Of a stretch of DNA of 64,000 bases, positions 1 to 64,000 are shown one piece after another. Position 1 is the first letter of the stretch. Every line of letters begins with the position of its first letter. Under the pieces are notes generated by a model that was given only the letters and a program-made list of their open reading frames with translations, was not told the DNA's origin and did no database searches. A program made the position numbers and the translations under genes. This DNA is from Extensimonas vulgaris (GTDB taxonomy: Bacteria; Pseudomonadota; Gammaproteobacteria; Burkholderiales; Burkholderiaceae_C), in NCBI RefSeq assembly GCF_003337425.1, contig NZ_QPJU01000001.1, forward strand, positions 274,880 through 338,879, given 5' to 3'.

Positions 1-1
1 G

Positions 2-1285
2 CTGCGCCACTTGGGCGACGCCATCCCCTGCCCCATGACGCCGGGGCGCGACCATGACTGGGCCAGCCTCGTCGCCCAGCAGCCGAGCGAGCTGCCCACC
101 GCCGAGATGGCTGCCGACGACGCCGCCGTCCTGCTCTACACCTCGGGCACCACGGGCAAGCCCAAGGGTTGCGTGTGGACGCACGTGAGCTTCCTCGGCT
201 CCATGGTCACGCGCGACATGCACATTTGCGCTGATTTCAAGCCCTCCGACCGCTTCTTTTTCATGAGCGACATGGGCTGGATGGTAGGCGCGATGTGCGC
301 CTGCGTGCCGAGCTATTTCGGCGGCAGCCTGCTCGTGGCCGAAGGCACGCCCGACTTCCCCGACACAGGCCGCTTCTGGCGCCTGGTGCAAGACCACAAG
401 GTCACCTACCTTGGTGTTGCACCCACGCTGATCCGCAGCCTCATGCGCTATGGCGACGAAGAGGTCGAGCGCTATGACCTGTCTTCGCTGCGCGTGACCT
501 GCTCGGGCGGCGAGGCCTGGACGGAAGCGCCCTGGCGCTGGTTTTTCGACCACGTCTGCAAAAAGCGCCTGCCCATCATGAACATCGTGGGCGGCACCGA
601 AGTGGGCGGCTGCAACTTCACCGGCACCATGATCCACCCGATGCGCCCCGGCTCTTTCGGTGCACGCGGCCTAGGTGCGGGCGTGGACATCGTCGACGAA
701 AGCGGCAAGCCCGTGCCGCGCGGCCAAGTGGGCGAGCTCATTTTGCGCAATCCCAACATCGGCTTCACCAAGAGCCTGTGGAACGACGACGAACGCTACC
801 TCGACAGCTACTGGCGCATCATCCCCGGCGTCTGGGTGCACGGTGACTTTGCCATGCAGGACGAAGACGGGCTTTACTACATCCTCGGGCGCAGCGACGA
901 CACCATCAAAATCTCGGGCAAGCGCACAGGTCCGTCGGAAATCGAAACCCTGCTGACCCAAACGGGCAAGGTGTCCGAGGTTGCGGTCGTGGGCGTACCT
1001 GACGAAATCAAAGGCTCGGCCATCGTCTGCGTGTGCGTGCCCATGCCGGGCGTGCAGCCCGATGCAGCGCTCGAAGCCGAGCTTTCGCAAGCGGTGGTGC
1101 ATGGCATGGGTGCCTCGTACCGGCCCAAGCAAATCGTCTTCGTGCACGATCTGCCCAAGACGCGCAACATGAAAATCATGCGCCGCGTGGTGCGCGCCGT
1201 CTACAAGGGCGAAAGCCCGGGCGACCTGTCTTCGCTCGTCAACCCCGAGAGCGTGGCGGAACTGCAGAGCAAAGTCGGCCCATAA
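2..1285 (+). CDS. acyl-CoA ligase (AMP-binding), 5' end outside window
   Basis: This is the C-terminal 424 or more residues of an adenylate-forming acyl-CoA ligase, which activates a carboxylic acid with ATP and then CoA. The frame is open to the window edge with no convincing start, so the N-terminus is missing. The nucleotide-binding motif YTSGTTGKPKG lies at about residues 43-53 of the visible part. A GRSDDTIKISGKR hinge follows near residue 300, and the catalytic Lys lies in the NMKIMRR segment near residue 390. The pattern resembles acetyl- or acetoacetyl-CoA synthetases more than the other ligases in this window. It runs toward the leftward catabolic operon and shares a bidirectional terminator with it, so it may belong to the same pathway. 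The substrate is unknown. Confidence 0.85.
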   Translation: MRHLGDAIPCPMTPGRDHDWASLVAQQPSELPTAEMAADDAAVLLYTSGTTGKPKGCVWTHVSFLGSMVTRDMHICADFKPSDRFFFMSDMGWMVGAMCACVPSYFGGSLLVAEGTPDFPDTGRFWRLVQDHKVTYLGVAPTLIRSLMRYGDEEVERYDLSSLRVTCSGGEAWTEAPWRWFFDHVCKKRLPIMNIVGGTEVGGCNFTGTMIHPMRPGSFGARGLGAGVDIVDESGKPVPRGQVGELILRNPNIGFTKSLWNDDERYLDSYWRIIPGVWVHGDFAMQDEDGLYYILGRSDDTIKISGKRTGPSEIETLLTQTGKVSEVAVVGVPDEIKGSAIVCVCVPMPGVQPDAALEAELSQAVVHGMGASYRPKQIVFVHDLPKTRNMKIMRRVVRAVYKGESPGDLSSLVNPESVAELQSKVGP

Positions 1286-1303
1286 GCGGCATCGCCCGCA
1301 AAA

Positions 1304-1339
1304 CAAAAGCCTGCGATGAAACGCAGGCTTTTGGTTTTT
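1304..1339 (+). terminator. bidirectional rho-independent terminator
   Basis: A perfect 12-bp stem CAAAAGCCTGCG (1304-1315) pairs with 1322-1333 around a 6-nt loop. GTTTTTG follows on the + strand, and TTTTGTTTT follows the stem on the - strand. It lies between the converging ligase genes and can end transcription from both sides. A second perfect 10-bp hairpin lies at 1342-1380 without a T-run. Confidence 0.8.
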
Positions 1340-1392
1340 GACCGCTGCGGCCCGCCACTGGGATGCGATTGCCGCAGCGGGCCGGAGTGTTT

Positions 1393-3162
1393 TCAGCGCC
1401 GCTGTGCGCTGGGTGTGGCGTTACCCCCTAAGCCGAAATGCTCTATGGCGATCTTGCGCAGCATGAATTTCTGGATCTTGCCCGAGGCCGTCATGGGGAA
1501 TTCTTCGACGAACATCCAGTATTTGGGCACCTTGAAGCGCGCCACGCGCTCTTGCACGAAGGCCGTGAGCTCTTCTTCGCTGCTGGTTTTCCCGCTCTTG
1601 AATTGCACGAAAGCCGCGCCGACCTCGCCCATGCGCTCGTCGGGCACGCCGCAGATATAGACCTGGTTGATGGCCTCGTGCTGGCCAATGACTTCTTCGA
1701 CCTCCTTGGGCGCGACCTGCTCGCCGCCGATTTTGTATAAATCCTTGGCCCGGCCCGTGATTTCGAAATAACCGTCCTCGCGGCGGCGGAAGATGTCGCC
1801 CGTGCGCAGCCAGCCGTCCTTGTCGATGGCGTCGCCGGTTTCCATGGGCTTTTTGTAGTAGCCGCGCGTGACGATGTTGCCGCGCACGGCGAGTTCGCCT
1901 TCGTGCACGTCGGGCGGCAGGTCTTCCTTGGTCGAAGGGTCTATGAGCTTGAACTGCGCCTGCAGGCCGCCGAACTCTTCCACGCCGGAGGCGCCACCGG
2001 GCTTTTCTTTGCCCACTGCCGTGCTGATGAGTTCGAGCGGCGCGCCAAACGGCGTGTACATGGCCGCGCCGGCGACTTCGGTCATGCCCCACGCGGTGAA
2101 CAGCTCCTTGATGCCCAATTCGCGCTGCAGCGCCTCCCAGACCCACAGCGGTGTCGGCGCAGCCGCATTGATCATGGCGCGCAGGCTGCTGAGGTCGTAT
2201 TTTTTGAGGTCAGGATGGTTGAGCAGCGCGACGGCAATGGTCGGCACGCTGGCGATGCGCGTCGCCCTGCTGGCTTCGAGCAAGGCCAAAAACTTGCCAG
2301 GGTCGAACAAGGCCTGCGGGATATACGCGCCACCGACGAACAGCACCGACAAAAAGCCGATCTTGTAGCCAAAAATATGGTGCAGCGGCAATGGGCTCGC
2401 GAGACGCTCTGCGTCGTCATAGCACTCGCTCCAGGCTGTGCCGTAGGCGCTGCGCATGAGCATGTCGTGCGTCAGCATCACGCCTTTGGGGCTGCCCGTG
2501 GTGCCCGAGGTGTAGCAGATCAGCGTCACCTCATCGGGGTAGCGCGAGGCCTTTTGGCGCTCGGCCAGCGCTTCGTCCGAAACCCCATCGCCCAGGCGCA
2601 GAAAACTTTCCCAGTCCAAAGCGCCGCCGTAGCGCGCGCCAGACGGCGACTGCACGACCACGTGGCGCAGGCGCGGAAAGGATTCGGCACGCCAACTGCC
2701 CGGCGCGCCCTGCATCTCGGGCAGCATGTGCTGGAGCTTTTCGATGTAGTGCCGGTCTTCGCAATGGTCCATCGCAATCAGGCACACGCTGTCGGATTGC
2801 TTGACCTGGTAGGCCAGATCGACCGCACCCATGCGTTCGTTGAGCGGCACGCTGACGCAACCGATCTTGGCCACCGCAAGCTGCAAAAAAGCGAGCTCGG
2901 GCACCGTCGGGAAAAGCATGGCCACGTGCTCGCGCCGCTGCACGCCGAGCACCATCAGGCTTTTCGCGAGCCGATCGGCAATCTGGCGCGACTCGGCATA
3001 GGTGTAGATTTTTTCAGGCGTGTAGATGTGTTCGCGCTCGGCATATTGCGCAGCCAGGCGGTCGAACCAATCGCCCATGGTCAGGCGCTGCCAGACTGGG
3101 ACGCGCTGCGCCAGCGCGGCACGTCTTTGCGCTGCGATGTCGGCAGCGGTGGATGCTTGCAT
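1393..3162 (-). CDS. acyl-CoA ligase, paralogue A
   Basis: A 589-residue adenylate-forming ligase. The P-loop-like motif CYTSGTTGSPKG is at about residues 217-228, and the C-terminal catalytic Lys is in TASGKIQK near residue 568. AAAGGAG precedes the chosen ATG at good spacing. It is the last gene of the leftward operon. It is a close paralogue of the ligase at 4936-6711: the two align end to end, with long identical blocks such as MDHCEDRHYI and NIVTRGYYKKP. They differ most in the region after the P-loop that shapes the acyl pocket (the segment around residues 235-260 and the NAAAPTPLW segment). This suggests duplicated enzymes with related but different substrates. The ligase class is certain; the substrate is not. 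Confidence 0.88.
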   Translation of the reverse strand: MQASTAADIAAQRRAALAQRVPVWQRLTMGDWFDRLAAQYAEREHIYTPEKIYTYAESRQIADRLAKSLMVLGVQRREHVAMLFPTVPELAFLQLAVAKIGCVSVPLNERMGAVDLAYQVKQSDSVCLIAMDHCEDRHYIEKLQHMLPEMQGAPGSWRAESFPRLRHVVVQSPSGARYGGALDWESFLRLGDGVSDEALAERQKASRYPDEVTLICYTSGTTGSPKGVMLTHDMLMRSAYGTAWSECYDDAERLASPLPLHHIFGYKIGFLSVLFVGGAYIPQALFDPGKFLALLEASRATRIASVPTIAVALLNHPDLKKYDLSSLRAMINAAAPTPLWVWEALQRELGIKELFTAWGMTEVAGAAMYTPFGAPLELISTAVGKEKPGGASGVEEFGGLQAQFKLIDPSTKEDLPPDVHEGELAVRGNIVTRGYYKKPMETGDAIDKDGWLRTGDIFRRREDGYFEITGRAKDLYKIGGEQVAPKEVEEVIGQHEAINQVYICGVPDERMGEVGAAFVQFKSGKTSSEEELTAFVQERVARFKVPKYWMFVEEFPMTASGKIQKFMLRKIAIEHFGLGGNATPSAQRR

Positions 3163-3191
3163 GGAGTGGCTCCTTTGCGAAAAAAACTTCT

Positions 3192-3240
3192 CTTTTAATA
3201 GCTGCTAGCGCTTGATACATAAGGGCTAGAGGCCAATTTT
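3192..3240 (+). repeat. AGC-type intergenic repeat, copy 1
   Basis: This copy contains ATAGCTGCTAGCGCTTGATA followed by CATAAGGGCTAGAGGCC, and it sits between two ligase genes of the leftward operon. It belongs to the dispersed family also seen at 10481, 20461, 38361, 39370, 43017, 43842, 45488, 56645, 61652 and 63711. Confidence 0.8.
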
Positions 3241-3268
3241 GCTTATAAAAACGGGGCAGCGGCGCCGC

Positions 3269-4876
3269 CTAACGGTTGAAATACGACGCGAAGTCTTTGC
3301 GCACCTGGTTTTTTTGGATCTTGCCCGTGGCCGTCTTGGGCATGGCATCGACGACGACGACCGCCTTGGGGCATTTGAAGGGGCTGAGCTTTTGTTTGAC
3401 CTTGGCCAGCAATTCGTCGGGGTCTATGGTCTCGCCGGGGCGCACGGTGACCACGGCGGTCACGGCCTCGCCCCAGCGCTCGTGCGGCAGGCCCACGACC
3501 ACGACCTCGGCGAGCTTGGGCTCGACGGCGTAGAGCGCTTTTTCGACCTCGATCGAGGCGACGTTCTCGCCGCCGGACTTGATCACGTCCTTGTGGCGGT
3601 CTTCGAACCAGAGCATGCCGTCCGCGCCAAAGTGCCCCACGTCGCCCGAATGGAACCAGCCATGGCGAAAGGCTTCGCGCGTGGCTTTCTCGTCGTGCAG
3701 GTATTCGGTCAGCAGGTGCGGACTGCGATAGACGATCTCGCCCGACTGCTCGCGCGGCAGCAGGTTGCCGGCATCGTCCATGATGCCGATCTGCACGTTG
3801 ATGCCGGCCGTGCCGATGGCGCCCGGATGCGAGAGCTGGTGCTCGGGGCGAAAGCAGGTCGAGGCCGGGCTCATTTCGGTCTGGCCGAACATCAGCGAGA
3901 GCTCGCAGCCGAACACGTCTATGAGGCGGCGCAGGTCGTCGTCGGGCATGGGCGCCATCGCGTACACGGCGCGCCGCAGGCTGGAGACTTTGCGCGGCTT
4001 GCGCTCCTGCTCTTCGAGCAGCGCGCGGAACATCATCGGCAGGCCGAAGAACATGGTGATCTGCTCGGCCTCTATCAGGTCGAGCAGCACCACGGGGTCG
4101 AAGGCTTCGAGGATGTAGAGCGTGGCGTTCGAGGCGATCGCGGGCGTGCAAAAGGCGTTGAGCTGCGCCGTGTGGAACATGGGCATCATGGCCACGACCT
4201 TGTCTTTGGCCTTGAGCTCGGTGTCGATGATGACGCCCAGCGTCTCCAGGTAGATCGCCAGGTGGCTGCCGACCACGCCCTTGGGCGCCGAAGTGGTGCC
4301 GCTGGTGTAGAGGTAGGACAGTGGCGCGCGGTCTTGCACCAGCACTTCGGGATCGGTCTGCGCGCGCCCCGCGCCGAGCTGCGCCAGCGACTGCGCCTGC
4401 ACGCGCTGCGGCAGCGCGATGTCGGCGGGCGCGGGGCCTTCGATGACGATCAGGTCGCGGATCGCCGGCAGGTCGCCAAGCACCAGCGCCAATTCACCGA
4501 GCCAGCGCTGCTGCGCCACCACGCCGCGCACCTGCGCGTGGCCGAGCACGTAGCTGAGCTCGCCCTGACGCCAGAACAAATTCAGCGGCGTGCAGACCAC
4601 GCCGATCTTGGCGCAGGCGTAGTAGGTGACGAGGAACTCCATGCAGTTGCCCGACATCAGCGCGAGCGCGTCGCCCTGGCGGTAGCCGAGCGCGAGCAGG
4701 CCGTGCGCCGTGCGGTTGACCCATTGGTTGAACTCTTCGTAGCTGATGCGGCGCGCGCCTTCGACCAGGGCGGTCTTGTGCGGGTCGCGCGCAGCGCTGC
4801 GCGTGAGCATGTCGCCGACGTTGACGCGCTGCGCGAGGTTGAGTTGCAGGGCAAAGTCTGCGGTGGGTGCATTCAT
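3269..4876 (-). CDS. acyl-CoA ligase (CaiC-like)
   Basis: A 535-residue adenylate-forming ligase with the motif LYTSGTTSAPKG at about residues 189-200. A GQTEMS motif follows, and the C-terminal catalytic Lys is in TATGKIQK near residue 522. Overall form resembles crotonobetaine/carnitine-CoA or short/medium-chain fatty acid ligases. GGAG precedes the start by about 9 bases. It lies between the two closely related ligases A and B but is not part of that duplication; its sequence is clearly different. The start at 4876 gives the usual family length. Substrate is unknown, presumably an acid of the same pathway. Confidence 0.87.
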   Translation of the reverse strand: MNAPTADFALQLNLAQRVNVGDMLTRSAARDPHKTALVEGARRISYEEFNQWVNRTAHGLLALGYRQGDALALMSGNCMEFLVTYYACAKIGVVCTPLNLFWRQGELSYVLGHAQVRGVVAQQRWLGELALVLGDLPAIRDLIVIEGPAPADIALPQRVQAQSLAQLGAGRAQTDPEVLVQDRAPLSYLYTSGTTSAPKGVVGSHLAIYLETLGVIIDTELKAKDKVVAMMPMFHTAQLNAFCTPAIASNATLYILEAFDPVVLLDLIEAEQITMFFGLPMMFRALLEEQERKPRKVSSLRRAVYAMAPMPDDDLRRLIDVFGCELSLMFGQTEMSPASTCFRPEHQLSHPGAIGTAGINVQIGIMDDAGNLLPREQSGEIVYRSPHLLTEYLHDEKATREAFRHGWFHSGDVGHFGADGMLWFEDRHKDVIKSGGENVASIEVEKALYAVEPKLAEVVVVGLPHERWGEAVTAVVTVRPGETIDPDELLAKVKQKLSPFKCPKAVVVVDAMPKTATGKIQKNQVRKDFASYFNR

Positions 4877-4935
4877 GGTGGGTTGTCTCCTGAAGGGTTT
4901 TGCTGGTGTGACGCCCGTGTGGCGTCACGACTGCG

Positions 4936-6711
4936 CTATCGCGACGTCGTGTGGTTGCGGATTTCGTGCAGGCCGAACTTTTCCGAGGCGAGCTGGCGCA
5001 GGAGGAATTTCTGCACCTTGCCCGAGGCCGTCATGGGGAAGTCCTCGACGAACACCCAATACTTCGGAATCTTGAAGCGCGCCACGCGCGTCTGCACGAA
5101 GGTGGTGAGCTCTTCTTCGGTGCAGCTGCGCCCGGCCTTGAACTGCACGAAGGCCGCGCCGACCTCGCCCATGCGCTCGTCGGGCACGCCGCAGATATAG
5201 ACCTGGTTGACGGCCTCGTGCTGGCCTATCATTTCTTCGATTTCTTTGGGCGCGACCAGCTCGCCGCCGATTTTGTACAAGTCTTTGGCCCGGCCGGTGA
5301 TGAGGTAGTAGCCGTCGCTGCGGCGGGCAAACACGTCGCCCGTGCGCAGCCAGCCGTCCTTGTCTATGGCCTCGCCGGTCTCTATGGGTTTTTTGTAGTA
5401 GCCGCGCGTGACGATGTTGCCGCGCACGGCGAGCTCGCCCTCCGGGGCGTCGGGCGGCAGGTCTTCCTTGGTCGAAGGGTCTATGAGCTTGCATTCGACC
5501 AGGTTGCCGCCAAACTCCTCCAGTCCCGCGACGCCGCCCGGCTTTTCGAGGCCCACGGTGTTGGTGATGACTTCGAGCGAGGCGCCAAACGGCGTGTACA
5601 TGGCAGCGGCCGAGGTCTCGGTCATGCCCCAGCCGGTCACCATTTCGGTGATGCCCATGTCGCGCTGCAAAGCCTCCCAGACCCACAGCGGCGTGGCCGC
5701 GGCGGCGTTTTTCATGGCGCGCAGGCAGAGCTTGCGCTGGGGCAGATCGGGATGATTGAGCAGCGCCACCGCAATCGTCGGCACGCTCTCGATGCGCGTG
5801 GCCCGGCTTTGCTCCAAGAGTTGCAAAAAAGCCCCGGCGTCGAACAAGGCCTGCGGAATGTAGGTGCCGCCAACGAACAGCAAGGCCAGAAAACCCTCCA
5901 CGTAAATGAACATGTGGTGCAAGGGCAATGGGCTTGCGATGCGCTCGCCCTCGATGAGGCCCTGGCTGTAGGCTGCGCTGTAGGCGCTGCGCATGAGCAT
6001 GTCGTGCGTGACCATCACGCCCTTGGGGCTGCCCGTGGTGCCTGAGGTGTAGCAGATCAGCGCCACTTCGTCGGGGTAGCGCGAGGCTTCCTGACGCGAG
6101 CGCAGCGCCTCGTCGGAAACACCATCGCCCAGGCGCAAAAACGCCTCCCAATCGAGCGCTCCGCCGTAGCGCGCGCCCGACGGCGACTGCACGACCACGT
6201 GGCGCAGGCGCGGAAAGGATTCGGCACGCCAACTGCCCGGCGCGCCCTGCATCTCGGGCAGCATCTGCTGGATTTTGTCGATGTAGTGCCGGTCTTCGCA
6301 GTGGTCCATCGCAATCAGGCACACGCTGTCGGACTGGCGCACCTGGTAGGCCAGATCGACGGCCCCCATGCGCTCGTTGAGCGGCACGCACACGCAGCCG
6401 ATCTTGGCCACGGCGAGCTGCAAAAACGCGAGCTCGGGCACCGTGGGAAAGAGCATGGCCACGTGGTCGCGCCGCTGCACGCCCAGCGCCATCAGGCTCT
6501 TCGCAAGGCGATCGACGATCTGGCGCGACTCGGCGTAGCTGTAGCTTCTCTCGGGCGTATAGATGTGCTCGCGCTCGGCGAATTCGGCCGCGAGGCGGTC
6601 GAACCAGTCACCTATGGAGAGGCGCGTCCATTGCGGAATGCGCCGCGCAAGGGCGGCGCGGCGTTGTTCGAGGCTGGGCGCGGTTTGCGCTGGGTTCATT
6701 TGTGTCTCCAT
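4936..6711 (-). CDS. acyl-CoA ligase, paralogue B
   Basis: A 591-residue adenylate-forming ligase, the paralogue of 1393-3162. It carries the same motif CYTSGTTGSPKG and the C-terminal TASGKVQK Lys. The DNA at about 6180-6264 is nearly identical to 2640-2725, while flanking parts have diverged, which suggests gene conversion after duplication. The acyl-pocket segment differs from paralogue A (QGLIEGERIASPLPLHHMF here, ECYDDAERLASPLPLHHIF there). The gene is 60 bp downstream of the previous ligase's stop in genome order and is transcribed leftward after the enoyl-CoA hydratase at 6736. Function class is certain, substrate unknown. Confidence 0.88.
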   Translation of the reverse strand: METQMNPAQTAPSLEQRRAALARRIPQWTRLSIGDWFDRLAAEFAEREHIYTPERSYSYAESRQIVDRLAKSLMALGVQRRDHVAMLFPTVPELAFLQLAVAKIGCVCVPLNERMGAVDLAYQVRQSDSVCLIAMDHCEDRHYIDKIQQMLPEMQGAPGSWRAESFPRLRHVVVQSPSGARYGGALDWEAFLRLGDGVSDEALRSRQEASRYPDEVALICYTSGTTGSPKGVMVTHDMLMRSAYSAAYSQGLIEGERIASPLPLHHMFIYVEGFLALLFVGGTYIPQALFDAGAFLQLLEQSRATRIESVPTIAVALLNHPDLPQRKLCLRAMKNAAAATPLWVWEALQRDMGITEMVTGWGMTETSAAAMYTPFGASLEVITNTVGLEKPGGVAGLEEFGGNLVECKLIDPSTKEDLPPDAPEGELAVRGNIVTRGYYKKPIETGEAIDKDGWLRTGDVFARRSDGYYLITGRAKDLYKIGGELVAPKEIEEMIGQHEAVNQVYICGVPDERMGEVGAAFVQFKAGRSCTEEELTTFVQTRVARFKIPKYWVFVEDFPMTASGKVQKFLLRQLASEKFGLHEIRNHTTSR

Positions 6712-6735
6712 TCGTTGTGGTGCGGCACCCGGCCT

Positions 6736-7524
6736 TTAGCGGCCTTTCCAGACAGGTTTGCGCTTTTCCGCAAAGGCGCGCGGGCCTTCCTGTGCGTCTT
6801 CGCTCGCGTACGCCGCGCGGTAGATGTTGTGCGCGAGCGCCATGCCGGCCTCGCAGCCCGCGCTCATGGCCGTGAGGATGGCCTCTTTGCCCGCCATGAC
6901 CGACAGCGGCGCGTTGTCGCGGATGCGCTCGGCCAGCTGTTGCGCGCGTGCGCGCACGGCGTCGGGCGTGTCTTCGAGGTAGTTGATGAAGCGCAGTTCA
7001 TGGAAAGGCTCGATCGGGTAGAGCTCGCCCGTCAGCACCATTTCCATGAGCAGCGGCTGCGGCAGCATCCACAGCAGTGGAATCGCCCAGGGGCTGCCGC
7101 GCCCGGCGATGCGCGTTTCGGTGATGCCCACCTGCGTGCCCTTGAGGCCCACGCGCAGGTCGGAGTTCAAACTCAGCATCATGCCGCCCGCGATCAAATG
7201 CCCCGTCATCGCCGCGATGATGGGCTTGGCCACGCGGCGCTGGCGGCTGTGGAACGGGTCTTTCATCTTGGTGAGGATGTCCACGCCCTCCTCTTTCTTC
7301 ACGCGCGCGGCTTCGCGCAGGTCCAGCCCCGCGCAGAAGGTGCCGCAGTCGGACGAAGTGAGTATGGCCACGCGCACGTCCTTGTCGGCGTCGACGGCGT
7401 CCCAGCACTCATAGAGCCGATTCGCGGCGGCGGGCGAGAGCGCGTTGCGCATCTCGGGACGGTTGATCTTCACGGTGGCAATGCCATCGCGCACTTCGTA
7501 CAGCACGGAATCTGCGTCGCTCAT
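6736..7524 (-). CDS. enoyl-CoA hydratase/isomerase
   Basis: A 262-residue crotonase-fold protein expected to hydrate or isomerise an enoyl-CoA. The oxyanion-hole segment FCAGLDLREAA lies near residues 68-78, and the second glycine-rich turn GHLIAGGMM near residue 110. The start at MSDADS was chosen because the frame upstream has no crotonase homology and overlaps the next gene's stop region; it gives the normal family length. It lies in the leftward operon between ligase B and the LiuC-like hydratase. Specific substrate and hydratase versus isomerase activity are unresolved. Confidence 0.85.
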   Translation of the reverse strand: MSDADSVLYEVRDGIATVKINRPEMRNALSPAAANRLYECWDAVDADKDVRVAILTSSDCGTFCAGLDLREAARVKKEEGVDILTKMKDPFHSRQRRVAKPIIAAMTGHLIAGGMMLSLNSDLRVGLKGTQVGITETRIAGRGSPWAIPLLWMLPQPLLMEMVLTGELYPIEPFHELRFINYLEDTPDAVRARAQQLAERIRDNAPLSVMAGKEAILTAMSAGCEAGMALAHNIYRAAYASEDAQEGPRAFAEKRKPVWKGR

Positions 7525-7592
7525 GGGTTTCTTTCTTGCAAGGGAATGGGAAGTCGTTGAATGGGAAGAAAAGTAGCCGAAGCCGGGTGGAC

Positions 7593-8387
7593 TCAGGCGC
7601 GCGTGACTTTCCACGCCGGGGCGCGCTTTTCGAGGAAGGCAGCGATGCCTTCGCGCGCCTCGGGCGTTTCCCAGGCGTCGGCGAGGCAGTTCGCGGTGTA
7701 GTCCATGCACTCCACGGGTGGGCGTCCAACCACGTCATTGAACAGGCGCTTGGTACGCGCGATCGCGCTTGCGGGCAGGCTCCGCACGAGTGCGAGCTCT
7801 TCTTCGATGACGCGGTCGAGCTCCTCGGGCGGCACCACGCGATCGAGCAGGCCCACGCGCTCGGCCTGCACCGCGTCGATGAACTGCGCCGTGAGGCCGT
7901 AGCGGCGCGCCTTCGCAAGGCCCAGGCGACGCACGACGTAAGGCCCGATGTTCGCGGGCGCCAGGCCCAGCCGCGCCTCGGTGAGCGAAAAGCGCGCCGT
8001 GGTCGCACCCACGGCCACATCGCAAATGCAGGTCAGGCCAAAGCCGCCGCCCGTCGCCGGGCCGTTGATGCGCCCGATCACGACCTTGGGCAGGTTGTCG
8101 AACTCGTAAAACAGGTCAGCGAGTGGACGCGAGTCGGCGATGCGCTGTGCGCGGCTCTGACTCAGCACGGTCTTCATCCAGTTGAGGTCGCCGCCCGCGC
8201 AGAAGGTCTTGCCCTCGCCCGTGAGCACCAGCGCACGCACCTGCTCTTTTTGCGCCACCACCTGCAGGGCGTGGCGCAGCTCGGCCACGACGTCCAGGCT
8301 CAGCGCGTTTTGCATGTCGGGGCGTGCGAGCGTCAGGCGCGCGACGGCGTCGCCCTCAAAGGTGAGTTTGATCGATTGGTAGTGCAT
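7593..8387 (-). CDS. LiuC/AtuE-like enoyl-CoA hydratase
   Basis: A 264-residue crotonase-fold protein. FCAGGDLNWMK near residues 61-71 and the INGPATGGGFGL turn near residue 105 resemble 3-methylglutaconyl-CoA hydratase (LiuC) and isohexenylglutaconyl-CoA hydratase (AtuE), where I know FCAGADLNWM as the family signature. This enzyme acts directly after a biotin-dependent carboxylase in leucine and acyclic terpene breakdown. Here the gene is immediately downstream of the carboxylase alpha subunit, which supports that role. The exact substrate is inferred, not shown. Confidence 0.83.
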   Translation of the reverse strand: MHYQSIKLTFEGDAVARLTLARPDMQNALSLDVVAELRHALQVVAQKEQVRALVLTGEGKTFCAGGDLNWMKTVLSQSRAQRIADSRPLADLFYEFDNLPKVVIGRINGPATGGGFGLTCICDVAVGATTARFSLTEARLGLAPANIGPYVVRRLGLAKARRYGLTAQFIDAVQAERVGLLDRVVPPEELDRVIEEELALVRSLPASAIARTKRLFNDVVGRPPVECMDYTANCLADAWETPEAREGIAAFLEKRAPAWKVTRA

Positions 8388-8429
8388 GGCTTGTCTCCTC
8401 GGTGGTTTTGTTCTATCGGCGGGGCTCGC

Positions 8430-10469
8430 TCATGCGGCTGCGCCCTCGGTTTTTTCGGCGCCCCCTGTTTCGCCGCTTTCCTCGGCTTCGATCACGGCGA
8501 CCACGAGGCCGCGCTCGACCATCTGGCCGGGCTGCACGTTGAGCGATCGCACCACGCCGTCGTGCTCGGCCGTGATGCGCAGCTCCATCTTCATCGATTC
8601 CATGGTCGCGACCACGTCGCCCGCGCGCACCTGATCGCCCACGGCAACGTGGGTCTGCAAGATCATTCCCATCATGGGCGTGCGCAGCTGGCCGCTCGCC
8701 TTGCGCGCCGCGGCCACCTGGTTGACGTACGAAGCCATGCCCAGCGTGAACGCACCCGCGCCGCCCTGCACGAACAGCGCCTCACCTTTGCGCGCGATGT
8801 GCAGCGTTTCATAGCAGTCGCCGCGGCGCAAGCGCCACTGGCCGTCTGCCAGGGGTGTGAGCGCCAGGCGCACGGACTCGGCGCCAACCTGCACCGTGAT
8901 CTCGCCATCGGGCGCGAGCGCGCCTACGCGCACTTCGTGCGTCTGACCGCCCGAGTGCACGAGCAGCGCCGGCAGCGGCGTGATCGAATCGCTGCCCGCG
9001 TGCATCTGCCAGCCCGTCACGTCGAGCGCCGTCCAGGCGCCATAGTCCGGCGCGCTGGTGCGCGCCGCGCGCAGCCACCAGGCGGCCGCAGCGGCGATGG
9101 TGTGCAGCGGCGCGCTGGGCGTGGCGATGCGCCACTCGGCCAGCACCTCGTCGACCAGGCGCGTGTGAAAAGTGGCCGCGCGCGTGTCGGGCAGGCGCAA
9201 GAGGCGGCGCAAGAAAGCGATGTTGGTCTCCACCCCGAGCACCTGCGTTTCGCCCAAGGCCCAGTCGAGCTTGTCGAGCGCAGCATTGCGCGTGGGCGCA
9301 TGCACGATGAGCTTGGCCAGCATGGGATCGTAAAACGGCGTGACCGCCATGCTCGCGCGCACGCCCGACTCGACGCGCACGCCACTCGCCGGAAAGCGCA
9401 CCTCGACGAGTTCGCCCGTCGAGGGCATGAAGTTCTGCGCCGCGTCCTCGGCGCACACGCGCGCCTCGACCGCGTGGCCCTGCACCTGCAGGTCCTGCTG
9501 GCGCAGGGGCAGGCCCTCGCCCGCGGCGATGCGCAGCATGAGCTCGACGATGTCCAGGCCCGTGACTTCCTCGGTCACGGGGTGCTCGACCTGCAGGCGC
9601 GGATTCACTTCGAGGAAGTGGTGCTGCCCGTCGTGCACGATGAATTCCACCGTGCCCACGCCGCGATAGCGCAGGCGCTCGCCCAGGCGCACGGCGTCGC
9701 TCAGCAGGGCGGCGCGCAGGGCCGCATCGAGGTTGCTCGCAGGCGCTTCTTCGATCAGCTTTTGGTAGCGCCTTTGCAGCGTGCATTCGCGCTCGAACAG
9801 GTGGATCACGTTACCCTTGCCGTCACCCGCAATCTGCACCTCGATGTGCCGGCCGTGCTCGATGAAGGGCTCCACGATCAGCGCCGGGTCGCCAAAAGCG
9901 CTCGCACCTTCGCGCATGGCCGATGCGATGTCGGCCTCGAGCGTGTCCAGCGTGCGTACCACGCGCATGCCCTTGCCGCCCCCGCCCGCTGCCGCCTTGA
10001 GCACCACGGGCAGCGGCATGCCGCGCACGGTGGCGGCAATCGCGGCCGCGTCGCGGCTGGGCTGTTCGCTGCCACCGAGCACGGGCACGCCGGCGGCGCG
10101 CGCCTCGTGCTTGGCCGCGGCCTTGTCGCCCAGACGCTCTATGGATTCGGGCGTGGGGCCGATGAAGACCAGCCCCGCCGCCTCGACGGCGCGCGCGAAC
10201 GCGGGGTTTTCGGCCAGAAAGCCGTAGCCCGGATGGATGGCCTGCGCGCCCGTGCGCCGCGCAGCCGCGATCACGGCGTCCATGCGCAGATAGCTCTCGG
10301 TGGCGGGGGCGCCGCCGATTTCGATCGATTCGCCGATGCGATCGACGTGCAGCGCGTCGCGGTCGGCGCTCGAATGCACGCCTGCCACGGCAATGCCCAG
10401 GCGCTCGCAGGTGCGCGCGATGCGGCAGGCGATCTCACCACGGTTTGCGATCAGGATTTTTCTGAACAT
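8430..10469 (-). CDS. acyl-CoA carboxylase alpha subunit (biotin carboxylase + BCCP)
   Basis: A 679-residue protein that carboxylates biotin and carries it. It begins with the biotin carboxylase N-domain (FRKILIANRGEIA). The ATP-grasp domain follows with a glycine-rich loop (KAAAGGGGKGM) near residue 160 and the EVNPRLQVEH catalytic segment near residue 285. The C-terminal biotinyl domain has the biotin-accepting Lys627 in ESMKME. The organisation matches methylcrotonyl-, geranyl- and propionyl-CoA carboxylase alpha subunits. Its partner is the carboxyltransferase gene at 10562-12169, from which it is separated by an AGC-type repeat. Confidence 0.92.
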   Translation of the reverse strand: MFRKILIANRGEIACRIARTCERLGIAVAGVHSSADRDALHVDRIGESIEIGGAPATESYLRMDAVIAAARRTGAQAIHPGYGFLAENPAFARAVEAAGLVFIGPTPESIERLGDKAAAKHEARAAGVPVLGGSEQPSRDAAAIAATVRGMPLPVVLKAAAGGGGKGMRVVRTLDTLEADIASAMREGASAFGDPALIVEPFIEHGRHIEVQIAGDGKGNVIHLFERECTLQRRYQKLIEEAPASNLDAALRAALLSDAVRLGERLRYRGVGTVEFIVHDGQHHFLEVNPRLQVEHPVTEEVTGLDIVELMLRIAAGEGLPLRQQDLQVQGHAVEARVCAEDAAQNFMPSTGELVEVRFPASGVRVESGVRASMAVTPFYDPMLAKLIVHAPTRNAALDKLDWALGETQVLGVETNIAFLRRLLRLPDTRAATFHTRLVDEVLAEWRIATPSAPLHTIAAAAAWWLRAARTSAPDYGAWTALDVTGWQMHAGSDSITPLPALLVHSGGQTHEVRVGALAPDGEITVQVGAESVRLALTPLADGQWRLRRGDCYETLHIARKGEALFVQGGAGAFTLGMASYVNQVAAARKASGQLRTPMMGMILQTHVAVGDQVRAGDVVATMESMKMELRITAEHDGVVRSLNVQPGQMVERGLVVAVIEAEESGETGGAEKTEGAAA

Positions 10470-10480
10470 AAAACTTCCAA

Positions 10481-10526
10481 ATCAGTAGCTGCTAGCGCTT
10501 GATGCATAAGCGCTAGAGGCCCATTT
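10481..10526 (+). repeat. AGC-type intergenic repeat, copy 2
   Basis: AGTAGCTGCTAGCGCTTGAT followed by GCATAAGCGCTAGAGGCCC. It sits between the two carboxylase subunit genes, so it must be transcribed in the operon. The GCTAGCGCTT and AAGCGCTAG halves can fold into a hairpin. Confidence 0.8.
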
Positions 10527-10561
10527 GATGCATATTTTTGGGACGACAGCCAGGTTCGCAC

Positions 10562-12169
10562 TCACATGCGGAACACGCCGAAATGCGTTTCCTTGGCCGG
10601 CAGGCGCCCGGCGAGTTCGAGCAGCAGCGCCATGGTGTCGCGCGTCTCGGTCGGCTCTATGACCATGTCGCACCACAGGTGCGCGGCGTAGTTGTAGGGG
10701 CTCGCAAAGCGCTCGAACTGCTCGCGGATCGGCTGCTTGAAGCGTTCTTTTTCTTCCTCGCTCCAGCTCGTGCCCTCGCGTTCGTGGATGTTCTCGCGCA
10801 CCATGGTCAGCGTGGTGGCGGCCTGCTCGGGGCCCATGAGCGCCGCGCGGCCCGTAGGCCACATCATCATCACGTTGGGCTTGAAGGGGCGGCCGCACAT
10901 TGCAAGATAGGCGGCGGCGTAGGAGCCGCCCGTGATCAGGGTGTAGCGCGGCACGTTGGCCGAGGCCATGGCCGTCATGAACTTGGCGCCGTGCTTGGCA
11001 ATGCCCTGCTGCTCCACGGCCTGGCCGACCATGAAGCCCGACACGTCGGCCATGAACAGCAAGGGGATGTCGCGCTGGCAGCACAGCTCGATGAAGTGCG
11101 CCCCTTTGATCGCGCTTTCGGAAAAGATCACGCCGTTGTTCGCAAGAATGCCGATCTGAAAACCCTTGATGCGCGCAAAGCCGCAGATCATGGTGTCGCC
11201 GTACAACGGCTTGAACTCCTGCAGGTCGCTGTCGTCGATCAGGCGCAGCAGCACCTCGCGGTTGTCGGTCGGGTGGCGGGTGTCGGCGCTCACGATGCCG
11301 TAAATCTCGCGCGGGTCGTGGCGCGGCGGCAACGGCGGGGCCACGTCCCAGCGCTGCCTGGGGCCCGTGCCCAGGTTCGCGACGATGCCGCGCACGATAG
11401 CGATGGCGTGCGCGTCGTTTTCGGCCAGGTGGTCGGTCACGCCGCTGATGCGGCTGTGCATCTCGCCGCCGCCCAGGGTTTCCACGTCGACCACTTCTTT
11501 GGTTGCGGCATAGACGAGCTGCGGGCCGCCGAGGAACATGGCGCCCTGGTTGCGCACGATCACGGCCTCGTCGCACAGCGCGGGCAGGTAGGCGCCGCCC
11601 GCGGTCGAAGGCCCGTGCACGGTGGCGATCTGCGTGATGCCCTCGGCGGACATGCGGATCTGGTTGTAGAAGATGGAGCCAAACTGCCCGTCGTCGGGGA
11701 AGATGAACTCCTGCTCGGGCAGATTCGCGCCGCCCGACTGCACCATGGTGATGCATGGCAGGCGGTGCTGCCAGGCGAACATCTGCGCGCGCACGTGCTT
11801 TTTCGCGGTGATGCCGTAGTAGGTGCCGCCTTTGACGGTGGCGTCGTGGATCATGATCATGCAGGGCCGCCCGCTGACCAGGCCCACGCCCGTGATGATG
11901 CTGCCGCCCGGCGGCACGCCCTCGTATAACCCATCGCCCGCGAGCTGGCCGAACTCCAGAAACGGCGAGCCAGGGTCGAGCACGGCCGCGAGACGCTCGC
12001 GCGGCAGCAATTGCTTGCGCTGCTTGTGCAGGCGCCGTGCTTTTTCAGGGCCACCCGCCAAGGCGCGCGCACGGCGCTCGTGCAGTTCGGCAATGCGCGC
12101 CTCGTAGGCTTCGCGGTTGCGGCGGAATTCGTCGGTGTGCACCGACACGTTGGAAACCATTGCTGTCAT
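10562..12169 (-). CDS. acyl-CoA carboxylase beta subunit (carboxyltransferase)
   Basis: A 535-residue carboxyltransferase that moves the carboxyl group from biotin to an acyl-CoA. It shows the crotonase-like repeats of the family (STAGGAYLPALCDE near residue 190; GFMVGQAVEQQGIAKHGAK near residue 385) and ends in GVFRM, as in methylcrotonyl-CoA carboxylase beta subunits. One segment is odd. Residues 414-431 read GGSYAAAYLAMCGRPFKP, whereas the methylcrotonyl- and geranyl-CoA carboxylases I know have a GAGNYGM core there. It is the partner of the alpha subunit just downstream. Whether the acceptor is methylcrotonyl-CoA, geranyl-CoA or another beta-methyl enoyl-CoA cannot be read from sequence. 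Confidence 0.9.
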   Translation of the reverse strand: MTAMVSNVSVHTDEFRRNREAYEARIAELHERRARALAGGPEKARRLHKQRKQLLPRERLAAVLDPGSPFLEFGQLAGDGLYEGVPPGGSIITGVGLVSGRPCMIMIHDATVKGGTYYGITAKKHVRAQMFAWQHRLPCITMVQSGGANLPEQEFIFPDDGQFGSIFYNQIRMSAEGITQIATVHGPSTAGGAYLPALCDEAVIVRNQGAMFLGGPQLVYAATKEVVDVETLGGGEMHSRISGVTDHLAENDAHAIAIVRGIVANLGTGPRQRWDVAPPLPPRHDPREIYGIVSADTRHPTDNREVLLRLIDDSDLQEFKPLYGDTMICGFARIKGFQIGILANNGVIFSESAIKGAHFIELCCQRDIPLLFMADVSGFMVGQAVEQQGIAKHGAKFMTAMASANVPRYTLITGGSYAAAYLAMCGRPFKPNVMMMWPTGRAALMGPEQAATTLTMVRENIHEREGTSWSEEEKERFKQPIREQFERFASPYNYAAHLWCDMVIEPTETRDTMALLLELAGRLPAKETHFGVFRM

Positions 12170-12217
12170 TCGATTCCTCTTTCGTCTCGGTGCCCCGGCG
12201 GTCCGCCTCGTGGCGGG

Positions 12218-13348
12218 TCAACCCAAGGCCGCAAAGCGCTGCAGGTGATGGTCGGCGCTGCCAAACAGGTTGCAAAACAGCGTCAGGCGCCGGAAGTAGT
12301 GGCCTATGTCGAGCTCTTCGGTCATGCCCACGCCGCCGTGTAGCTGCACCGCCTGCTGCGCCACATAGCGCGCGCGCTCGCCGATGGCCGATTTGGCCGC
12401 GGACACCATGCGTGCGCGCGTGCGCGCGTCGGCATGATCGACGTGCAGCGCCGCCATGAGCAGCATGGAGCGGCTCGCCTCCACCGCGGCAAACATATCG
12501 ACGATGCGGTGCTGTATGACCTGGAAGCTCGCGATCGGCACGTCGAACTGCTTGCGCGTCTGCACGTACTCGCCCGTCTTGCGCAAGAGCGCCGTCATGC
12601 CGCCGAGCGCGTCGGCGCAGGCCACGACGGTGCCCAGATCGATGACTTGTTCGAGCAGCGCGAGGCCCGCGCCCTCGGCGCCCACGAGGGCGTCGCGGCG
12701 CACCTGCACGCCGTCGAGCACCAGATCGCCCGCCTTGCTGCCGTGGTAAGTGCGGTAGCCTGCAATCTTGAGCGCAGGCGTGTTCGCATCGAGCAGAAAC
12801 AGGCTGATGCCCTGCGCGTCGTCCGCCGCGCCCGAAGTTCTGGCCGCGACCACGAAGCCGTGCGCCCAAGGCGCGCCGAGCACGCCCGTCTTGCGCCCGC
12901 TGAGCGCCCAGCCGTCCCCTTGCGCACGCGCCTGTGCCGTGACGTAGCGCAGCTCGTGGCGCGCGTCGGTTTCGCCGTAGGCCAGTGCAAGGATGCGCTC
13001 GCCCGCGGCCACGGCGGGCAGCCAGGCTTGCTGCTGCGCGGGCGTGCCGGCCAGCGCGAGCGCCTGCGCGCCGAGCACCGTGCTCGCCAGGTAAGGCTCG
13101 ACCACGAGCGCCGCGCCCATGGCCTCGGCCACCTGCGTGAGTTCGACCACGCCGCCAAAGCCGCCGTGCGCCTCGGGTAGCCCCAGGCCCAGCCAGCCCA
13201 TGTCGGCAAACTGCTTCCAGTGCGCGGCGCTCATGCCGGCGTCGGAGGCGATGGTCTTGTTGCGCGCGTCGAAGGTGTATTCGGTTTGCAGGTACTTTTG
13301 CGCGGCGTCGCGCAGCATTTTCTGCTCTGCAGAGAGTTCGAAATTCAT
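12218..13348 (-). CDS. acyl-CoA dehydrogenase, subunit-like (shorter)
   Basis: A 376-residue flavin-dependent acyl-CoA dehydrogenase family protein. It has an N-terminal helical domain (MNFELSAEQKMLRDAA), a middle domain, and the C-terminal motif QLHGGVGMTEELDIGHYFRR. The adjacent pair of unlike dehydrogenase genes (this and 13373-14554, 24 bp apart) resembles the heteromeric dehydrogenases of steroid and alicyclic acid degradation, where one partner contributes little to catalysis. I infer, but cannot show, that the two form one complex. Electrons would go to ETF; no ETF genes are in the window. Confidence 0.87.
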   Translation of the reverse strand: MNFELSAEQKMLRDAAQKYLQTEYTFDARNKTIASDAGMSAAHWKQFADMGWLGLGLPEAHGGFGGVVELTQVAEAMGAALVVEPYLASTVLGAQALALAGTPAQQQAWLPAVAAGERILALAYGETDARHELRYVTAQARAQGDGWALSGRKTGVLGAPWAHGFVVAARTSGAADDAQGISLFLLDANTPALKIAGYRTYHGSKAGDLVLDGVQVRRDALVGAEGAGLALLEQVIDLGTVVACADALGGMTALLRKTGEYVQTRKQFDVPIASFQVIQHRIVDMFAAVEASRSMLLMAALHVDHADARTRARMVSAAKSAIGERARYVAQQAVQLHGGVGMTEELDIGHYFRRLTLFCNLFGSADHHLQRFAALG

Positions 13349-13372
13349 GGCTTGTTCCTCCTGCGGGCTTTA

Positions 13373-14554
13373 TCAATGCGCGCCGCCCGCGAGCAGCATC
13401 TTGGCAAGCACGTTTTTCTGCACCTCGTCGCTGCCGCCGTAGATCGTCGCTGCGCGTGAAAAACAGTAGCGCGGCATGGCATGGGCAAAGCGTCCCTGAC
13501 CGAATTCGCCTTGCTCGTGCCAGGGCCAGGCAAGCTCGGCCGCAAGCTCCACGTCGAGCTCCGAAAGGGTCTGTTGCACCGCCGTGCCCATGGTCTTGAG
13601 CAGCGAGGATTCGGGCCCGGGCGCCTTGCCCGCCGCCGTGGCCGCAAGCACGCGGAAGTTGGTGTATTCGAGCGCCATCAGATCGATCTCGGCGCGCGCG
13701 ATCTTGAGGCGCAGCGCCGGGTCTTCGATGGCCGGGCGCCCGCCCGAGCGGCGCTCGCTGGCCGCGGCGCGCAGGTTCGCAAGGTGCGCCTTGGAGTCGG
13801 CCACGCCCGCGATGCTCGTGCGCTCGTGCGTGAGCAGGTATTTGGCAATGTCCCAGCCCTGCCCTTCGCGCCCCACGAGGTTGCGCTTGGGCACGCGCAC
13901 GTCGGTGAAGAACACCTGGTTCAGGTGGTGCTCGCCGTCGATCGAGACGATGGGGCGGATTTCTATGCCCGGGCGATCCATCTCGATCAGCAAAAACGAG
14001 ATGCCCTCCTGCTTCTTGCCCGTGTTCGCCGTGCGCACCAGGCAGAACATGTGCGTGGCCCAGTGCGCATAGGTGGTCCAGATTTTGGAGCCGTTGATCA
14101 CGTAATCGTCGCCATCCGAGACGGCCGCGGTCTTGAGGCTGGCCAGGTCCGAGCCCGCGCCGGGCTCCGAATAGCCCTGGCACCACCAGTCTTCGCAGCG
14201 CCGGATGCGCGGCAGGTATTGGGCTTTTTGCTCGGGCGTGCCGAAGGCGATCAGCACCGGCCCGAGCATGATGACCCCCATGGACAGGCCGACAGGTGCG
14301 TTGGCCGCCGCGCGCTCGAGGTCGAAGATGTAGCGCTGCGTCGGCGTCCAGCCCGGCCCGCCGTACTCCTTGGGCCAACCGGTGACGAGCCAGCCGCGGT
14401 CGTCGAGCTTGCGCTGCCACTGCACGATCTCGTCTTTTTGCAGCATTTGTCCCGTGATCACCTTGCGCTTGAGCGACTCGGGCGTGTTTGCCTGGAACCA
14501 GGCGCGCACTTCGCGCTGGAACTCCAGGTCTTGCGGGCTGAAGTCGATATCCAT
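13373..14554 (-). CDS. acyl-CoA dehydrogenase, subunit-like (longer)
   Basis: A 393-residue acyl-CoA dehydrogenase family protein. It starts MDIDFSPQDLEFQREVRAWF and contains the flavin-site motif GYSEPGAGSDLASL near residue 130 and a C-terminal IYGGSDEVQKNVLAKMLL segment. It is the upstream partner of the shorter dehydrogenase 24 bp downstream and is preceded by the FabG-like gene. The N-terminus resembles the FadE-type subunits of steroid and cyclic-acid pathways. It probably makes the alpha,beta double bond in the branched acyl-CoA; this is inference from family and context. Confidence 0.87.
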   Translation of the reverse strand: MDIDFSPQDLEFQREVRAWFQANTPESLKRKVITGQMLQKDEIVQWQRKLDDRGWLVTGWPKEYGGPGWTPTQRYIFDLERAAANAPVGLSMGVIMLGPVLIAFGTPEQKAQYLPRIRRCEDWWCQGYSEPGAGSDLASLKTAAVSDGDDYVINGSKIWTTYAHWATHMFCLVRTANTGKKQEGISFLLIEMDRPGIEIRPIVSIDGEHHLNQVFFTDVRVPKRNLVGREGQGWDIAKYLLTHERTSIAGVADSKAHLANLRAAASERRSGGRPAIEDPALRLKIARAEIDLMALEYTNFRVLAATAAGKAPGPESSLLKTMGTAVQQTLSELDVELAAELAWPWHEQGEFGQGRFAHAMPRYCFSRAATIYGGSDEVQKNVLAKMLLAGGAH

Positions 14555-14583
14555 GGTGTCCTCTCAGTCTGCGTGAAGTAGGC

Positions 14584-15411
14584 TCAGATCGTGATGCCGC
14601 CGCCGCACACCAGCGTCTGGCCACTGATGTAGTTGGACTCGGGCGTGCACAGCAGATAGACCGAACCGGCCGCCTCTTCGGGCGTGCCTGCGCGGCCCAG
14701 CGGAATGCTGCGCTCCATCATGGCGAGCAGGTCGGGGTTCACGCCGACTTTGATCTTGCGGCCCTCGATGTCGATCGCGGCATCGCCCTTGGCCGGCGCC
14801 TCGGTCAGGCGCGTCTTGATCATGCCGAAGGCCACGCAGTTGACGTTGACCTTGTAGCGCCCCCATTCCTTGGCCATGGCCAGCGTCAGGCCCACGACGC
14901 CCGCCTTGGCGGCCGAATAATTGGCCTGGCCAGCGTTGCCGCCCAGTCCCGCGATCGACGAGATGTTGACCACCTTGCGGAACACCTCCTGGCCCGCGTC
15001 GGCTTCTTTTTTGGCGGCAAAGCGGATGTAGTCGGCAGCGGCGCGCAGGATTTTGAACGGCGCCGTCAGGTGCACGTCGATGATCGCGTACCACTGCTCG
15101 TCGGTCATCTTCTGGATCACACTGTCCCAGGTGTAGCCGGCGTTGTTGATGATGATGTCCAGGCCGCCAAAGCCCTCGGTGGCGGTCTGCACGAAGCGCT
15201 CGGCGAAGCCGTCGGCCGTGACGCTGCCAGGGCAGGCGAGCGCCTGGCCGCCCGCTGCATGAATGTCTGCCACGGTTTGTTCGGCCGGTGCTGCATCGAG
15301 ATCATTGACGACCACTTTGGCGCCCTCGCTCGCGAGCTTGAGCGCAATGGCGCGACCAATGCCGCGGCCGGAGCCGGAAACGATGGCCACTTTGCCTTCG
15401 AGTTTTTTCAT
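14584..15411 (-). CDS. short-chain dehydrogenase/reductase, FabG-like
   Basis: A 275-residue SDR. The NAD(P)-binding motif SGSGRGIG is near residues 11-18, NNAG near residue 90, and the catalytic Ser is in NISSIAG with YSAAK further on. It matches 3-oxoacyl-ACP/CoA reductases and would oxidise a 3-hydroxyacyl-CoA made by the MaoC pair next to it. The start MKKLEGKVAIV was chosen over an upstream in-frame ATG because it is the family's usual N-terminus. A 124-bp gap before the upstream gene is the longest in this part of the operon, and nothing is seen in it. Confidence 0.86.
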   Translation of the reverse strand: MKKLEGKVAIVSGSGRGIGRAIALKLASEGAKVVVNDLDAAPAEQTVADIHAAGGQALACPGSVTADGFAERFVQTATEGFGGLDIIINNAGYTWDSVIQKMTDEQWYAIIDVHLTAPFKILRAAADYIRFAAKKEADAGQEVFRKVVNISSIAGLGGNAGQANYSAAKAGVVGLTLAMAKEWGRYKVNVNCVAFGMIKTRLTEAPAKGDAAIDIEGRKIKVGVNPDLLAMMERSIPLGRAGTPEEAAGSVYLLCTPESNYISGQTLVCGGGITI

Positions 15412-15535
15412 GGTGCTGGTCCTTTGCTGGAGAGAAAAAGGGAAGCGGCGCACGCGCGTTGACCTGCCACCCCTGCGCCCGCGCGCAGCAGTGGCTCGGC
15501 CGGCGTGGGCCAGGATGGCAAAAAATGCAGCGGTT

Positions 15536-15952
15536 TCAGCCCTGCGCGATCAGGGCCTCGCCCGCGAGGGTGATCTCACCCGTGCTCTTGGCCGCAGTGA
15601 GCTCCACGCGCACACAGGGACGGCCTGCGCGTTCGGTCTTTTCGACCACCTTGCCCGAGCAGCGCACGCGGTCGCCCAGGTGCGTGACGGCGGCAAAGCG
15701 CACGCCAAAGCTCAGCAGCTGGCGCTGCGGCACCCACTCGGTCAGGGCGCGCCCGAGGTAGGCCATGGACAGCATGCCGTGTGCAAACACGTCGGGCATG
15801 CCGGCCTTGCGCGCGAAGTCGATGTCGATGTGGATGGGGTTGTGGTCGCCCGAAGCGCCCGCGAACAGGGCGAGCGTGGTGCGCGTGATCGGGGGCAGCT
15901 CCAATACGGGCATTTCATCGCCAATCTGGAGCACTTTGATGGGGGTATTCAT
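15536..15952 (-). CDS. MaoC-type (R)-enoyl-CoA hydratase, HadB-like catalytic subunit
   Basis: A 138-residue hot-dog-fold protein. The hydratase-2 signature FAGASGDHNPIHID is at about residues 29-42 and contains the catalytic Asp and His. It hydrates a trans-2-enoyl-CoA to the (R)-3-hydroxy form. The start MNTPIKV was chosen; the frame is open upstream but overlaps the neighbouring gene. It lies 13 bp after a second MaoC-like gene that lacks this motif, an arrangement like HadA/HadB or ChsH1/ChsH2, so the two likely form a heterodimer. Confidence 0.85.
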   Translation of the reverse strand: MNTPIKVLQIGDEMPVLELPPITRTTLALFAGASGDHNPIHIDIDFARKAGMPDVFAHGMLSMAYLGRALTEWVPQRQLLSFGVRFAAVTHLGDRVRCSGKVVEKTERAGRPCVRVELTAAKSTGEITLAGEALIAQG

Positions 15953-15965
15953 GGGAAAAGCTCCT

Positions 15966-16409
15966 TCAAGCATGGCGCACGACGATGACCGAGTGAAGGT
16001 CGGCGACATGCTCGCCGAGCTGGTTGGTCACGCGCGTATCTTTGGCGATGAATTCGAGCGCGCCGCCTTTTTTCTCGTAGATGTCGGTGATCTTGGACTC
16101 GAAGCGCAGCGTGTCCCCCGCGCACACCGGCGCGTAGTAGTCGAAGCGCTGCTCGCCGTGCAGCACCTTGCCCAGGTCGATGTTGAGCGTCTCGATGAGC
16201 TGCATCATGGCGCCCGAATCGCCCTCGGCGCCGAAGATGAAGGTCGGCGGCGCCACCACGTTGCGATAGCCTGCGGCGCGCGCGGCTTCGACATCGGTGT
16301 AGATCGGGTCTTTTGCGCCTATGACCTTGGCAAAAAAGGCGATGCGACCTTTTTCCACGTCCCACAGCGTGGGCGGCTGGGTGTAGCCGATGAATTTTTT
16401 ATCGATCAT
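15966..16409 (-). CDS. MaoC N-terminal-domain protein, HadA-like subunit
   Basis: A 147-residue hot-dog-fold protein of the MaoC N-domain type (FAKVIGAKDPIYTD near residues 26-39, then NVVAPPTF). It lacks the catalytic Asp-x-Asn-Pro-x-His arrangement of its neighbour, so it is probably the non-catalytic, substrate-shaping half of a heterodimeric hydratase. The downstream partner starts 13 bp later. In mycobacterial HadAB and steroid ChsH1/H2 the same division of labour is known. Confidence 0.8.
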   Translation of the reverse strand: MIDKKFIGYTQPPTLWDVEKGRIAFFAKVIGAKDPIYTDVEAARAAGYRNVVAPPTFIFGAEGDSGAMMQLIETLNIDLGKVLHGEQRFDYYAPVCAGDTLRFESKITDIYEKKGGALEFIAKDTRVTNQLGEHVADLHSVIVVRHA

Positions 16410-16437
16410 GTTCGCGTCTCCTTGGATCCTGCGGCGC

Positions 16438-17622
16438 TCAGTTGGTCTGGTACATCGTCACCACACAGGCACCGCCCAGGCCGAGGTTGTGCTGCAGCGC
16501 GATGCGCGCACCTTCGACCTGGCGCTTCTCGGCCGTGCCGCGCAGCTGGTGCGTGAGCTCGTAGCACTGGGCCAGCCCGGTCGCACCGAGCGGATGGCCC
16601 TTGGAGAGCAGGCCGCCCGAGGGGTTGGTGACGACCTTGCCGCCGTAGGTGTTGTCGCCGTCGAGCACGAACTTCTCGGCACCGCCTTCGGGGCACAGGC
16701 CCAGCGCCTCGTAGGTGATGAGCTCGTTTTGCGCAAAGCAGTCGTGCAGCTCAACCACATCGACATCCTCTGCTCCGATGCCGGTGCGCTCATAGACCTG
16801 GCGTGCGGCATCGCGCGCCATGTCGTAGCCGACCACGCGCATCATGTCCTTGGACGTGAAGGTGCTCGGGAAGTCCGTGGTCATGGCCTGGGCGACGATC
16901 TTCACCTGCGTGTTGAGGCCGTGCTTCTTCGCGTATTCCTCGGAGCAGACCACGGCAGCCGCAGCGCCGCAGGTGGGCGGGCAGGCCATGAGGCGCGTCA
17001 TCACGCCGGGCCAGACCGCGGGTGACTCCATGACCTCCTGCACCGTGACTTCCTTGCGAAACAGCGCGAGCGGGTTGTTCACGGCGTGGCGGCTCGCCTT
17101 GGCGCGGATGGCGGCGAAGGTTTCGAGCTTGGTGCCGTACTTGTCCATGTGCGCCTTGCCCGCACCACCGAAGTAGCGCAGCGCGAGCGGGATTTCGGGG
17201 TGGCCCACGAGCGCGTCGGTCACGCGGTCGAACTCTTCGAACGGCGTGGGGCGGTCGGTGAACTTGGCCTTGATCGCGCCCGGCTCCATCTGCTCGAAGC
17301 CCAGCGCGAGCACGCAGTCGGCCGCACCGCTCTCCACGGCCTGGCGCGCGAGAAACAGCGCGCTCGAGCCCGTCGAGCAGTTGTTGTTGACGTTGATGAT
17401 CGGAATGCCCGTCATGCCGACCGGGTACAGCGCGCGCTGGCCGCAGGTCGAATCGCCATAGACATAGCCGACGAAGGCCTGCTGAATGGCGCCGTAGTCG
17501 ACACCGGCATCGGCCAGAGCCTGGCGCGCGGCCTTCTCGCCCATGACGTGATAGAAGTCGCTGGCGCCGGGCTTGGCAAACGGGATCATGCCGACACCGG
17601 CAACGATGACTTTGTGGCTCAT
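16438..17622 (-). CDS. SCP-x-type thiolase / lipid-transfer-like acetyl-CoA acetyltransferase
   Basis: A 394-residue thiolase-fold protein. The nucleophile Cys is in NNNCSTGSSA near residue 83, and GHPLGATG lies near residue 350. It resembles the SCP-x-like thiolases (often annotated lipid-transfer proteins) that cleave branched or steroid side-chain 3-oxoacyl-CoAs. It is the first gene of the leftward operon. A related but divergent thiolase lies in the opposite arm (20548-21795). No DUF35/OB-fold partner gene is adjacent, although many Ltp-type aldolases require one; this favours a thiolase role. Confidence 0.83.
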   Translation of the reverse strand: MSHKVIVAGVGMIPFAKPGASDFYHVMGEKAARQALADAGVDYGAIQQAFVGYVYGDSTCGQRALYPVGMTGIPIINVNNNCSTGSSALFLARQAVESGAADCVLALGFEQMEPGAIKAKFTDRPTPFEEFDRVTDALVGHPEIPLALRYFGGAGKAHMDKYGTKLETFAAIRAKASRHAVNNPLALFRKEVTVQEVMESPAVWPGVMTRLMACPPTCGAAAAVVCSEEYAKKHGLNTQVKIVAQAMTTDFPSTFTSKDMMRVVGYDMARDAARQVYERTGIGAEDVDVVELHDCFAQNELITYEALGLCPEGGAEKFVLDGDNTYGGKVVTNPSGGLLSKGHPLGATGLAQCYELTHQLRGTAEKRQVEGARIALQHNLGLGGACVVTMYQTN

Positions 17623-17855
17623 GAAAATCTCCTAAGGATGAAGGGGTGCCTACGTCACGCAAAAGGAACAACGAGGACTTTGGCAGTCTATCTAACGCTT
17701 GACAGTCCTGCAAGCCAAATTTACATTGCGTCGCTGAAGCCGTTTGATGGGCTGGCGCATGCGCCCCCACGCGGGGACTTCCCCACGGGGCTCTGGCAAC
17801 GCCTGCTCAAGCCCCAGGACGCGCCAACGACAACGACATTCAGGAGACAAACCCC
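17623..17855. promoter_or_regulatory. shared divergent control region of the catabolic island
   Basis: A 233-bp gap between the first genes of both arms. On the + strand TTGACA (17699-17704), a 17-base spacer and TACATT (17722-17727) form a strong sigma-70-like promoter. On the - strand TTGGCT, 18 bases and TAGATA form a weaker candidate. GCAGTC and ACAGTC repeat within about 20 bp in the overlap (around 17683-17708) and could be part of an operator. No regulator gene is adjacent. Confidence 0.6.
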
Positions 17856-19460
17856 ATGAGCATCACCGCGCTCGAAATGAACCTGCTGCGCCGCCAGAAC
17901 CTCGGCGACAGCCTGCGCCGCTCGGCCCTCGCGGCGCCGAACAAGCCCGCGATCATCTACTACACCACCGACGGCGCAAGCCGCAGCGTCACCTACGCCG
18001 AGCTCAACCGCAAGGCCAACGCCGTGGCGCACAACCTCATGCAACGCGGCATCGCCAAGGGCGACAAGGTGGCCGCGCTTTCGCGCAACAGCATCGAATT
18101 CCTCGTGCTCGGCTACGCGCTGCACAAGATCGGCGCCTGGCTGGTGCCGATCAACTTCATGCTGCAGCCGCCCGATGTGCAACACCTGATCGATTTTTCC
18201 GAAACCAAGTGGTTCTTCGTCGAAGATGCCTTGCTGGGCAACGTGGCCCCCGTGCTCGACAAACTCACCGGCGTGCAGCAGTTCGTGCAATTCGGCCCGA
18301 GCCCGAGCCGCCCTGCGGGCTGGATGGCCTTTGACGAGTTGCTGCCAGGCCCCACGCACGAGCCCGAGGTACTGATCGAAAGCGACGACGTGGCCATTCT
18401 GCTCTTCACGAGCGGCACCGAATCCGCGCCCAAGGGCGTGCTCTCCACGCACGCCAACTACTGCGCAGCGCAGCTGAGTTGGTCGATGAACATGGGTGTG
18501 GCCCAGGATGACGTCTTTTTAGTGAGCATTCCGCTGATCCACGCAGCAGGCTACGTGCTGTCCACGCTGTGCCTGACGAACCACGCCACCATCGTGATGA
18601 CGCAGGCGCCCCAGCCCGTGCAGATGATCGAGCTGATGGCGCGCCACCGGGCCACGGGCACAGCGCTGCCGCCCACGCTCTACGTGGCGCTGCTCGCCTG
18701 CCCCAACTTCAAGACAAGCGACCTGAGCTGTGCGACCAAGCTGATCACTTGGGCCTCCACCATTCCGCGTGCCATGGTCGATGGTTGGAAAGAAGTAGCA
18801 CCGAACGCACGCTTTTACTCGGGCCAGGGCATGAGCGAAACCACCGCCTCCCTGCTGACTGCCGGCTTCGTTTCGAGCTGGGCCGAAATGCCCAACGGCG
18901 ACGGCCGCTGGGTCGGCACCCTGCTCGCTTATGGCGCCGACGTGCGCCTGGTGGATGACGAGGACCAGGATGTTCCCGTGGGGATGGCCGGTGAGCAGAT
19001 CATCCGCGGCCCTGTGGTCATGAAAGGCTATTACAAAAACGCCGAGGCCAACGAGCGCGCATTCCGTGGCGGCTGGTTCCACACCGGCGACGTTTTGTTC
19101 CGCGACGCCGAGGGCAATTACTTCTTTGCCGACCGCAAGAAGGACATGATCAAGAGCGGTGGTGAAAACGTCTATTGCCAGGAGGTCGAAAGCGTGCTCG
19201 GCACGCACCCTGCCGTCATGCAGTGCGCCGTGTTCGGCCTGCCCGACGAGCGCTGGGGTGAGGCCGTCGCCGCGGCCGTGATCGCGCGCGCCGGCAGCAC
19301 CGTCACCGAGGCCGAACTGATCGAATACTGCCGCGAGCGCCTGGCCGGCTTCAAGACGCCCAAGCGCATCTTCTTTCGCACTTCGATGCCCATCAGCGCC
19401 GCGAACAAGCTGCTCAAGCGCGAGCTCAAGGCCGAGTACGCCAAGGCGCTGCAAGCCTGA
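17856..19460 (+). CDS. acyl-CoA ligase, first gene of the rightward arm
   Basis: A 534-residue adenylate-forming ligase. The motif LFTSGTESAPKG near residue 185 has Glu in place of the second Thr of the usual SGTTG. The C-terminus reads SAANKLLKRELKAEY, where Asn replaces the usual Gly before the catalytic Lys. Both changes lie in normally conserved motifs but keep the key Lys, so activity is likely retained. AGGAG precedes the ATG. It differs clearly from the five other ligases in the window. Substrate unknown. Confidence 0.86.
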   Translation: MSITALEMNLLRRQNLGDSLRRSALAAPNKPAIIYYTTDGASRSVTYAELNRKANAVAHNLMQRGIAKGDKVAALSRNSIEFLVLGYALHKIGAWLVPINFMLQPPDVQHLIDFSETKWFFVEDALLGNVAPVLDKLTGVQQFVQFGPSPSRPAGWMAFDELLPGPTHEPEVLIESDDVAILLFTSGTESAPKGVLSTHANYCAAQLSWSMNMGVAQDDVFLVSIPLIHAAGYVLSTLCLTNHATIVMTQAPQPVQMIELMARHRATGTALPPTLYVALLACPNFKTSDLSCATKLITWASTIPRAMVDGWKEVAPNARFYSGQGMSETTASLLTAGFVSSWAEMPNGDGRWVGTLLAYGADVRLVDDEDQDVPVGMAGEQIIRGPVVMKGYYKNAEANERAFRGGWFHTGDVLFRDAEGNYFFADRKKDMIKSGGENVYCQEVESVLGTHPAVMQCAVFGLPDERWGEAVAAAVIARAGSTVTEAELIEYCRERLAGFKTPKRIFFRTSMPISAANKLLKRELKAEYAKALQA

Positions 19461-19478
19461 CCTGGCCATCACCATCAC

Positions 19479-19557
19479 GACGCACGCAATTCAGAGGCTC
19501 AGGCAAGGCGCTCGCCCCATGGCAACACACTTTGCTCCAGCCTTTTTTGCGTAAGTC
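19479..19557 (-). repeat. 77-bp palindromic element, degenerate copy
   Basis: This is a copy of the element with GACTTACGCAAA-type ends. The right end TTTTTTGCGTAAGTC is well preserved and the left end (GACGCACGCAA) is decayed. The core CAGGCAAGGCGCTCGCCCCA matches the copy at 50786. It lies just upstream of the ribosome-binding site of the next gene, inside the rightward operon. Confidence 0.7.
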
Positions 19558-19579
19558 CAGACCAAGGAGACGAAGCGAC

Positions 19580-20380
19580 ATGACCACCCCCACCACCATT
19601 TTGTTCGAGCAGCGCGGCGCTGCGGCCTGGATCACGCTGAACCGGCCCGCGGCCATGAACGCGCTCTCCGACGCCATGTGCACCGAGCTGCTCGAGGCCA
19701 TCGAGCGCTGCGAGCGCGACGCCGCGATCCGCGTGATCGTGCTCACGGGCGCCGGGCGCGCGTTCTGCGCAGGCGCCGACCTCAAGGGCGTGTTCGAAAA
19801 CACGCAAAGCGGCCCAGGCCCGCGCGACCCCATGGGCGAGTTCCTCGACCTGGTCAACCGCATGATGGACAAGCTGCGCTTTTGCCCCAAGCCGACGATT
19901 GCGGCGCTCAACGGCCTGACCATGGCCGGCGGGCTCGAGCTGGCCATGGCGTGCGACCTGATGCTGGCCGCAGAGAGCACGCGCATCGGCGACGCGCACG
20001 CCAATTTCGGCGTCTTTCCCGGTGCCGGGGGTGCGGCCATTCTGCCGCGGCGCATAGGGCCGACGGCGGCCAAGTACCTGCTCTTCACGGGCGACACCCT
20101 GCCCGCGCGCGACCTGGTGCCGCTGGGCCTCGTGAACAGTGTCGTGCCCGATGCCGAACTCGTGCCCGAGGTCGAAAAGCTCGCTGCGCGCATCGCGAGC
20201 AAGAGCCCGCTGGTGTTGCGCCGCATGAAGCAGACCGTGGCCGACGGGCTCGAGCAGCCCGAAGCGGTCGCGCTGCGCCTGGAGCGCCTGGTGCTCGAGG
20301 CGCACAGCCATTCGCACGACATCAAAGAGGGGCTCGCCGCCTTCGTCGAAAAGCGCACGCCGAACTTCAAGGGCTATTGA
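19580..20380 (+). CDS. enoyl-CoA hydratase
   Basis: A 266-residue crotonase-fold protein. The oxyanion-hole segment FCAGADLKGVF lies near residues 63-73, and NGLTMAGGLELAMACD near residue 109. It probably hydrates an enoyl-CoA intermediate. The start MTTPTT follows AAGGAG by 12 bases; the longer open frame upstream runs through a repeat element and is not coding. It is the third crotonase in the island and is not closely similar to the other two. Confidence 0.85.
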   Translation: MTTPTTILFEQRGAAAWITLNRPAAMNALSDAMCTELLEAIERCERDAAIRVIVLTGAGRAFCAGADLKGVFENTQSGPGPRDPMGEFLDLVNRMMDKLRFCPKPTIAALNGLTMAGGLELAMACDLMLAAESTRIGDAHANFGVFPGAGGAAILPRRIGPTAAKYLLFTGDTLPARDLVPLGLVNSVVPDAELVPEVEKLAARIASKSPLVLRRMKQTVADGLEQPEAVALRLERLVLEAHSHSHDIKEGLAAFVEKRTPNFKGY

Positions 20381-20460
20381 GCCCCGGCTGCGGCGCGCAA
20401 GCCCAGGGCTTTTCAGGCAGCGACTGCCGCCCGAATTTTTGAAAAATCCACTCCAAAAAG

Positions 20461-20500
20461 ATAGCTGCTTGCGCTTCATTCATGAGCGCAAAAGCCCTTT
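20461..20500 (+). repeat. AGC-type intergenic repeat, copy 3
   Basis: ATAGCTGCTTGCGCTTCATT followed by CATGAGCGCAAAAGCCC. It lies in the 167-bp gap before the second thiolase gene. The CTTGCGCT and GAGCGCAA halves can pair. Confidence 0.75.
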
Positions 20501-20547
20501 TTTAATATCATTTTTTCGCTATTGTTTTTGTAACTCAGGAGCCCTCC

Positions 20548-21795
20548 ATGAGCCACGCCCAGCCTCCCGTTTACATTGCCGGCATCGGCATGACGCCGAC
20601 CGGCAAGTTCCTCGACAAGAGCATCAAGCAGCTCACGGCCGACGCCGTGCACGCGGCGCTCGCGGACGCGGGTCTGACCGTGGCCGACATCGAATCGGCG
20701 TTTTTCTCCAACGCCACCCAAGGCGCGCTCGAAGGGCAGACCATGGTGCGCGGCCAGATCGCGCTGCGCACCATGGGCTTCGAGGCCATTCCCATCTTCA
20801 ACGTCGAGAACGCCTGCGCGAGCGCGAGCTCGGCCTTTCACCTCGCGGTGCAGTACGTGCGCTCCGGGGCGGGCGAGATCGCGCTCGCCGTGGGCGCCGA
20901 AAAAATGTTCTGCACCGACAAGGCCAAGATGTTTGGCGTATTCGACGGGGCCTGGGACGTCTCCACGGTCGAGCAAAACAAAAGCACGCTGCTGCAAATG
21001 GGCCACGGCGTCGTGCCACCCGAGGGCAGCACGTCCAAGGCGCCGTACAGCCTGTTCATGGACATCTACGCGGCCTTCGGGCGCTTTCACATGCGCGAGT
21101 TCGGCACCACGCAGCGCCAGATCGCCGCCGTCTCGGCCAAGAACCACGGCCATTCGGTGCACAACCCGCTCGCGCAGTACCGCAACGCCTACACCATCGA
21201 CGAGGTGCTGGCCGCGCCGCCCATCACCTACCCGCTCACGCTGCCCATGTGCGCGCCCGTCAGCGACGGCGCCGCGGCGGCCATCGTGTGCTCCGAAGCC
21301 GCGCTCGCCCGGCTCGCGCAGCGCCAGCGTGCGATCCGCGTGCTCGCCTCGGTGGTGGCCACGGGCACCAACCGCCGCCCCGAGGACGTAGGCCAGCACA
21401 TCACCGTGCATGCGGCCAAGAAAGCCTACGAAATGGCCGGTGTCGGCCCCAAGGACATCTCGGTGGCCGAGGTGCACGACGCCACCGCGATCGGCGAGAT
21501 CATCCAGAGCGAAAACCTCGGCTTTTGCGCCTTCGGTGAAGGCGGGCCGCTCGCCGAGCGCGGCGCAACCACGCTCGGCGGACGCATCCCCATCAACACC
21601 TCGGGCGGGCTCGAATCCAAGGGCCACCCCATAGGCGCGACCGGCATAGGCCAACTGCACGAACTCGTGCAACAGCTGCGCGGCGAGGCCGGCGCGCGCC
21701 AGGTGCAAGGCGCACGCTTGGCGATCGCCGAAAACGGCGGCGGCCTCTACGGCATCGAGGAAGCCGTGGCCGCGATCACCATCCTGGGCCGCTGA
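20548..21795 (+). CDS. thiolase-fold protein (SCP-x/lipid-transfer type)
   Basis: A 415-residue thiolase-fold protein. The nucleophile Cys is in ENACASASSAF near residue 90, HDATAIGEI near residue 312, and GHPIGATG near residue 360. It resembles acetyl-CoA acetyltransferases of the SCP-x group and is a distant relative of the thiolase at 16438-17622. CAGGAG precedes the ATG. It likely performs a thiolytic or retro-aldol cleavage in the same pathway, perhaps at a different chain length. Confidence 0.84.
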   Translation: MSHAQPPVYIAGIGMTPTGKFLDKSIKQLTADAVHAALADAGLTVADIESAFFSNATQGALEGQTMVRGQIALRTMGFEAIPIFNVENACASASSAFHLAVQYVRSGAGEIALAVGAEKMFCTDKAKMFGVFDGAWDVSTVEQNKSTLLQMGHGVVPPEGSTSKAPYSLFMDIYAAFGRFHMREFGTTQRQIAAVSAKNHGHSVHNPLAQYRNAYTIDEVLAAPPITYPLTLPMCAPVSDGAAAAIVCSEAALARLAQRQRAIRVLASVVATGTNRRPEDVGQHITVHAAKKAYEMAGVGPKDISVAEVHDATAIGEIIQSENLGFCAFGEGGPLAERGATTLGGRIPINTSGGLESKGHPIGATGIGQLHELVQQLRGEAGARQVQGARLAIAENGGGLYGIEEAVAAITILGR

Positions 21796-21849
21796 AGCGC
21801 CCCGTCCTTACCCCACCCATTTCACCAACGCACCTGCGCGGAGCCCATC

Positions 21850-23010
21850 ATGAACTTTCTGCCCACCGAAGAACAACGCATGGCCGTCGAAGGCTTCACC
21901 CGCTTTCTCGAAGACAAGCTGCGCCCCATCGTGCAGCGCTACCAGCCCGACAAATTCATCGAAAAAGAGCGCATGCTCGAGATTTTCCAGATGATGCTGC
22001 CCTATGGCATGGGCGGCAACGGCCTGATCTCGGAAGAAAACGGCGGCATGGGGCTGCCCTGGCTGACCTACGCGCTGATGTACGAACAGCTCGCGCGCAT
22101 CTCGGGCGACGTGGCGCTTTCGCTCCTGATCCAGCAGCTCGGCGCGTATTCGCTCGAGGTCTGCACGAACGAGGCCATGCGCAAAAAATACCTGCCGCGC
22201 ATGGTGCGCGCCGAGATCATCTCGTGCAGCGGCATCAGCGAGCCGGGCGTGGGCTCGAACGTCGCCGAGGTCACCTGCCGCGCGCAGCGCGACGGCGACC
22301 ACTACATCGTCACGGGCGAAAAAACCTGGATCTCCAACGGCCACTATTCCGACTTCTGCATGGTCGTCGTGCGCACCTCGAGCGAGGGCTCGGGCAACCT
22401 CTCGATGATCCTCGTGGACCGCGCCGAACACGGCTACGAAAGCCGCAACATCGACAAGCTCGGCCTTAACAGCACCTCGACCGCGCAGCTCTTTTTCGAC
22501 CACGTGCGCGTGCCCGCCGAGAACATGATGATCGCCCCCGGCGCGGGCCTCAAGAGCACCCTGGTGCTGTTCGAAAAAGCCCGCCCCATGGTGGGCCTGA
22601 CCTCGATCGGCATCGCGCAGGCCGCGCTCGACAAGGCCGTGGCCTACGCCAAGGAACGGCGCCAGCACGGCAAACCCATCGGCGGCCACCAGCTGATCCA
22701 GGGCATGCTGGCCGAGGCCGCGACCGAGCTCGATGCGGCGCGCCTGCTCGTATACCGCGCGTTTGACCTGATTGACCATGGCGTGCGCAGCGAAGTACAA
22801 AGCGCCATGGCCAAGTGGTATGCCACCGAAATGGCGGTGGACGTGGCCTCCAAAGCCCTGCAAGTGCACGGCGGTAACGGAATCACCAAGGAGTTCGGAG
22901 TGGAATTGCTGTTCAGAAACGCCCGCATGATGCCCATCCCCGATGGCACGACGGAAATCCAGAAACTCATCATCGGCCGCGCGCTGACCGGCATCAACGC
23001 CTTCTCTTGA
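21850..23010 (+). CDS. acyl-CoA dehydrogenase
   Basis: A 386-residue acyl-CoA dehydrogenase. The middle-domain flavin motif CSGISEPGVGSNVAEV is near residue 125, TWISNG near residue 160, and the C-terminal VHGGNGITKEFGVE and PDGTTEIQKLIIGR segments are typical. It is a stand-alone homotetramer-type sequence, unlike the paired genes at 12218-14554. Its stop codon overlaps the next gene's ATG (TGATG at 23008-23012), so it is translationally coupled to the transporter genes. Confidence 0.88.
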   Translation: MNFLPTEEQRMAVEGFTRFLEDKLRPIVQRYQPDKFIEKERMLEIFQMMLPYGMGGNGLISEENGGMGLPWLTYALMYEQLARISGDVALSLLIQQLGAYSLEVCTNEAMRKKYLPRMVRAEIISCSGISEPGVGSNVAEVTCRAQRDGDHYIVTGEKTWISNGHYSDFCMVVVRTSSEGSGNLSMILVDRAEHGYESRNIDKLGLNSTSTAQLFFDHVRVPAENMMIAPGAGLKSTLVLFEKARPMVGLTSIGIAQAALDKAVAYAKERRQHGKPIGGHQLIQGMLAEAATELDAARLLVYRAFDLIDHGVRSEVQSAMAKWYATEMAVDVASKALQVHGGNGITKEFGVELLFRNARMMPIPDGTTEIQKLIIGRALTGINAFS

Positions 23011-23831
23011 TGGCCTCTGAACACTCCCACTCCATGGACAAAAACACCTCTGCAGGAGCCATCAAGGCCACGGTGCTCACAGCCCTGAATGTCACCTTGC
23101 GCTTCGGCGGCGTGACTGCGCTGTCGGACGTCTCCATCGCCGTGCGCGACGATGAACTGCTCGCGATCATCGGCCCCAACGGTGCCGGCAAGAGCTCGCT
23201 CATGAACGTGCTCAGCGGCTTTTACCTGCCGCAGGAAGGCAGCGTGCACTACCGCGGCGAGAGCATCAAAGGCCGCCCCGTGCACCAGATTGCGCGCGAC
23301 GGCATCGTGCGCACCTTCCAGGGCACGCACCTGTTTTCCAACCTGAGCGTGATCGACAACATCCTCGTGGGCCGCTACAGCCTGATGCGCTCGGGCCTGC
23401 TGCAATCCTTCCTCTACTTCCCGTGGACGCAGCGCGAGGAGTCGCAGCACCGCGAGGTGGTCGAGGACATCATCGACTTCCTCGAAATCGAAAGCATCCG
23501 CCACCAACCCGTGGGCACGCTGGGCTACGGGCTGCGCAAGCGCGTGGATCTGGGCCGCGCGCTCGCGATGGAGCCCCAGGTCTTGCTGATGGACGAACCC
23601 ATGGCCGGCATGAACACCGAAGAAAAAGAAGACCTTGCGCGCTTCATCATCGACGTGCGCGAAGCCAAGCACATCCCCGTGGTGCTCGTGGAGCATGACA
23701 TGGGCGTGGTCATGGACCTGGCCGACCGCGTGGCCGTGCTCGACTTCGGCCGCAAGATCGCCGACGGCACGCCTGCGCAGGTGCAGGCTGACCCGGCCGT
23801 GATCAAAGCCTATCTGGGAGCCGCGGCATGA
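23010..23831 (+). CDS. ABC transporter ATP-binding protein, LivG-type
   Basis: A 273-residue ABC ATPase of the branched-chain amino acid importer (HAAT) family. Walker A is GPNGAGKSS near residue 55. The signature region is atypical, LGYGLRKRVDLGRAL instead of LSxGxxR, and Walker B is VLLMDEPMAGM. The LivG-type C-terminus (LVEHDMGVVMDLADRVAVLDFG) is present. The start overlaps the dehydrogenase stop, and its own end overlaps the following ligase by ATGA. Together with 25795-29867 it forms one importer, whose cargo is probably a carboxylic acid or amide rather than an amino acid. Confidence 0.88.
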   Translation: MASEHSHSMDKNTSAGAIKATVLTALNVTLRFGGVTALSDVSIAVRDDELLAIIGPNGAGKSSLMNVLSGFYLPQEGSVHYRGESIKGRPVHQIARDGIVRTFQGTHLFSNLSVIDNILVGRYSLMRSGLLQSFLYFPWTQREESQHREVVEDIIDFLEIESIRHQPVGTLGYGLRKRVDLGRALAMEPQVLLMDEPMAGMNTEEKEDLARFIIDVREAKHIPVVLVEHDMGVVMDLADRVAVLDFGRKIADGTPAQVQADPAVIKAYLGAAA

Positions 23832-25798
23832 GCGCCCCCTCTTCCGTGATCCCCACGCTGCCGCAAACCCTGCTCGCGCACGCGCAAAACCACCCGCAGC
23901 GCCTGGCGCAGCGCGTCAAGCGCAAGGGCATCTGGCGCACCTACACCTGGAGCAACGTATTCGAGCGCGTGCGCAACATCGCCCTGGGCGCGGCGGCGCA
24001 AGGCCTGCAGCGCGGCGAAACCGTGGTCGTGATCGGTGAGAACGAACCCGAGCACTTCTGGGCGCTGTTCGCCGCGCAGTCCCTCGGCGCCAAGACCGTC
24101 TCGGTCTATCCCGACGCCACGCCCGACGAGCTCCACTACCTCTGCGAAGACTCCGAGGCGCGCTTCATCTTCGCGCAAGACCAGGAGCAGGTGGACAAGG
24201 CGCTCGCGGTGCTCGACCGGCTGCCCGACATCCGCGGCATCGCCTACTGGGACGACGCGGGCATGTGGTCGTACCGGCACCCGCTGCTGCTGTCGCTGGA
24301 CACCTTGAGCGCCGAGGGCGCACGCCAGCACGAGCGCCAGCCGCAACGCTTCGCGCGTGAAGTCGCCGACGGCCGGGCCGACGACCTGGCGCTGCTGACC
24401 TACACCTCGGGCACCACGAGCAAGCCCAAGGGCGTGATGATCAGCCACCGCTGGCTCATAGACAACGCTCTGCGCATGAAGAGCGCGCTGCCGCTGCAAG
24501 AGGGCATGGAATACCTCTCGTACACGCCGCTGGCCTGGGTCACCGAGCAGTTGCTGGGCGTGACGCTGGGCCTGATCACGCCCCTGGTGGTGAACTTCCC
24601 GGAGGCGCCCGACCAGGTCTTGCCCAACCTGCGCGAGCTCGCGCCGCACATCGTGCTGTTTGGCCCGCGCCAGTGGGAAAACATCGCCGCGACCATCGAG
24701 GCGCGCATGCTCGACGCGAGCTGGCTCGCGCGCCGCACCTACCGCTGGGGTCTGCGCATCGGCCACGACGTGCATGTGGCGCGGCTCGAAGGGCGCGCCG
24801 CGCCGCTCGCCTCGCGCCTGCTGCTGCCGCTGGCCGAGGCGCTGGTGCTGCACCCGCTGCGCGACCAGTTCGGGCTCATCCACGCCAAAGTCGCGGTCTC
24901 GGGCGGCACGGCCATGGCGCCCGACGTGTTCCGTCTGTTCCACGCCATGGGCGTGGGCCTGCGCAACGTCTATGGCTGCTCGGAGTTCGGCCTGATCGCG
25001 GGCCACCGCGGCGAACGCTACGACCTCGAGACCGTGGGCCCGCTGCTCGACGTCGATCCGGCTTTTGGCGAGCCGCTGCAGACGCGCATCGCCGACAACG
25101 GCGAGCTGCAGTTGCGCGGCGGCACGGGGTTTTTGGGCTACTGGCACAAGCCCGACAAGACCGCGGCAATGGTTCGCGACGGCTGGTTCCTCACGGGGGA
25201 TGCGGTGCGCCAGACCGAGCGCGGCGAGCTCGTCTATCTCGACCGTGTCGAGCACCTCGTCAAGCTCGCGAGCGGCCACCTGTACCCGCCACAGTTCATC
25301 GAAACACGTCTGCGCTTTTCGCCCTACATCAAGGACGTGATGGTGCTCGGTGACGCCACGCGCCCCTGGGTCGGCGCGCTGATCAACATCGACATGGCCG
25401 TCGTAGGCCGCTGGGCCGAGGAGCGGCGCATCGCGTTCTCGACCTTCACCGACCTGTCGCAGCGCCCCGAGGTGCGCGAACTCGTGCGCGAGGAGATCCG
25501 CCGCATCAACCAGTTCCTGCCCGAGGGCTCGCGCGTGGTGCGCTTTGCCAACTTTCCCAAGGAGCTCGACCCCGACGAAGGCGAACTCACGCGCACGCGC
25601 AAGCTGCGCCGTGAATTCCTCGCGCAGCGCTACCAAGCACTCATCGAGGGCTTGTATGCAGGAGCCGCAGAGATCCCCTGCGAGATCGCCGTGACCTATC
25701 AAGACGGCCGCCAAGGCGTGCTGCGCGCCACCGTCGTCGCCACCGACATCGAACCCCAGACCGCAGGGGGACGCAACGCCCGGAGTGCCCAAGCATGA
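23828..25798 (+). CDS. long-chain-type acyl-CoA ligase inside the importer operon
   Basis: A 656-residue adenylate-forming ligase of the long-chain (Faa/FadD15-like) group. The motif TYTSGTTSKPKG lies near residues 193-204, GCSEFG near residue 383, and the hinge DRVEHLVKLASGHL near residue 475. It overlaps the ATPase gene before it and the permease gene after it by 4 bp each, so it is made together with the importer. This suggests that the acid is activated to its CoA ester on entry. Similar ligase-in-Liv operons are known for aromatic and fatty acids in betaproteobacteria; the cargo here is inferred. Confidence 0.87.
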   Translation: MSAPSSVIPTLPQTLLAHAQNHPQRLAQRVKRKGIWRTYTWSNVFERVRNIALGAAAQGLQRGETVVVIGENEPEHFWALFAAQSLGAKTVSVYPDATPDELHYLCEDSEARFIFAQDQEQVDKALAVLDRLPDIRGIAYWDDAGMWSYRHPLLLSLDTLSAEGARQHERQPQRFAREVADGRADDLALLTYTSGTTSKPKGVMISHRWLIDNALRMKSALPLQEGMEYLSYTPLAWVTEQLLGVTLGLITPLVVNFPEAPDQVLPNLRELAPHIVLFGPRQWENIAATIEARMLDASWLARRTYRWGLRIGHDVHVARLEGRAAPLASRLLLPLAEALVLHPLRDQFGLIHAKVAVSGGTAMAPDVFRLFHAMGVGLRNVYGCSEFGLIAGHRGERYDLETVGPLLDVDPAFGEPLQTRIADNGELQLRGGTGFLGYWHKPDKTAAMVRDGWFLTGDAVRQTERGELVYLDRVEHLVKLASGHLYPPQFIETRLRFSPYIKDVMVLGDATRPWVGALINIDMAVVGRWAEERRIAFSTFTDLSQRPEVRELVREEIRRINQFLPEGSRVVRFANFPKELDPDEGELTRTRKLRREFLAQRYQALIEGLYAGAAEIPCEIAVTYQDGRQGVLRATVVATDIEPQTAGGRNARSAQA

Positions 25799-26682
25799 TG
25801 ACCGAATTCTTCAACTACACGCTCAATGGCGCCCTGCTCGGGCTGCTGTACGCGCTCGTGGCCATGGGCTTCGTCGTGATCTACCGCGCGAGCAAGGTCT
25901 TCAACATGGCCGTGGGCGAGATGATCGTGCTCGGCGCCTTTTTGCTCTGGTGGGCGATCCAGTCGCGCGGCATGCATCCGGCACTGGGCATAGGCGTGGC
26001 GCTGCTGATCGCGGTCGTGGTCGGCTTGCTGATCGAGCGGCTGCTGTTTCGGCGCCTGATCGGCGAGTCGGTGTTCTCGATGATCATGGTCACCATCGGC
26101 CTCTTGATCCTGATGCGCGGTCTGGTGCTCGTGATCTGGGGCCCGCAGGAGCGGCAGTTCCCGGCGATCTTCCCGCTCGCGCCGCTGATCGTGTTCGACA
26201 TGATCGTGCCGCGCTCACTCGCCGCGGGCGGCGTCATCGCGGTGCTCGCCGCGTTGGGGCTGCACTGGTTCTTCAACCACAGCCGCAGCGGCCTGGCCAT
26301 GTCAGCGGTGGCCGAAGACCACCAGATCGCCCTCTCCATGGGCATCAGCGTGCGCCGCTCGATCGCCTTTGCCTGGGCGCTGGGTGGCGTGCTCTCGGTC
26401 GTCACCGCCATGGTCTATCTGAGCGGCAAGTCGCTCACCTTCCTGTCCTCGGAAATCGGCTTTGCCGCGCTGCCCGTGGCGCTGCTCGCGGGCCTCGAGT
26501 CGATCGCCGGCCTGCTGCTCGCCGGCCTCATCGTCGGCATCGTGCAAGGGCTGACTTCCGCCTACATCGACCCACTGATCGGCGGCAACGCCGCTGCGGT
26601 GGTGCCCTACATCTTCATGCTGGTGGTGCTGGTGGTGCGTCCTACCGGCATGTTCGGCTGGAAACGCATCGAAAGAGTCTGA
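25795..26682 (+). CDS. ABC importer permease, LivH-type
   Basis: A 295-residue polytopic inner-membrane permease of the branched-chain amino acid importer family, with about eight hydrophobic segments and the typical N-terminus NYTLNGALLGLLYALVAMGF. The AEDHQIALSMGI segment near residue 170 is the cytoplasmic coupling region. The start overlaps the ligase stop by 4 bp. It pairs with LivM-type 26687-27739. Confidence 0.9.
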   Translation: MMTEFFNYTLNGALLGLLYALVAMGFVVIYRASKVFNMAVGEMIVLGAFLLWWAIQSRGMHPALGIGVALLIAVVVGLLIERLLFRRLIGESVFSMIMVTIGLLILMRGLVLVIWGPQERQFPAIFPLAPLIVFDMIVPRSLAAGGVIAVLAALGLHWFFNHSRSGLAMSAVAEDHQIALSMGISVRRSIAFAWALGGVLSVVTAMVYLSGKSLTFLSSEIGFAALPVALLAGLESIAGLLLAGLIVGIVQGLTSAYIDPLIGGNAAAVVPYIFMLVVLVVRPTGMFGWKRIERV

Positions 26683-26686
26683 CACC

Positions 26687-27739
26687 ATGGATCCCTCCGG
26701 CATCTTCCCCACGAGCTACGCGCAAGACCGCGCCCTGATACGTACGCGCCCCCAATGGGTGGTGTTCTGGCTGTTCATCGTGCTGCTCTTTTTGTACCCC
26801 TGGCTGGCATCGGCACGCCTATTGGCCGTGGCCAACCTCATCCTGGTGACCTCCATCGTCGTGATCGGCCTGCAGATCACCACGGGCTACGCAGGGCAGA
26901 TCAACCTCGGCCAGGCAGCCTTCATGGGCGTGGGCGCCTACGCCGCGAGCGTGATCGCCACCAAGACGGCGCTGCCTTTTTGGCTCGCCGTGCCCATGGG
27001 CGGCCTCGTCGCCGGGTTTTCGGGCTGGCTGTTCGGCCTCACGGCGGCGCGCATCAAGGGTTTTTACCTGGCCCTGACGACCATCGCGGCGCAGTTCATC
27101 TTCCACTTCCTGGTGCTGAACCTGCCCTCGGCCTGGCTCGGCGGCGTGACCGGCTTCAGTCTGCAGCCCGCGCGCCTGGGCAGCATCGTGTTCGACACCG
27201 ACCGCTCGCTCTATTACCTGTTCCTTGTCGTCACCATGGTCATGGTGTTCGGTGCCTTCGGCATCCTGCGCAGCCGCCACGGCCGCGCCTTCGTGGCCGT
27301 GCGCGACGACGACGTGGCCGCGGGCATGATGGGCATAGACGTGGCCGGTGCCAAGTCGCGCGCCTTCGTGCTCGGTGCGTTCTATGCAGGCATAGGCGGC
27401 GCTCTGTGGGCCTACCAGGTGCGCTACGTCTCGGTCGATCAGTTCACGCTGTTTCACTCGATCTGGTTCATCGCAATGATGATCGTGGGCGGCCTGGGCT
27501 CCATCGTCGGCGCCGTGCTCGGCACGGTGCTGATCCGCGGCGTGCAGGAGACCATCACCAGCCTCGGCCCCGACCTGGTCGAGCGCATCCCCAGCCTCAG
27601 CAGCGACCTGGTTTTTGCCAGCATGAACGTCTTTCTGGGTTTGATCATCACGCTGTTTCTGCTGCTCGAACCCAAAGGCCTGATGCACCGCTGGAACATC
27701 CTCAAACTCAACTACCGGCTCTGGCCGTTCCATCACTGA
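26687..27739 (+). CDS. ABC importer permease, LivM-type
   Basis: A 350-residue polytopic permease with the LivM-type motif GYAGQINLGQAAFMGVGAY near residue 66 and the coupling segment AVRDDDVAAGMMGIDV near residue 205. It starts 4 bp after the LivH-type stop. It forms the second half of the membrane channel of the same importer. Confidence 0.9.
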   Translation: MDPSGIFPTSYAQDRALIRTRPQWVVFWLFIVLLFLYPWLASARLLAVANLILVTSIVVIGLQITTGYAGQINLGQAAFMGVGAYAASVIATKTALPFWLAVPMGGLVAGFSGWLFGLTAARIKGFYLALTTIAAQFIFHFLVLNLPSAWLGGVTGFSLQPARLGSIVFDTDRSLYYLFLVVTMVMVFGAFGILRSRHGRAFVAVRDDDVAAGMMGIDVAGAKSRAFVLGAFYAGIGGALWAYQVRYVSVDQFTLFHSIWFIAMMIVGGLGSIVGAVLGTVLIRGVQETITSLGPDLVERIPSLSSDLVFASMNVFLGLIITLFLLLEPKGLMHRWNILKLNYRLWPFHH

Positions 27740-27798
27740 CTTCCTGCAACCCCCCTTTTCCCATTTTTTCGTCCCTCAGCAACTACCTGGAGACTTTC

Positions 27799-29031
27799 AT
27801 GCAACGCAACACCTTTCTCAAACTCTCGGCCGCGCTGGCTGCAGGTCTGGCCCTGAGCGCCCCGGCGCTGGCCCAGACCAAGACCATCAACATCGCTGGC
27901 CTCGCCGACTTCGCCGGGCCCTACGCCAACGTCATGCCCGAGATGGCCGGCGCGCGTGCCGCCGTGTTCGAGTGGTGGAACAAAGAGGTCGGCAGCAAGC
28001 TCAATGCGCAGATCGCCGTCAAGACCTACGACACGCGCTACGACGTCGCGCAGACCTCCAGCCTGTGGCCCGGCATCAAGGCAGAGCTCAAACCCGTGGT
28101 CGTCCTCGGCCTGGGCGGCAGCGACGCCGCAGCACTGCAACAGCGCCTGCCCGAAGACAAAATCCCCATGCTGCTGGCCACCGCCACCTACGGCTTCGGC
28201 TGGAAGCCCAACCAGTGGGCCTTGAACCTGCGCCCCACCTACGCGCACGAGGCTGGCGCGTTCATCGAGTGGTATCGCGCCACCAAACTCGAAGGCAAGC
28301 GCCCGGTCAAGGTGGGCATCATCACGTCGGAAGCGACGCCGGCCTATGCGGACCAAGCCAAGGGCCTGCAAAGCTACGCCAAAGCGCACCCGGACAAAGC
28401 CACGTTCGTCGAAGCCATCTGGACCGAGGTGCAGCCCACCGACATCACGCTGCCCGTGCGCCGGCTGGCCAATGCCGGCACCGACGTGATCGTGATCCAG
28501 ACCAACACCGCGCAGGCCGTAGCCACCAAGCGTGCGCTGCAGGCGCTGGGCAAAAACATTCCCATCGTGCTGTCGCTGCACAATGGCCTCGCAGCCTCGT
28601 CCAAAGCGCTGGGCAGCCCGAACGGCTTTGCGGGTGACTATGAAGCCGGCGCCATCGCCGACGCGAGCGACAGCGACACGCCGGCGCGCAGGTTCTACCG
28701 CATGCTGCAAGAAAAATACGGCCTCAAATCGGGCTGGAACGCGATGACCATCATGGGCCTGGCGCAAAGCATGGCTGCCGCACGCGCCATCGAGCACACG
28801 ATCAAGAGCCAGGGCGCCGACAAGGTCACGGGCCAGACGGTGTACGACACCCTCATGAAGACCAAGTTCACCAGTGCCGAGCTCATGGGCATCATGGCGG
28901 GCATGGACTTCAGCCCCGAAAACCCCTTCCCCACGGCCAGCTCCAAGCTCAACATCGTGACCATGAAGGAAGACGGCAAAGTCGTGCGGGCCGCCGGCGA
29001 CATCCCCATGCCCACGGTGCCCAAGTGGTGA
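27799..29031 (+). CDS. ABC importer periplasmic substrate-binding protein (LivK-like)
   Basis: A 410-residue periplasmic binding protein of the type 1 fold. The Sec signal peptide (FLKLSAALAAGLALSAPALAQ, cleavage expected after ALA or AQ) is at residues 1-26. The mature chain starts TKTINIAGLADFAGPYAN. The start was placed at MQRNTF, after GGAG; a much longer open frame upstream overlaps the permease gene and is not real. It sets the importer's specificity, which is not readable from sequence. Confidence 0.88.
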   Translation: MQRNTFLKLSAALAAGLALSAPALAQTKTINIAGLADFAGPYANVMPEMAGARAAVFEWWNKEVGSKLNAQIAVKTYDTRYDVAQTSSLWPGIKAELKPVVVLGLGGSDAAALQQRLPEDKIPMLLATATYGFGWKPNQWALNLRPTYAHEAGAFIEWYRATKLEGKRPVKVGIITSEATPAYADQAKGLQSYAKAHPDKATFVEAIWTEVQPTDITLPVRRLANAGTDVIVIQTNTAQAVATKRALQALGKNIPIVLSLHNGLAASSKALGSPNGFAGDYEAGAIADASDSDTPARRFYRMLQEKYGLKSGWNAMTIMGLAQSMAAARAIEHTIKSQGADKVTGQTVYDTLMKTKFTSAELMGIMAGMDFSPENPFPTASSKLNIVTMKEDGKVVRAAGDIPMPTVPKW

Positions 29032-29867
29032 CAGCGCAAGCGCAGACCCAAGCCGGGGTGGCGACCCCGGCCGCATTGCTCGCGCTCTCCAACGTCGAGG
29101 TGCTTTATTCAGAGGTCATCCTCGCGCTCAAGGGCGTATCGCTGCAGATTCCCGCGGGCGGCTGCGTCGCGCTGCTGGGCGCCAACGGCGCGGGCAAGAG
29201 CACCACGCTCAAGGCCATCTCGGGCGTGATCGACTCGGAGGACGGGCGCGTTTCGGGCGGCAGCATCACTTTTGCCGGCCAACCCATTCACGGGCTGGAC
29301 CCGGCGACCGTGGTGCGCAGCGGGCTCGTGCACGTGATGGAGGGCCGGCGCGTGCTGCAACACATGACAGTGGAGCAAAACCTCATCATCGGTGGGCACA
29401 TGTTCCCGTCCGCACGCGCGATGCGCGCGGCGCTGGAACGTGTCTATGAGGCCATCCCGCGCCTGGCCGACCTGCGCAAACGCACCTCGGGCTACCTCTC
29501 GGGCGGCGAGCAGCAAATGCTCGTGATCGGCCGCGCCATCATGGCCCAGCCCAAGCTCATGCTGATCGACGAGCCCTCGCTGGGCCTCGCGCCGCGCATG
29601 ACCGACGAGGTCTTCGCCGTGCTGCGCAAGCTGCGCGCGCAAGGGCTTGCGCTGCTGATCGTCGAGCAGAATACGCGCGTGGCGCTCGAGATCGCCGACT
29701 ACGGCTACGTCATGGAAAGCGGGCGCATCGTGCTCGAAGGGCAGGCGCAGGAGCTGCGCGACAATGAGGACGTGCGCGAGTTCTACCTCGGCCTGGACCG
29801 CGAAGGCGCCCGCAAGAGCTTCCGCGACATCAAACACTACAAACGCCGCAAGCGCTGGCTCGGCTGA
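29025..29867 (+). CDS. ABC transporter ATP-binding protein, LivF-type
   Basis: A 280-residue ABC ATPase. Walker A GANGAGKST is near residue 53, the signature YLSGGEQQML near residue 157, and Walker B LMLIDEPSLGL near residue 181. It starts with GTG inside the 3' end of the binding-protein gene (two adjacent GTG codons at 29025 and 29028 are possible). The C-terminus has an extra basic tail (KSFRDIKHYKRRKRWLG). It is the second ATPase of the importer. Confidence 0.88.
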   Translation: MVTAQAQTQAGVATPAALLALSNVEVLYSEVILALKGVSLQIPAGGCVALLGANGAGKSTTLKAISGVIDSEDGRVSGGSITFAGQPIHGLDPATVVRSGLVHVMEGRRVLQHMTVEQNLIIGGHMFPSARAMRAALERVYEAIPRLADLRKRTSGYLSGGEQQMLVIGRAIMAQPKLMLIDEPSLGLAPRMTDEVFAVLRKLRAQGLALLIVEQNTRVALEIADYGYVMESGRIVLEGQAQELRDNEDVREFYLGLDREGARKSFRDIKHYKRRKRWLG

Positions 29868-29897
29868 AACAGCAACATCGAACCCAAGGAGATCTTC

Positions 29898-31007
29898 ATG
29901 AGTGGCCCCCTCAAAGGCTTGAAAATCATCGAATTCGGCGGCATCGGCCCCGGCCCCTTTTGCGCCATGCTGCTGTCGGACATGGGCGCGGACGTGATCC
30001 GGCTCGACCGCAAGGCCGACAAAGGCAAGGATCGCGGCCCGGCGGCCTTTCTTGCGAGCGGCCGCCGCGGCGTGTTGCACCGCGGCCGGCGTTCGGTCGC
30101 GGTCGATCTCAAAGACCCGCAAGACAAAGAAAAGGTGCTGCAGCTGATCGACGGCGCCGACGCCATCATCGAGGGCTATCGCCCCGGCGTGATGGAGCGC
30201 CTGGGCCTGGGGCCGGACGTGCTGCTCGCACGCCATCCGCGCCTGGTCTATGGCCGCATGACGGGCTGGGGGCAGGACGGCCCCATGGCGCAGGCCGCGG
30301 GGCACGACATCAACTACATCGCACTCTCGGGCGCGCTCAGCACCATTGGCCGCGCGCAAGGCGGCCCGGTGGCGCCGCCCGCGATGATCGGCGACCTCGG
30401 CGGCGGCGGCATGATGCTGGCCTTCGGCATCGTCTGCGCCTTGCTCGAAGCGCGCAACTCGGGCAAGGGTCAGGTGGTCGATGCCGCCATCGTGGACGGC
30501 GCGGCGCTGCTGACTTCCATCGTCTGCGACCTCAAGGCGCTGGGCTTGTGGCAAAACAAGCTGCAGTCCAACCTGCTCGACGGCGGCGCGCATTTTTACG
30601 ACACCTACGAGTGCGCCGACGGCCAGTGGATCTCGATCGGCTCGCTCGAGCCGCAGTTCTACACCCTGCTGCTCGAAAAGCTCGGCATCACCGACCCCGA
30701 CTTCGCACTCTCGCGCCAGCGCGACCCTGCCGCCTGGCCCGAGCTCAAGCGCAAGATCGCCGACATCTTCCGCAGCCAACCGAGTAGCCACTGGCGCGAT
30801 CTGCTCGAAGGCACGGACGTGTGCTTTGCGCCCGTGCTCACGATCGAAGAAGCCGCGCAGCACCCGCACAACCGCGCGCGCGGCACCTTCTTCGAACGCG
30901 AAGGCATCCTGCAGCCTGCGCCCGCACCGCGCTTCAGCCGCACGGTGCCCGAGCAACCCGGGCCCGCGCCTTACATCGGCGAGCACGATGACGAAATATT
31001 GCAGTAA
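29898..31007 (+). CDS. alpha-methylacyl-CoA racemase-like, CoA-transferase family III
   Basis: A 369-residue CaiB/BaiF-fold protein. The segment GHDINYIALSG near residues 135-145 is characteristic of alpha-methylacyl-CoA racemases (AMACR/MCR). DMGADVIRLDR near residue 30 is the family's N-terminal nucleotide-binding region. The enzyme would interconvert (2R)- and (2S)-2-methylacyl-CoA so that a stereospecific dehydrogenase can act. This is important evidence that the island handles methyl-branched acids. It is the last gene of the rightward arm, followed by a terminator. A CoA-transferase role is the alternative. Confidence 0.83.
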   Translation: MSGPLKGLKIIEFGGIGPGPFCAMLLSDMGADVIRLDRKADKGKDRGPAAFLASGRRGVLHRGRRSVAVDLKDPQDKEKVLQLIDGADAIIEGYRPGVMERLGLGPDVLLARHPRLVYGRMTGWGQDGPMAQAAGHDINYIALSGALSTIGRAQGGPVAPPAMIGDLGGGGMMLAFGIVCALLEARNSGKGQVVDAAIVDGAALLTSIVCDLKALGLWQNKLQSNLLDGGAHFYDTYECADGQWISIGSLEPQFYTLLLEKLGITDPDFALSRQRDPAAWPELKRKIADIFRSQPSSHWRDLLEGTDVCFAPVLTIEEAAQHPHNRARGTFFEREGILQPAPAPRFSRTVPEQPGPAPYIGEHDDEILQ

Positions 31008-31028
31008 GTACGCACACTTCGCACTACG

Positions 31029-31055
31029 AAAGCCGCAGCAAGCTGCGGCTTTTTT
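31029..31055 (+). terminator. rho-independent terminator of the rightward arm
   Basis: The stem AAAGCCGCAG pairs with CTGCGGCTTT around a CAAG loop, followed by further T residues. It lies 22 bp after the racemase-like gene and closes the catabolic operon before parE. Confidence 0.88.
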
Positions 31056-31124
31056 GTGCGCCATTGGGTGCAAAAACTGGTCATTCATACAGCCTTTTGC
31101 CCCGCCGCACTACAATCCGCGGCC

Positions 31125-33116
31125 ATGGCAAGCAAAGCTTCAACCGTTACCACCAGCGCGTATGCCGAGAGCTCTATCCGCGTGCTCAAGGGGCTCGAGC
31201 CCGTCAAGCAACGCCCGGGCATGTACACGCGCACCGACACCCCGCTGCACATCGTGCAGGAGGTGCTGGACAACGCCGCCGACGAGGCGCTCGCGGGCTT
31301 TGGCAAGCGCATCAAGCTCACGCTGCACGCCGACGGCTCGGTGAGCATCGAGGACGACGGGCGCGGCATCCCCTACGGCCTACACCCTGAAGAAAACGCC
31401 CCCGTGATCGAACTCGTGTTCACGCGCCTGCACGCGGGCGGCAAGTTCGACAAGGGCCAGGGCGGCGCGTACAGCTTTTCGGGCGGCTTGCACGGCGTGG
31501 GCGTGAGCGTAACCAACGCGCTCGCACGCCGGCTCGAAGTGACGAGCTACCGCGACGGACAGGTCGCGCGCATCGTGTTTGCCGGCGGCGACGTGCTCGA
31601 GCCGCTCAGCGTGCGCCCGAACCAGGGCAGCGCCGAGGGCGACCGCAAGCAAGGCACCACGGTGCGCGTGTGGCCCGACGGCCGCTACTTCGAGTCCGAC
31701 GCGCTGCCGCTGGGCGAGCTGGTACACCTGCTGCGCAGCAAGGCCGTGCTCATGCCCGGCGTCACGGTGCAGCTCATCGACGAAAAGAAAAAAGACAGCC
31801 AGACCTGGCAATACAAGGGCGGTCTGCTCGACTATTTGCAGCAAAGCCTGAGCGCCGAGCCCGTAATCCCGGTGTTCGAGGGCGCGGGCTTCGCCGACGC
31901 CGGCCACGACAGCTTTGCCGAGGGCGAAGGCGCGGCCTGGGCCGTGGCCTTTACCGAAGAAGGCGCGCCGGTGCGCGAGAGTTACGTCAACCTGATCCCC
32001 ACGAGCGCCGGCGGCACGCACGACAGCGGCCTGCGCGACGGGCTGTTCCAGGCCGTGAAGAGCTTCATCGAACTGCACGCGCTGCTGCCCAAAGGCGTCA
32101 AGCTCCTGCCCGAAGACGTGTTTGCACGCGCGAGCTACGTGCTCTCGGCCAAGGTGCTCGACCCGCAGTTCCAGGGCCAGATCAAGGAGCGCCTGAACTC
32201 GCGCGACGCCGTGCGCCTGGTTTCGAGCTTCGTGCGCCCGGCGCTGGAGCTGTGGCTCAACCAGCATGTCGAATACGGCAAAAAGCTCGCTGAACTCGCC
32301 ATCAAGGCCGCGCAAAGCCGCCAGAAGGCCGGCCAGAAGGTCGAAAAGCGCAAGGGCTCGGGCGTGGCCGTGCTGCCGGGCAAGCTGACCGACTGCGAAA
32401 GCCGCGACCTGCGCTACAACGAGCTCTTTCTGGTCGAAGGCGACAGCGCCGGCGGCAGCGCCAAAATGGGGCGCGACAAGGAGTCGCAGGCCATCTTGCC
32501 GCTGCGCGGCAAGGTGCTCAACACCTGGGAGGTCGAGCGCGACCGCCTGTTCGCCAACGCCGAAGTGCACGACATCGCCGTGGCCATAGGCGTGGATCCG
32601 CACGGCCCGCACGACAGCCCCGACCTGTCGGGCCTGCGCTACGGCAAGGTCTGCATCCTGAGCGACGCCGACGTCGATGGCTCGCACATCCAGGTGCTGC
32701 TGCTGACGCTGTTTTTCCGCCACTTTCCCAAGCTCATCGAAGCCGGGCATGTGTACGTGGCGCGCCCGCCGCTGTACCGCGTCGATGTGCCCGCGCGCGG
32801 CAAAAAGCCCGCGAGCAAACACTACGCGCTCGACGAAGGTGAGCTCGCCGCGATCCTCGACAAATGCGCCAAGGAAGGCGTGCCGCGCGAAAAATGCCAG
32901 ATCAGCCGCTTCAAAGGGCTGGGCGAAATGAGCGCCGAACAACTGTGGGAAACCACCCTCAACCCCGACACGCGCCGCCTGCTGCCCGTACAGCTGGGCG
33001 ACCTCGACTTCGCCACCACCGAAGCACGCATCACCCAACTCATGGGCAAGGGCGAAGCCGCCGCACGCCGCGAGCTGATGGAGCTGCGCGGCGATGCGGT
33101 GGAGGTGGATGTGTGA
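31125..33116 (+). CDS. parE: DNA topoisomerase IV subunit B
   Basis: A 663-residue type IIA topoisomerase B subunit, which decatenates chromosomes with ParC. The GHKL ATPase domain shows EVLDNAADEAL near residue 45 and EDDGRGIP near residue 78. The Toprim domain has LVEGDSAGGSAKMGRD near residue 435 and the metal motif DADVDGSHI near residue 515. Length fits ParE, not the longer GyrB. The start MASKAS was chosen; TACAAT at 31111-31116 lies only 8 bases before the ATG, so the main transcript may be nearly leaderless. parC lies 1.6 kb downstream, separated by a toxin-antitoxin pair and a PaiB-like gene. Confidence 0.95.
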   Translation: MASKASTVTTSAYAESSIRVLKGLEPVKQRPGMYTRTDTPLHIVQEVLDNAADEALAGFGKRIKLTLHADGSVSIEDDGRGIPYGLHPEENAPVIELVFTRLHAGGKFDKGQGGAYSFSGGLHGVGVSVTNALARRLEVTSYRDGQVARIVFAGGDVLEPLSVRPNQGSAEGDRKQGTTVRVWPDGRYFESDALPLGELVHLLRSKAVLMPGVTVQLIDEKKKDSQTWQYKGGLLDYLQQSLSAEPVIPVFEGAGFADAGHDSFAEGEGAAWAVAFTEEGAPVRESYVNLIPTSAGGTHDSGLRDGLFQAVKSFIELHALLPKGVKLLPEDVFARASYVLSAKVLDPQFQGQIKERLNSRDAVRLVSSFVRPALELWLNQHVEYGKKLAELAIKAAQSRQKAGQKVEKRKGSGVAVLPGKLTDCESRDLRYNELFLVEGDSAGGSAKMGRDKESQAILPLRGKVLNTWEVERDRLFANAEVHDIAVAIGVDPHGPHDSPDLSGLRYGKVCILSDADVDGSHIQVLLLTLFFRHFPKLIEAGHVYVARPPLYRVDVPARGKKPASKHYALDEGELAAILDKCAKEGVPREKCQISRFKGLGEMSAEQLWETTLNPDTRRLLPVQLGDLDFATTEARITQLMGKGEAAARRELMELRGDAVEVDV

Positions 33117-33167
33117 TCGCTGCCGCCGCATAATCGATGCCCCTTTGCCACCACCGGAGGCCATGCG

Positions 33168-33458
33168 ATGAACCGACGCCAGACCCTGGAAACCCTGGCA
33201 CGGGCCAAGCCCGTGCTGCAAGAGCGTTACGGTGTCAGGCGGTTGGCCCTGTTCGGCTCCACCGCCCGGGGCGACGCCCGTGGTGACAGCGATGTGGATG
33301 TGCTGGTGGCGTTCGACGGCCCGGCAACTTCCGACCGGTATTTCGGCGTGCAGTTTTATCTGGAAGACGAATTGGGCTGCGCCGTGGACCTCGTGTCAGA
33401 CAAGGCGCTGCGCCCCGAGCTGCGCCCCTATGTCGAGCAAGATGCCGTCGATGTCTGA
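33168..33458 (+). CDS. mntA: MntA-type nucleotidyltransferase antitoxin
   Basis: A 96-residue minimal nucleotidyltransferase. The GSX10DXD motif is complete: Gly30-Ser31, Asp42 and Asp44 in GSTARGDARGDSDVDVL. In the HepT/MntA (type VII) systems this enzyme AMPylates a Tyr of the HEPN toxin and so silences it. Its end overlaps the toxin start by 8 bp, the usual coupled arrangement. The pair sits between parE and parC and was probably inserted there. Confidence 0.86.
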   Translation: MNRRQTLETLARAKPVLQERYGVRRLALFGSTARGDARGDSDVDVLVAFDGPATSDRYFGVQFYLEDELGCAVDLVSDKALRPELRPYVEQDAVDV

Positions 33459-33816
33459 ACCCACTCGCGCCTGGGCCTTCTACATAGACGACATGATCGC
33501 CTTTGCCGAAAAGGTGGTGCATTACACCCGAGGGCTCGACCAGAACGCTTTTGAAACGAGTCCGCTCCACCAAGACGCTACGCTGCGCAATCTGGAGCTG
33601 ATCGGTGAAGCGGCAACCCACATTCCCACCGACATCAGGGCACTGTATCCCGATATTCCCTGGCGGCGTATCGTGGCAACGCGCAATCGGCTGATCCATG
33701 CCTATCTGGGCATCGATCCTGACACCGTGTGGAGCATCGTCCGTGACGATGTTCCCAGTTTGCTCGCCCGGTTGCATGACATGAAAAACCGGTTAGAACG
33801 ATCGAGTCGTCAGTAA
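33451..33816 (+). CDS. hepT: HepT-type HEPN RNase toxin (DUF86)
   Basis: A 121-residue HEPN-domain protein. The RX4HXY motif is complete: Arg78, His83 and Tyr85 in RNRLIHAY. In characterised HepT toxins the Arg and His form the RNase site, and the Tyr is the residue modified by MntA. The start MSEPTR overlaps the antitoxin's last codons; the longer frame upstream lies inside mntA and is rejected. Both key motifs being intact, the module looks functional. Confidence 0.86.
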   Translation: MSEPTRAWAFYIDDMIAFAEKVVHYTRGLDQNAFETSPLHQDATLRNLELIGEAATHIPTDIRALYPDIPWRRIVATRNRLIHAYLGIDPDTVWSIVRDDVPSLLARLHDMKNRLERSSRQ

Positions 33817-33848
33817 CCATGACGGCATGCACTTGCCGCATCGCCCCC

Positions 33849-34499
33849 TCAACGCACCGCCCGCCCCCGCGCCGCTTCTTCGACCAAAGCCGCCATGGCC
33901 AGGTCATCGGCGCCCGCGCGCTCGCGCAGGCCGTGCGCCACGCCGGCCTGGTTTTCCGGCACCTGGTTCTGGCTCGCCTTCCACTTGCCCGTGAGGCGCG
34001 TGATAGTGATCTCTATGCCCACGACGGCACTGAACATTTTTTCGATGTAGTCGGCCGGTGCGTCGTCGATCTGCCAGGGCTGAGCGGAGGCGGCCTCGTG
34101 CTGCGCCGTGAGCGCCGCGAGGTGCGCGCGCAGCCAGGCCCGGTCATCGACCGCGCGCAGCGCACCATGGGCATGCACCACGGCGTAGTTCCAGGTTGGC
34201 ACGGCCTTGCCCGTTTGTGCCTTGGTGGGGTACCAGCCGGGCGTGATGTAGGCGTCGGGCCCGTGGAAGATCGCGAGCGCATCAGTGCCCGAGGCGCATT
34301 CGCGCCAGAGCGGATTGGCCCGCGCGACATGGCCGCGCAGCGTGCCCAGCGGGCCGTCCTCTGGCGAGAGGTGCAGCGGAATGTGGTTGGCATCGAGCCC
34401 GCCCGCCGCCAGCGTGACCAAGGTAGCCAGTGGCCGCGCACGCATGAGCGCGTGCAAAACTTCGGTGCGCGGCTCGGAAAAATGGGCAGGGAGGTACAT
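33849..34499 (-). CDS. PaiB-family FMN-binding protein
   Basis: A 216-residue protein of the PaiB/FMN-binding negative regulator family. It has the typical N-terminus MYLPAHF, the ANPLWR motif near residue 62, the TPGWYPTK segment near residue 86 and VPTWNYAVVHAHG near residue 100. The fold is a split-barrel flavin-binding domain. Despite the family name, a DNA-binding role is poorly supported in general; it may be a flavin-dependent enzyme. GAGGA lies upstream of the ATG. It is convergent with hepT and has no obvious functional link to its neighbours. Confidence 0.85.
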   Translation of the reverse strand: MYLPAHFSEPRTEVLHALMRARPLATLVTLAAGGLDANHIPLHLSPEDGPLGTLRGHVARANPLWRECASGTDALAIFHGPDAYITPGWYPTKAQTGKAVPTWNYAVVHAHGALRAVDDRAWLRAHLAALTAQHEAASAQPWQIDDAPADYIEKMFSAVVGIEITITRLTGKWKASQNQVPENQAGVAHGLRERAGADDLAMAALVEEAARGRAVR

Positions 34500-34545
34500 G
34501 GTGGACGATCCTCAACAAAATAGTCAGCAACATTCTTATCACCTG

Positions 34546-34623
34546 GACTTACGCAAACAAGGATGCAGCAAAGTGCTTTGCCATTGGGGCGTGCGCCTTG
34601 CCTGACCTCGATTTGCGTAAGTC
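34546..34623 (+). repeat. 77-bp palindromic element, full copy
   Basis: It starts GACTTACGCAAA and ends TTTGCGTAAGTC: 12-bp terminal inverted repeats, perfect in this copy. The core contains CAAGGATGCAGCAAAG and GCGCCTTGCCTGACC. It lies between the PaiB-like gene and parC in a 227-bp gap. The remaining gap sequence shows nothing else recognisable. Confidence 0.85.
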
Positions 34624-34726
34624 GTGACCACTTGTCCACGATTTTTTCCTGAACAGGTTCTCAAAAAGCCTTCACAGCAGATGCCGGCTTTCCAGCAAGC
34701 CTCTGCCCTGCACAGACAATACGCCC

Positions 34727-37150
34727 ATGTCAGAAACACCGCCCCCCACGCTGAACCCCACCCCAGCCCCGCCCGCCGACCCCGACAGCCTGGCCGCCTA
34801 TGCCGAGCGCGCTTACCTCGAATACGCTTTGAGCGTGGTCAAGGGTCGGGCGCTGCCCGATGTGTGCGACGGGCTCAAGCCGGTGCAGCGGCGCATTCTG
34901 TATGCGATGCAGCGCATGGGCCTGGGCTGGGGCGGCGCGAACAGCAACACGCCGCCCAAGCCCGTGAAAAGCGCGCGCGTGGTGGGCGACGTGCTCGGGC
35001 GCTTTCACCCGCACGGCGACCAGGCCGCTTACGAGGCGCTGGTGCGCCTGGCGCAGGATTTTGCGCAGCGCTACCCGCTGATCGACGGGCAGGGCAACTT
35101 CGGCAGCCGCGACGGCGACAGCGCCGCGGCCATGCGCTACACCGAGGCGCGGCTCGCGCGCATCAGCACGCTGCTGCTCGACGAGATCGACCAGGGCACG
35201 GTGGACTTCGTGCCCAACTACGACGGCTCGACCGAAGAGCCGCGCCAGCTGCCCGCGCGCCTGCCCTTCGTGCTGCTCAACGGCGCCAGCGGCATTGCCG
35301 TGGGCATGGCGACCGAAATCCCCAGCCACAACCTGCGCGAAGTGGCCGACGCCTGCGTGGCGCTGGTCAAGAACCCCGCGCTGAGCGACGACGAACTCTT
35401 CACCCTGCTGCCCGGCCCCGACTACCCCGGCGGCGGGCAGATCATCAGCCCCGCGGCCGACATCCGGGACGCCTACCGCACGGGCCGCGGCAGCCTCAAG
35501 GTGCGCGCGCGCTGGAAGATCGAAGACCTCGCGCGCGGCCAGTGGCAGCTCGTGGTGACCGAGCTGCCGCCCGGCGTGAGCGCGCAGAAAGTGCTCGAGG
35601 AAGTCGAGGAACTCACCAACCCCAAGCTCAAGGCCGGCAAAAAAACCTTGACGCAAGAGCAGACGCAACTCAAGGCCAGCATCCTGGCGGTGCTCGACGG
35701 CGTGCGCGACGAATCGAGCAAGGACGCACCCGTGCGCCTGGTGTTCGAGCCCAAGAGCAGCCGCATCGCGCAGGCCGAGCTCATCTCGCAGCTGCTCGCG
35801 CACACCAGCCTCGAAACGTCCGCGCCCATCAACCTGACCATGGTGGGCTTGGACGGCAGGCCCACGCAAAAAAGCCTGCGCCAGATGCTGCAGGAGTGGA
35901 TCAGCTTCCGCCAGGACACCCTCACGCGGCGCTCGCGCCACCGCCTGGCCAAGGTGCTCGACCGCATCCACATCCTCGAAGGGCGGCAGATCGTGCTGCT
36001 GAACATCGACGAGGTGATCGCCATCATCCGCGCGAGCGACGAGCCCAAGGCGGCGCTGATGGCGCGCTTTCACCTGAGCGACCGGCAGGCCGAGGACATC
36101 CTCGAAATCCGCCTGCGCCAGCTCGCGCGGCTGGAGGCGATCAAGATCGAGCAGGAATTGCAGGAGCTGCGCGCAGAGCAAGCGCGCCTCGAAGACATCC
36201 TGGCGCAGCCGGCGAGCCTGCGCCGGCTCATGGTCAAGGAGATCGAAGCCGACGCCAAGACTTTTGCCGACGCGCGCCGCACGCTGATCCAGGCCGAGAA
36301 AAAAGCCGTCGCCGAAGTCAAGGTGATCGACGAGCCCGTCACCGTGGTGGTGTCGGCCAAAGGCTGGGTGCGCGCGCGCAGCGGCCACGGCCACGACGCC
36401 GCGGGCTTTGCGTTCAAGGCCGGCGACGGGCTGTACGGCACCTTCGAGTGCCGCACGGTGGACACGCTGCTCGTGCTCGGCAGCAATGGGCGCGCGTACA
36501 GCGTGCCCGTGGCCAGCCTGCCCGGCGCGCGCGGCGACGGCCAGCCCATCACCACGCTGATCGAGCTCGAACCCGGCACGCAGCCCGTGCATTACTTTGC
36601 CGGGCCAGCGCAGGCCACGCTGCTGCTGTCGGGCTCAGGCGGCTACGGCTTTTTGGCCACCGTCGAAGACATGGCCTCGCGCCACAAGGCGGGCAAGGCC
36701 TTCGTCACGCTGGCCGAAGGCGAGACGCTGTGTGCGCCGGCGCTGGTCAGCGGCGCTCAGGTCGTGCGCCGCGCCGCGCTCGACGGCAGCATCATCGCCC
36801 CGCCCACCACGCCCGAGGGCACACCGCTGCCCGGCGCGCTGGCCCCGGCCACGCAGGTGTGCTGCGTGTCGGCGCTCGGGCGCATCCTCACGTTCGAGCT
36901 GGCCGAGCTCAAGCTCCAGCCCAAAGGCGGGCGCGGCCTGATGCTCATGAGCCTGGAAGGCAGCGACACCCTGGCCGGCGCCGCAGGCTACACGCGCAGC
37001 GTGCGCGTCGAAGGCCTCGCGCGCGGCGGCAGACCGCGCGCCGAGACGCTCGAGATCCGCAGCCTGAACAACGCCCACGCCGCGCGCGCGCGCAAGGGGC
37101 GCGAGGCAAACTTCGGCTTCAAGCCCACGGGCGTGATGCGCATCGAATAA
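34727..37150 (+). CDS. parC: DNA topoisomerase IV subunit A
   Basis: An 807-residue type IIA topoisomerase A subunit, ParE's partner. The winged-helix region with [11 protein letters not shown] lies near residue 51, the active-site Tyr138 is in [10 protein letters not shown], and a C-terminal beta-pinwheel with degenerate GxxxxRGR-like repeats follows. The quinolone-determining segment reads [13 protein letters not shown]: Gln99 stands where E. coli ParC has Ser80, while the Glu84 equivalent (Glu103) is kept. The start MSETPPP was chosen for the standard N-terminus [18 protein letters not shown] just after a short Pro-rich lead. Confidence 0.95.
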
Positions 37151-37155
37151 TCTCT

Positions 37156-37398
37156 GGACTGTGACGCAAACTAGTGTAGTGTTTGATGCTTGATGCGACA
37201 AATAAAACCGATGGATTTTTGGTCTGGGCAAGGCGCAAACCGCAGCGATATCGGGTGGTATCGCGAGGATTTGCAACGCGGCCCGGGCCGAAAAGACGCG
37301 GTTTTATGTCGCAGATAGCGTCGAACACTGCACTAGGATGCAGCGCGGTGTTATGCCATGGGGCGAGCGCCCTGCCTCACCCCGATTTGCGTCAGTGA
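37156..37398 (+). repeat. 77-bp palindromic element interrupted by a 166-bp insertion
   Basis: The left piece GGACTGTGACGCAAA (37156-37170) and the right piece GGATGCAGCGCGG...GATTTGCGTCAGTG (37337-37398) together make one slightly decayed copy of the 77-bp element. The 166-bp inverted-repeat element at 37171-37336 sits exactly between them. The 304-bp parC-thyA gap consists almost entirely of this composite. Confidence 0.75.
37171..37336. mobile_element. 166-bp MITE-like element with ~38-bp terminal inverted repeats
   Basis: The left end CTAGTGTAGTGTTTGATGC, then TGCGACAAATAAAACCG, is mirrored by CGGTTTTATGTCGCA and GCGTCGAACACTGCACTAG at the right. CTAG is present at both borders and could be a 4-bp target duplication of the YTAR type made by IS5-family elements. 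It has no coding capacity. It is inserted into a copy of the 77-bp element downstream of parC. Confidence 0.72.
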
Positions 37399-37454
37399 AT
37401 CTGTTGTGCGCCGAGCGACATCGGCCACCCCCCTCTTTTGCCCCCTCTCGCACC

Positions 37455-38339
37455 ATGACGACGCCCACGCCTCCATCCACCCTCACCAGCCCCGCCGCCG
37501 CGCGCCCCGTGCGCTCGCAATACGAAGACTTCATGCGCCACGTGTTCACGCACGGCGTGCACAAGGGCGACCGCACGGGCACGGGCACGCGCAGCGTGTT
37601 CGGCTACCAGATGCGCTTCGACCTGCGCGAGGGCTTTCCGCTGGTCACGACGAAAAAGGTGCACTTCAAGTCCGTCGCGCTCGAGCTGCTGTGGTTTTTG
37701 CGTGGCGATAGCAACGTGCGCTGGCTGCAGGAGCGCGGCGTGACGATCTGGGACGAATGGGCCGGCCCCGACGGCGACCTCGGCCCCGTCTATGGCGTGC
37801 AGTGGCGCAGCTGGCCCGCGCCCACGCCCGAAAACCCGCACGCCGCCATAGACCAGATCAGCGCCGTGATCGCCACCCTCAAGACCAACCCCGACTCGCG
37901 CCGCATCATCGTGAGCGCCTGGAACGTGGCCGAGCTCGACAAAATGGCCCTCATGCCCTGCCACGCCTTCTTCCAGTTCTACGTGGCCCCGCCGCAAACG
38001 CCCGGCGCGCGCGGCACGCTGAGCTGCCAGCTCTACCAGCGCAGCGCCGACATCTTCCTCGGCGTGCCCTTCAACATCGCGAGCTACGCGCTGCTCACGC
38101 ACATGGTGGCGCAGCAGTGCGACCTGGACGTGGGCGACTTCATCTGGACCGGCGGCGACTGCCACATCTACAGCAACCACACCGAGCAGGTGCAAACCCA
38201 ACTCGCGCGCACGCCCTACCCCTACCCCGAACTACACCTGCGCCGCCGCCCGCCGAGCATCTTCGACTACGAATTCGATGACTTCCAACTGCGCGACTAC
38301 CAGCACCACCCGGCGATCAAGGCGCCGGTGGCGGTGTAG
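37455..38339 (+). CDS. thyA: thymidylate synthase
   Basis: A 294-residue thymidylate synthase that methylates dUMP to dTMP using methylene-tetrahydrofolate. The folate/dUMP motifs are present: [15 protein letters not shown] near residue 37, the catalytic Cys in [11 protein letters not shown] near residue 180, and [20 protein letters not shown] near residue 200. The N-terminus has a Pro/Thr-rich lead of about 20 residues that E. coli ThyA lacks. The start is at MTTPTP; the frame continues upstream through a repeat and is not coding. folA lies 4 kb downstream. Confidence 0.95.
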
Positions 38340-38360
38340 GGGGTTTGCGAATAGGGGGCA

Positions 38361-38415
38361 AAAATGCCGCTAGTGCTGTCTATCAAGCGCAAGATGCTAC
38401 TTTTAGCGGAGCTAT
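38361..38415 (-). repeat. AGC-type intergenic repeat, copy 4
   Basis: Inverted, decayed copy: AAAATGCCGCTAGTGCTGTC, then TATCAAGCGCAAGATGCTAC, after thyA. Confidence 0.65.
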
Positions 38416-38446
38416 TCATTGGGCGCACGCCATGCTCGAATTGCGC

Positions 38447-38779
38447 TCAGCCATGGGCCGCTTCTTGAATGACCTCGGTCGCCCACTGGTTCAGGCTCTT
38501 GCCCGCGGCCTGCGCAGCCATCAGGGCCGCGCCATGCACTTCGGGCGGCACGCGCAGCATGAGCTTGCCCGAGGCGGGCTTTTCCGGCTTGACGCCTCGT
38601 TCCTCGCAATCTGCGAGGAAGTCGTCGATGGCATCCGCCATCGCTTGACGCAGCTCATCCACCGTCTCTCCATGAAAGCTGATGATGCTGCGCAGCCCGA
38701 GCACGCGGCCGATGAAAATATTGTCCCGCTCGTCGAACTCGATGCGGGCTGTATAACCCTTGTACGTCATGGTGTTCAT
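38447..38779 (-). CDS. hicB: HicB-type antitoxin
   Basis: A 110-residue HicB-family antitoxin. The N-terminal degenerate RNase-H-like domain (MTYKGYTARIEFDERDNIFIG near residue 4, then FHGETVDELRQAMADAIDDF) is followed by a ribbon-helix-helix DNA-binding part (SGKLMLRVPPEVHGAAL). The start overlaps the hicA stop (38776-38779), so the two are coupled with toxin first. It likely binds HicA and represses the shared promoter to the right. MTYKG, three codons in, is an alternative start. Confidence 0.83.
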   Translation of the reverse strand: MNTMTYKGYTARIEFDERDNIFIGRVLGLRSIISFHGETVDELRQAMADAIDDFLADCEERGVKPEKPASGKLMLRVPPEVHGAALMAAQAAGKSLNQWATEVIQEAAHG

Positions 38780-39030
38780 GGCTTGACTCCTACCCGTTCC
38801 AACAACTCGCGCACCTCCTCGACTTGGTATCGTTTGGCCTCCTTGCCGGGATGGGGGCGATGACAGAGCCACTGCTCGCCGCGCAGCACGATCTTGACAC
38901 GCGAGCCGGCGCGCTCATGCACTTCACCCCCAAGGGCGACAATCAAGGCCTCGATGTCGGCAAAGACGATGGCGGACGATGTCGGCTTGGCAAAAATAGA
39001 CAGCAAAGTCTTGCGCTGCTTCGTATTCAC
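38776..39030 (-). CDS. hicA: HicA-type mRNA interferase toxin
   Basis: An 84-residue HicA-family protein with a double-stranded-RNA-binding-like fold. A Gly-Ser pair followed by basic residues (AGSRVKIVLRG, near residue 41) and the His-containing segment CHRPHPGKEAKRYQV (near residue 56) match the catalytic region. It is longer than the ~60-residue minimal HicA because of an N-terminal extension (MNTKQRKTLLSIFAKP), a form I know from larger HicA homologues. Cleavage of mRNA is inferred from family. Confidence 0.8.
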   Translation of the reverse strand: MNTKQRKTLLSIFAKPTSSAIVFADIEALIVALGGEVHERAGSRVKIVLRGEQWLCHRPHPGKEAKRYQVEEVRELLERVGVKP

Positions 39031-39042
39031 GCCCCAATGCTA

Positions 39043-39081
39043 GCAAATAATGATTGCATTTGCCTCCCAAAATTTGGGGAG
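39043..39081. promoter_or_regulatory. candidate hicAB operator
   Basis: Two palindromes lie just upstream of hicA: GCAAAT-N9-ATTTGC (39043-39063) and the near-perfect CTCCCAAAATTTGGGGAG (39064-39081). Adjacent palindromes in front of a HicAB pair are typical of autoregulation by HicB. Binding is inferred. Confidence 0.5.
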
Positions 39082-39132
39082 TTCGGGACTGCATCTCTAC
39101 CATCCCATGACACGTCGCCACACGCCACCCCC

Positions 39133-39363
39133 ATGCTCACTCCTCGCCCACCGTCCAAGCGCATAGAAATCACCGCCTTGCTCGGCATAGGCGCCTTGCT
39201 GCTCTTCATTGCCCTATTCCTCGACCCCATCGGTAATAGCCCGGACACGGGGGTCTTCGACTTGGGAACGCGCGGCACGAAGTGGCTGCTGGGTATTTTG
39301 GGCGCCGGCTTTGTCGCGGCTGGCGTCGGTGCGATCTGCAAAGCAAAAGGCACCAAAGAGTAA
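39133..39363 (+). CDS. small hypothetical membrane protein
   Basis: A 76-residue protein with two hydrophobic segments (about residues 14-29 and 50-69), separated by a short polar loop (IGNSPDTGVFDLGTRGTK). No family is recognised. The start is at MLTPRPP; the frame is open further upstream but overlaps hicA on the other strand. There is no clear ribosome-binding site, so expression is uncertain. Confidence 0.45.
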   Translation: MLTPRPPSKRIEITALLGIGALLLFIALFLDPIGNSPDTGVFDLGTRGTKWLLGILGAGFVAAGVGAICKAKGTKE

Positions 39364-39369
39364 AGCATC

Positions 39370-39417
39370 AAAATGCCATATAGCGCTCATATATCAAGCG
39401 CATGCAGCTATCAATAG
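39370..39417 (-). repeat. AGC-type intergenic repeat, copy 5
   Basis: Inverted copy between the small membrane protein and rmuC: AAAATGCCATATAGCGCTCA, then TATATCAAGCGCATGCAGCT. Confidence 0.75.
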
Positions 39418-39460
39418 CGTAGTTCTAGAACATTCCTCCCCCTCCCCTCAAGGACTCCCT

Positions 39461-41335
39461 ATGGGCGACCCCGGACTTTTCTTCATCATTGGTACGAGCG
39501 CGCTGCTCGTGCTCGTCGTGCTGCTGCAACTGGCGCTGCTGCTGCGCAAGCCGCGCTGGGAGACGCCCGCGGACTTGCTAGCGCGGCTCGGGGTGCTGGA
39601 GCAGAACCTGCAGGCGCTCGCGCAGGCCAGTGCGCGCAGTGAGGCGCGCAGCGAGGCGGGCAGCGAGCGCGTGGAGCAGCAGTTGCGCGCCTTGACGCAG
39701 AGCACCGCGCAGAGCCTGGAGGCCACGCGCGAGGCCGTGGGCGCGAAGCTCGACGGCAAGCTCGACCAGACGCTGGCCGAGGCGCGCAACGGGCGCGGCG
39801 AGCTGCTCGCGGCGCAGCGCAGCTTCGAAGCCAAGCTCGAGCAGCGCATCGGCGGCTTCGACGCCTCGATGGGCGGGCGCTTCGATTCGCTGCAGCTGGC
39901 CTTGCTCGGGCGACTCGACGAATCGGGCAAGGCGCAGCTGGCCCTGGCAGCACAGGCGCAGACCGAAGCCGCCGCGGCGCGCAAGGAGCTGGCCGAGACG
40001 CTGCACGCCTTTCGCGCCGAACTCGGCGCCACGCTGCAGCAGCTGGTCGCCGAGACGCAGGCCGCGCGCGCAGCGCTCGCGCAGAGCGCGGCCGCGTTCG
40101 AGCAGCAGATCGAACAGCGCTTCGAAGCGCTGCGCAGCGCCACGCAGGCCACGCTCGATTCGCTCAAGGCCGACGTGGGCACGCAGCTGGGCGTGCTCTC
40201 CACCGCGCTCAAGGACCAGCTCCAAGGCCACGGCAGCCAGCTGCGCCAGCAGTTTTCCACGCTGCAAGAAACCCTCGCGCAGCAGCTCGCCGCGCTCGCG
40301 CAGGGCGCGCAGCACAATTCCGAGCAACTGCGCAGCGCGCTCAACGAGCGCCTCGCGGCGATCCAGGCCGACAACAGCGCCAAGCTCGAGGCCATGCGCC
40401 GCACCGTCGATGAAAAGCTGCACGCCACGCTGGAGCAGCGCCTGGGCGACTCGTTCAAGCTCGTGAGCGAGCGGCTCGAACAGGTGCACGCGGGCCTGGG
40501 CGAGATGAAAACCCTCGCGGGCAGCGTGGGCGACCTCAAGCGCGTGATGACCAACGTGCGCACGCGCGGCACCTGGGGCGAAATCCAGCTCGGCGCGATC
40601 ATCGAGAGCCTGCTCACGGCCGAACAGTTCGGCCAGAACGTCAAGACCGTGCCCGGCAGCAACGATCTGGTCGAATACGCGATCAAGATGCCCGGCAAGA
40701 GCGCCGACGAGACGGTGTGGCTGCCGATCGACTCCAAGTACCCAATCGAGCACTACCAGCGCCTGCTCGACGCGCACGAGGCGCTCGACGGCGCGCAGGT
40801 GCAGCAGGCGGCCGCGGCATTCGAGGCCTCGATCCGCCAGGAAGCGAAAAAAATCGCCACCAAGTACCTGAGCCCGCCGCACACGACCGACTTTGCCATC
40901 CTGTTTCTGCCTACCGAGGGACTGTTTGCCGAAGTCTGCCGCGTGCCGGGCATGGTCGAGGCGCTGCAAAACGACTACCGCGTGGTCGTCGCGGGCCCGA
41001 CCACGCTCGCGGCCATGCTCAACAGCCTGCGCCTGGGCTTTCGCACGCTGGCGATCGAAAAGCGCTCGTCCGAAGTCTGGAACCTGCTCGCGGGCGTCAA
41101 GACGGAATTCCGCAAGTTCGGCGAGATCGTCGATTCCACGCGCCGCTCGATCGACGCCGCCGCAAACAAATTCAAGGACATCGGCGTGCGCACGCGCGCC
41201 ATCGAACGCAAACTGCGCGACGTGGAGGAGCTGCCCGCAGCCGAAGCGTCAGACCTGCTGGGCGCCGAGGCGCTGGGGCTGGACGAGGAAGAGGACGCAG
41301 AGAACGCAGGCGCGGCGGAAAAGGTCAAGGGCTGA
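39461..41335 (+). CDS. rmuC: DNA recombination protein RmuC
   Basis: A 624-residue RmuC-family protein, thought to limit DNA rearrangements. An N-terminal membrane anchor (FFIIGTSALLVLVVLLQLALLL, residues 5-27) is followed by a very long Ala/Gln/Glu-rich coiled coil (about residues 40-330). The conserved nuclease-like RmuC domain comes next (GTWGEIQLGAIIE near residue 370; WLPIDSKYPIEHYQRLL near residue 422; LFLPTEGLFAEV near residue 482). AAGGA lies before the ATG. Confidence 0.92.
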   Translation: MGDPGLFFIIGTSALLVLVVLLQLALLLRKPRWETPADLLARLGVLEQNLQALAQASARSEARSEAGSERVEQQLRALTQSTAQSLEATREAVGAKLDGKLDQTLAEARNGRGELLAAQRSFEAKLEQRIGGFDASMGGRFDSLQLALLGRLDESGKAQLALAAQAQTEAAAARKELAETLHAFRAELGATLQQLVAETQAARAALAQSAAAFEQQIEQRFEALRSATQATLDSLKADVGTQLGVLSTALKDQLQGHGSQLRQQFSTLQETLAQQLAALAQGAQHNSEQLRSALNERLAAIQADNSAKLEAMRRTVDEKLHATLEQRLGDSFKLVSERLEQVHAGLGEMKTLAGSVGDLKRVMTNVRTRGTWGEIQLGAIIESLLTAEQFGQNVKTVPGSNDLVEYAIKMPGKSADETVWLPIDSKYPIEHYQRLLDAHEALDGAQVQQAAAAFEASIRQEAKKIATKYLSPPHTTDFAILFLPTEGLFAEVCRVPGMVEALQNDYRVVVAGPTTLAAMLNSLRLGFRTLAIEKRSSEVWNLLAGVKTEFRKFGEIVDSTRRSIDAAANKFKDIGVRTRAIERKLRDVEELPAAEASDLLGAEALGLDEEEDAENAGAAEKVKG

Positions 41336-41392
41336 ACCCGCGCGACAATGCCACGCCCGCCGCCACCCCACCAACCATCGCCCCGCGCATCC

Positions 41393-42421
41393 ATGATCAC
41401 CCGCCGCCAACTCTGGGGCCTGCTCGCGCTCACGCTCATGTGGGGCGTGAACTGGCCCATGATGAAGCTCTCGCTGCAGCAGCTCACGCCCCTGTATTTC
41501 CGCGCGAGCACCATGCTGCTCGGCGCGGCCTGGCTGTTCATCTATCTGGCCCTGCGCACGGGCGCGCGCATGTGGCCGCGCGGGCGCGAGTGGGGCGCCA
41601 TCGTGCTGCTGGGGCTGCCCAACGTGCTGGGCTGGCACACCTTGTCGATCTTCGGCGTGCAGGAGCTCGCCTCGGGGCGCGCGGCCATCCTGGGCTTTAC
41701 CATGCCCATCATCACCGTGGTGCTGGGCGCCCTGTTCTTTGCCGAGCCCATCACCCCGCGCGTGCGCCTGGCGGTGCTGTGCGCGGCGCTCGCCATCGGC
41801 CTGCTGCTGTGGAACGAACTGCAAAGCCTGAGCGGCCGCCCCACGGGCGTGGCCTGGATGCTGGGCGCGGCGCTGTGCTGGTCCATCGGCACGCTGATGT
41901 TCCGGCGCGCGCACCTCACGCTCTCGCCCCTGGTGGTCACGGTGTGGATGCTGCTGCTGGGCGCGCTCGCGCTGTGGCCGCTGGCGCTGCTGCTCGAGCC
42001 CGTGCCGCACGTGGCGGCGTTTTCGGCGCCGATGTGGATCAGCCTTGCCTATGGCGTGCTGGTCAACTACGGCGTCGCGCAGCTGATCTGGTTCAGCATG
42101 GCACGCAACCTGCCCCCCGCCGTCAGCGGCATGAGCGTGCTCGCCATCCCGCTCGTGGGCACGCTCAGCGCCACTTTCATCGTGGGCGAGCGGCCGCACT
42201 GGCAGGACTGGCTCGCCATGCTGTTCGTGATGCTCGCCATCGCCAGCGTGCTCTGGCCCGCGCGCCGGGCCAAGGTGACTGCCACAGAACCCCTTGCCCA
42301 GCCGCCGGCCGCACCTCCGGCCGCACCTCCGGCCACACCTGCTGCCGCCCCGCTCGCAGCACCAGCCCCTGAGCCGCCCGCCGCTCCGCAGGCCACAAGC
42401 CCCACAGGCACCGCACAATAG
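41393..42421 (+). CDS. EamA/DMT-family transporter
   Basis: A 342-residue inner-membrane protein with ten predicted hydrophobic segments in two EamA repeats (LALTLMWGVNWPMMKL at the N-terminus; ALCWSIGTLMF midway). It is a metabolite exporter or permease; the cargo is unknown. The last ~40 residues are an Ala/Pro-rich tail encoded partly by three tandem 12-bp units (about 42301-42340), unusual for the family. The start MITRRQLWG was preferred over a longer Pro-rich N-terminus. It ends 4 bp before folA. Confidence 0.85.
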   Translation: MITRRQLWGLLALTLMWGVNWPMMKLSLQQLTPLYFRASTMLLGAAWLFIYLALRTGARMWPRGREWGAIVLLGLPNVLGWHTLSIFGVQELASGRAAILGFTMPIITVVLGALFFAEPITPRVRLAVLCAALAIGLLLWNELQSLSGRPTGVAWMLGAALCWSIGTLMFRRAHLTLSPLVVTVWMLLLGALALWPLALLLEPVPHVAAFSAPMWISLAYGVLVNYGVAQLIWFSMARNLPPAVSGMSVLAIPLVGTLSATFIVGERPHWQDWLAMLFVMLAIASVLWPARRAKVTATEPLAQPPAAPPAAPPATPAAAPLAAPAPEPPAAPQATSPTGTAQ

Positions 42422-42425
42422 CGGC

Positions 42426-43028
42426 ATGTCTGCCCCAACCCCTTCCCAGCTTTATCCGCCTTCTGCGTCCACCCCAGGCTGCGCCGCGCCCTGCGCGCAG
42501 CCGCCCACGCTGCAGGTGTGCCTGATCTTCGCGCGCGCCGCCAATGGCGTGATCGGCCACCAGGGGCGCATGCCCTGGCACCTGCCCGAAGATTTGGCGC
42601 ACTTCAAGCAGCTCACGCTGGGCGCGCCCGTGATCATGGGGCGCAAGACCTGGGACTCGCTGCCGCCGCGCTTTCGCCCCCTGCCGGGCCGGCGCAACAT
42701 CGTGCTTACGCGCCAGCCAGATTGGCATGAAAATGGCGCAGAGCGCGCATCCGACTTGCGTGAGGCGCTGCAATCATGCGAGCAACCTGGCACCGTCTGG
42801 GTGATCGGCGGCGCGCAGGTCTATGCCCAGGCCCTGCCGCTGGCCACGCGCATCGAGGCCACCGAAATCGCGCAGGACTTCCCCGGCGATGCCTTTGCCC
42901 CTACGCTCGGGCCCGAATGGGCAGAAACGGCGCGCAGCACGCACCAGAGCGCCAGCGGCCTGCCGTTCAGCTTCGTGCGCTACGAGCGCAAAGGCGCCGC
43001 GGATGACTCCTTGATCCATAGCGCCTAG
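42426..43028 (+). CDS. folA: dihydrofolate reductase
   Basis: A 200-residue DHFR, which regenerates tetrahydrofolate consumed by ThyA. The core begins CLIFARAANGVIGHQGRMPWHLPEDL near residue 32, with the acidic residue of the folate site in PEDLAHFK. MGRKTWDSLPPRFRPLPGR follows near residue 70 and WVIGGAQVYAQALP near residue 125. The start gives a ~30-residue Pro/Ala lead not present in E. coli FolA. The stop codon and last residues (HSA) lie inside an AGC-type repeat copy, so the natural C-terminus may have been altered by the insertion. Confidence 0.93.
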   Translation: MSAPTPSQLYPPSASTPGCAAPCAQPPTLQVCLIFARAANGVIGHQGRMPWHLPEDLAHFKQLTLGAPVIMGRKTWDSLPPRFRPLPGRRNIVLTRQPDWHENGAERASDLREALQSCEQPGTVWVIGGAQVYAQALPLATRIEATEIAQDFPGDAFAPTLGPEWAETARSTHQSASGLPFSFVRYERKGAADDSLIHSA

Positions 43029-43060
43029 CGCTTGATATATCTGCCATAGAGGCCAAAATC
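43017..43060 (+). repeat. AGC-type repeat overlapping the folA 3' end
   Basis: CATAGCGCCTAGCGCTTGAT followed by ATATCTGCCATAGAGGCCAA. It covers the folA stop codon and extends to 3 bp before the xthA start. Confidence 0.78.
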
Positions 43061-43062
43061 GT

Positions 43063-43842
43063 ATGCAACTCGCCACCTGGAACGTCAACTCCCTCGCAGT
43101 GCGCCTGCCGCAGGTGCTCGACTGGCTCGCGCGCAACCCCGTCGATGTGCTGTGCCTGCAGGAGCTCAAGCTCACCGCGGACAAATTCCCCGCCGAGGCC
43201 TTCCGCGAAGCCGGCTACGAAGCCGCGGTGTTCGGCCAGCGCACCTACAACGGCGTTGCCACCTTGAGCCGCACGCCCTTGCGCGACGTGGTCCAAAACA
43301 TCCCCGGCTTTGCCGACGACCAGGCGCGCGTCCTCACCGCCACGGTGGACACGGCCGCGGGGCCGCTGCGCGTGGTCAATGCCTACGTGGTCAATGGCCA
43401 GGAGCCTGGCTCGGAGAAGTTCGCCTACAAAATGCGCTGGCTCGAGGCGCTGCGCGACTGGCTGCGCGGCGAGCTTGCGGCCCACCCGCGGCTGGTGCTC
43501 ATGGGCGACTTCAACATCGCGCCTGAAGACCGCGACTCCTACGACCCCGAGGGCCTGCGCGAGACCATCCACCACACGACGCAGGAGCGCGAACATTTCC
43601 GCGCGCTGCTGCAACTGGGCTTGGTCGATGCCTTCCGCCTGTTCGAGCAGCCCGAAAAAAGCTATTCGTGGTGGGACTACCGCATGCTCGCGTTCCCGAA
43701 GAACCGCGGCCTGCGCATAGACCACATCCTCGTGAGCGAAGCCCTGCGTCCCGCCGTGCGCGCCTGCACCATCGACCGTGCGCAGCGCAAGGTGCGCCCG
43801 CCGAGCGACCACGCGCCAGTGCTCGTGACGCTTTCTTTTTGA
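43063..43842 (+). CDS. xthA: exodeoxyribonuclease III
   Basis: A 259-residue AP endonuclease/3' exonuclease for base-excision repair. Family motifs are intact: WNVNSLAVRLPQVLDWL at the N-terminus, LCLQELKLT (metal-binding Glu) near residue 28, GDFNIAPEDRD near residue 147, WWDYRMLAFPKNRGLRIDHIL near residue 205, and PPSDHAPVLV (catalytic His) at the end. It has no clear ribosome-binding site of its own because an AGC-type repeat directly precedes it. Confidence 0.93.
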   Translation: MQLATWNVNSLAVRLPQVLDWLARNPVDVLCLQELKLTADKFPAEAFREAGYEAAVFGQRTYNGVATLSRTPLRDVVQNIPGFADDQARVLTATVDTAAGPLRVVNAYVVNGQEPGSEKFAYKMRWLEALRDWLRGELAAHPRLVLMGDFNIAPEDRDSYDPEGLRETIHHTTQEREHFRALLQLGLVDAFRLFEQPEKSYSWWDYRMLAFPKNRGLRIDHILVSEALRPAVRACTIDRAQRKVRPPSDHAPVLVTLSF

Positions 43843-43880
43843 GAGCTTCTTGCGCTTATTTCACCTAGGAAAATGGCCGA
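43842..43880 (+). repeat. AGC-type intergenic repeat, copy 7 (decayed)
   Basis: AGAGCTTCTTGCGCTTATTT then CACCTAGGAAAATGGCC. It abuts the xthA stop and fills most of the gap to the next gene. Confidence 0.6.
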
Positions 43881-43904
43881 TTTGATCCAAATTTACAGGC
43901 GCAA

Positions 43905-45482
43905 ATGCGAGCGATGCTGCGCTGGCTGCTGATCGCGCTCGCGCTGCTGGCGCTGCTCTCGGCGCTCGCGTTGTGGTCCTGGGGGCAGCTCGCGCGGCGC
44001 GCGCAAGGGCCCCCGGCGCACGCGCTGGCGCCGCAGCCCGACGCCACGGCGCTCGATCGGCTCGTCGCGCCGCTGCTCGCCGCGCACCCCGATGCAAGCG
44101 CGGCGGCGCTCGTCACGCGCAACGTGCAGGCCTTCACGCTGCGCGCGCAGACCGCGCGCGCGGCGCAGCGCAGCCTGGACGTGCAGTACTACATCTGGCG
44201 CGACGACCTCACGGGCCGGCTGCTCAAAAACGAGCTGCTCGCCGCCGCCGAACGCGGCGTGCGCGTGCGCCTGCTGATCGACGACATGAACACCGCCGGG
44301 CGCGACGACCTGCTGCTCGCGATGGACGCGCACCCGCAGCTCGAAGTGCGCCTGTTCAACCCCGCGCGCAACCGCAGCACCACGCTGCGGCGCGCGATCG
44401 AAATGGGGCTGCGCTTCGTGAGCGTGAACCGGCGCATGCACAACAAAGCCTGGATCGCCGACGGCCGCGTGGCGCTGGTCGGCGGGCGCAACGTGGGCGA
44501 CGAGTATTTCGACGCGGCGCAGCAGGTCAACTTCCACGACGCCGACCTGCTGCTGCTCGGCCCCGCCGTGGCGCAGGCGAGCGCGATCTTCGACGCGTTC
44601 TGGAACAGCGCCGAAGTGATCCCGCTGCGCGCGCTGCACCCTGGCGCGCCGGCCGCGGACGCCGGGCAGCTGCAGCGGCGCCGCAGCGCCTGGCTGCAGC
44701 AGGCGCGCGCGTCCGACTACCTGCACCAAGTCCAGCAGGCCCCGCCGCTCGCCGACAGCCTGCACGGCGCGCTGCGCCTGCACTGGACGCCGCAGCTGCG
44801 CGTGCTCTCCGACCCGCCGCAAAAGGCTGCCCCCTTCGCCAGCCGCCGCGCGCCCGCGCACTGGTTGATGTACGACCTGCAGGCGCTGCTCTACAGCGCG
44901 CGGCGGGAAAACTGGCTGGTTTCGCCCTACTTCGTGCCCGGCGAGGCGGGGACGCTGCTGTTCGCAGGCCAGGCCGCGCGCGGCATGGACGTGCGCGTGC
45001 TGACCAATTCGCTCGCCGCCACCGACGTGGCCGTGGTGCACGCGGGCTACCTGCGCTACCGCCCGGCGCTGCTCGCCGCGGGCGTGCATTTGTACGAGCT
45101 GCGCCGCGGCAGCGCCGAAAGCACGTACCGCATGGGCAGCAGCGGCGCGAGCCTGCACACCAAGGCGGTGGTGGTCGATGGCCAGCGCGGCTTCGTGGGC
45201 TCGTTCAACTTCGACCCGCGCTCGGCGCAGCTCAACACCGAAATGGGCGTGATGTTCGACGACGCCGCGCTCGCCGCCGAAGTGCGCGCCATGGTGGCGC
45301 ACGCCATGCAACCCGCCGCGAGCTACGGACTGCAACGCGACGCGCAAGGCGGGCTGCGCTGGCTCGGCACGCCCGACGCGCAAGGCACGCGCCAGGCGCT
45401 GGACACCGAACCCGACACCGAATTCTGGCAACGCGCCCTCGTGCGCGTGCTCAGCTGGCTGCCGATAGAGTCGCAGTTGTAG
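43905..45482 (+). CDS. phospholipase-D-family protein (cardiolipin synthase-like)
   Basis: A 525-residue protein with two HKD motifs: HNKAWIADGRVALVGGRN near residue 180 and HTKAVVVDGQRGFVGSFN near residue 418. An N-terminal membrane segment (LRWLLIALALLALLSALALW, residues 4-23) would place the catalytic part in the periplasm. It resembles ClsC/YmdC-type phosphatidyltransferases. The adjacent xthA suggests no functional link. The start at MRAMLRW is reasonable; MLRW, three codons later, is an alternative. Confidence 0.87.
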   Translation: MRAMLRWLLIALALLALLSALALWSWGQLARRAQGPPAHALAPQPDATALDRLVAPLLAAHPDASAAALVTRNVQAFTLRAQTARAAQRSLDVQYYIWRDDLTGRLLKNELLAAAERGVRVRLLIDDMNTAGRDDLLLAMDAHPQLEVRLFNPARNRSTTLRRAIEMGLRFVSVNRRMHNKAWIADGRVALVGGRNVGDEYFDAAQQVNFHDADLLLLGPAVAQASAIFDAFWNSAEVIPLRALHPGAPAADAGQLQRRRSAWLQQARASDYLHQVQQAPPLADSLHGALRLHWTPQLRVLSDPPQKAAPFASRRAPAHWLMYDLQALLYSARRENWLVSPYFVPGEAGTLLFAGQAARGMDVRVLTNSLAATDVAVVHAGYLRYRPALLAAGVHLYELRRGSAESTYRMGSSGASLHTKAVVVDGQRGFVGSFNFDPRSAQLNTEMGVMFDDAALAAEVRAMVAHAMQPAASYGLQRDAQGGLRWLGTPDAQGTRQALDTEPDTEFWQRALVRVLSWLPIESQL

Positions 45483-45487
45483 CTACC

Positions 45488-45535
45488 ATAAAAGTAGCTG
45501 CTTGCGCTTATCCAGACTACACAAACTGGCAATTT
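45488..45535 (+). repeat. AGC-type intergenic repeat, copy 8
   Basis: ATAAAAGTAGCTGCTTGCGC then TTATCCAGACTACACAAACT, right after the phospholipase-D-family gene. Confidence 0.72.
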
Positions 45536-45547
45536 CTTTATAAATCC

Positions 45548-45787
45548 AAATTCTCCATGAGGCAGCGCTTCGGGCCTATACGGGCGCTGGCGGACGGCGA
45601 ACAGGCATTGCGGCCAAGGCGGAGAAACCCGTCATTGCGAGCCCCGCAGGGGCGCGGCAATCCAGTCCCGTCCTATGCAGCGTGCGCAGGCGCTGTTGCC
45701 AAGGCCCCATGGATTGCCGCGGGCCTGCGGCCCTCGCAATGACGGGGGACGATCGGCCCGCGTGCCAACAGGACAATCTGGGATAAA
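45548..45787. mobile_element. ~240-bp non-coding element (CCCGTCATTGCGAG family), copy 1
   Basis: It contains the inverted pair CCCGTCATTGCGAG and CTCGCAATGACGGG around a ~100-bp centre with GGCAATCCAGTCC, and it ends GGACAATCTGGG. It closely matches 61401-61645. Its left end is more decayed than that copy's. It fills the 308-bp gap up to the ntrC stop codon and carries no gene. Confidence 0.72.
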
Positions 45788-45790
45788 CGA

Positions 45791-47443
<1,653 letters not shown>

Positions 47444-47542
47444 GCGTCTCTCCACATTCCGTTTGTTTGCTGCATCTCGGGCGAGCCTGGCGCGCTGGCC
47501 GCAGCGCAGCACTCGCCAGACATCACCGGCAGTGCGCCCGCC

Positions 47543-48598
47543 TCAAGGCAGCGGCAGCAGGATGCGAAAGTCGGTGCGTCCGGGCTCGCTCTCGCACTCG
47601 ATCAAGCCATCGTGCTGCTGCACGAAAGTCTGCGCGAGCGTCAGCCCCAGCCCCGACCCGCCTTCGCGCCCCGACACCAAGGGATAAAAAATCCTGTCCT
47701 TGATGGCTTCCGGCACGCCCGGCCCGTTGTCGATGACATGCAATTCCAATGCCAGCCGATAGCGCTTGCGCCCAAAGGTCACCTGGCGCAGCACCCGCGT
47801 GCGCAGCGTGATGCAGGCGTCGCCCGCGGCGATGCGCTCGGCGAGGGCCTGCGCCGCGTTCTGCACGATGTTCAGCAGGGCCTGGATCAGTTGCGCGCGG
47901 TCGCCGCGGAACTCGGGGATGGAGGCGTCGTAGTCGCGCTCCACGTGCAAGCCCTGCGGATGCTCGAGCAGCACCAGCGCGAGCACGCGCTCGCAGACCT
48001 CGTGGATGTTCACGTCGCCCACCTGGTGCGGATGGCGGTGCGGCGCCAGCAGGCGATCGACCAGCGCCTGCAGGCGGTCGGCCTCGTGGATGATGACCTG
48101 CGTGTATTCGCGCAGCTCACGCTGGCCCAGCTCCATCTCGAGCAACTGCGCCGCGCCGCGTATGCCGCCCAGTGGGTTCTTGATCTCGTGCGCCAGGTTG
48201 CGGATCAGTTCCTTGTTCGCCTGCACCTGCTCGCGCAGGCGCTCCTCGCGATCCTGGCGCGCGTGCTGCTCGAGCGGCCACAGCTCGACCAGAATGTCGC
48301 CCTGCCCATCCATGGCGGCCACGTTCACGTGCGCGGGAATCAGCTCGTGCTGCAAACCCCTGAGGCTGGCCTCGAAGCGCAGCCCCGCAGCTTCCTGCTG
48401 CCGCGCGCTGACCAGGGCCATCTGCAGCAGCGCCGGTTGCGCAAAAAAGCTCGCAAACTCCACCCCTTCGAGCGTGCGGCGCGACAGGCCCAGCGCGTTT
48501 TCCAGCGCCGCGTTGGCAAAGCGCACCGCGCCCTCGCCATCGAGCACGGCCACCAGGGTGGACATCCAGTCCAGCGCCTGAAAACGCTCAGCCTGCAT
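47543..48598 (-). CDS. ntrB: nitrogen regulation sensor kinase NtrB
   Basis: A 351-residue cytoplasmic histidine kinase that phosphorylates or dephosphorylates NtrC under PII control. An N-terminal PAS domain (residues ~5-105) is followed by the H-box with His137 in NLAHEIKNPLGGIRGAAQ. The ATP-binding domain follows, with VIDNGPGVPEAIKDRIFYP and GREGGSGLGLTLAQTFVQQH. ntrC follows 100 bp downstream; nothing distinct is seen in that gap. Confidence 0.94.
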   Translation of the reverse strand: MQAERFQALDWMSTLVAVLDGEGAVRFANAALENALGLSRRTLEGVEFASFFAQPALLQMALVSARQQEAAGLRFEASLRGLQHELIPAHVNVAAMDGQGDILVELWPLEQHARQDREERLREQVQANKELIRNLAHEIKNPLGGIRGAAQLLEMELGQRELREYTQVIIHEADRLQALVDRLLAPHRHPHQVGDVNIHEVCERVLALVLLEHPQGLHVERDYDASIPEFRGDRAQLIQALLNIVQNAAQALAERIAAGDACITLRTRVLRQVTFGRKRYRLALELHVIDNGPGVPEAIKDRIFYPLVSGREGGSGLGLTLAQTFVQQHDGLIECESEPGRTDFRILLPLP

Positions 48599-48640
48599 GG
48601 TCGCCCGCCGCGCAGCCCGATGCCGGCCTACGCGCCTCGC

Positions 48641-49153
48641 TCATTTGCTGCCGCCCGACGAGGCCGGCAGACGCCCCAGCTCGCGGCGCAGGCTCGCAAT
48701 ATCGCTCTCCACGCGGTCGATTTCGGCCTTGAGCGCGGCCGTGCGCTCCTGGTAGGCTTGCACGTTGCGCATTTCGAGCGCGCTGCGCTGCGGAAAGCCA
48801 TCGTTGTATTCCTTGAGCAATTCGGCGCGGCGCGCCTCGGCCTTGCGCAGCTCGGCCTCGAGAATGGCGCGCGCATCGCTGTCGCGCGCACGCTGCTCGC
48901 TGTCGTTCACACGCGGCGCGGCTGCAGGCGCAGCCGAAGGAGCCGCACCCGACGCGGGCGCCGGACGCATTCCCGGCACCACGGTGACGTTGCCCCCTTC
49001 GACCAGCTTGCACCCGCGCTCCTTGGCCCGCGTGGCATCGTTGGTGTATTCGTTGCCACAGCGGTAAATCCGGTTTTGCGCCCAAGCCGGCGCCGCAGCA
49101 CCGGCCACGGCAAGAGCGAGCAACAGCAAAGGCGTGGTGGGCGGTTTTGTCAT
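48641..49153 (-). CDS. exported coiled-coil protein between glnA and ntrB
   Basis: A 170-residue exported protein. The signal peptide covers residues 1-25 (LLLLALAVAGAAAPAWAQ). A short Cys-containing domain follows (IYRCGNEYTNDATRAKERGCKLVEGG, two Cys), resembling DUF4124-type domains. After an Ala/Pro spacer comes a Glu/Arg-rich coiled coil (about residues 85-160). Genes of this kind commonly lie between glnA and ntrB in Burkholderiales, so a role near nitrogen control is possible but unproven. It is 42 bp upstream of ntrB in the same direction. Confidence 0.8.
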   Translation of the reverse strand: MTKPPTTPLLLLALAVAGAAAPAWAQNRIYRCGNEYTNDATRAKERGCKLVEGGNVTVVPGMRPAPASGAAPSAAPAAAPRVNDSEQRARDSDARAILEAELRKAEARRAELLKEYNDGFPQRSALEMRNVQAYQERTAALKAEIDRVESDIASLRRELGRLPASSGGSK

Positions 49154-49265
49154 TCATCTTCCTCGTGCGGGGCCGGCGGACTGAGTGTCGCTGGCGGGGT
49201 TGGATTCGCAAGTATCCCGCAATTCGCCAAGCCCTTCGCCCCCACTGCCGCGCAGCTGAAAACGA

Positions 49266-49291
49266 AAAAAGGCGACTGAGGCCGCCTTTTT
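49266..49291 (-). terminator. rho-independent terminator after glnA
   Basis: The stem AAAAAGGCG pairs with CGCCTTTTT across an 8-base loop. On the - strand it continues with T residues. It lies 42 bp beyond the glnA stop and separates glnA from the downstream ntrBC transcript, although the A/T flanks make it bidirectional. Confidence 0.8.
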
Positions 49292-49332
49292 CTCGCACCG
49301 ATGCCGCGTGCAGACGGGGCATCTTGCGCTCA

Positions 49333-50748
49333 TCAGAGCGAGTAATACATGTCGTATTCGACCGGATGCACGGCCATGCGATAGCGCGTCACTTCGCCCA
49401 TCTTCAGCTCGATGTAAGCGTCGAGCATGGAGTCGGTGAACACACCGCCCTTGGTCAGGAAGGCGCGGTCGTTGTCCAGCGCCTCGAGCGCCTGGTCTAG
49501 GCTATGGCACACGGTGGGAACCAGCTTGTCCTCTTCGGGCGGCAGGTGGTACAAGTCCTTGGTTGCGGCTTCACCCGGATGGATCTTGTTTTCCACGCCG
49601 TCGAGCCCGGCCATCAGCATGGCCGCAAACCCGAGGTAGGGGTTCATCAGCGGATCAGGGAAGCGCGCCTCGATGCGCCGCCCCTTGGGGTTGGCCACGT
49701 AAGGAATGCGGATCGACGCCGAGCGGTTGCGCGACGAATACGCGAGCTTCACCGGCGCCTCGAAGTGCGGCACCAGGCGCTTGTAGCTGTTCGTGCCAGG
49801 GTTGGTGATGGCGTTGAGCGCGCGTGCATGTTTGATGATGCCGCCGATGTAATAGAGCGCAAACTCCGACAAGCCCGCATAACCGTCGCCCGCGAACAGG
49901 TTTTTGCCGTCTTTCCACACCGACTGGTGCACGTGCATGCCCGAGCCGTTGTCGCCTGCATAGGGCTTGGGCATGAAGGTCGCCGTCTTGCCATAGGCGT
50001 TGGCCACGTTGTGGATCACGTATTTTTGCAACTGCGTCCAGTCGGCGCGCTCGACCAGCGTGCTGAACTTGGTGCCGATTTCGTTCTGGCCCGCACCCGC
50101 CACTTCGTGGTGGAACACCTCGACCGGAATGCCCAGGGATTCGAGGATCAGCGACATCTCGGCGCGCATGTCCTGCGTGCTGTCCACGGGCGGCACGGGG
50201 AAGTACCCGCCCTTGACCGTCGGGCGGTGGCCGCGGTTGCCGGATTCCATCTTGGTACCCGAATTCCAGGGGGCCTCGTATTCCTCGATCTCATACATCA
50301 CGTGACCGGGCTCGGTACTCCAGCGCACGCCGTCGAAAATGAAGAATTCGGGCTCGGGGCCGAAAAATGCGGCGTCCCCCAGGCCGGAGGCCTTGAGGTA
50401 GGCCTCGGCGCGCTTGGCGATCGAGCGCGGATCACGGTCGTAGGCTTTGCCGTCGCTGGGCTCGATCACGTCGCAGGTCAAAATCAGCGTGGTTTCTTCG
50501 AAGAACGGATCGATATTGGCCGTATTCGGGTCAGGGATCAGCTGCATGTCGGACGCTTCGATGCCCTTCCAGCCGGCGATCGAGGAGCCGTCGAAGGCGT
50601 GCCCGGAAATGAACTTGTCTTCATCGAAATGCGAGATCGGCACCGTGGTGTGCTGCTGCTTGCCACGGGTGTCGGTAAAGCGAAAGTCAACGAACTTGAC
50701 TTCGTTTTCCTTGATCATCTTCATCACGTCTGCAACGGTTTTGGCCAT
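49333..50748 (-). CDS. glnA: glutamine synthetase type I
   Basis: A 471-residue GSI that makes glutamine from glutamate, ammonia and ATP. The N-terminal beta-Grasp starts [20 protein letters not shown]. Catalytic-site motifs include [16 protein letters not shown] near residue 50, [14 protein letters not shown] near residue 208 and [12 protein letters not shown] near residue 262. The adenylylation Tyr is conserved (Tyr400 in [10 protein letters not shown]), so GlnE control is likely. The start MAKTVAD follows GGAG. Transcription is from a sigma-54 promoter at 50880-50896 with an NtrC site at 50961-50977. Confidence 0.96.
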
Positions 50749-50785
50749 CAGGTTCTCCAGAAAAGGCAATGAAAAATAACAACAC

Positions 50786-50862
50786 GACTTACGCAAATCG
50801 GGGGCAGGCAAGGCGCTCGCCCCTTGGCAAAACACTTTGCGGCATCCTTGTTTGCGCAAGTC
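50786..50862 (-). repeat. 77-bp palindromic element in the glnA leader
   Basis: It begins GACTTACGCAAA and ends TTTGCGCAAGTC, with core CAGGCAAGGCGCTCGCCCC. It lies between the glnA sigma-54 promoter and the glnA start, so it is transcribed as part of the 5' untranslated region. Confidence 0.85.
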
Positions 50863-50879
50863 CAGAGCAACAAACTAAA

Positions 50880-50896
50880 AGCAGTTACCGTGCCAG
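50880..50896 (-). promoter_or_regulatory. glnA: sigma-54 promoter of glnA
   Basis: On the - strand the sequence reads TGGCACGGTAACTGCT: the -24 GG and -12 GC are exactly 10 bases apart, close to consensus TGGCACG-N4-TTGCW. The start site would be near 50870, giving a leader of roughly 120 bases that contains the palindromic element. Confidence 0.85.
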
Positions 50897-50960
50897 CCCA
50901 AGCCGCCACTGCACCACGACAGCGCGCCAGAAGCCCACACACGTTCCCCGCGATCGCGAA

Positions 50961-50977
50961 TGCACCATCTCGGTGCA
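50961..50977. promoter_or_regulatory. glnA: NtrC binding site
   Basis: TGCACC-N5-GGTGCA is a perfect match to the NtrC consensus palindrome. Its centre lies about 85-90 bp upstream of the glnA sigma-54 -12 element, a usual enhancer distance. Only one clear site is seen; it lies just past the cinA-like stop codon. Confidence 0.85.
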
Positions 50978-50999
50978 TTTTTTGCATGAAAAAAGTGAA

Positions 51000-51821
51000 T
51001 CAACCGTTTCGCACCGTTTCGGCACCTTGTTCTGCACCAATTTCGCGCAGTCCTGCCAGCAATATCTCCCAGGCTGCGGCCACATGTTCGGTCGGGCCTT
51101 TGACGCCAATTTCGATGTGACGGCCATGAATCGGGTCATCGACGCTGGGCAAGCTGAAGGTGCGCACACGCGGATGCTGGCGCTCTATCCGCTCCATCAG
51201 CGCAACGAGCTCTGACTCCTGGACGCCGAAGATGCGCACCGAGCGTTCTTGCTGCGGCGCACGGTGAAAGAGCGCAGCGTAGTAACGCGCCAGCACCCAC
51301 TCGATCATGGGCCAAGCCATCACGGGAAAGCCGGGGACGAAATGTACCGCACCCGGCCCCTTGCCAAAGCAGCTGAACCCCGGAATTTTGTTGTAGGGAT
51401 TCGGAATGATGCGCGCCCCGACAGGAAACATGCCCATCTGCAGGCGCTGCACGTTGTCAGGGCGCTGCGGCTCGTACGGCAGCCCTTGCTCTCGCGCCAT
51501 GTCCTGCATGCGCTCGCGAATCAAAACCTCTGCCTCGGGATGCAGAGCAAGCTCCACGTTCAGAGCACGCGCGGCACACTGGCGCGTGTGATCGTCGGGC
51601 GTCGCGCCAATGCCTCCGCATGAAAAAACGATGTCGCCCGACGCAAATGCGGCGCGCAAACTGCTCGTGATGCGCACCGGGTCATCACCGACATACGCCA
51701 CATGGGCCAGCCGCAGTCCACGTGCGGCAAGCAGTTCCATGACTTTGGCCATGTGCTTGTCAGCGCGTTTGCCCGACAAGATTTCATCGCCAATGATGAG
51801 CAATCCGATCTTTGGAATCAT
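51000..51821 (-). CDS. CinA N-terminal-domain protein (molybdopterin-binding fold)
   Basis: A 273-residue protein with the MoCF/CinA nucleotide-binding domain (GDEILSGKRADKHM near residue 11; FSCGGIGATPDDHT near residue 66). It lacks the C-terminal NMN-deamidase (PncC) domain of full CinA, so it is probably the COG1058-type pyrophosphatase half alone. The start MIPKIGLLIIG is the family's usual N-terminus. It stands alone between the porin and glnA. Confidence 0.87.
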   Translation of the reverse strand: MIPKIGLLIIGDEILSGKRADKHMAKVMELLAARGLRLAHVAYVGDDPVRITSSLRAAFASGDIVFSCGGIGATPDDHTRQCAARALNVELALHPEAEVLIRERMQDMAREQGLPYEPQRPDNVQRLQMGMFPVGARIIPNPYNKIPGFSCFGKGPGAVHFVPGFPVMAWPMIEWVLARYYAALFHRAPQQERSVRIFGVQESELVALMERIERQHPRVRTFSLPSVDDPIHGRHIEIGVKGPTEHVAAAWEILLAGLREIGAEQGAETVRNG

Positions 51822-52005
51822 CCTTCACCCTTTGTTTGCATTGCACGACGGCGCCTGCGCAATGCCTGGCTGTACCGGCAACTGCCGCGCATCGGGCCTG
51901 CGCGCAAAACCGCATCCAGCATCGACCTCATGCAGCGAGCATATCCCGGCCGATAAAGTGCAGGCGGGGTGCATGCTTGTTTTTTGAACTTTTGAACGCC
52001 AAAAC

Positions 52006-52037
52006 GCCAAACGCCAGCCCATGGGCTGGCGTTTGGC
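52006..52037 (-). terminator. 32-bp perfect palindrome, probable porin terminator
   Basis: GCCAAACGCCAGCCCA is followed directly by its exact complement, centred on CCCATGGG. It lies 44 bp beyond the porin stop and on the - strand is followed by GTTTTGG. A long stem fits termination and 3'-end protection of an abundant mRNA; the loop is very short. Confidence 0.65.
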
Positions 52038-52080
52038 TTGGAATCACACCCAAAGGCCGCGCAAAGCAGCCTCGGAGGGA

Positions 52081-53187
52081 TTAGAACGAGTGGCTGATAC
52101 CGAACTCGTAGGCGTTGACGGACTCGCCAGCCTTGATCGTTATGCCGGACAGACCGCTGATGCCAGTACCGCGTGCAGCGACACCGTCATTGGAGACGTG
52201 CGAGTACGTCCCATACAGAGCGGTACGCTTGGACAGGTTATAGACATAACCCAGAGCGTACTGCTTGGACTTGTCGTTCGGAGCGTTATCGCTCTTGTTA
52301 CGCAGGTCGTTGTACGAGAAACGCACCACACCAGGGCCCACGGGAGCAGTCAGACCGACCAGCCACATTTGGTACTTCTTCTCAGGCAGACCGCCTTCCG
52401 ACTTGGCCTTTTCCTGGCTCCACATCGCGAAGGGCTTGATCACGCCGAAGTCGTAGCTGGCGCCGATGCTGTAAGCCTCTGCGTCCTGCAGGAGAGCGGA
52501 GCTTGCCTTCGTAGGATCCTTGTCGGACAAAGCGTTCTTCTTGATCTTCATGTAGTCGGCGCCGATGTTCAGCGGGCCGTTGGCATAGCCGCCACGCACA
52601 CCATAGCCATCGCCGTTGTTGGTCATGTTGGTGTTATACGGAGCAGCACTGCCAGCCTTCTCGCCGAAGATGTATTGCACCTGGCCGTAGAAGCCGCCGA
52701 GGTTCGAAGGCAGGAAGTAGCTGATCGTGTTGCTCTTGCGATCGTCGATGCCGGTGATCTGGTTCTTCATCAGGCTGCCGGAGCCAGTAGCCTCGAACGG
52801 ATCGAAGGCCAGCAAGTTGTTGTAGTGCACGGCGTTGTCGCGGCCGAGGCGCACTTCACCCCAGTTGTCGCCCATCAGGCTGATGGTCGAGCGGCGCTTG
52901 AATTGCAGACCGCCGCCGTAGGCGCCGTTTTTGTTGCCGTCGCCGGTGTCAGCGTTGATGCCGGCTTCGAGCCAGAAGCCAGCCTTGAGGCCACCGCCGA
53001 GGTCTTCCACACCACGAACGCCCAGACGGCTCGTCTTGAGGCCACCGTTGGTCAGGCCGGTCACCGAGTTGGTGCCAGAGCTGTGCCCCACACCCACGTC
53101 CATCACGCCAAACAGGGTGACGGAAGATTGCGCCATGGCAGCGCCAGAAGCTGCCAGGACAGCCAAGGCGATCAGAGACTTTTTCAT
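52081..53187 (-). CDS. major outer-membrane porin (Gram-negative porin family)
   Basis: A 368-residue general porin of the Comamonas/Acidovorax Omp32 type. A signal peptide (KKSLIALAVLAASGAAMAQ, residues 2-20) is followed by SSVTLFGVMDVGVGH. The chain contains regular amphipathic beta-strands of the 16-stranded trimeric barrel type. The end YEFGISHSF has the C-terminal Phe recognised by the BAM machinery. Codon choice is visibly less GC-rich at third positions than in neighbours, as expected for a highly expressed gene. Confidence 0.92.
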   Translation of the reverse strand: MKKSLIALAVLAASGAAMAQSSVTLFGVMDVGVGHSSGTNSVTGLTNGGLKTSRLGVRGVEDLGGGLKAGFWLEAGINADTGDGNKNGAYGGGLQFKRRSTISLMGDNWGEVRLGRDNAVHYNNLLAFDPFEATGSGSLMKNQITGIDDRKSNTISYFLPSNLGGFYGQVQYIFGEKAGSAAPYNTNMTNNGDGYGVRGGYANGPLNIGADYMKIKKNALSDKDPTKASSALLQDAEAYSIGASYDFGVIKPFAMWSQEKAKSEGGLPEKKYQMWLVGLTAPVGPGVVRFSYNDLRNKSDNAPNDKSKQYALGYVYNLSKRTALYGTYSHVSNDGVAARGTGISGLSGITIKAGESVNAYEFGISHSF

Positions 53188-53578
53188 TGCGAATACTCCT
53201 TTGGGTTAAACATGCAGCGCCGGTTGGATGCGTGGGACATGTAAAAGTTGCATGCCTCTACATCACCGGGCGACAACCTCCTTGTCCAGGAAGTTGCTGT
53301 TATTGCACCAGACGCAGGCGTATTGCGCAAAGAAAAAGCGCAGCCTAGGGTTAACCCGTTGCTGCACCGCAACAGTCCGCTCTTTGATCGGCCTGTCATT
53401 TTCATGCCGTATTGCAAAAATATGCCCTAACCCATTGATCTATCTCTATAAAACCTCCTCTTTCGACTTTGTCGTCAGCGCCTCGATCTACAATGCCCCG
53501 CACTTGTGCCGCCTCTCTCGGGATGCGACAAGCACATTTCATGCCTCCACATTCCCCTTTTGCTTTCATAGCCATTGC
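53188..53578. other. 391-bp intergenic region between porin and coq7
   Basis: A divergent control region with lower GC. A TACAAT box at 53489-53494 could serve coq7, with a weak -35. No strong -35/-10 pair for the porin was found by eye. No gene, repeat copy or tRNA was seen here. Confidence 0.5.
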
Positions 53579-54214
53579 ATGGACTCCTTGCTTACTGCTG
53601 CCGATACGGCATTGCGCACCTTGTTCGCCAATCCCAAGGCTGCGCAAGAATCACCTGCGGCATCGGCTGCGCCCGCCAGCGCACAGACGGACGCCGCGCT
53701 CTCGCCCGAGGAAAAGCGCCTTGCGGGCGCGTTGATGCGTGTGAACCACGTGGGCGAGGTCTGCGCGCAGGCGCTCTACACGGCGCAGGCGGCCGTCACG
53801 CGCGATGCGGCCTTGCGCCAGCATCTTTTGCAGGCCGCGCGCGAGGAGCTCGACCACCTGGCCTGGACGCGCGAGCGCATTGACGCACTGGGCGCGCGCC
53901 CCAGCCTGCTCAACCCGCTGTGGTTCGCGGGCGCATTTGCCATCGGTTTGGTTGCGGCCAAGGTCAGCGACCGCGTGAGCCTGGGTTTCGTGGTCGAGAC
54001 GGAAAACCAGGTGTCCGCACACCTGCAAAGCCATTTGCAGCGCCTGCCCGCGCAGGACGCCGCCTCGCGCGCCGTGGTGGCGCGCATGAAGGACGACGAG
54101 GAGCGCCACGCCGCAAACGCGCGCGCCGCCGGCGCGATCGAGCTGCCGCCGCCCGCGCGTGCGCTCATGAAACTCGCCGCCAAGGTCATGACGACGACGG
54201 CGCATTTCATTTGA
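53579..54214 (+). CDS. coq7: ubiquinone hydroxylase Coq7 (demethoxyubiquinone hydroxylase)
   Basis: A 211-residue di-iron carboxylate hydroxylase that performs the last ring hydroxylation in ubiquinone synthesis. Ferritin-like ligands are visible: Glu in [13 protein letters not shown] near residue 60, EELDH near residue 90, Glu in [10 protein letters not shown] near residue 140, and DDEERH near residue 172. The start MDSLLTAAD was chosen; the upstream frame is non-coding. This O2-dependent enzyme indicates aerobic ubiquinone synthesis. Confidence 0.92.
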
Positions 54215-54250
54215 CTTGCCGCGCCAGCAGCGGCGCACTCAGACCTCCTG

Positions 54251-54327
54251 GACTTACGCAAACAAGGATGCAGCAACGTTTTTTGTCAGGGGACAAGCGC
54301 CTTGCCTGACCCCGTTTTGCGTAAGTC
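54251..54327 (+). repeat. 77-bp palindromic element, full copy
   Basis: GACTTACGCAAA to TTTGCGTAAGTC with 12-bp perfect ends, lying between the convergent coq7 and osmC-family genes. It is very similar to the copy at 34546, including flanking CTG and GTGACC. Confidence 0.85.
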
Positions 54328-54340
54328 GTGACCTCTTTGC

Positions 54341-54790
54341 TCAAACCTCCACGATCTCGAAGCCGGTGCTGATCTGCGCCGTCTTGCCCAGCATGATGCT
54401 GGCCGAGCAGTATTTTTCGTGGCTCATGGCGATGGCGCGCTGCACCGCCGCGGGCGGGATGCCCTTGCCCGTCACGGTGAAGTGCATGTGGATGCGTGTG
54501 AACACCTTGGGGTCGGTGTCGGCGCGTTCGGCCGTGAGCTTGACGCTGCAGCCGCGCACGTCGTGGCGCCCGCGCTTGAGAATCAGTACCACGTCGTAGG
54601 CCGTGCAGCCGCCCGTGCCCGCGAGCACGGTTTCCATGGGGCGCGGCGCCAGGTTCTGGCCGCCGTTGGCGGGGTTGGCGGCGTCGGGCGCGCCGTCCAT
54701 GGCGAGCACGTGGCCGCTGCCGGTTTCTGCCACGAAGCCCATGGCCGAGCGCGTGCCGGCCGCGCCGGTCCAGGTAACTGTGCATTCCAT
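54341..54790 (-). CDS. OsmC/Ohr-family peroxide-reducing protein
   Basis: A 149-residue OsmC-fold protein. Two redox Cys are present: one in GTGGCTAYDVV near residue 60 and one in HEKYCSASIML near residue 122. It probably reduces organic or fatty-acid hydroperoxides. The start MECTVTW was chosen; upstream the frame runs through the candidate small-RNA region without homology. Confidence 0.87.
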   Translation of the reverse strand: MECTVTWTGAAGTRSAMGFVAETGSGHVLAMDGAPDAANPANGGQNLAPRPMETVLAGTGGCTAYDVVLILKRGRHDVRGCSVKLTAERADTDPKVFTRIHMHFTVTGKGIPPAAVQRAIAMSHEKYCSASIMLGKTAQISTGFEIVEV

Positions 54791-54892
54791 ATTCCAAATT
54801 CCTCCAGCTGGTTTGTGCCGCTTTTGCAACACCTTGGGTTCATGAAGCGTTTTTTGCTGCATTGCAACAAATGCTGTGCTACAGTAGCGCCA

Positions 54893-54988
54893 TGCGTTGA
54901 TTCTTTGTAGCAACGCCTCGATTGTCTCCTCCATCTCCTCAAAGGATGGATTCAGCCCCGGGCCGCAACGCCTGGGGCTTTTTTTTTT
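54893..54988 (+). ncRNA. candidate Hfq-type small RNA with anti-Shine-Dalgarno motifs
   Basis: TGCTACAGT (54878-54885) looks like an extended -10 element. About 96 bases later a terminator stem (AGCCCC 54954-54959, GGGGCT 54974-54979) is followed by ten T residues. In between, CTCCTCC (54926-54932) and CTCCTC (54935-54940) lie in predicted loops, and TCCATC and GATGGA can close a hairpin around the second. No protein is encoded. It may alternatively be a leader or attenuator for ilvA, whose start is 100 bp further on. Confidence 0.5.
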
Positions 54989-55088
54989 GCCTTTTTTGCG
55001 CTCTTGTGCGCCTTTTCGCGCCTTTCCCGGCGACTGCCACGGCCTATGATGACGGCCCCGCACGCGCTGGCTTCCTCTCGATTGCCCC

Positions 55089-56642
55089 ATGAGTTCACAC
55101 CTGACCCCTTTCGACTACCTGAAAAAAATCCTCACCGCGCGCGTCTATGACGTGGCGGTGGAGTCGCCGCTCGAGCCCGCGCGCAACCTGAGCCGGCGCC
55201 TGCACAACAAGGTGCTGCTCAAGCGCGAAGACCAGCAGCCTGTGTTCAGCTTCAAGCTGCGCGGCGCGTACAACAAGATGGCGCAGCTCAGCCCCGAGCA
55301 ATTGCAGCGCGGGGTGATCTGCGCCTCGGCGGGCAACCATGCGCAGGGCGTGGCCATGAGCGCGCACAAGCTCGGCACGCGCGCCGTGATCGTCATGCCC
55401 ACGACCACGCCGCAGCTCAAGATCGACGCCGTCAAGACGCTGGGCGGCGAGGTGGTGCTGTGGGGCGACAGCTATTCCGACGCCTACACGCACGCGGTGC
55501 AGCTCGAGCGCGAACAGGGCCTGACCTTCGTGCATCCGTTCGACGACCCGGACGTGATCGCAGGCCAGGGCACGATCGCGATGGAAATCCTGCGCCAGCT
55601 GCAAAGCCTGGGCAGCAACCGGCTCGACGCGGTGTTCGTCGCGATCGGCGGCGGCGGGCTCGTGAGCGGCGTGGCGAACTACATCAAGGCCGTGCGCCCC
55701 GAGATCAAGGTGATCGGCGTGCAGATGAACGACTCCGACGCCATGCTGCGCTCGGTGCAGGCGCAAGAGCGCGTCACCCTGCCCGACGTGGGCCTGTTTT
55801 CGGACGGCACGGCCGTGAAGCTCGTGGGGGAGGAGACGTTTCGCATCACGCGCGGGCTGGTCGATGGCTTCGTGAGCGTGGACACCGACGCGGTGTGCGC
55901 GGCGATCAAGGACGTCTTCGTGGACACGCGCAGCATCGTCGAGCCCGCGGGCGCGCTCGCCGTGGCGGCGATCAAACAGTACGTGGCGCAGCACAAGACG
56001 CGCGGCGAGACCTACGCGGCCATTTTGTGCGGTGCAAACATGAACTTCGACCGCCTGCGCTTCGTGGCCGAGCGCGCCGAGGTCGGCGAGGAGCGCGAGG
56101 CGCTGCTCGCGGTGACGATTCCCGAAGAGCGCGGCAGCTTTCGGCGCTTTTGCGAGCTCATCGGCAGCCTGCCCGGCGGGCCGCGCAACGTGACCGAGTT
56201 CAACTACCGCATCAGCGACGCCGCGCTCGCGCACGTGTTCGTGGGCCTGACCACGCACGGGCGCGGCGAGTCGAAAAAAATCGCCCAGCACTTCGAGCGC
56301 CACGGTTTTCGCGCGCTGGACCTCACGCACGACGAGCTCTCCAAGGAGCATCTGCGCCACCTCGTGGGCGGCCCTTCCGCGCTCGCGCAGGACGAGCGCC
56401 TGCTGCGCTTCGTCTTCCCCGAGCGGCCCGGCGCGCTGCTCAAGTTTTTGAGCCTGATGCAGCCGAGCTGGAACATCAGCCTGTTCCACTACCGCAACCA
56501 GGGTGCGGACTACGGCCGCATCCTTGTGGGCCTGCAGGTGCCGCCCGAGGACGATGCGCTGTTCGCAGAGTTTCTGGCCACGTTGGGCTACCCCTGGGTG
56601 GAAGAGACGGACAACCCGGCGTACCAACTCTTCTTGCGCTGA
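55089..56642 (+). CDS. ilvA: biosynthetic threonine ammonia-lyase
   Basis: A 517-residue PLP enzyme that deaminates threonine to 2-oxobutanoate, the first step to isoleucine. The PLP Lys is in FSFKLRGAYNKM near residue 54, and AIGGGGLVSGVANY near residue 185 binds the phosphate. Two C-terminal ACT-like regulatory domains (about residues 325-395 and 420-515) provide isoleucine feedback. Length and domains match the biosynthetic, not the catabolic, form. Confidence 0.93.
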   Translation: MSSHLTPFDYLKKILTARVYDVAVESPLEPARNLSRRLHNKVLLKREDQQPVFSFKLRGAYNKMAQLSPEQLQRGVICASAGNHAQGVAMSAHKLGTRAVIVMPTTTPQLKIDAVKTLGGEVVLWGDSYSDAYTHAVQLEREQGLTFVHPFDDPDVIAGQGTIAMEILRQLQSLGSNRLDAVFVAIGGGGLVSGVANYIKAVRPEIKVIGVQMNDSDAMLRSVQAQERVTLPDVGLFSDGTAVKLVGEETFRITRGLVDGFVSVDTDAVCAAIKDVFVDTRSIVEPAGALAVAAIKQYVAQHKTRGETYAAILCGANMNFDRLRFVAERAEVGEEREALLAVTIPEERGSFRRFCELIGSLPGGPRNVTEFNYRISDAALAHVFVGLTTHGRGESKKIAQHFERHGFRALDLTHDELSKEHLRHLVGGPSALAQDERLLRFVFPERPGALLKFLSLMQPSWNISLFHYRNQGADYGRILVGLQVPPEDDALFAEFLATLGYPWVEETDNPAYQLFLR

Positions 56643-56644
56643 AT

Positions 56645-56695
56645 TTTGAGCCAAATCGGCCTTTAGCCCAGATTGGATAAGCGCGAGCAGCTATC
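56645..56695 (-). repeat. AGC-type intergenic repeat, copy 9
   Basis: Inverted copy between ilvA and cobS: TTGAGCCAAATCGGCCTTTA, then GGATAAGCGCGAGCAGCTAT. Confidence 0.7.
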
Positions 56696-56712
56696 GATTC
56701 AGGATCAACTCG

Positions 56713-57513
56713 ATGCGCCAAGCCCTGCGCCACTACCTGCTCGCGCTGCAGTTTTTCACGCGCATTCCGGTCACGGGCCGGCTCGCGCGCTGGGTGGGTT
56801 ACAGCCCGGCCTTGCTGCGCGCGAGCGCTGCGCATTTTCCGGGCGTGGGCTGGATCGTCGCGGGCGCGGCGGCGCTCGTGTATGCGGCCTTGCACCTGGC
56901 GCTCGCGCCCAAGCCCGGGGCGAGCGCAGTGGCGGCGGTATTCAGCACCATCGCCACGGTGCTGCTCACGGGCGGCTTTCATGAAGACGGCCTGTGCGAC
57001 GTGGCCGACGGGCTCGGCGGAAGTCTGGAGCGCGCGCGTGCGCTCGAAATCATGAAAGATTCGCGCATCGGCGCGTTTGGCGCCATGGCGCTGGTGCTCG
57101 CGCTGCTGGCCAAGGTCAGCCTGCTCGCGCTGCTGGGCGCGCAAAACCCCACGCCTGCACTCGCGGCACTCGCGGGTGCGCACGTGCTGTCGCGCTTGTG
57201 GCCGCTGCTCGTGGTGCGCACGCTGGCGCACGTGGGCGACAGCGCACGCTCCAAAAGCAAGCCGCTGGCCGACCAGATCAGCTCCAACGCGCTGGCGACG
57301 GCCTTTTTGTGGTGTTTGATGCCGCTGGCGTTCGTGTGGTGGGCGCAGTCAGCTTTGTTTTTGGTAGCAGCTTGCACGCTCAGCGCGCTCGCCGCGGCGT
57401 GGCTTGCGTGGCGCTTTGCGCGGCGCCTGCAAGGCTACACGGGCGACTGCCTGGGCGCCGTGCAGCAGGTGGGCGAGATTGGCTTTTACCTCGGCGCGGC
57501 GCTGGCGTTGTAA
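56713..57513 (+). CDS. cobS: adenosylcobinamide-GDP ribazoletransferase (cobalamin synthase)
   Basis: A 266-residue integral membrane enzyme that joins alpha-ribazole to adenosylcobinamide-GDP. Family motifs include FFTRIPV near residue 15, the acidic GGFHEDGLCDVADGLGG near residue 92, and MKDSRIGAFG near residue 115. No other cobalamin genes are adjacent. A segment at about 57350-57372 resembles the AGC-type repeat and encodes LVAACTLSA, so a repeat fragment may have been absorbed. Its 3' end overlaps thpR by 28 bp tail to tail. Confidence 0.9.
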   Translation: MRQALRHYLLALQFFTRIPVTGRLARWVGYSPALLRASAAHFPGVGWIVAGAAALVYAALHLALAPKPGASAVAAVFSTIATVLLTGGFHEDGLCDVADGLGGSLERARALEIMKDSRIGAFGAMALVLALLAKVSLLALLGAQNPTPALAALAGAHVLSRLWPLLVVRTLAHVGDSARSKSKPLADQISSNALATAFLWCLMPLAFVWWAQSALFLVAACTLSALAAAWLAWRFARRLQGYTGDCLGAVQQVGEIGFYLGAALAL

Positions 57514-58094
57514 TGGTGCAGCACCTGGTAGCGCGTGCCCACGGTCTTTCGCGGCGCGTCGGGCGCCATCACGGGGTGCGACTCGACCAGCGCATAGCGC
57601 GAGACATGCCAGCGCACGGGGCTCGCGAGCGCTGCGGGCACCGGCGCCTCTTGCGCATCTTCCGCCTCGTAGCGCCGCGCGAGCGTGATATGCGGGCGGA
57701 ACGCGCGCTGCTCCACGGGCAGGCCCAGACGCTGCAACGCCGCGCCCAGCGCCGCGTGCAAAGCTGCGAGCGCGGGCGGTAACGCATCGGGCAGCGCGAC
57801 GAGCATGCCGCGCGGCCAGCGTTCGCAGCGGCGAAAGACCAGATCGAACGGTGCAAAGGGCACGCGCAAGCCTTCGACCAACGCCGGCAGCTGCGACCGC
57901 GGCACGGACCCCAAAAAGTGCAAAGTCAGGTGGATTTGCTGCGGCGGCACCTTGCGGTTGCGCGCGCCTGCAGCATCCAGGCCGAAGCGCTGCACCAAGT
58001 CTGCAGCCCAGCCGACCGGCGGCCACAGCGCAAGGAACAGGCGTGCAGTGGCCGGGGCGGCCGGAGCGGGCAAGCAAGGTGCGGGGGTGGACAT
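57486..58094 (-). CDS. thpR: RNA 2',3'-cyclic phosphodiesterase
   Basis: A 202-residue 2H-phosphoesterase. Both HxTx motifs are present: HLTLHFLG near residue 53 and HITLARRY near residue 140. The start MSTPAP gives the usual length. It overlaps the cobS tail on the other strand and lies 30 bp downstream of the ABC permease gene in the same direction. Confidence 0.87.
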   Translation of the reverse strand: MSTPAPCLPAPAAPATARLFLALWPPVGWAADLVQRFGLDAAGARNRKVPPQQIHLTLHFLGSVPRSQLPALVEGLRVPFAPFDLVFRRCERWPRGMLVALPDALPPALAALHAALGAALQRLGLPVEQRAFRPHITLARRYEAEDAQEAPVPAALASPVRWHVSRYALVESHPVMAPDAPRKTVGTRYQVLHHYNASAAPR

Positions 58095-58124
58095 GGCGCT
58101 GCACACCAACTCTGCACAGGCGCA

Positions 58125-58952
58125 TCAAGCCCGAAAGCGCCGCCGCGTGAGTGCGAGCGCGAGCCAGAAGGCGCCGATGGTGGTGAGCGCGAGCACCAAA
58201 ACGTGGCGCAAGGGCTGGGCGGGCCACTGGTCCATGAACAGGGGGCGCACGAGTTCGACCGCGTTTGTCAGGGGCAGCGCCGCCGAGAGGGTGCGCACCA
58301 GCGGCGGGAGCTGCTCGCGCGGGAAGAACACGCCTGAGAGGAACATCATGGGCGTGAGCACCAGGGTGAAGTAGTAGGTGAAAAAGTCGTAGCTCTTGGC
58401 GAGGGCATTGAAGATCAGCGCCAGGCTCGAAAACATCAGCCCCACGGCCAGCAGCACCAGCCAGGCCACGAGCAGCTTGGGGCTGTGGCTGATGCCCAGC
58501 GCGAGCATCACGCCCATGATCGCCGTGACCGTGAAGATCGACTTGAACGCGGCCCAGAGCATCTCGGCCAGCACTACATCGTCCAGGCGCAGGGGCGCGT
58601 TCAGGATGCCTTCCCAGGTTTTTTGCACGTGCATGCGCGAGAAGGCCGAATACAGCGCCTCGAAGCTCGCGGCGTTCATCGCGCTCATGCAGATCGAGCC
58701 GCTCGCAAGGAACAGGATATAGGGCACCTGCCGGCCGCCGCCCACGTCGATCTGCCCCACCAACGCCCCCATGCCGTAACCGAAGGCGACGAGCCACATC
58801 AGCGGCTCGGCGATGTTGCCCAGCAGGCTGGGCACGGCCAGCTTGCGCCAGACGAGCAGATTGCGCAAAAACACCGGCCACCAGCGCAGCGACAGGCTGG
58901 GCGGGCGCCATAGTGAGGGGGCGGGCGGGGGTGTCTGGAGGCTTGGGGTCAT
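58125..58952 (-). CDS. ABC-2 type exporter permease (NodJ-like)
   Basis: A 275-residue ABC-2 permease with six hydrophobic segments. The motif GVFFPREQLPPLVRTLSAALPLTNAVELVRP near residue 205 is typical of the NodJ/DrrB group. Its ATPase (60414-61355, same strand) normally lies directly upstream in such pairs, but here purT on the opposite strand separates them by 1.46 kb. Cargo is unknown, possibly a lipid or glycolipid. Confidence 0.87.
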   Translation of the reverse strand: MTPSLQTPPPAPSLWRPPSLSLRWWPVFLRNLLVWRKLAVPSLLGNIAEPLMWLVAFGYGMGALVGQIDVGGGRQVPYILFLASGSICMSAMNAASFEALYSAFSRMHVQKTWEGILNAPLRLDDVVLAEMLWAAFKSIFTVTAIMGVMLALGISHSPKLLVAWLVLLAVGLMFSSLALIFNALAKSYDFFTYYFTLVLTPMMFLSGVFFPREQLPPLVRTLSAALPLTNAVELVRPLFMDQWPAQPLRHVLVLALTTIGAFWLALALTRRRFRA

Positions 58953-59135
58953 GGGCGCTGCGCTGGGTGGAGCAATGGAACGGTGCGGCAGGAATTATCG
59001 TTGGCGCCTGCCCTACCCGGCACCCGTCCGGCACCCATCCGGCGCCGCGCCGACCGGGCCGGGCGCGGCGGCGCGCGCTGATGCGCATGGCGAGGGCTCG
59101 ATTACAGTCACGTTTTTCACCCTTGGAGCCCACCC

Positions 59136-60365
59136 ATGACCACGATCGGAACGCCGCTATCCCCCCACGCCACCAAAGTCATGCTGCTGGGTGCCGGCGA
59201 GCTGGGCAAGGAGGTGCTGATTGCGCTGCAGCGCCTGGGCGTGGAGACCATCGCGGTCGATCGCTACGCACACGCGCCGGGCCAGCAGGTGGCGCACCAT
59301 GCGCGCACCATCGTGATGAGCGACGCGGCGCAGCTCAAGGCGTTGATCGAAGCCGAGCGCCCGCACCTCGTCGTGCCCGAGATCGAGGCCATTGCCACGC
59401 CCGTGCTGCAAGAGCTCGAAGCCGCGGGTGTGGTGCGCGTGATCCCGACCGCGCGCGCGGCGCGCCTGACCATGGACCGCGAAGGCATACGGCGCCTGGC
59501 GGCCGAAACCCTGGGCCTGCCTACCAGCCCCTACCGCTTTTGCGACTCGCTCGCCGAGCTGCAAGCCGCGATCGACGGCGGCATCGGCTACCCGTGCATC
59601 GTCAAGCCGGTAATGAGCAGCTCGGGCAAAGGCCAGAGCAAGATCGACGGCCCCGCCGACGTGGCCAAGGCCTGGGACTACGCCATGGCCGGCGGGCGCG
59701 TGAACCAGACGCGGGTGATCGTCGAGGGCTTCATCGACTTCGACTACGAAATCACCCTGCTCACGGTGCGCGCACCGAATGCGTCGGGTGCACCGGAGGC
59801 GCCGGGCGCAGGCGGCCAGATCGCCACCCAGTTTTGCGCCCCCATCGGCCACGTGCAGGTCGCGGGTGACTACGTCGAGAGCTGGCAGCCGCACCCCATG
59901 CCGCCCGCGGCGCTCGACAAGGCCCAGCAGATTGCGCGCGCCGTGACCGACAACCTCGGCGGCCAGGGGATTTTTGGCGTGGAGCTGTTCGTCAAGGGCG
60001 AGCAGGTCTGGTTCAGCGAAGTCAGCCCGCGCCCGCACGACACCGGCATGGTGACCATGATCACGCAGTGGCAGAGCGAGTTCGAGCTGCACGCGCGCGC
60101 CATCCTCGGGCTGCCCGTCGATACCAGCCTGCGCAACCCGGGCGCGAGCGCCGTGATCTACGGCGGCGTGGAGGCGCGCGGTGTCGTGTTCGACGGCGTA
60201 GCTGAGGCGCTGGCCGTGCCCGGCACCGACCTGCGCCTGTTCGGCAAGCCCGAGAGCTTTGCCAAGCGCCGCATGGGCGTGGCGCTCGCGCGCGCCGACG
60301 ACGTGGCCACGGCGCGCAGCCGCGCCCAGCTCGCCGCGAGCAAGGTGCGCCCGCGGGCGGCCTAA
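59136..60365 (+). CDS. purT: formate-dependent GAR transformylase
   Basis: A 409-residue ATP-grasp enzyme that formylates GAR using formate and ATP in purine synthesis. Motifs: [20 protein letters not shown] near residue 14, [14 protein letters not shown] near residue 155, [14 protein letters not shown] near residue 194 and [13 protein letters not shown] near residue 298. It is complete. It lies between the two halves of an ABC exporter, on the opposite strand, and ends 4 bp before an inverted repeat. Confidence 0.94.
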
Positions 60366-60368
60366 GTC

Positions 60369-60413
60369 AACGCCCGCGTAGGTGCGCAGCACCGCCGAAC
60401 GGACAATCTGGGT
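60369..60413. repeat. inverted repeat, left member flanking the ABC ATPase
   Basis: CGCCCGCGTAGGTGCGCAGC followed by ACCGCCGAACGGACAATCTG is the reverse complement, with a few differences, of 61401-61447. The two bracket the ATPase gene. This copy looks like one end of the ~240-bp element without the rest. Confidence 0.78.
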
Positions 60414-61355
60414 TCACCCCTCGTCCCGTATCTGCCGCCCCGTGAGTTTGAGGAACAAATCCTCCAGATTCGCCGGGCGGTGCAGCGTGCGCAGCTGCGG
60501 GCGCGCCTCGAGCGCGTGCAGCAAGGGGCGCGCGTCGGGGGTGTAGAAGAACACCGTCTCGCCGCTCGTCTCCACGCGCGCGGCGAGCGCGCGCAGCGCC
60601 GCGTCCTGCGCGAGCGTGAGCGCGCCCACGCCATAGACCTCGACCACCTCGCGCTCCAGGTGCTCGGCGATCAGCGCGCGCGGTGCGCCCTCGGCGATCT
60701 TGCGGCCGTGGTCGAGCACCAGCAGGCGCGTGCACAAGCGCTCGGCCTCGTCCATGAAATGCGTGGTCAGCAAGATCGACTTGCCCTGCTGCAGCAACAG
60801 CTGCAGGCGCTCCCACATCAGGTGGCGCGCCTGCGGGTCCAGCCCCGTCGTGGGCTCGTCGAGCAGAAGCAGGCGCGGATCGTTGACCAGCGCCCGCGCG
60901 AGCGACAGGCGCCGCCGCATGCCGCCCGAGAGCTCCGCGGGCCGGGCTGCAGCCTTGCTGGCGAGCGCGGCGAATTCGAGCAACTGCGGCACGCGCGCGT
61001 CCATCACGCGGCGCCCCAGGCCAAAGTAGCGCCCATAGACGCGCAGATTCTCGGCGCAGCTGAAGTCGGGGTCGAGCGTGTCGAACTGCGCCACCACGCC
61101 GAGTTGCGCCTTGATCGCCAGCGCGTCGCGCGGCATGTACAGCGGCGCCGCGCCCGGCTGCGCGGTAAAGCGCACGCTGCCCGCGTCGGGCGCAGCCTGG
61201 CCCAGGCACATGCGCAGCGTGGTGGTCTTGCCCGCGCCGTTCGGGCCGATGATGCCCAGGCACTCGCCCGCGTCGATATGAAAAGACAAGCCATCGACGA
61301 CGGCATGGTCGCCGTAGCTTTTGCGCAGGTGCTGGACTTGGAACAGAGCGGTCAT
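60414..61355 (-). CDS. ABC exporter ATP-binding protein (NodI/DrrA-like)
   Basis: A 313-residue ABC ATPase. Walker [11 protein letters not shown] is near residue 38, the signature [16 protein letters not shown] near residue 140, and Walker [14 protein letters not shown] near residue 163. The DrrA-type C-terminal domain follows. It would energise the permease at 58125-58952. The start MTALFQVQ was chosen; the frame upstream runs into the inverted repeat. The gene's last codon abuts the left inverted repeat. Confidence 0.88.
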
Positions 61356-61400
61356 GACAGTGGGGAAATTGCGAGAGGGCACGGCGCGTGCGCCACAAAT

Positions 61401-61645
61401 TTGAACCCAGATTGTCCATTCGGCGGTGCTGCGCACCTACACGGGCGCTGGCGGACGGCTGGCGGTCATTTTGGCCGCTGCAAAGAAACCCGTCATTGCG
61501 AGCCCCGCAGGGGCGCGGCAATCCAGTCCTGTCCATTGCGGCGTGCGCAGGCGCTGTTGCCAAGGCCCCATGGATTGCCGCGGGCCTTCGGCCCTCGCAA
61601 TGACGGGAACAATCATCCCGCGTCCGAATAGACAATCTGGGTTAA
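61401..61645. mobile_element. ~240-bp non-coding element (CCCGTCATTGCGAG family), copy 2
   Basis: It starts GAACCCAGATTGTCC and ends GGACAATCTGGGTT-like (GACAATCTGGGTTAA): terminal inverted repeats of about 13 bp. Inside, CCCGTCATTGCGAG and CTCGCAATGACGGG form a second inverted pair. It is closely similar to 45548-45787. It has no coding capacity, so if mobile it depends on an unknown transposase elsewhere. Confidence 0.75.
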
Positions 61646-61651
61646 AAAGGT

Positions 61652-61692
61652 ATTTTACGCAGATATATCAAGCGCAAGCAGCTATTTAAAAA
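61652..61692 (-). repeat. AGC-type intergenic repeat, copy 10
   Basis: TTTTACGCAGATATATCAAG then CGCAAGCAGCTATTTAAAA. It is followed by the amn fragment; the same repeat precedes the second amn end at 63711, so both were duplicated together. Confidence 0.8.
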
Positions 61693-61728
61693 AGAGCGCC
61701 ACTTGCGCCATGCGCAGCCCACAAACCC

Positions 61729-62007
61729 TCACTGAAACGCCACTTCGGCAAAGCTGCGCAGCTTGCGGCTGTGCAGGCGCTGCGCGCCGGCGGCGCGCAG
61801 GATGTCGATCGCGTGCATGCCTATGCGCAGGTGCTGATCGACGCGCTCGCGGTAGAACTGGTTGGCCATGCCGGGCAGCTTGATTTCGCCGTGCAGCGGC
61901 TTGTCGCTCACGCACAGCAGCGTGCCGTAGGGCACGCGAAAGCGAAAACCGTTCGCGGCGATGGTGGCGCTTTCCATGTCGAGTGCGACGGCGCGGCTCT
62001 GGCTGAA
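61729..62007 (-). pseudogene. amn: 3' fragment of AMP nucleosidase gene
   Basis: It encodes the last ~92 residues of Amn ([40 protein letters not shown], ending EVAFQ). Upstream homology stops at about 62007, where ybeY sequence in the opposite orientation begins. It is nearly identical to the amn end at 63790-64000, with about ten differences over 210 bases. It cannot make Amn and is a duplicated remnant. Confidence 0.85.
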
Positions 62008-62427
62008 GCGGCGCTGCCCTCGTCCCCAACCTCGGCGCACAAGCATGCGCGGCGCTGGATTCGCCATGCGCTCGCGCGCTACGACGAGTTCACCGTTAGC
62101 ATCGTGAGCAGTGACGAAGGCCGCGCGCTGAACCGCGACTACCGCCACAAGGACTACGCAACCAACGTGCTCACCTTCGACTACGCGCAGGAGCCTATGG
62201 TGCTGGCCGACCTGGTGCTGTGCGCACCCGTGGTCGAGAGCGAGGCGCGCGCGCTGGGCAAGCCCCTGGCCGAGCACTACGCGCACCTGATCGTGCACGG
62301 CACGCTGCACGCGCAGGGCTGGGACCACGAAACCAGCGAGGCCGACGCCGAGGCCATGGAGGCGCGTGAGTCCGAAATTCTGTGCGGCCTGGGTTTGGAA
62401 GATCCTTACCAGCACAGCGATCGGTAA
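62008..62427 (+). pseudogene. ybeY: endoribonuclease YbeY, 5' end replaced
   Basis: It encodes about 139 C-terminal residues of YbeY, the rRNA-maturation endonuclease. The metal site [11 protein letters not shown] is intact, and [21 protein letters not shown] is typical. The normal ~20 N-terminal residues are missing: upstream the frame runs antisense through the amn fragment to an ATG at 61771, with no good start near the junction. Either a chimeric protein of up to 218 residues is made or the gene is dead. ybeY is usually important, so another intact copy is expected if this one is dead. Confidence 0.78.
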
Positions 62428-62519
62428 ACGCCACGGGCCGTAAAGCGCATCGGATCAGGCCGCGCGCCAGCGTGCATCGAAATTTGCCCGCTGGACGCTT
62501 GCTACTGCTTGCTTTACGG

Positions 62520-63248
62520 TCACTGCTTCACGAGCCTATTTGGCGACCCTGCAGAACCATCAGTAGCCACCTCAGCGGTGTAGAGCGTTTTTGCATCCAC
62601 TGGTGCGGCTATGCCCTCCGTGGCCTTGCCACTGAAGTAGCCGCATGCAGCGGCATTTGCGTACTGAAGTTTGAAGCGGAAGAAATTTTTGCCGTTTTCT
62701 GCGGCCGTCACGGTTCCTGAAAATCCACATGTCCCTACAAACCCATTCACATTGCCGCTGGCACTAATGGACAACATCGCGCCTGAATCGGCTCTGTACG
62801 AGCCCGCGTAAGCCTGCATGTTCGCGGGCTGGTCGTAGCCCGTAACGTATTGATATTGGAGGTTTTGTGTGCCGATGGAAGGTGCGCGCAAAGTGGCGGT
62901 GATTGATTGCTTTGGAACGAAACTACCCTGGATCGAACCCGTGTCTTTTGCCGTCCCCTGCCAACCGCTGATGGTTCCCGAAAACGACTGCCCGGAAGCC
63001 GAAACCTGCCCTTTGTAAGCCGTACCGGTGGTGTCGATGGCCCATACCTCACCACTTTCCAACGCAAGCGCTGCCGCGTCACCCGCAGCAGTGGTCCAAA
63101 ACCCAGCCAATGCCGCCGCTGGTTGTGGCGCTGGTGTCGGTGTAGCGCCCGAGGAACCTCCATCTCCTCCACCGCAACCCGCCAGCAATCCGAGCGCTGC
63201 GAGCGCCGTCGTGATGGCTGCTGCCTCTTTCAACCCTGCCATTTTCAT
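62520..63248 (-). CDS. putative lipoprotein, unknown function
   Basis: A 242-residue exported protein. The signal peptide ends in the lipobox LLAGC at about residues 21-25, followed by Gly/Ser/Pro-rich linker residues 26-45. The rest is rich in Gly, Ser, Thr and Ala with alternating polarity (SASGQSFSGTISGWQGT), suggesting a beta-rich fold. No family is recognised. GC and codon use look lower than in the surrounding genes, which fits a recently acquired gene. Confidence 0.72.
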   Translation of the reverse strand: MKMAGLKEAAAITTALAALGLLAGCGGGDGGSSGATPTPAPQPAAALAGFWTTAAGDAAALALESGEVWAIDTTGTAYKGQVSASGQSFSGTISGWQGTAKDTGSIQGSFVPKQSITATLRAPSIGTQNLQYQYVTGYDQPANMQAYAGSYRADSGAMLSISASGNVNGFVGTCGFSGTVTAAENGKNFFRFKLQYANAAACGYFSGKATEGIAAPVDAKTLYTAEVATDGSAGSPNRLVKQ

Positions 63249-63391
63249 GAAAACCCCTTTTTCGGTTTGTTGATGGTGATTGCACGCGGCTCGGCCCCCT
63301 GCTTTGCAGTTCTGCCAGACCGAGCAGGAAACATCTTATCACAAAAAGTCTTATCTGGAATATTTTGGCTGCGCCACGACGATGCGCGGCC

Positions 63392-63655
63392 GTGTCCAGC
63401 TCCCTGCATGAGTCCCGCTACCAACGTCTGCGCTCCTTGCTGCGCGCAGCGCGCCGCAACGCGGGGTTGACACAGGCGCAATTGGCGCGGCGGCTGCAAC
63501 TCGGGCAGTCGTTCGTCTCCAAAGTCGAGCGCGGCCAGAGCTACGTGGACGTGGTGCTGTTGGTCGATTGGTGTGATGCTTGCGGCACCTCTGCCGCGGA
63601 TATCGTGAACGCATTGAAAAACGAGAAAAACGACCGCTGGCCCACTACCGCGTAA
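63392..63655 (+). CDS. small XRE-family DNA-binding protein
   Basis: An 87-residue (from GTG) helix-turn-helix protein of the Cro/CI type: RNAGLTQAQLARRLQLGQSF then VSKVERGQSYVDVVLL, covering about residues 21-56. An upstream TTG at 63365 is an alternative start. It is divergent from the lipoprotein gene and could regulate it. No toxin or phage gene accompanies it. Confidence 0.72.
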   Translation: MSSSLHESRYQRLRSLLRAARRNAGLTQAQLARRLQLGQSFVSKVERGQSYVDVVLLVDWCDACGTSAADIVNALKNEKNDRWPTTA

Positions 63656-63710
63656 GTACGTCCGTCACCCATGCAAGAAGCCAAGGGGCGGAAACTTTTG
63701 AAAGAAATAC

Positions 63711-63752
63711 GCCTTTTACGAAGGTACATCAAGCGCAAGCAGCTACTTAAAA
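63711..63752 (-). repeat. AGC-type intergenic repeat, copy 11
   Basis: GCCTTTTACGAAGGTACATC then AAGCGCAAGCAGCTACTTAA. It matches copy 10 and lies downstream of the second amn end in the same relation. Confidence 0.8.
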
Positions 63753-63789
63753 AAGAGCGCCACTTGCGCCACGCGCAGCCCACAAACCC

Positions 63790-64000
63790 TCACTGAAACG
63801 CCACCTCGGCAAAGCTGCGCAGCTTGCGGCTGTGCAGGCGCTGCACGCCGGAGTTGCGCAGGATGTCGATGGCGTGCATGCCTATGCGCAGGTGCTGATC
63901 GACGCGCTCGCGGTAGAACTGGTTGGCCATGCCGGGCAGCTTGATTTCGCCGTGCAGCGGCTTGTCGCTCACGCACAGCAGCGTGCCGTAGGGCACGCGG
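63790..64000 (-). CDS. amn: AMP nucleosidase, C-terminal end (continues past window)
   Basis: The frame encodes the last 69 residues of Amn ([37 protein letters not shown], ending EVAFQ) and is still open at the window edge. It is probably the intact gene; Amn hydrolyses AMP to adenine and ribose 5-phosphate. The same end is duplicated at 61729-62007, which differs mainly at the NSGV/AAGA codons near 63850. Confidence 0.82.
   Translation of the reverse strand, partial: RVPYGTLLCVSDKPLHGEIKLPGMANQFYRERVDQHLRIGMHAIDILRNSGVQRLHSRKLRSFAEVAFQ

Follow-up and report, generated by a model that had tools for sequence, protein, structure and literature searches.

The gene island at positions 1 to 31007 of the window (the 64,000-nucleotide stretch that was analysed, from a contig of Extensimonas vulgaris, a member of the Comamonadaceae) appears, on balance, to be one block of a larger system that degrades methyl-branched, and probably terpenoid and alicyclic, acids as CoA thioesters. 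In this system, β-oxidation involving a racemase and an SCP2-type thiolase would be joined to biotin-dependent γ-carboxylation, and the blocks, contiguous in relatives, are scattered in this genome. The system seems to be dispersed and partly mobile, and we infer its substrate from sequence.

Gene calling and Pfam scans gave 24 complete genes and one ligase gene cut by the window edge, arranged as a minus-strand arm of 13 genes (1393-17622) and a plus-strand arm of 11 genes (17856-31007). A preliminary description had counted about 24 genes in two arms, with six acyl-CoA ligases including the partial one, a biotin-dependent carboxylase, a LiuC-like hydratase, a racemase-like protein, two SCP-x-like thiolases, a HadAB-like hydratase, paired acyl-CoA dehydrogenases, and a Liv-type importer. 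This inventory was recovered in full by profile scans, with six AMP-binding ligases and with Pfam E-values far below chance for every family named; an SDR, a third acyl-CoA dehydrogenase, and two further crotonases, making three in the island, had not been named. The edge-cut, acetyl-CoA-synthetase-like ligase (2-1285, plus strand; PF00501, PF13193) comprises the C-terminal 427 residues of a gene that starts 592 bases upstream of the window, and its best NCBIfam match, acetate-CoA ligase, scores 363 bits, below the cut-off of 657. The minus arm begins at its low-numbered end with acyl-CoA ligases C (1393-3162), B (3269-4876), and A (4936-6699), all assigned by gene calling with Pfam and NCBIfam scans, followed by crotonase e2 (6736-7524; PF00378, longer frame) and the LiuC/AtuE-like glutaconyl-CoA hydratase e1 (7593-8387). 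The latter scores 300.2 bits against NF005675 (cut-off 350) and 195.7 bits against the γ-carboxygeranoyl-CoA hydratase model (cut-off 426), and its top two PDB matches include the isohexenylglutaconyl-CoA hydratase 4zu2. The carboxylase consists of an α subunit with biotin carboxylase and BCCP domains (8430-10469; PF02786, PF00289, PF02785, PF00364; BT_MCC_alpha below cut-off) and a carboxyltransferase β subunit (10562-12169; PF01039). The small PimD-like (12218-13348) and large PimC-like (13373-14554) acyl-CoA dehydrogenases both fall below their equivalog cut-offs, with 356.6 of 652.7 bits for TIGR03203 and 425.1 of 623.9 bits for TIGR03204, respectively. The SDR (14584-15411; PF13561), whose best PDB match is the (3R)-hydroxyacyl-CoA dehydrogenase 2et6, is followed by a HadB-like MaoC hydratase (15536-15952; PF01575), a HadA-like or MFE-2-like hydratase half (15966-16409; PF13452, PF22622), both below NCBIfam cut-offs, and thiolase t1 (16438-17622).

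The plus arm contains acyl-CoA ligase D (17856-19460), crotonase e3 (19580-20380; PF00378, 225 bits), the SCP-x-like thiolase t2 (20548-21795), in which the nucleophilic Cys and GHP are present and the second Cys is absent, and the third acyl-CoA dehydrogenase (21850-23010). These are followed by a LivG-type ATPase (23034-23831), acyl-CoA ligase E within the importer operon (23828-25798), permeases of the LivH (25795-26682) and LivM (26687-27739) types, a LivK-type binding protein (27799-29031; PF13458, 87.7 bits), a LivF-type ATPase (29025-29867), and the racemase gene (29898-31007). The permeases were assigned from the Pfam scan, the binding protein with gene calling, and the ATPases, ligases D and E, and the third dehydrogenase from Pfam and NCBIfam scans. 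The last gene encodes a protein of the family III CoA-transferase (CaiB-like) fold that scores 370.7 bits against the racemase MCR (1x74) and 138.7 bits against the best CoA-transferase. Its His136, Asp166, and Glu251 align with His126, Asp156, and Glu241 of MCR, the catalytic residues of that enzyme; on these residues and the bit scores a CoA-transferase identity was rejected, and the protein is assigned as an α-methylacyl-CoA racemase. Thiolase t1 is likewise assigned by its motifs as an SCP2-type thiolase: the nucleophilic Cys (NNNCSTG), GHP, and second, C-terminal Cys motifs of this type are all intact, and it scores 701.9 bits against NF006102 (cut-off 436) and 480.7 bits against 6hsj, with the first match outside the SCP2-thiolases at 196.6 bits.

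The β subunit of the carboxylase is of the MCC/GCC, i.e., γ-carboxylating, type. In a tree of 32 rows, it falls in a 19-row clade with support of 100/100, apart from the MCC, AccD1, and GCC references, among them 3u9r, 4q0g, and 9tps; the deeper forks of the tree are weakly supported. By published criteria (PMC4673880), an MCC β subunit has a Phe and a three-residue insertion at the active site, and a GCC β subunit has a Gly gate and no insertion. The island β subunit has the insertion, and Phe163 of its FPDDGQF motif aligns with the MCC Phe; a GCC identity was thus rejected, and it is another β subunit of the genome, at C4:63165, that has the GCC features. A neighbouring subclade has mostly Ala at the gate, in contrast to the small-pocket Phe of the island protein, which argues against long β-substituents. 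The island β subunit is therefore placed, on the basis of the tree, in a third clade of γ-carboxylating carboxylases, distinct from 3-methylcrotonyl- and geranyl-CoA carboxylases.

The MCC-type Phe and insertion, the adjoining LiuC-like hydratase, and the Liv-type importer would suit an enlarged scavenging pathway for leucine or short branched acids, with the carboxylase serving as an extra 3-methylcrotonyl-CoA carboxylase, as the Liu pathway also pairs an MCC-lineage carboxylase with such a hydratase. This explanation is improbable, since carboxylase C10 of the same genome groups with 3u9r and 9tps (90/88), whereas the island β subunit lies in another clade, and Pfam scans found no HMG-CoA-lyase gene in the island (the genome has four PF00682 genes, and C1, the contig that carries the island, has none of them). 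We also know of no role in leucine breakdown for the racemase, SCP2-thiolase, HadAB, PimC/D, or six ligases. The island resembles the Atu pathway of Pseudomonas in the predicted γ-carboxylation of a β-methyl enoyl-CoA, the glutaconyl-CoA hydratase, the ligases, and the acyl-CoA dehydrogenases. It differs in having Phe rather than Gly at the gate and in adding the racemase, SCP2-thiolase, HadAB, PimC/D pair, and importer. In addition, Pfam scans found neither AtuA nor GCC in the island; both are on contig C4 of the same genome, in an Atu-like block that is linked to the island in relatives.

A sterol or bile-acid side-chain route, in which a C24-branched side chain would require the racemase and γ-carboxylation, was considered because the best solved relative of the PimC-like protein is 4x28, which we take to be a mycobacterial steroid side-chain enzyme, and because an SCPx-like protein without the thiolase Cys lies upstream of the island with a ChsH2-type OB-fold partner (PF01796, PF12172). 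Such a route is very improbable: no steroid-ring gene turned up in the subset of island and super-island genes covered by family searches, either directly or through a match to a searched gene, or in the covered annotation of the Polaromonas sp. JS666 plasmid described below, and the genome gave no match to the KshA oxygenase, on which aerobic steroid degradation was rejected. The earlier view that the gene set is unlike the Liu, Atu, or aerobic steroid clusters is thus borne out. Peroxisomal branched-chain β-oxidation uses AMACR, MFE-2, and SCPx. The island resembles it in the racemase, (3R)-type hydratase and dehydrogenase, and SCP2-type thiolase, but these are separate bacterial genes, with dehydrogenases in place of oxidases and a carboxylase coupled to them.

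Gene order is conserved in part. Among 25 related loci with full 10-kb flanks, only seven genes, including crotonase e2, occur in all 25; the LiuC-like hydratase is present in 12 and missing in 13, and the PimC/D pair is present in 17 and missing in 8. The racemase gene is inside the fetched flanks of only 2 loci, and hence its link in the remaining loci rests on a longer-range map that is detailed for one genome. In Extensimonas sp. H3M7-6, it adjoins the SCPx-HadAB-SDR-carboxylase core, although the locus has neither PimC/D nor the remaining genes of the plus arm. The flanks also contain an acs gene in 8 of the 25 loci and a nitroreductase gene in 6, and the SCPx/ChsH2-OB-fold pair stands beside a related carboxylase in Bradyrhizobium and Afipia; the functional block therefore probably extends farther left than the window island. 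The idea of an insertion that leaves a clean empty site in relatives was rejected: in island-free relatives having both flanking genes, U32 peptidase and parE, these are separated by 47 kb to 1.3 Mb or lie on different contigs, and no tRNA gene was found in the window or the fetched adjoining sequence.

The carboxylase orthologue, AtuA, and the 2-ketocyclohexanecarboxyl-CoA hydrolase BadI are on one contig in eight relatives. Of 12 chosen genomes, 7 have an AtuA orthologue of at least 84% identity on the contig of the island carboxylase, as does one further genome (G236); BadI is on that contig in all seven and in G236, scoring 465.7 to 476.1 bits in 8/8. In a sample of 200 genomes of the family, BadI exceeds the cut-off in 30, so that by itself it is not special, but scores of 465 to 480 bits are confined to the three island genomes. 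In the same sample, the island carboxylase (at least 85%) occurs in 3 genomes and AtuA (at least 84%) in 4, those 3 included, the fourth (G169) having AtuA without the carboxylase; Afipia and Bradyrhizobium have a carboxylase relative without an AtuA orthologue. The only super-island mapped in full, that of Hydrogenophaga aromaticivorans, is at least 144 kb long (530-674 kb), with C5-type, BadI, C1-type, and C4-type blocks in that order. It also contains a GCC-type gene, HMG-CoA-lyase and citryl-CoA-lyase genes, and genes for ETF, ETF-QO, carbonic anhydrase, and a BioB-type radical-SAM protein. The corresponding blocks of the window genome include an HMG-CoA lyase (264.7 bits, cut-off 246), a citryl-CoA lyase (357.5 bits, cut-off 193), AtuA (507 bits), and, outside the window, BadI (C1:360058-360825; TIGR03210 477.7 bits, cut-off 467.6). 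The single route combining racemisation and γ-carboxylation that had been proposed fits the lineage of the carboxylase, the catalytic residues of the racemase, and the H3M7-6 neighbourhood, but the island does not by itself make up the entire pathway: an HMG-CoA-lyase gene is absent from it, and the missing steps are in other blocks, which share its contig in relatives.

The system might instead serve only acyclic isoprenoid acids (citronellate- or geranate-like up to farnesoate, phytanate, or squalene-derived), with the BadI-type hydrolase incidental. AtuA and a GCC-type β subunit with Gly at the gate (5ikl, 755.6 bits) in the linked system would fit this, and by our derivation tail-to-tail isoprenoids expose α- and then β-methyl branches. 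It would also suit a protein annotated as 2,4-dienoyl-CoA reductase in the C5-type block of JS666, and the lack of a close BadI match (best 31-33%) over 91 of 199 kb of a Phaeobacter plasmid and 135 of 338 kb of JS666 plasmid 2, both of which carry parts of the system. The Phaeobacter plasmid has island orthologues (t1 75%, SDR 73%, LivG 69%, and others) amid C4- and C5-type genes, which speaks for the larger system. JS666 plasmid 2 carries most of this genome's C5-type block in matching order at 68-95% identity; relatives of the island's own genes reach at most 66% (carboxylase) in the stretches covered there. On the covered stretches of both plasmids, the carboxylase comes closest to the C5 type, HadA gave no match at 1e-5, and the best racemase match is 29-34%, all of which, like the BadI result, counts against the larger system. 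The acyclic explanation nevertheless seems rather unlikely in view of the BadI linkage and score range and because the system repeatedly includes pairs of the PimC/D type, as well as a protein resembling cyclohexanecarboxylate ligase (715.8 bits, cut-off 792). Of the methyl-branched or alicyclic acid first suggested, the alicyclic part gains support from BadI; the substrate itself is a prediction.

In the mixed methyl-branched and alicyclic system that we favour, BadI would open the ring beforehand, the Liv importer would take in the acid, and a ligase would form the CoA thioester. The racemase would set the α-methyl centre so that the PimC/D-type pair can act as dehydrogenase, and HadAB, the SDR, and thiolase t1 would finish a peroxisome-like (3R)-type cycle that tolerates the α-methyl branch. 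Where a β-methyl branch blocks the cycle, the carboxylase would attach CO2 to the blocking methyl group of the 2-enoyl-CoA, and the resulting glutaconyl-CoA would be hydrated by a crotonase; the tertiary alcohol would be cleaved by a lyase outside the island, either of the HMG-CoA-lyase or citryl-CoA-lyase type or the upstream SCPx/ChsH2-OB-fold pair. A scheme in which PimC/D makes an α-isopropyl intermediate from a p-menthane acid was dropped because ring-opening chemistry puts the branch at C5 of pimelyl-CoA and then at C3 of glutaryl-CoA. The Bad/Pim alicyclic route and the mrc limonene ring-cleavage genes of Castellaniella defragrans (PMC4109377) are paralleled by BadI and a BadH-like SDR (below its equivalog cut-off) in the linked system and by the PimC/PimD-like pair. 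The Castellaniella scheme was rejected as a direct match, as the organism reportedly has no atuC/atuF homologues and its proposed limonene scheme, in the section consulted, names no carboxylation (PMC4109377).

More tentatively, the system may constitute a complete degradation of cyclic isoprenoid acids by ring opening, α-methyl β-oxidation, and several successive γ-carboxylations by a third γ-carboxylase class (small-gate Phe and large-gate Ala members, in some genomes in tandem next to a single α subunit). On this reading, the super-island that carries it has markers spanning about 130 to 230 kb, and parts of it would have dispersed, in some cases on plasmids, through Alpha-, Beta-, and Gammaproteobacteria. 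Literature searches, with most subscription papers outside their reach, found no description of such a pathway or of the whole system.

Plant debris, algae, and petroleum are rich in naphthenic acids and in methyl-branched and cyclic terpenoid acids. If the proposed explanation is right, the third γ-carboxylase clade would bring a single-residue test, Phe versus Ala at the gate, and the super-island would show that more than 140 kb can be scattered in one genus and kept together in relatives. The system would then supply a carboxylation-based route hitherto lacking for such acids, together with marker genes for it.

The island contains 24 complete genes in two divergent arms at window positions 1393-31007, preceded by a fragment of a ligase gene (acs) at 2-1285 that is cut by the window edge. 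Genes were called with a simple codon-score script and families were assigned by Pfam scans, and all of the gene families named in the preliminary description were found in the island. A gyrase-B/ParE-type gene was identified downstream by Pfam. Upstream of the ligase fragment are a nitroreductase-family gene, two further ligases, an SCPx-like protein (t0), and a ChsH2-type zinc-ribbon/OB-fold (DUF35-type) protein. Farther upstream, at window positions -19849 to -15363 (L001 31-4517; L001 is the stretch to the left of the window), gene calling also gave a putative additional operon for a Liv-type importer. The host genome is a 3.09-Mb draft in 28 contigs from Extensimonas (Comamonadaceae), and the nearest orthologues of the island carboxylase (98%) occur in Extensimonas perlucida and Extensimonas sp. 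H3M7-6. Near the end of the window, two called ORFs on the minus strand (61729-61977 and 63790-63996) share an identical protein stretch close to their starts; thus, a segment is duplicated there.

Compared with the alpha-methylacyl-CoA racemase (MCR) of M. tuberculosis, the CaiB-like protein reaches 370.7 bits, versus 138.7 bits for the best CoA-transferase, and the MCR alignment retains MCR residues His126, Asp156, and Glu241, which we take to be catalytic. The first island thiolase (t1) matches SCP2-thiolase type-1 with 480.7 bits, the first match outside that family scoring 196.6, and carries the GHP motif and both cysteine motifs. In the second (t2), the second Cys is absent, with the first Cys and GHP in place. 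The upstream t0 lacks the first, nucleophilic Cys and matches 4u4e (281 bits), followed by 9myr and the lipid-transfer protein 6ok1; together with its OB-fold partner, t0 is more likely to be an aldolase. The gene for t0 (L001 13334-14952, window -6546 to -4928) adjoins that of the ChsH2-type protein, and SCPx-like/OB-fold pairs of 65-89% identity are present in Bradyrhizobium and Afipia loci near third-clade carboxylases. The closest solved structure to the PimC-like dehydrogenase is 4x28, and the matches to the PimC and PimD models fall under their cut-offs. The SDR is closest to 2et6, a (3R)-hydroxyacyl-CoA dehydrogenase, and the top two structures for the LiuC-like hydratase (crotonase e1) are 4k3w and the isohexenylglutaconyl-CoA hydratase 4zu2.

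In PMC4673880, 3-methylcrotonyl-CoA and geranyl-CoA carboxylases (MCC and GCC) are distinguished by Phe plus a three-residue insertion versus Gly. The island beta subunit has Phe at residue 163, and the insertion is also present. In a 32-row tree, this subunit belongs to a 19-row clade (support 100/100) that excludes 3u9r (MCC), 4q0g, 9tps, and 5ikl (GCC). The order of the large carboxylase groups is unsure, because the deeper forks linking them, where long branches come together, are supported at values near 80. A five-row subclade lies beside the island subclade, joined at a fork with support of 92/92, and at the Phe position it has Ala in the host's own C13:4154 protein and in those of Bradyrhizobium, Nevskia, and Polycyclovorans, and Gly in that of Xenophilus (L072:6780). 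The host genome has eight carboxyltransferase genes of this kind, including that of the island and a PCC-like one at 32%. On contig C13 (L102 2387-5668), two divergent beta genes, with the gate Phe in one and Ala in the other, adjoin one biotin carboxylase gene; tandem or divergent beta pairs are also observed in Nevskia, Polycyclovorans, and Bradyrhizobium. The same C13 stretch has, close together, two highly similar genes for 706-residue proteins (L102 10711-12831 and 15727-17847), presumably flagellin-like as judged from the N-terminus.

A contig scan yielded 78 loci, 33 of which have a carboxylase with at least 84% identity; full 10-kb flanks are available for 25 of these, including two from one Schlegelella genome. 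All 25 contain t1, HadA, HadB, the SDR, both carboxylase subunits (beta and alpha), and crotonase e2. Crotonase e3 and t2 are found in 22, PimC and PimD in 17, e1 in 12, acs in 8, and the nitroreductase in 6; the racemase and LivG are each found in 2, the flanks being mostly too short to reach the importer. Among the gene-called loci, three (L019, L035, and L036) have genes for a CaiB-type protein, a dehydrogenase, and a crotonase between those for the carboxylase subunits. This trio is absent from that position in the host genome, and the CaiB-type gene so placed in Hydrogenophaga encodes a family III CoA-transferase fold protein. In the Extensimonas sp. H3M7-6 locus, the racemase gene directly adjoins t1, and PimC/D and the other plus-arm genes are missing.

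Linkage was assessed in 12 genomes hand-picked from 12 of the 78 loci and searched with the acyclic-terpene-utilization marker AtuA and the island carboxylase. AtuA is present at 84% or more in nine and at 72% in Nevskia; the search gave only a 37% match in Afipia and none in Bradyrhizobium. Both genes lie on one contig in seven of the 12, 49 to 115 kb apart, and on separate contigs in two Extensimonas genomes and Nevskia. The same seven genomes have another carboxyltransferase (41-43% identity) approximately 10 kb from AtuA, its GCC type being established for Hydrogenophaga only. Of 200 sampled genomes of the family, three carry the island carboxylase at 85% or more, and these three and one other carry AtuA at 84% or more; in G236, both are on one contig. 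Since two of the three island-bearing genomes belong to one genus, the three do not represent independent events.

Against the model for the ring hydrolase BadI (TIGR03210, cut-off 467.6), the Hydrogenophaga gene reaches 468.3 and the host gene at C1:360058-360825 reaches 477.7; the latter is located approximately 54 kb beyond the island in a small pair with an SDR gene, among genes unrelated to the system. A linked BadI gene is on the island contig in all seven contiguous genomes, exceeding the cut-off in six (465.7 in Acidovorax NO-1), and also in G236. BadI scores over the cut-off in 30 of the 200 family genomes, and only the three island-bearing genomes (G000, G001, and G236) fall in the range of 465-480 bits.

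A 160-kb stretch of Hydrogenophaga aromaticivorans, at whose start the first block is already under way, contains in order a block like that on host contig C5, a BadI/importer/carboxylase block, the island, and a block like that on C4. This super-island also carries ETF-QO, ETF, carbonic anhydrase, and BioB-type genes; ligase D is a 74-residue remnant, and the interval from the island core to acs includes a LigB-type dioxygenase gene. No further oxygenase was found among the part of its genes that was family-searched. The C4-type half is flanked by genes for near-identical integrase-core (rve) proteins on opposite strands (L115 16555-17328 and L118 5344-6117), with Pfam scores just around the cut-off; we assume these to be IS30-type transposases. 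In the C5 block of the host, an N-terminal stretch of a ligase (L101 17882-19729) recurs directly downstream (19839-20000), which suggests a tandem duplication.

Relatives are also found on plasmids. The island carboxylase has matches in 428 plasmid records at an E value of 1e-100 (39 with at least 60% identity), and t1 in 89 records at 1e-80 (85 with at least 60%). A Phaeobacter plasmid from an Emiliania huxleyi culture encodes relatives of t1 (75%), the SDR (73%), LivG (69%), t2 and e2 (64% each), LivH and LivM (63% each), LivF (62%), ligase E (59%), e3 (54%), ACAD3 (53%), and LivK (52%), and it also carries genes of the AtuA, HMG-CoA-lyase, and citryl-CoA-lyase types. Within the 91 kb read, the carboxylase is closer to the C5 type than to that of the island (71% versus 62%), HadA had no match at 1e-5, HadB had only a 73-residue match, and matches to the racemase and BadI reached only 34% and 33%, respectively. 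Polaromonas JS666 plasmid 2 (135 kb read) resembles the Phaeobacter plasmid in these comparisons and has a C5-type block. Genes for a P450, presumably CYP153, a 2Fe-2S protein, an FAD oxidoreductase, a PQQ dehydrogenase, and an aldehyde dehydrogenase (L122 7538-15128) adjoin its C5-system genes, and this group is possibly a hydrocarbon-to-acid feeder.

The preliminary description had proposed one route combining beta-methyl carboxylation with alpha-methyl racemization for a branched or alicyclic acid; this interpretation is supported in part, the substrate being its weakest point. Alpha-methyl branches are dealt with by a racemase and an SCP2-thiolase, beta-methyl enoyl-CoAs are the targets of MCC/GCC-type carboxylases, and the hydrated carboxylation product is cleaved by HMG-CoA lyase. 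As deduced from sequence for the mechanism as a whole, the island would supply the racemase/SCP2-thiolase and carboxylase steps, and the lyase step would come from other blocks, i.e., the HMG-CoA lyase at C5:48450 and the citryl-CoA lyase in the C4 block. Ring-derived 3-alkylglutaconyl-CoA could also join the route at the hydratase, without carboxylation.
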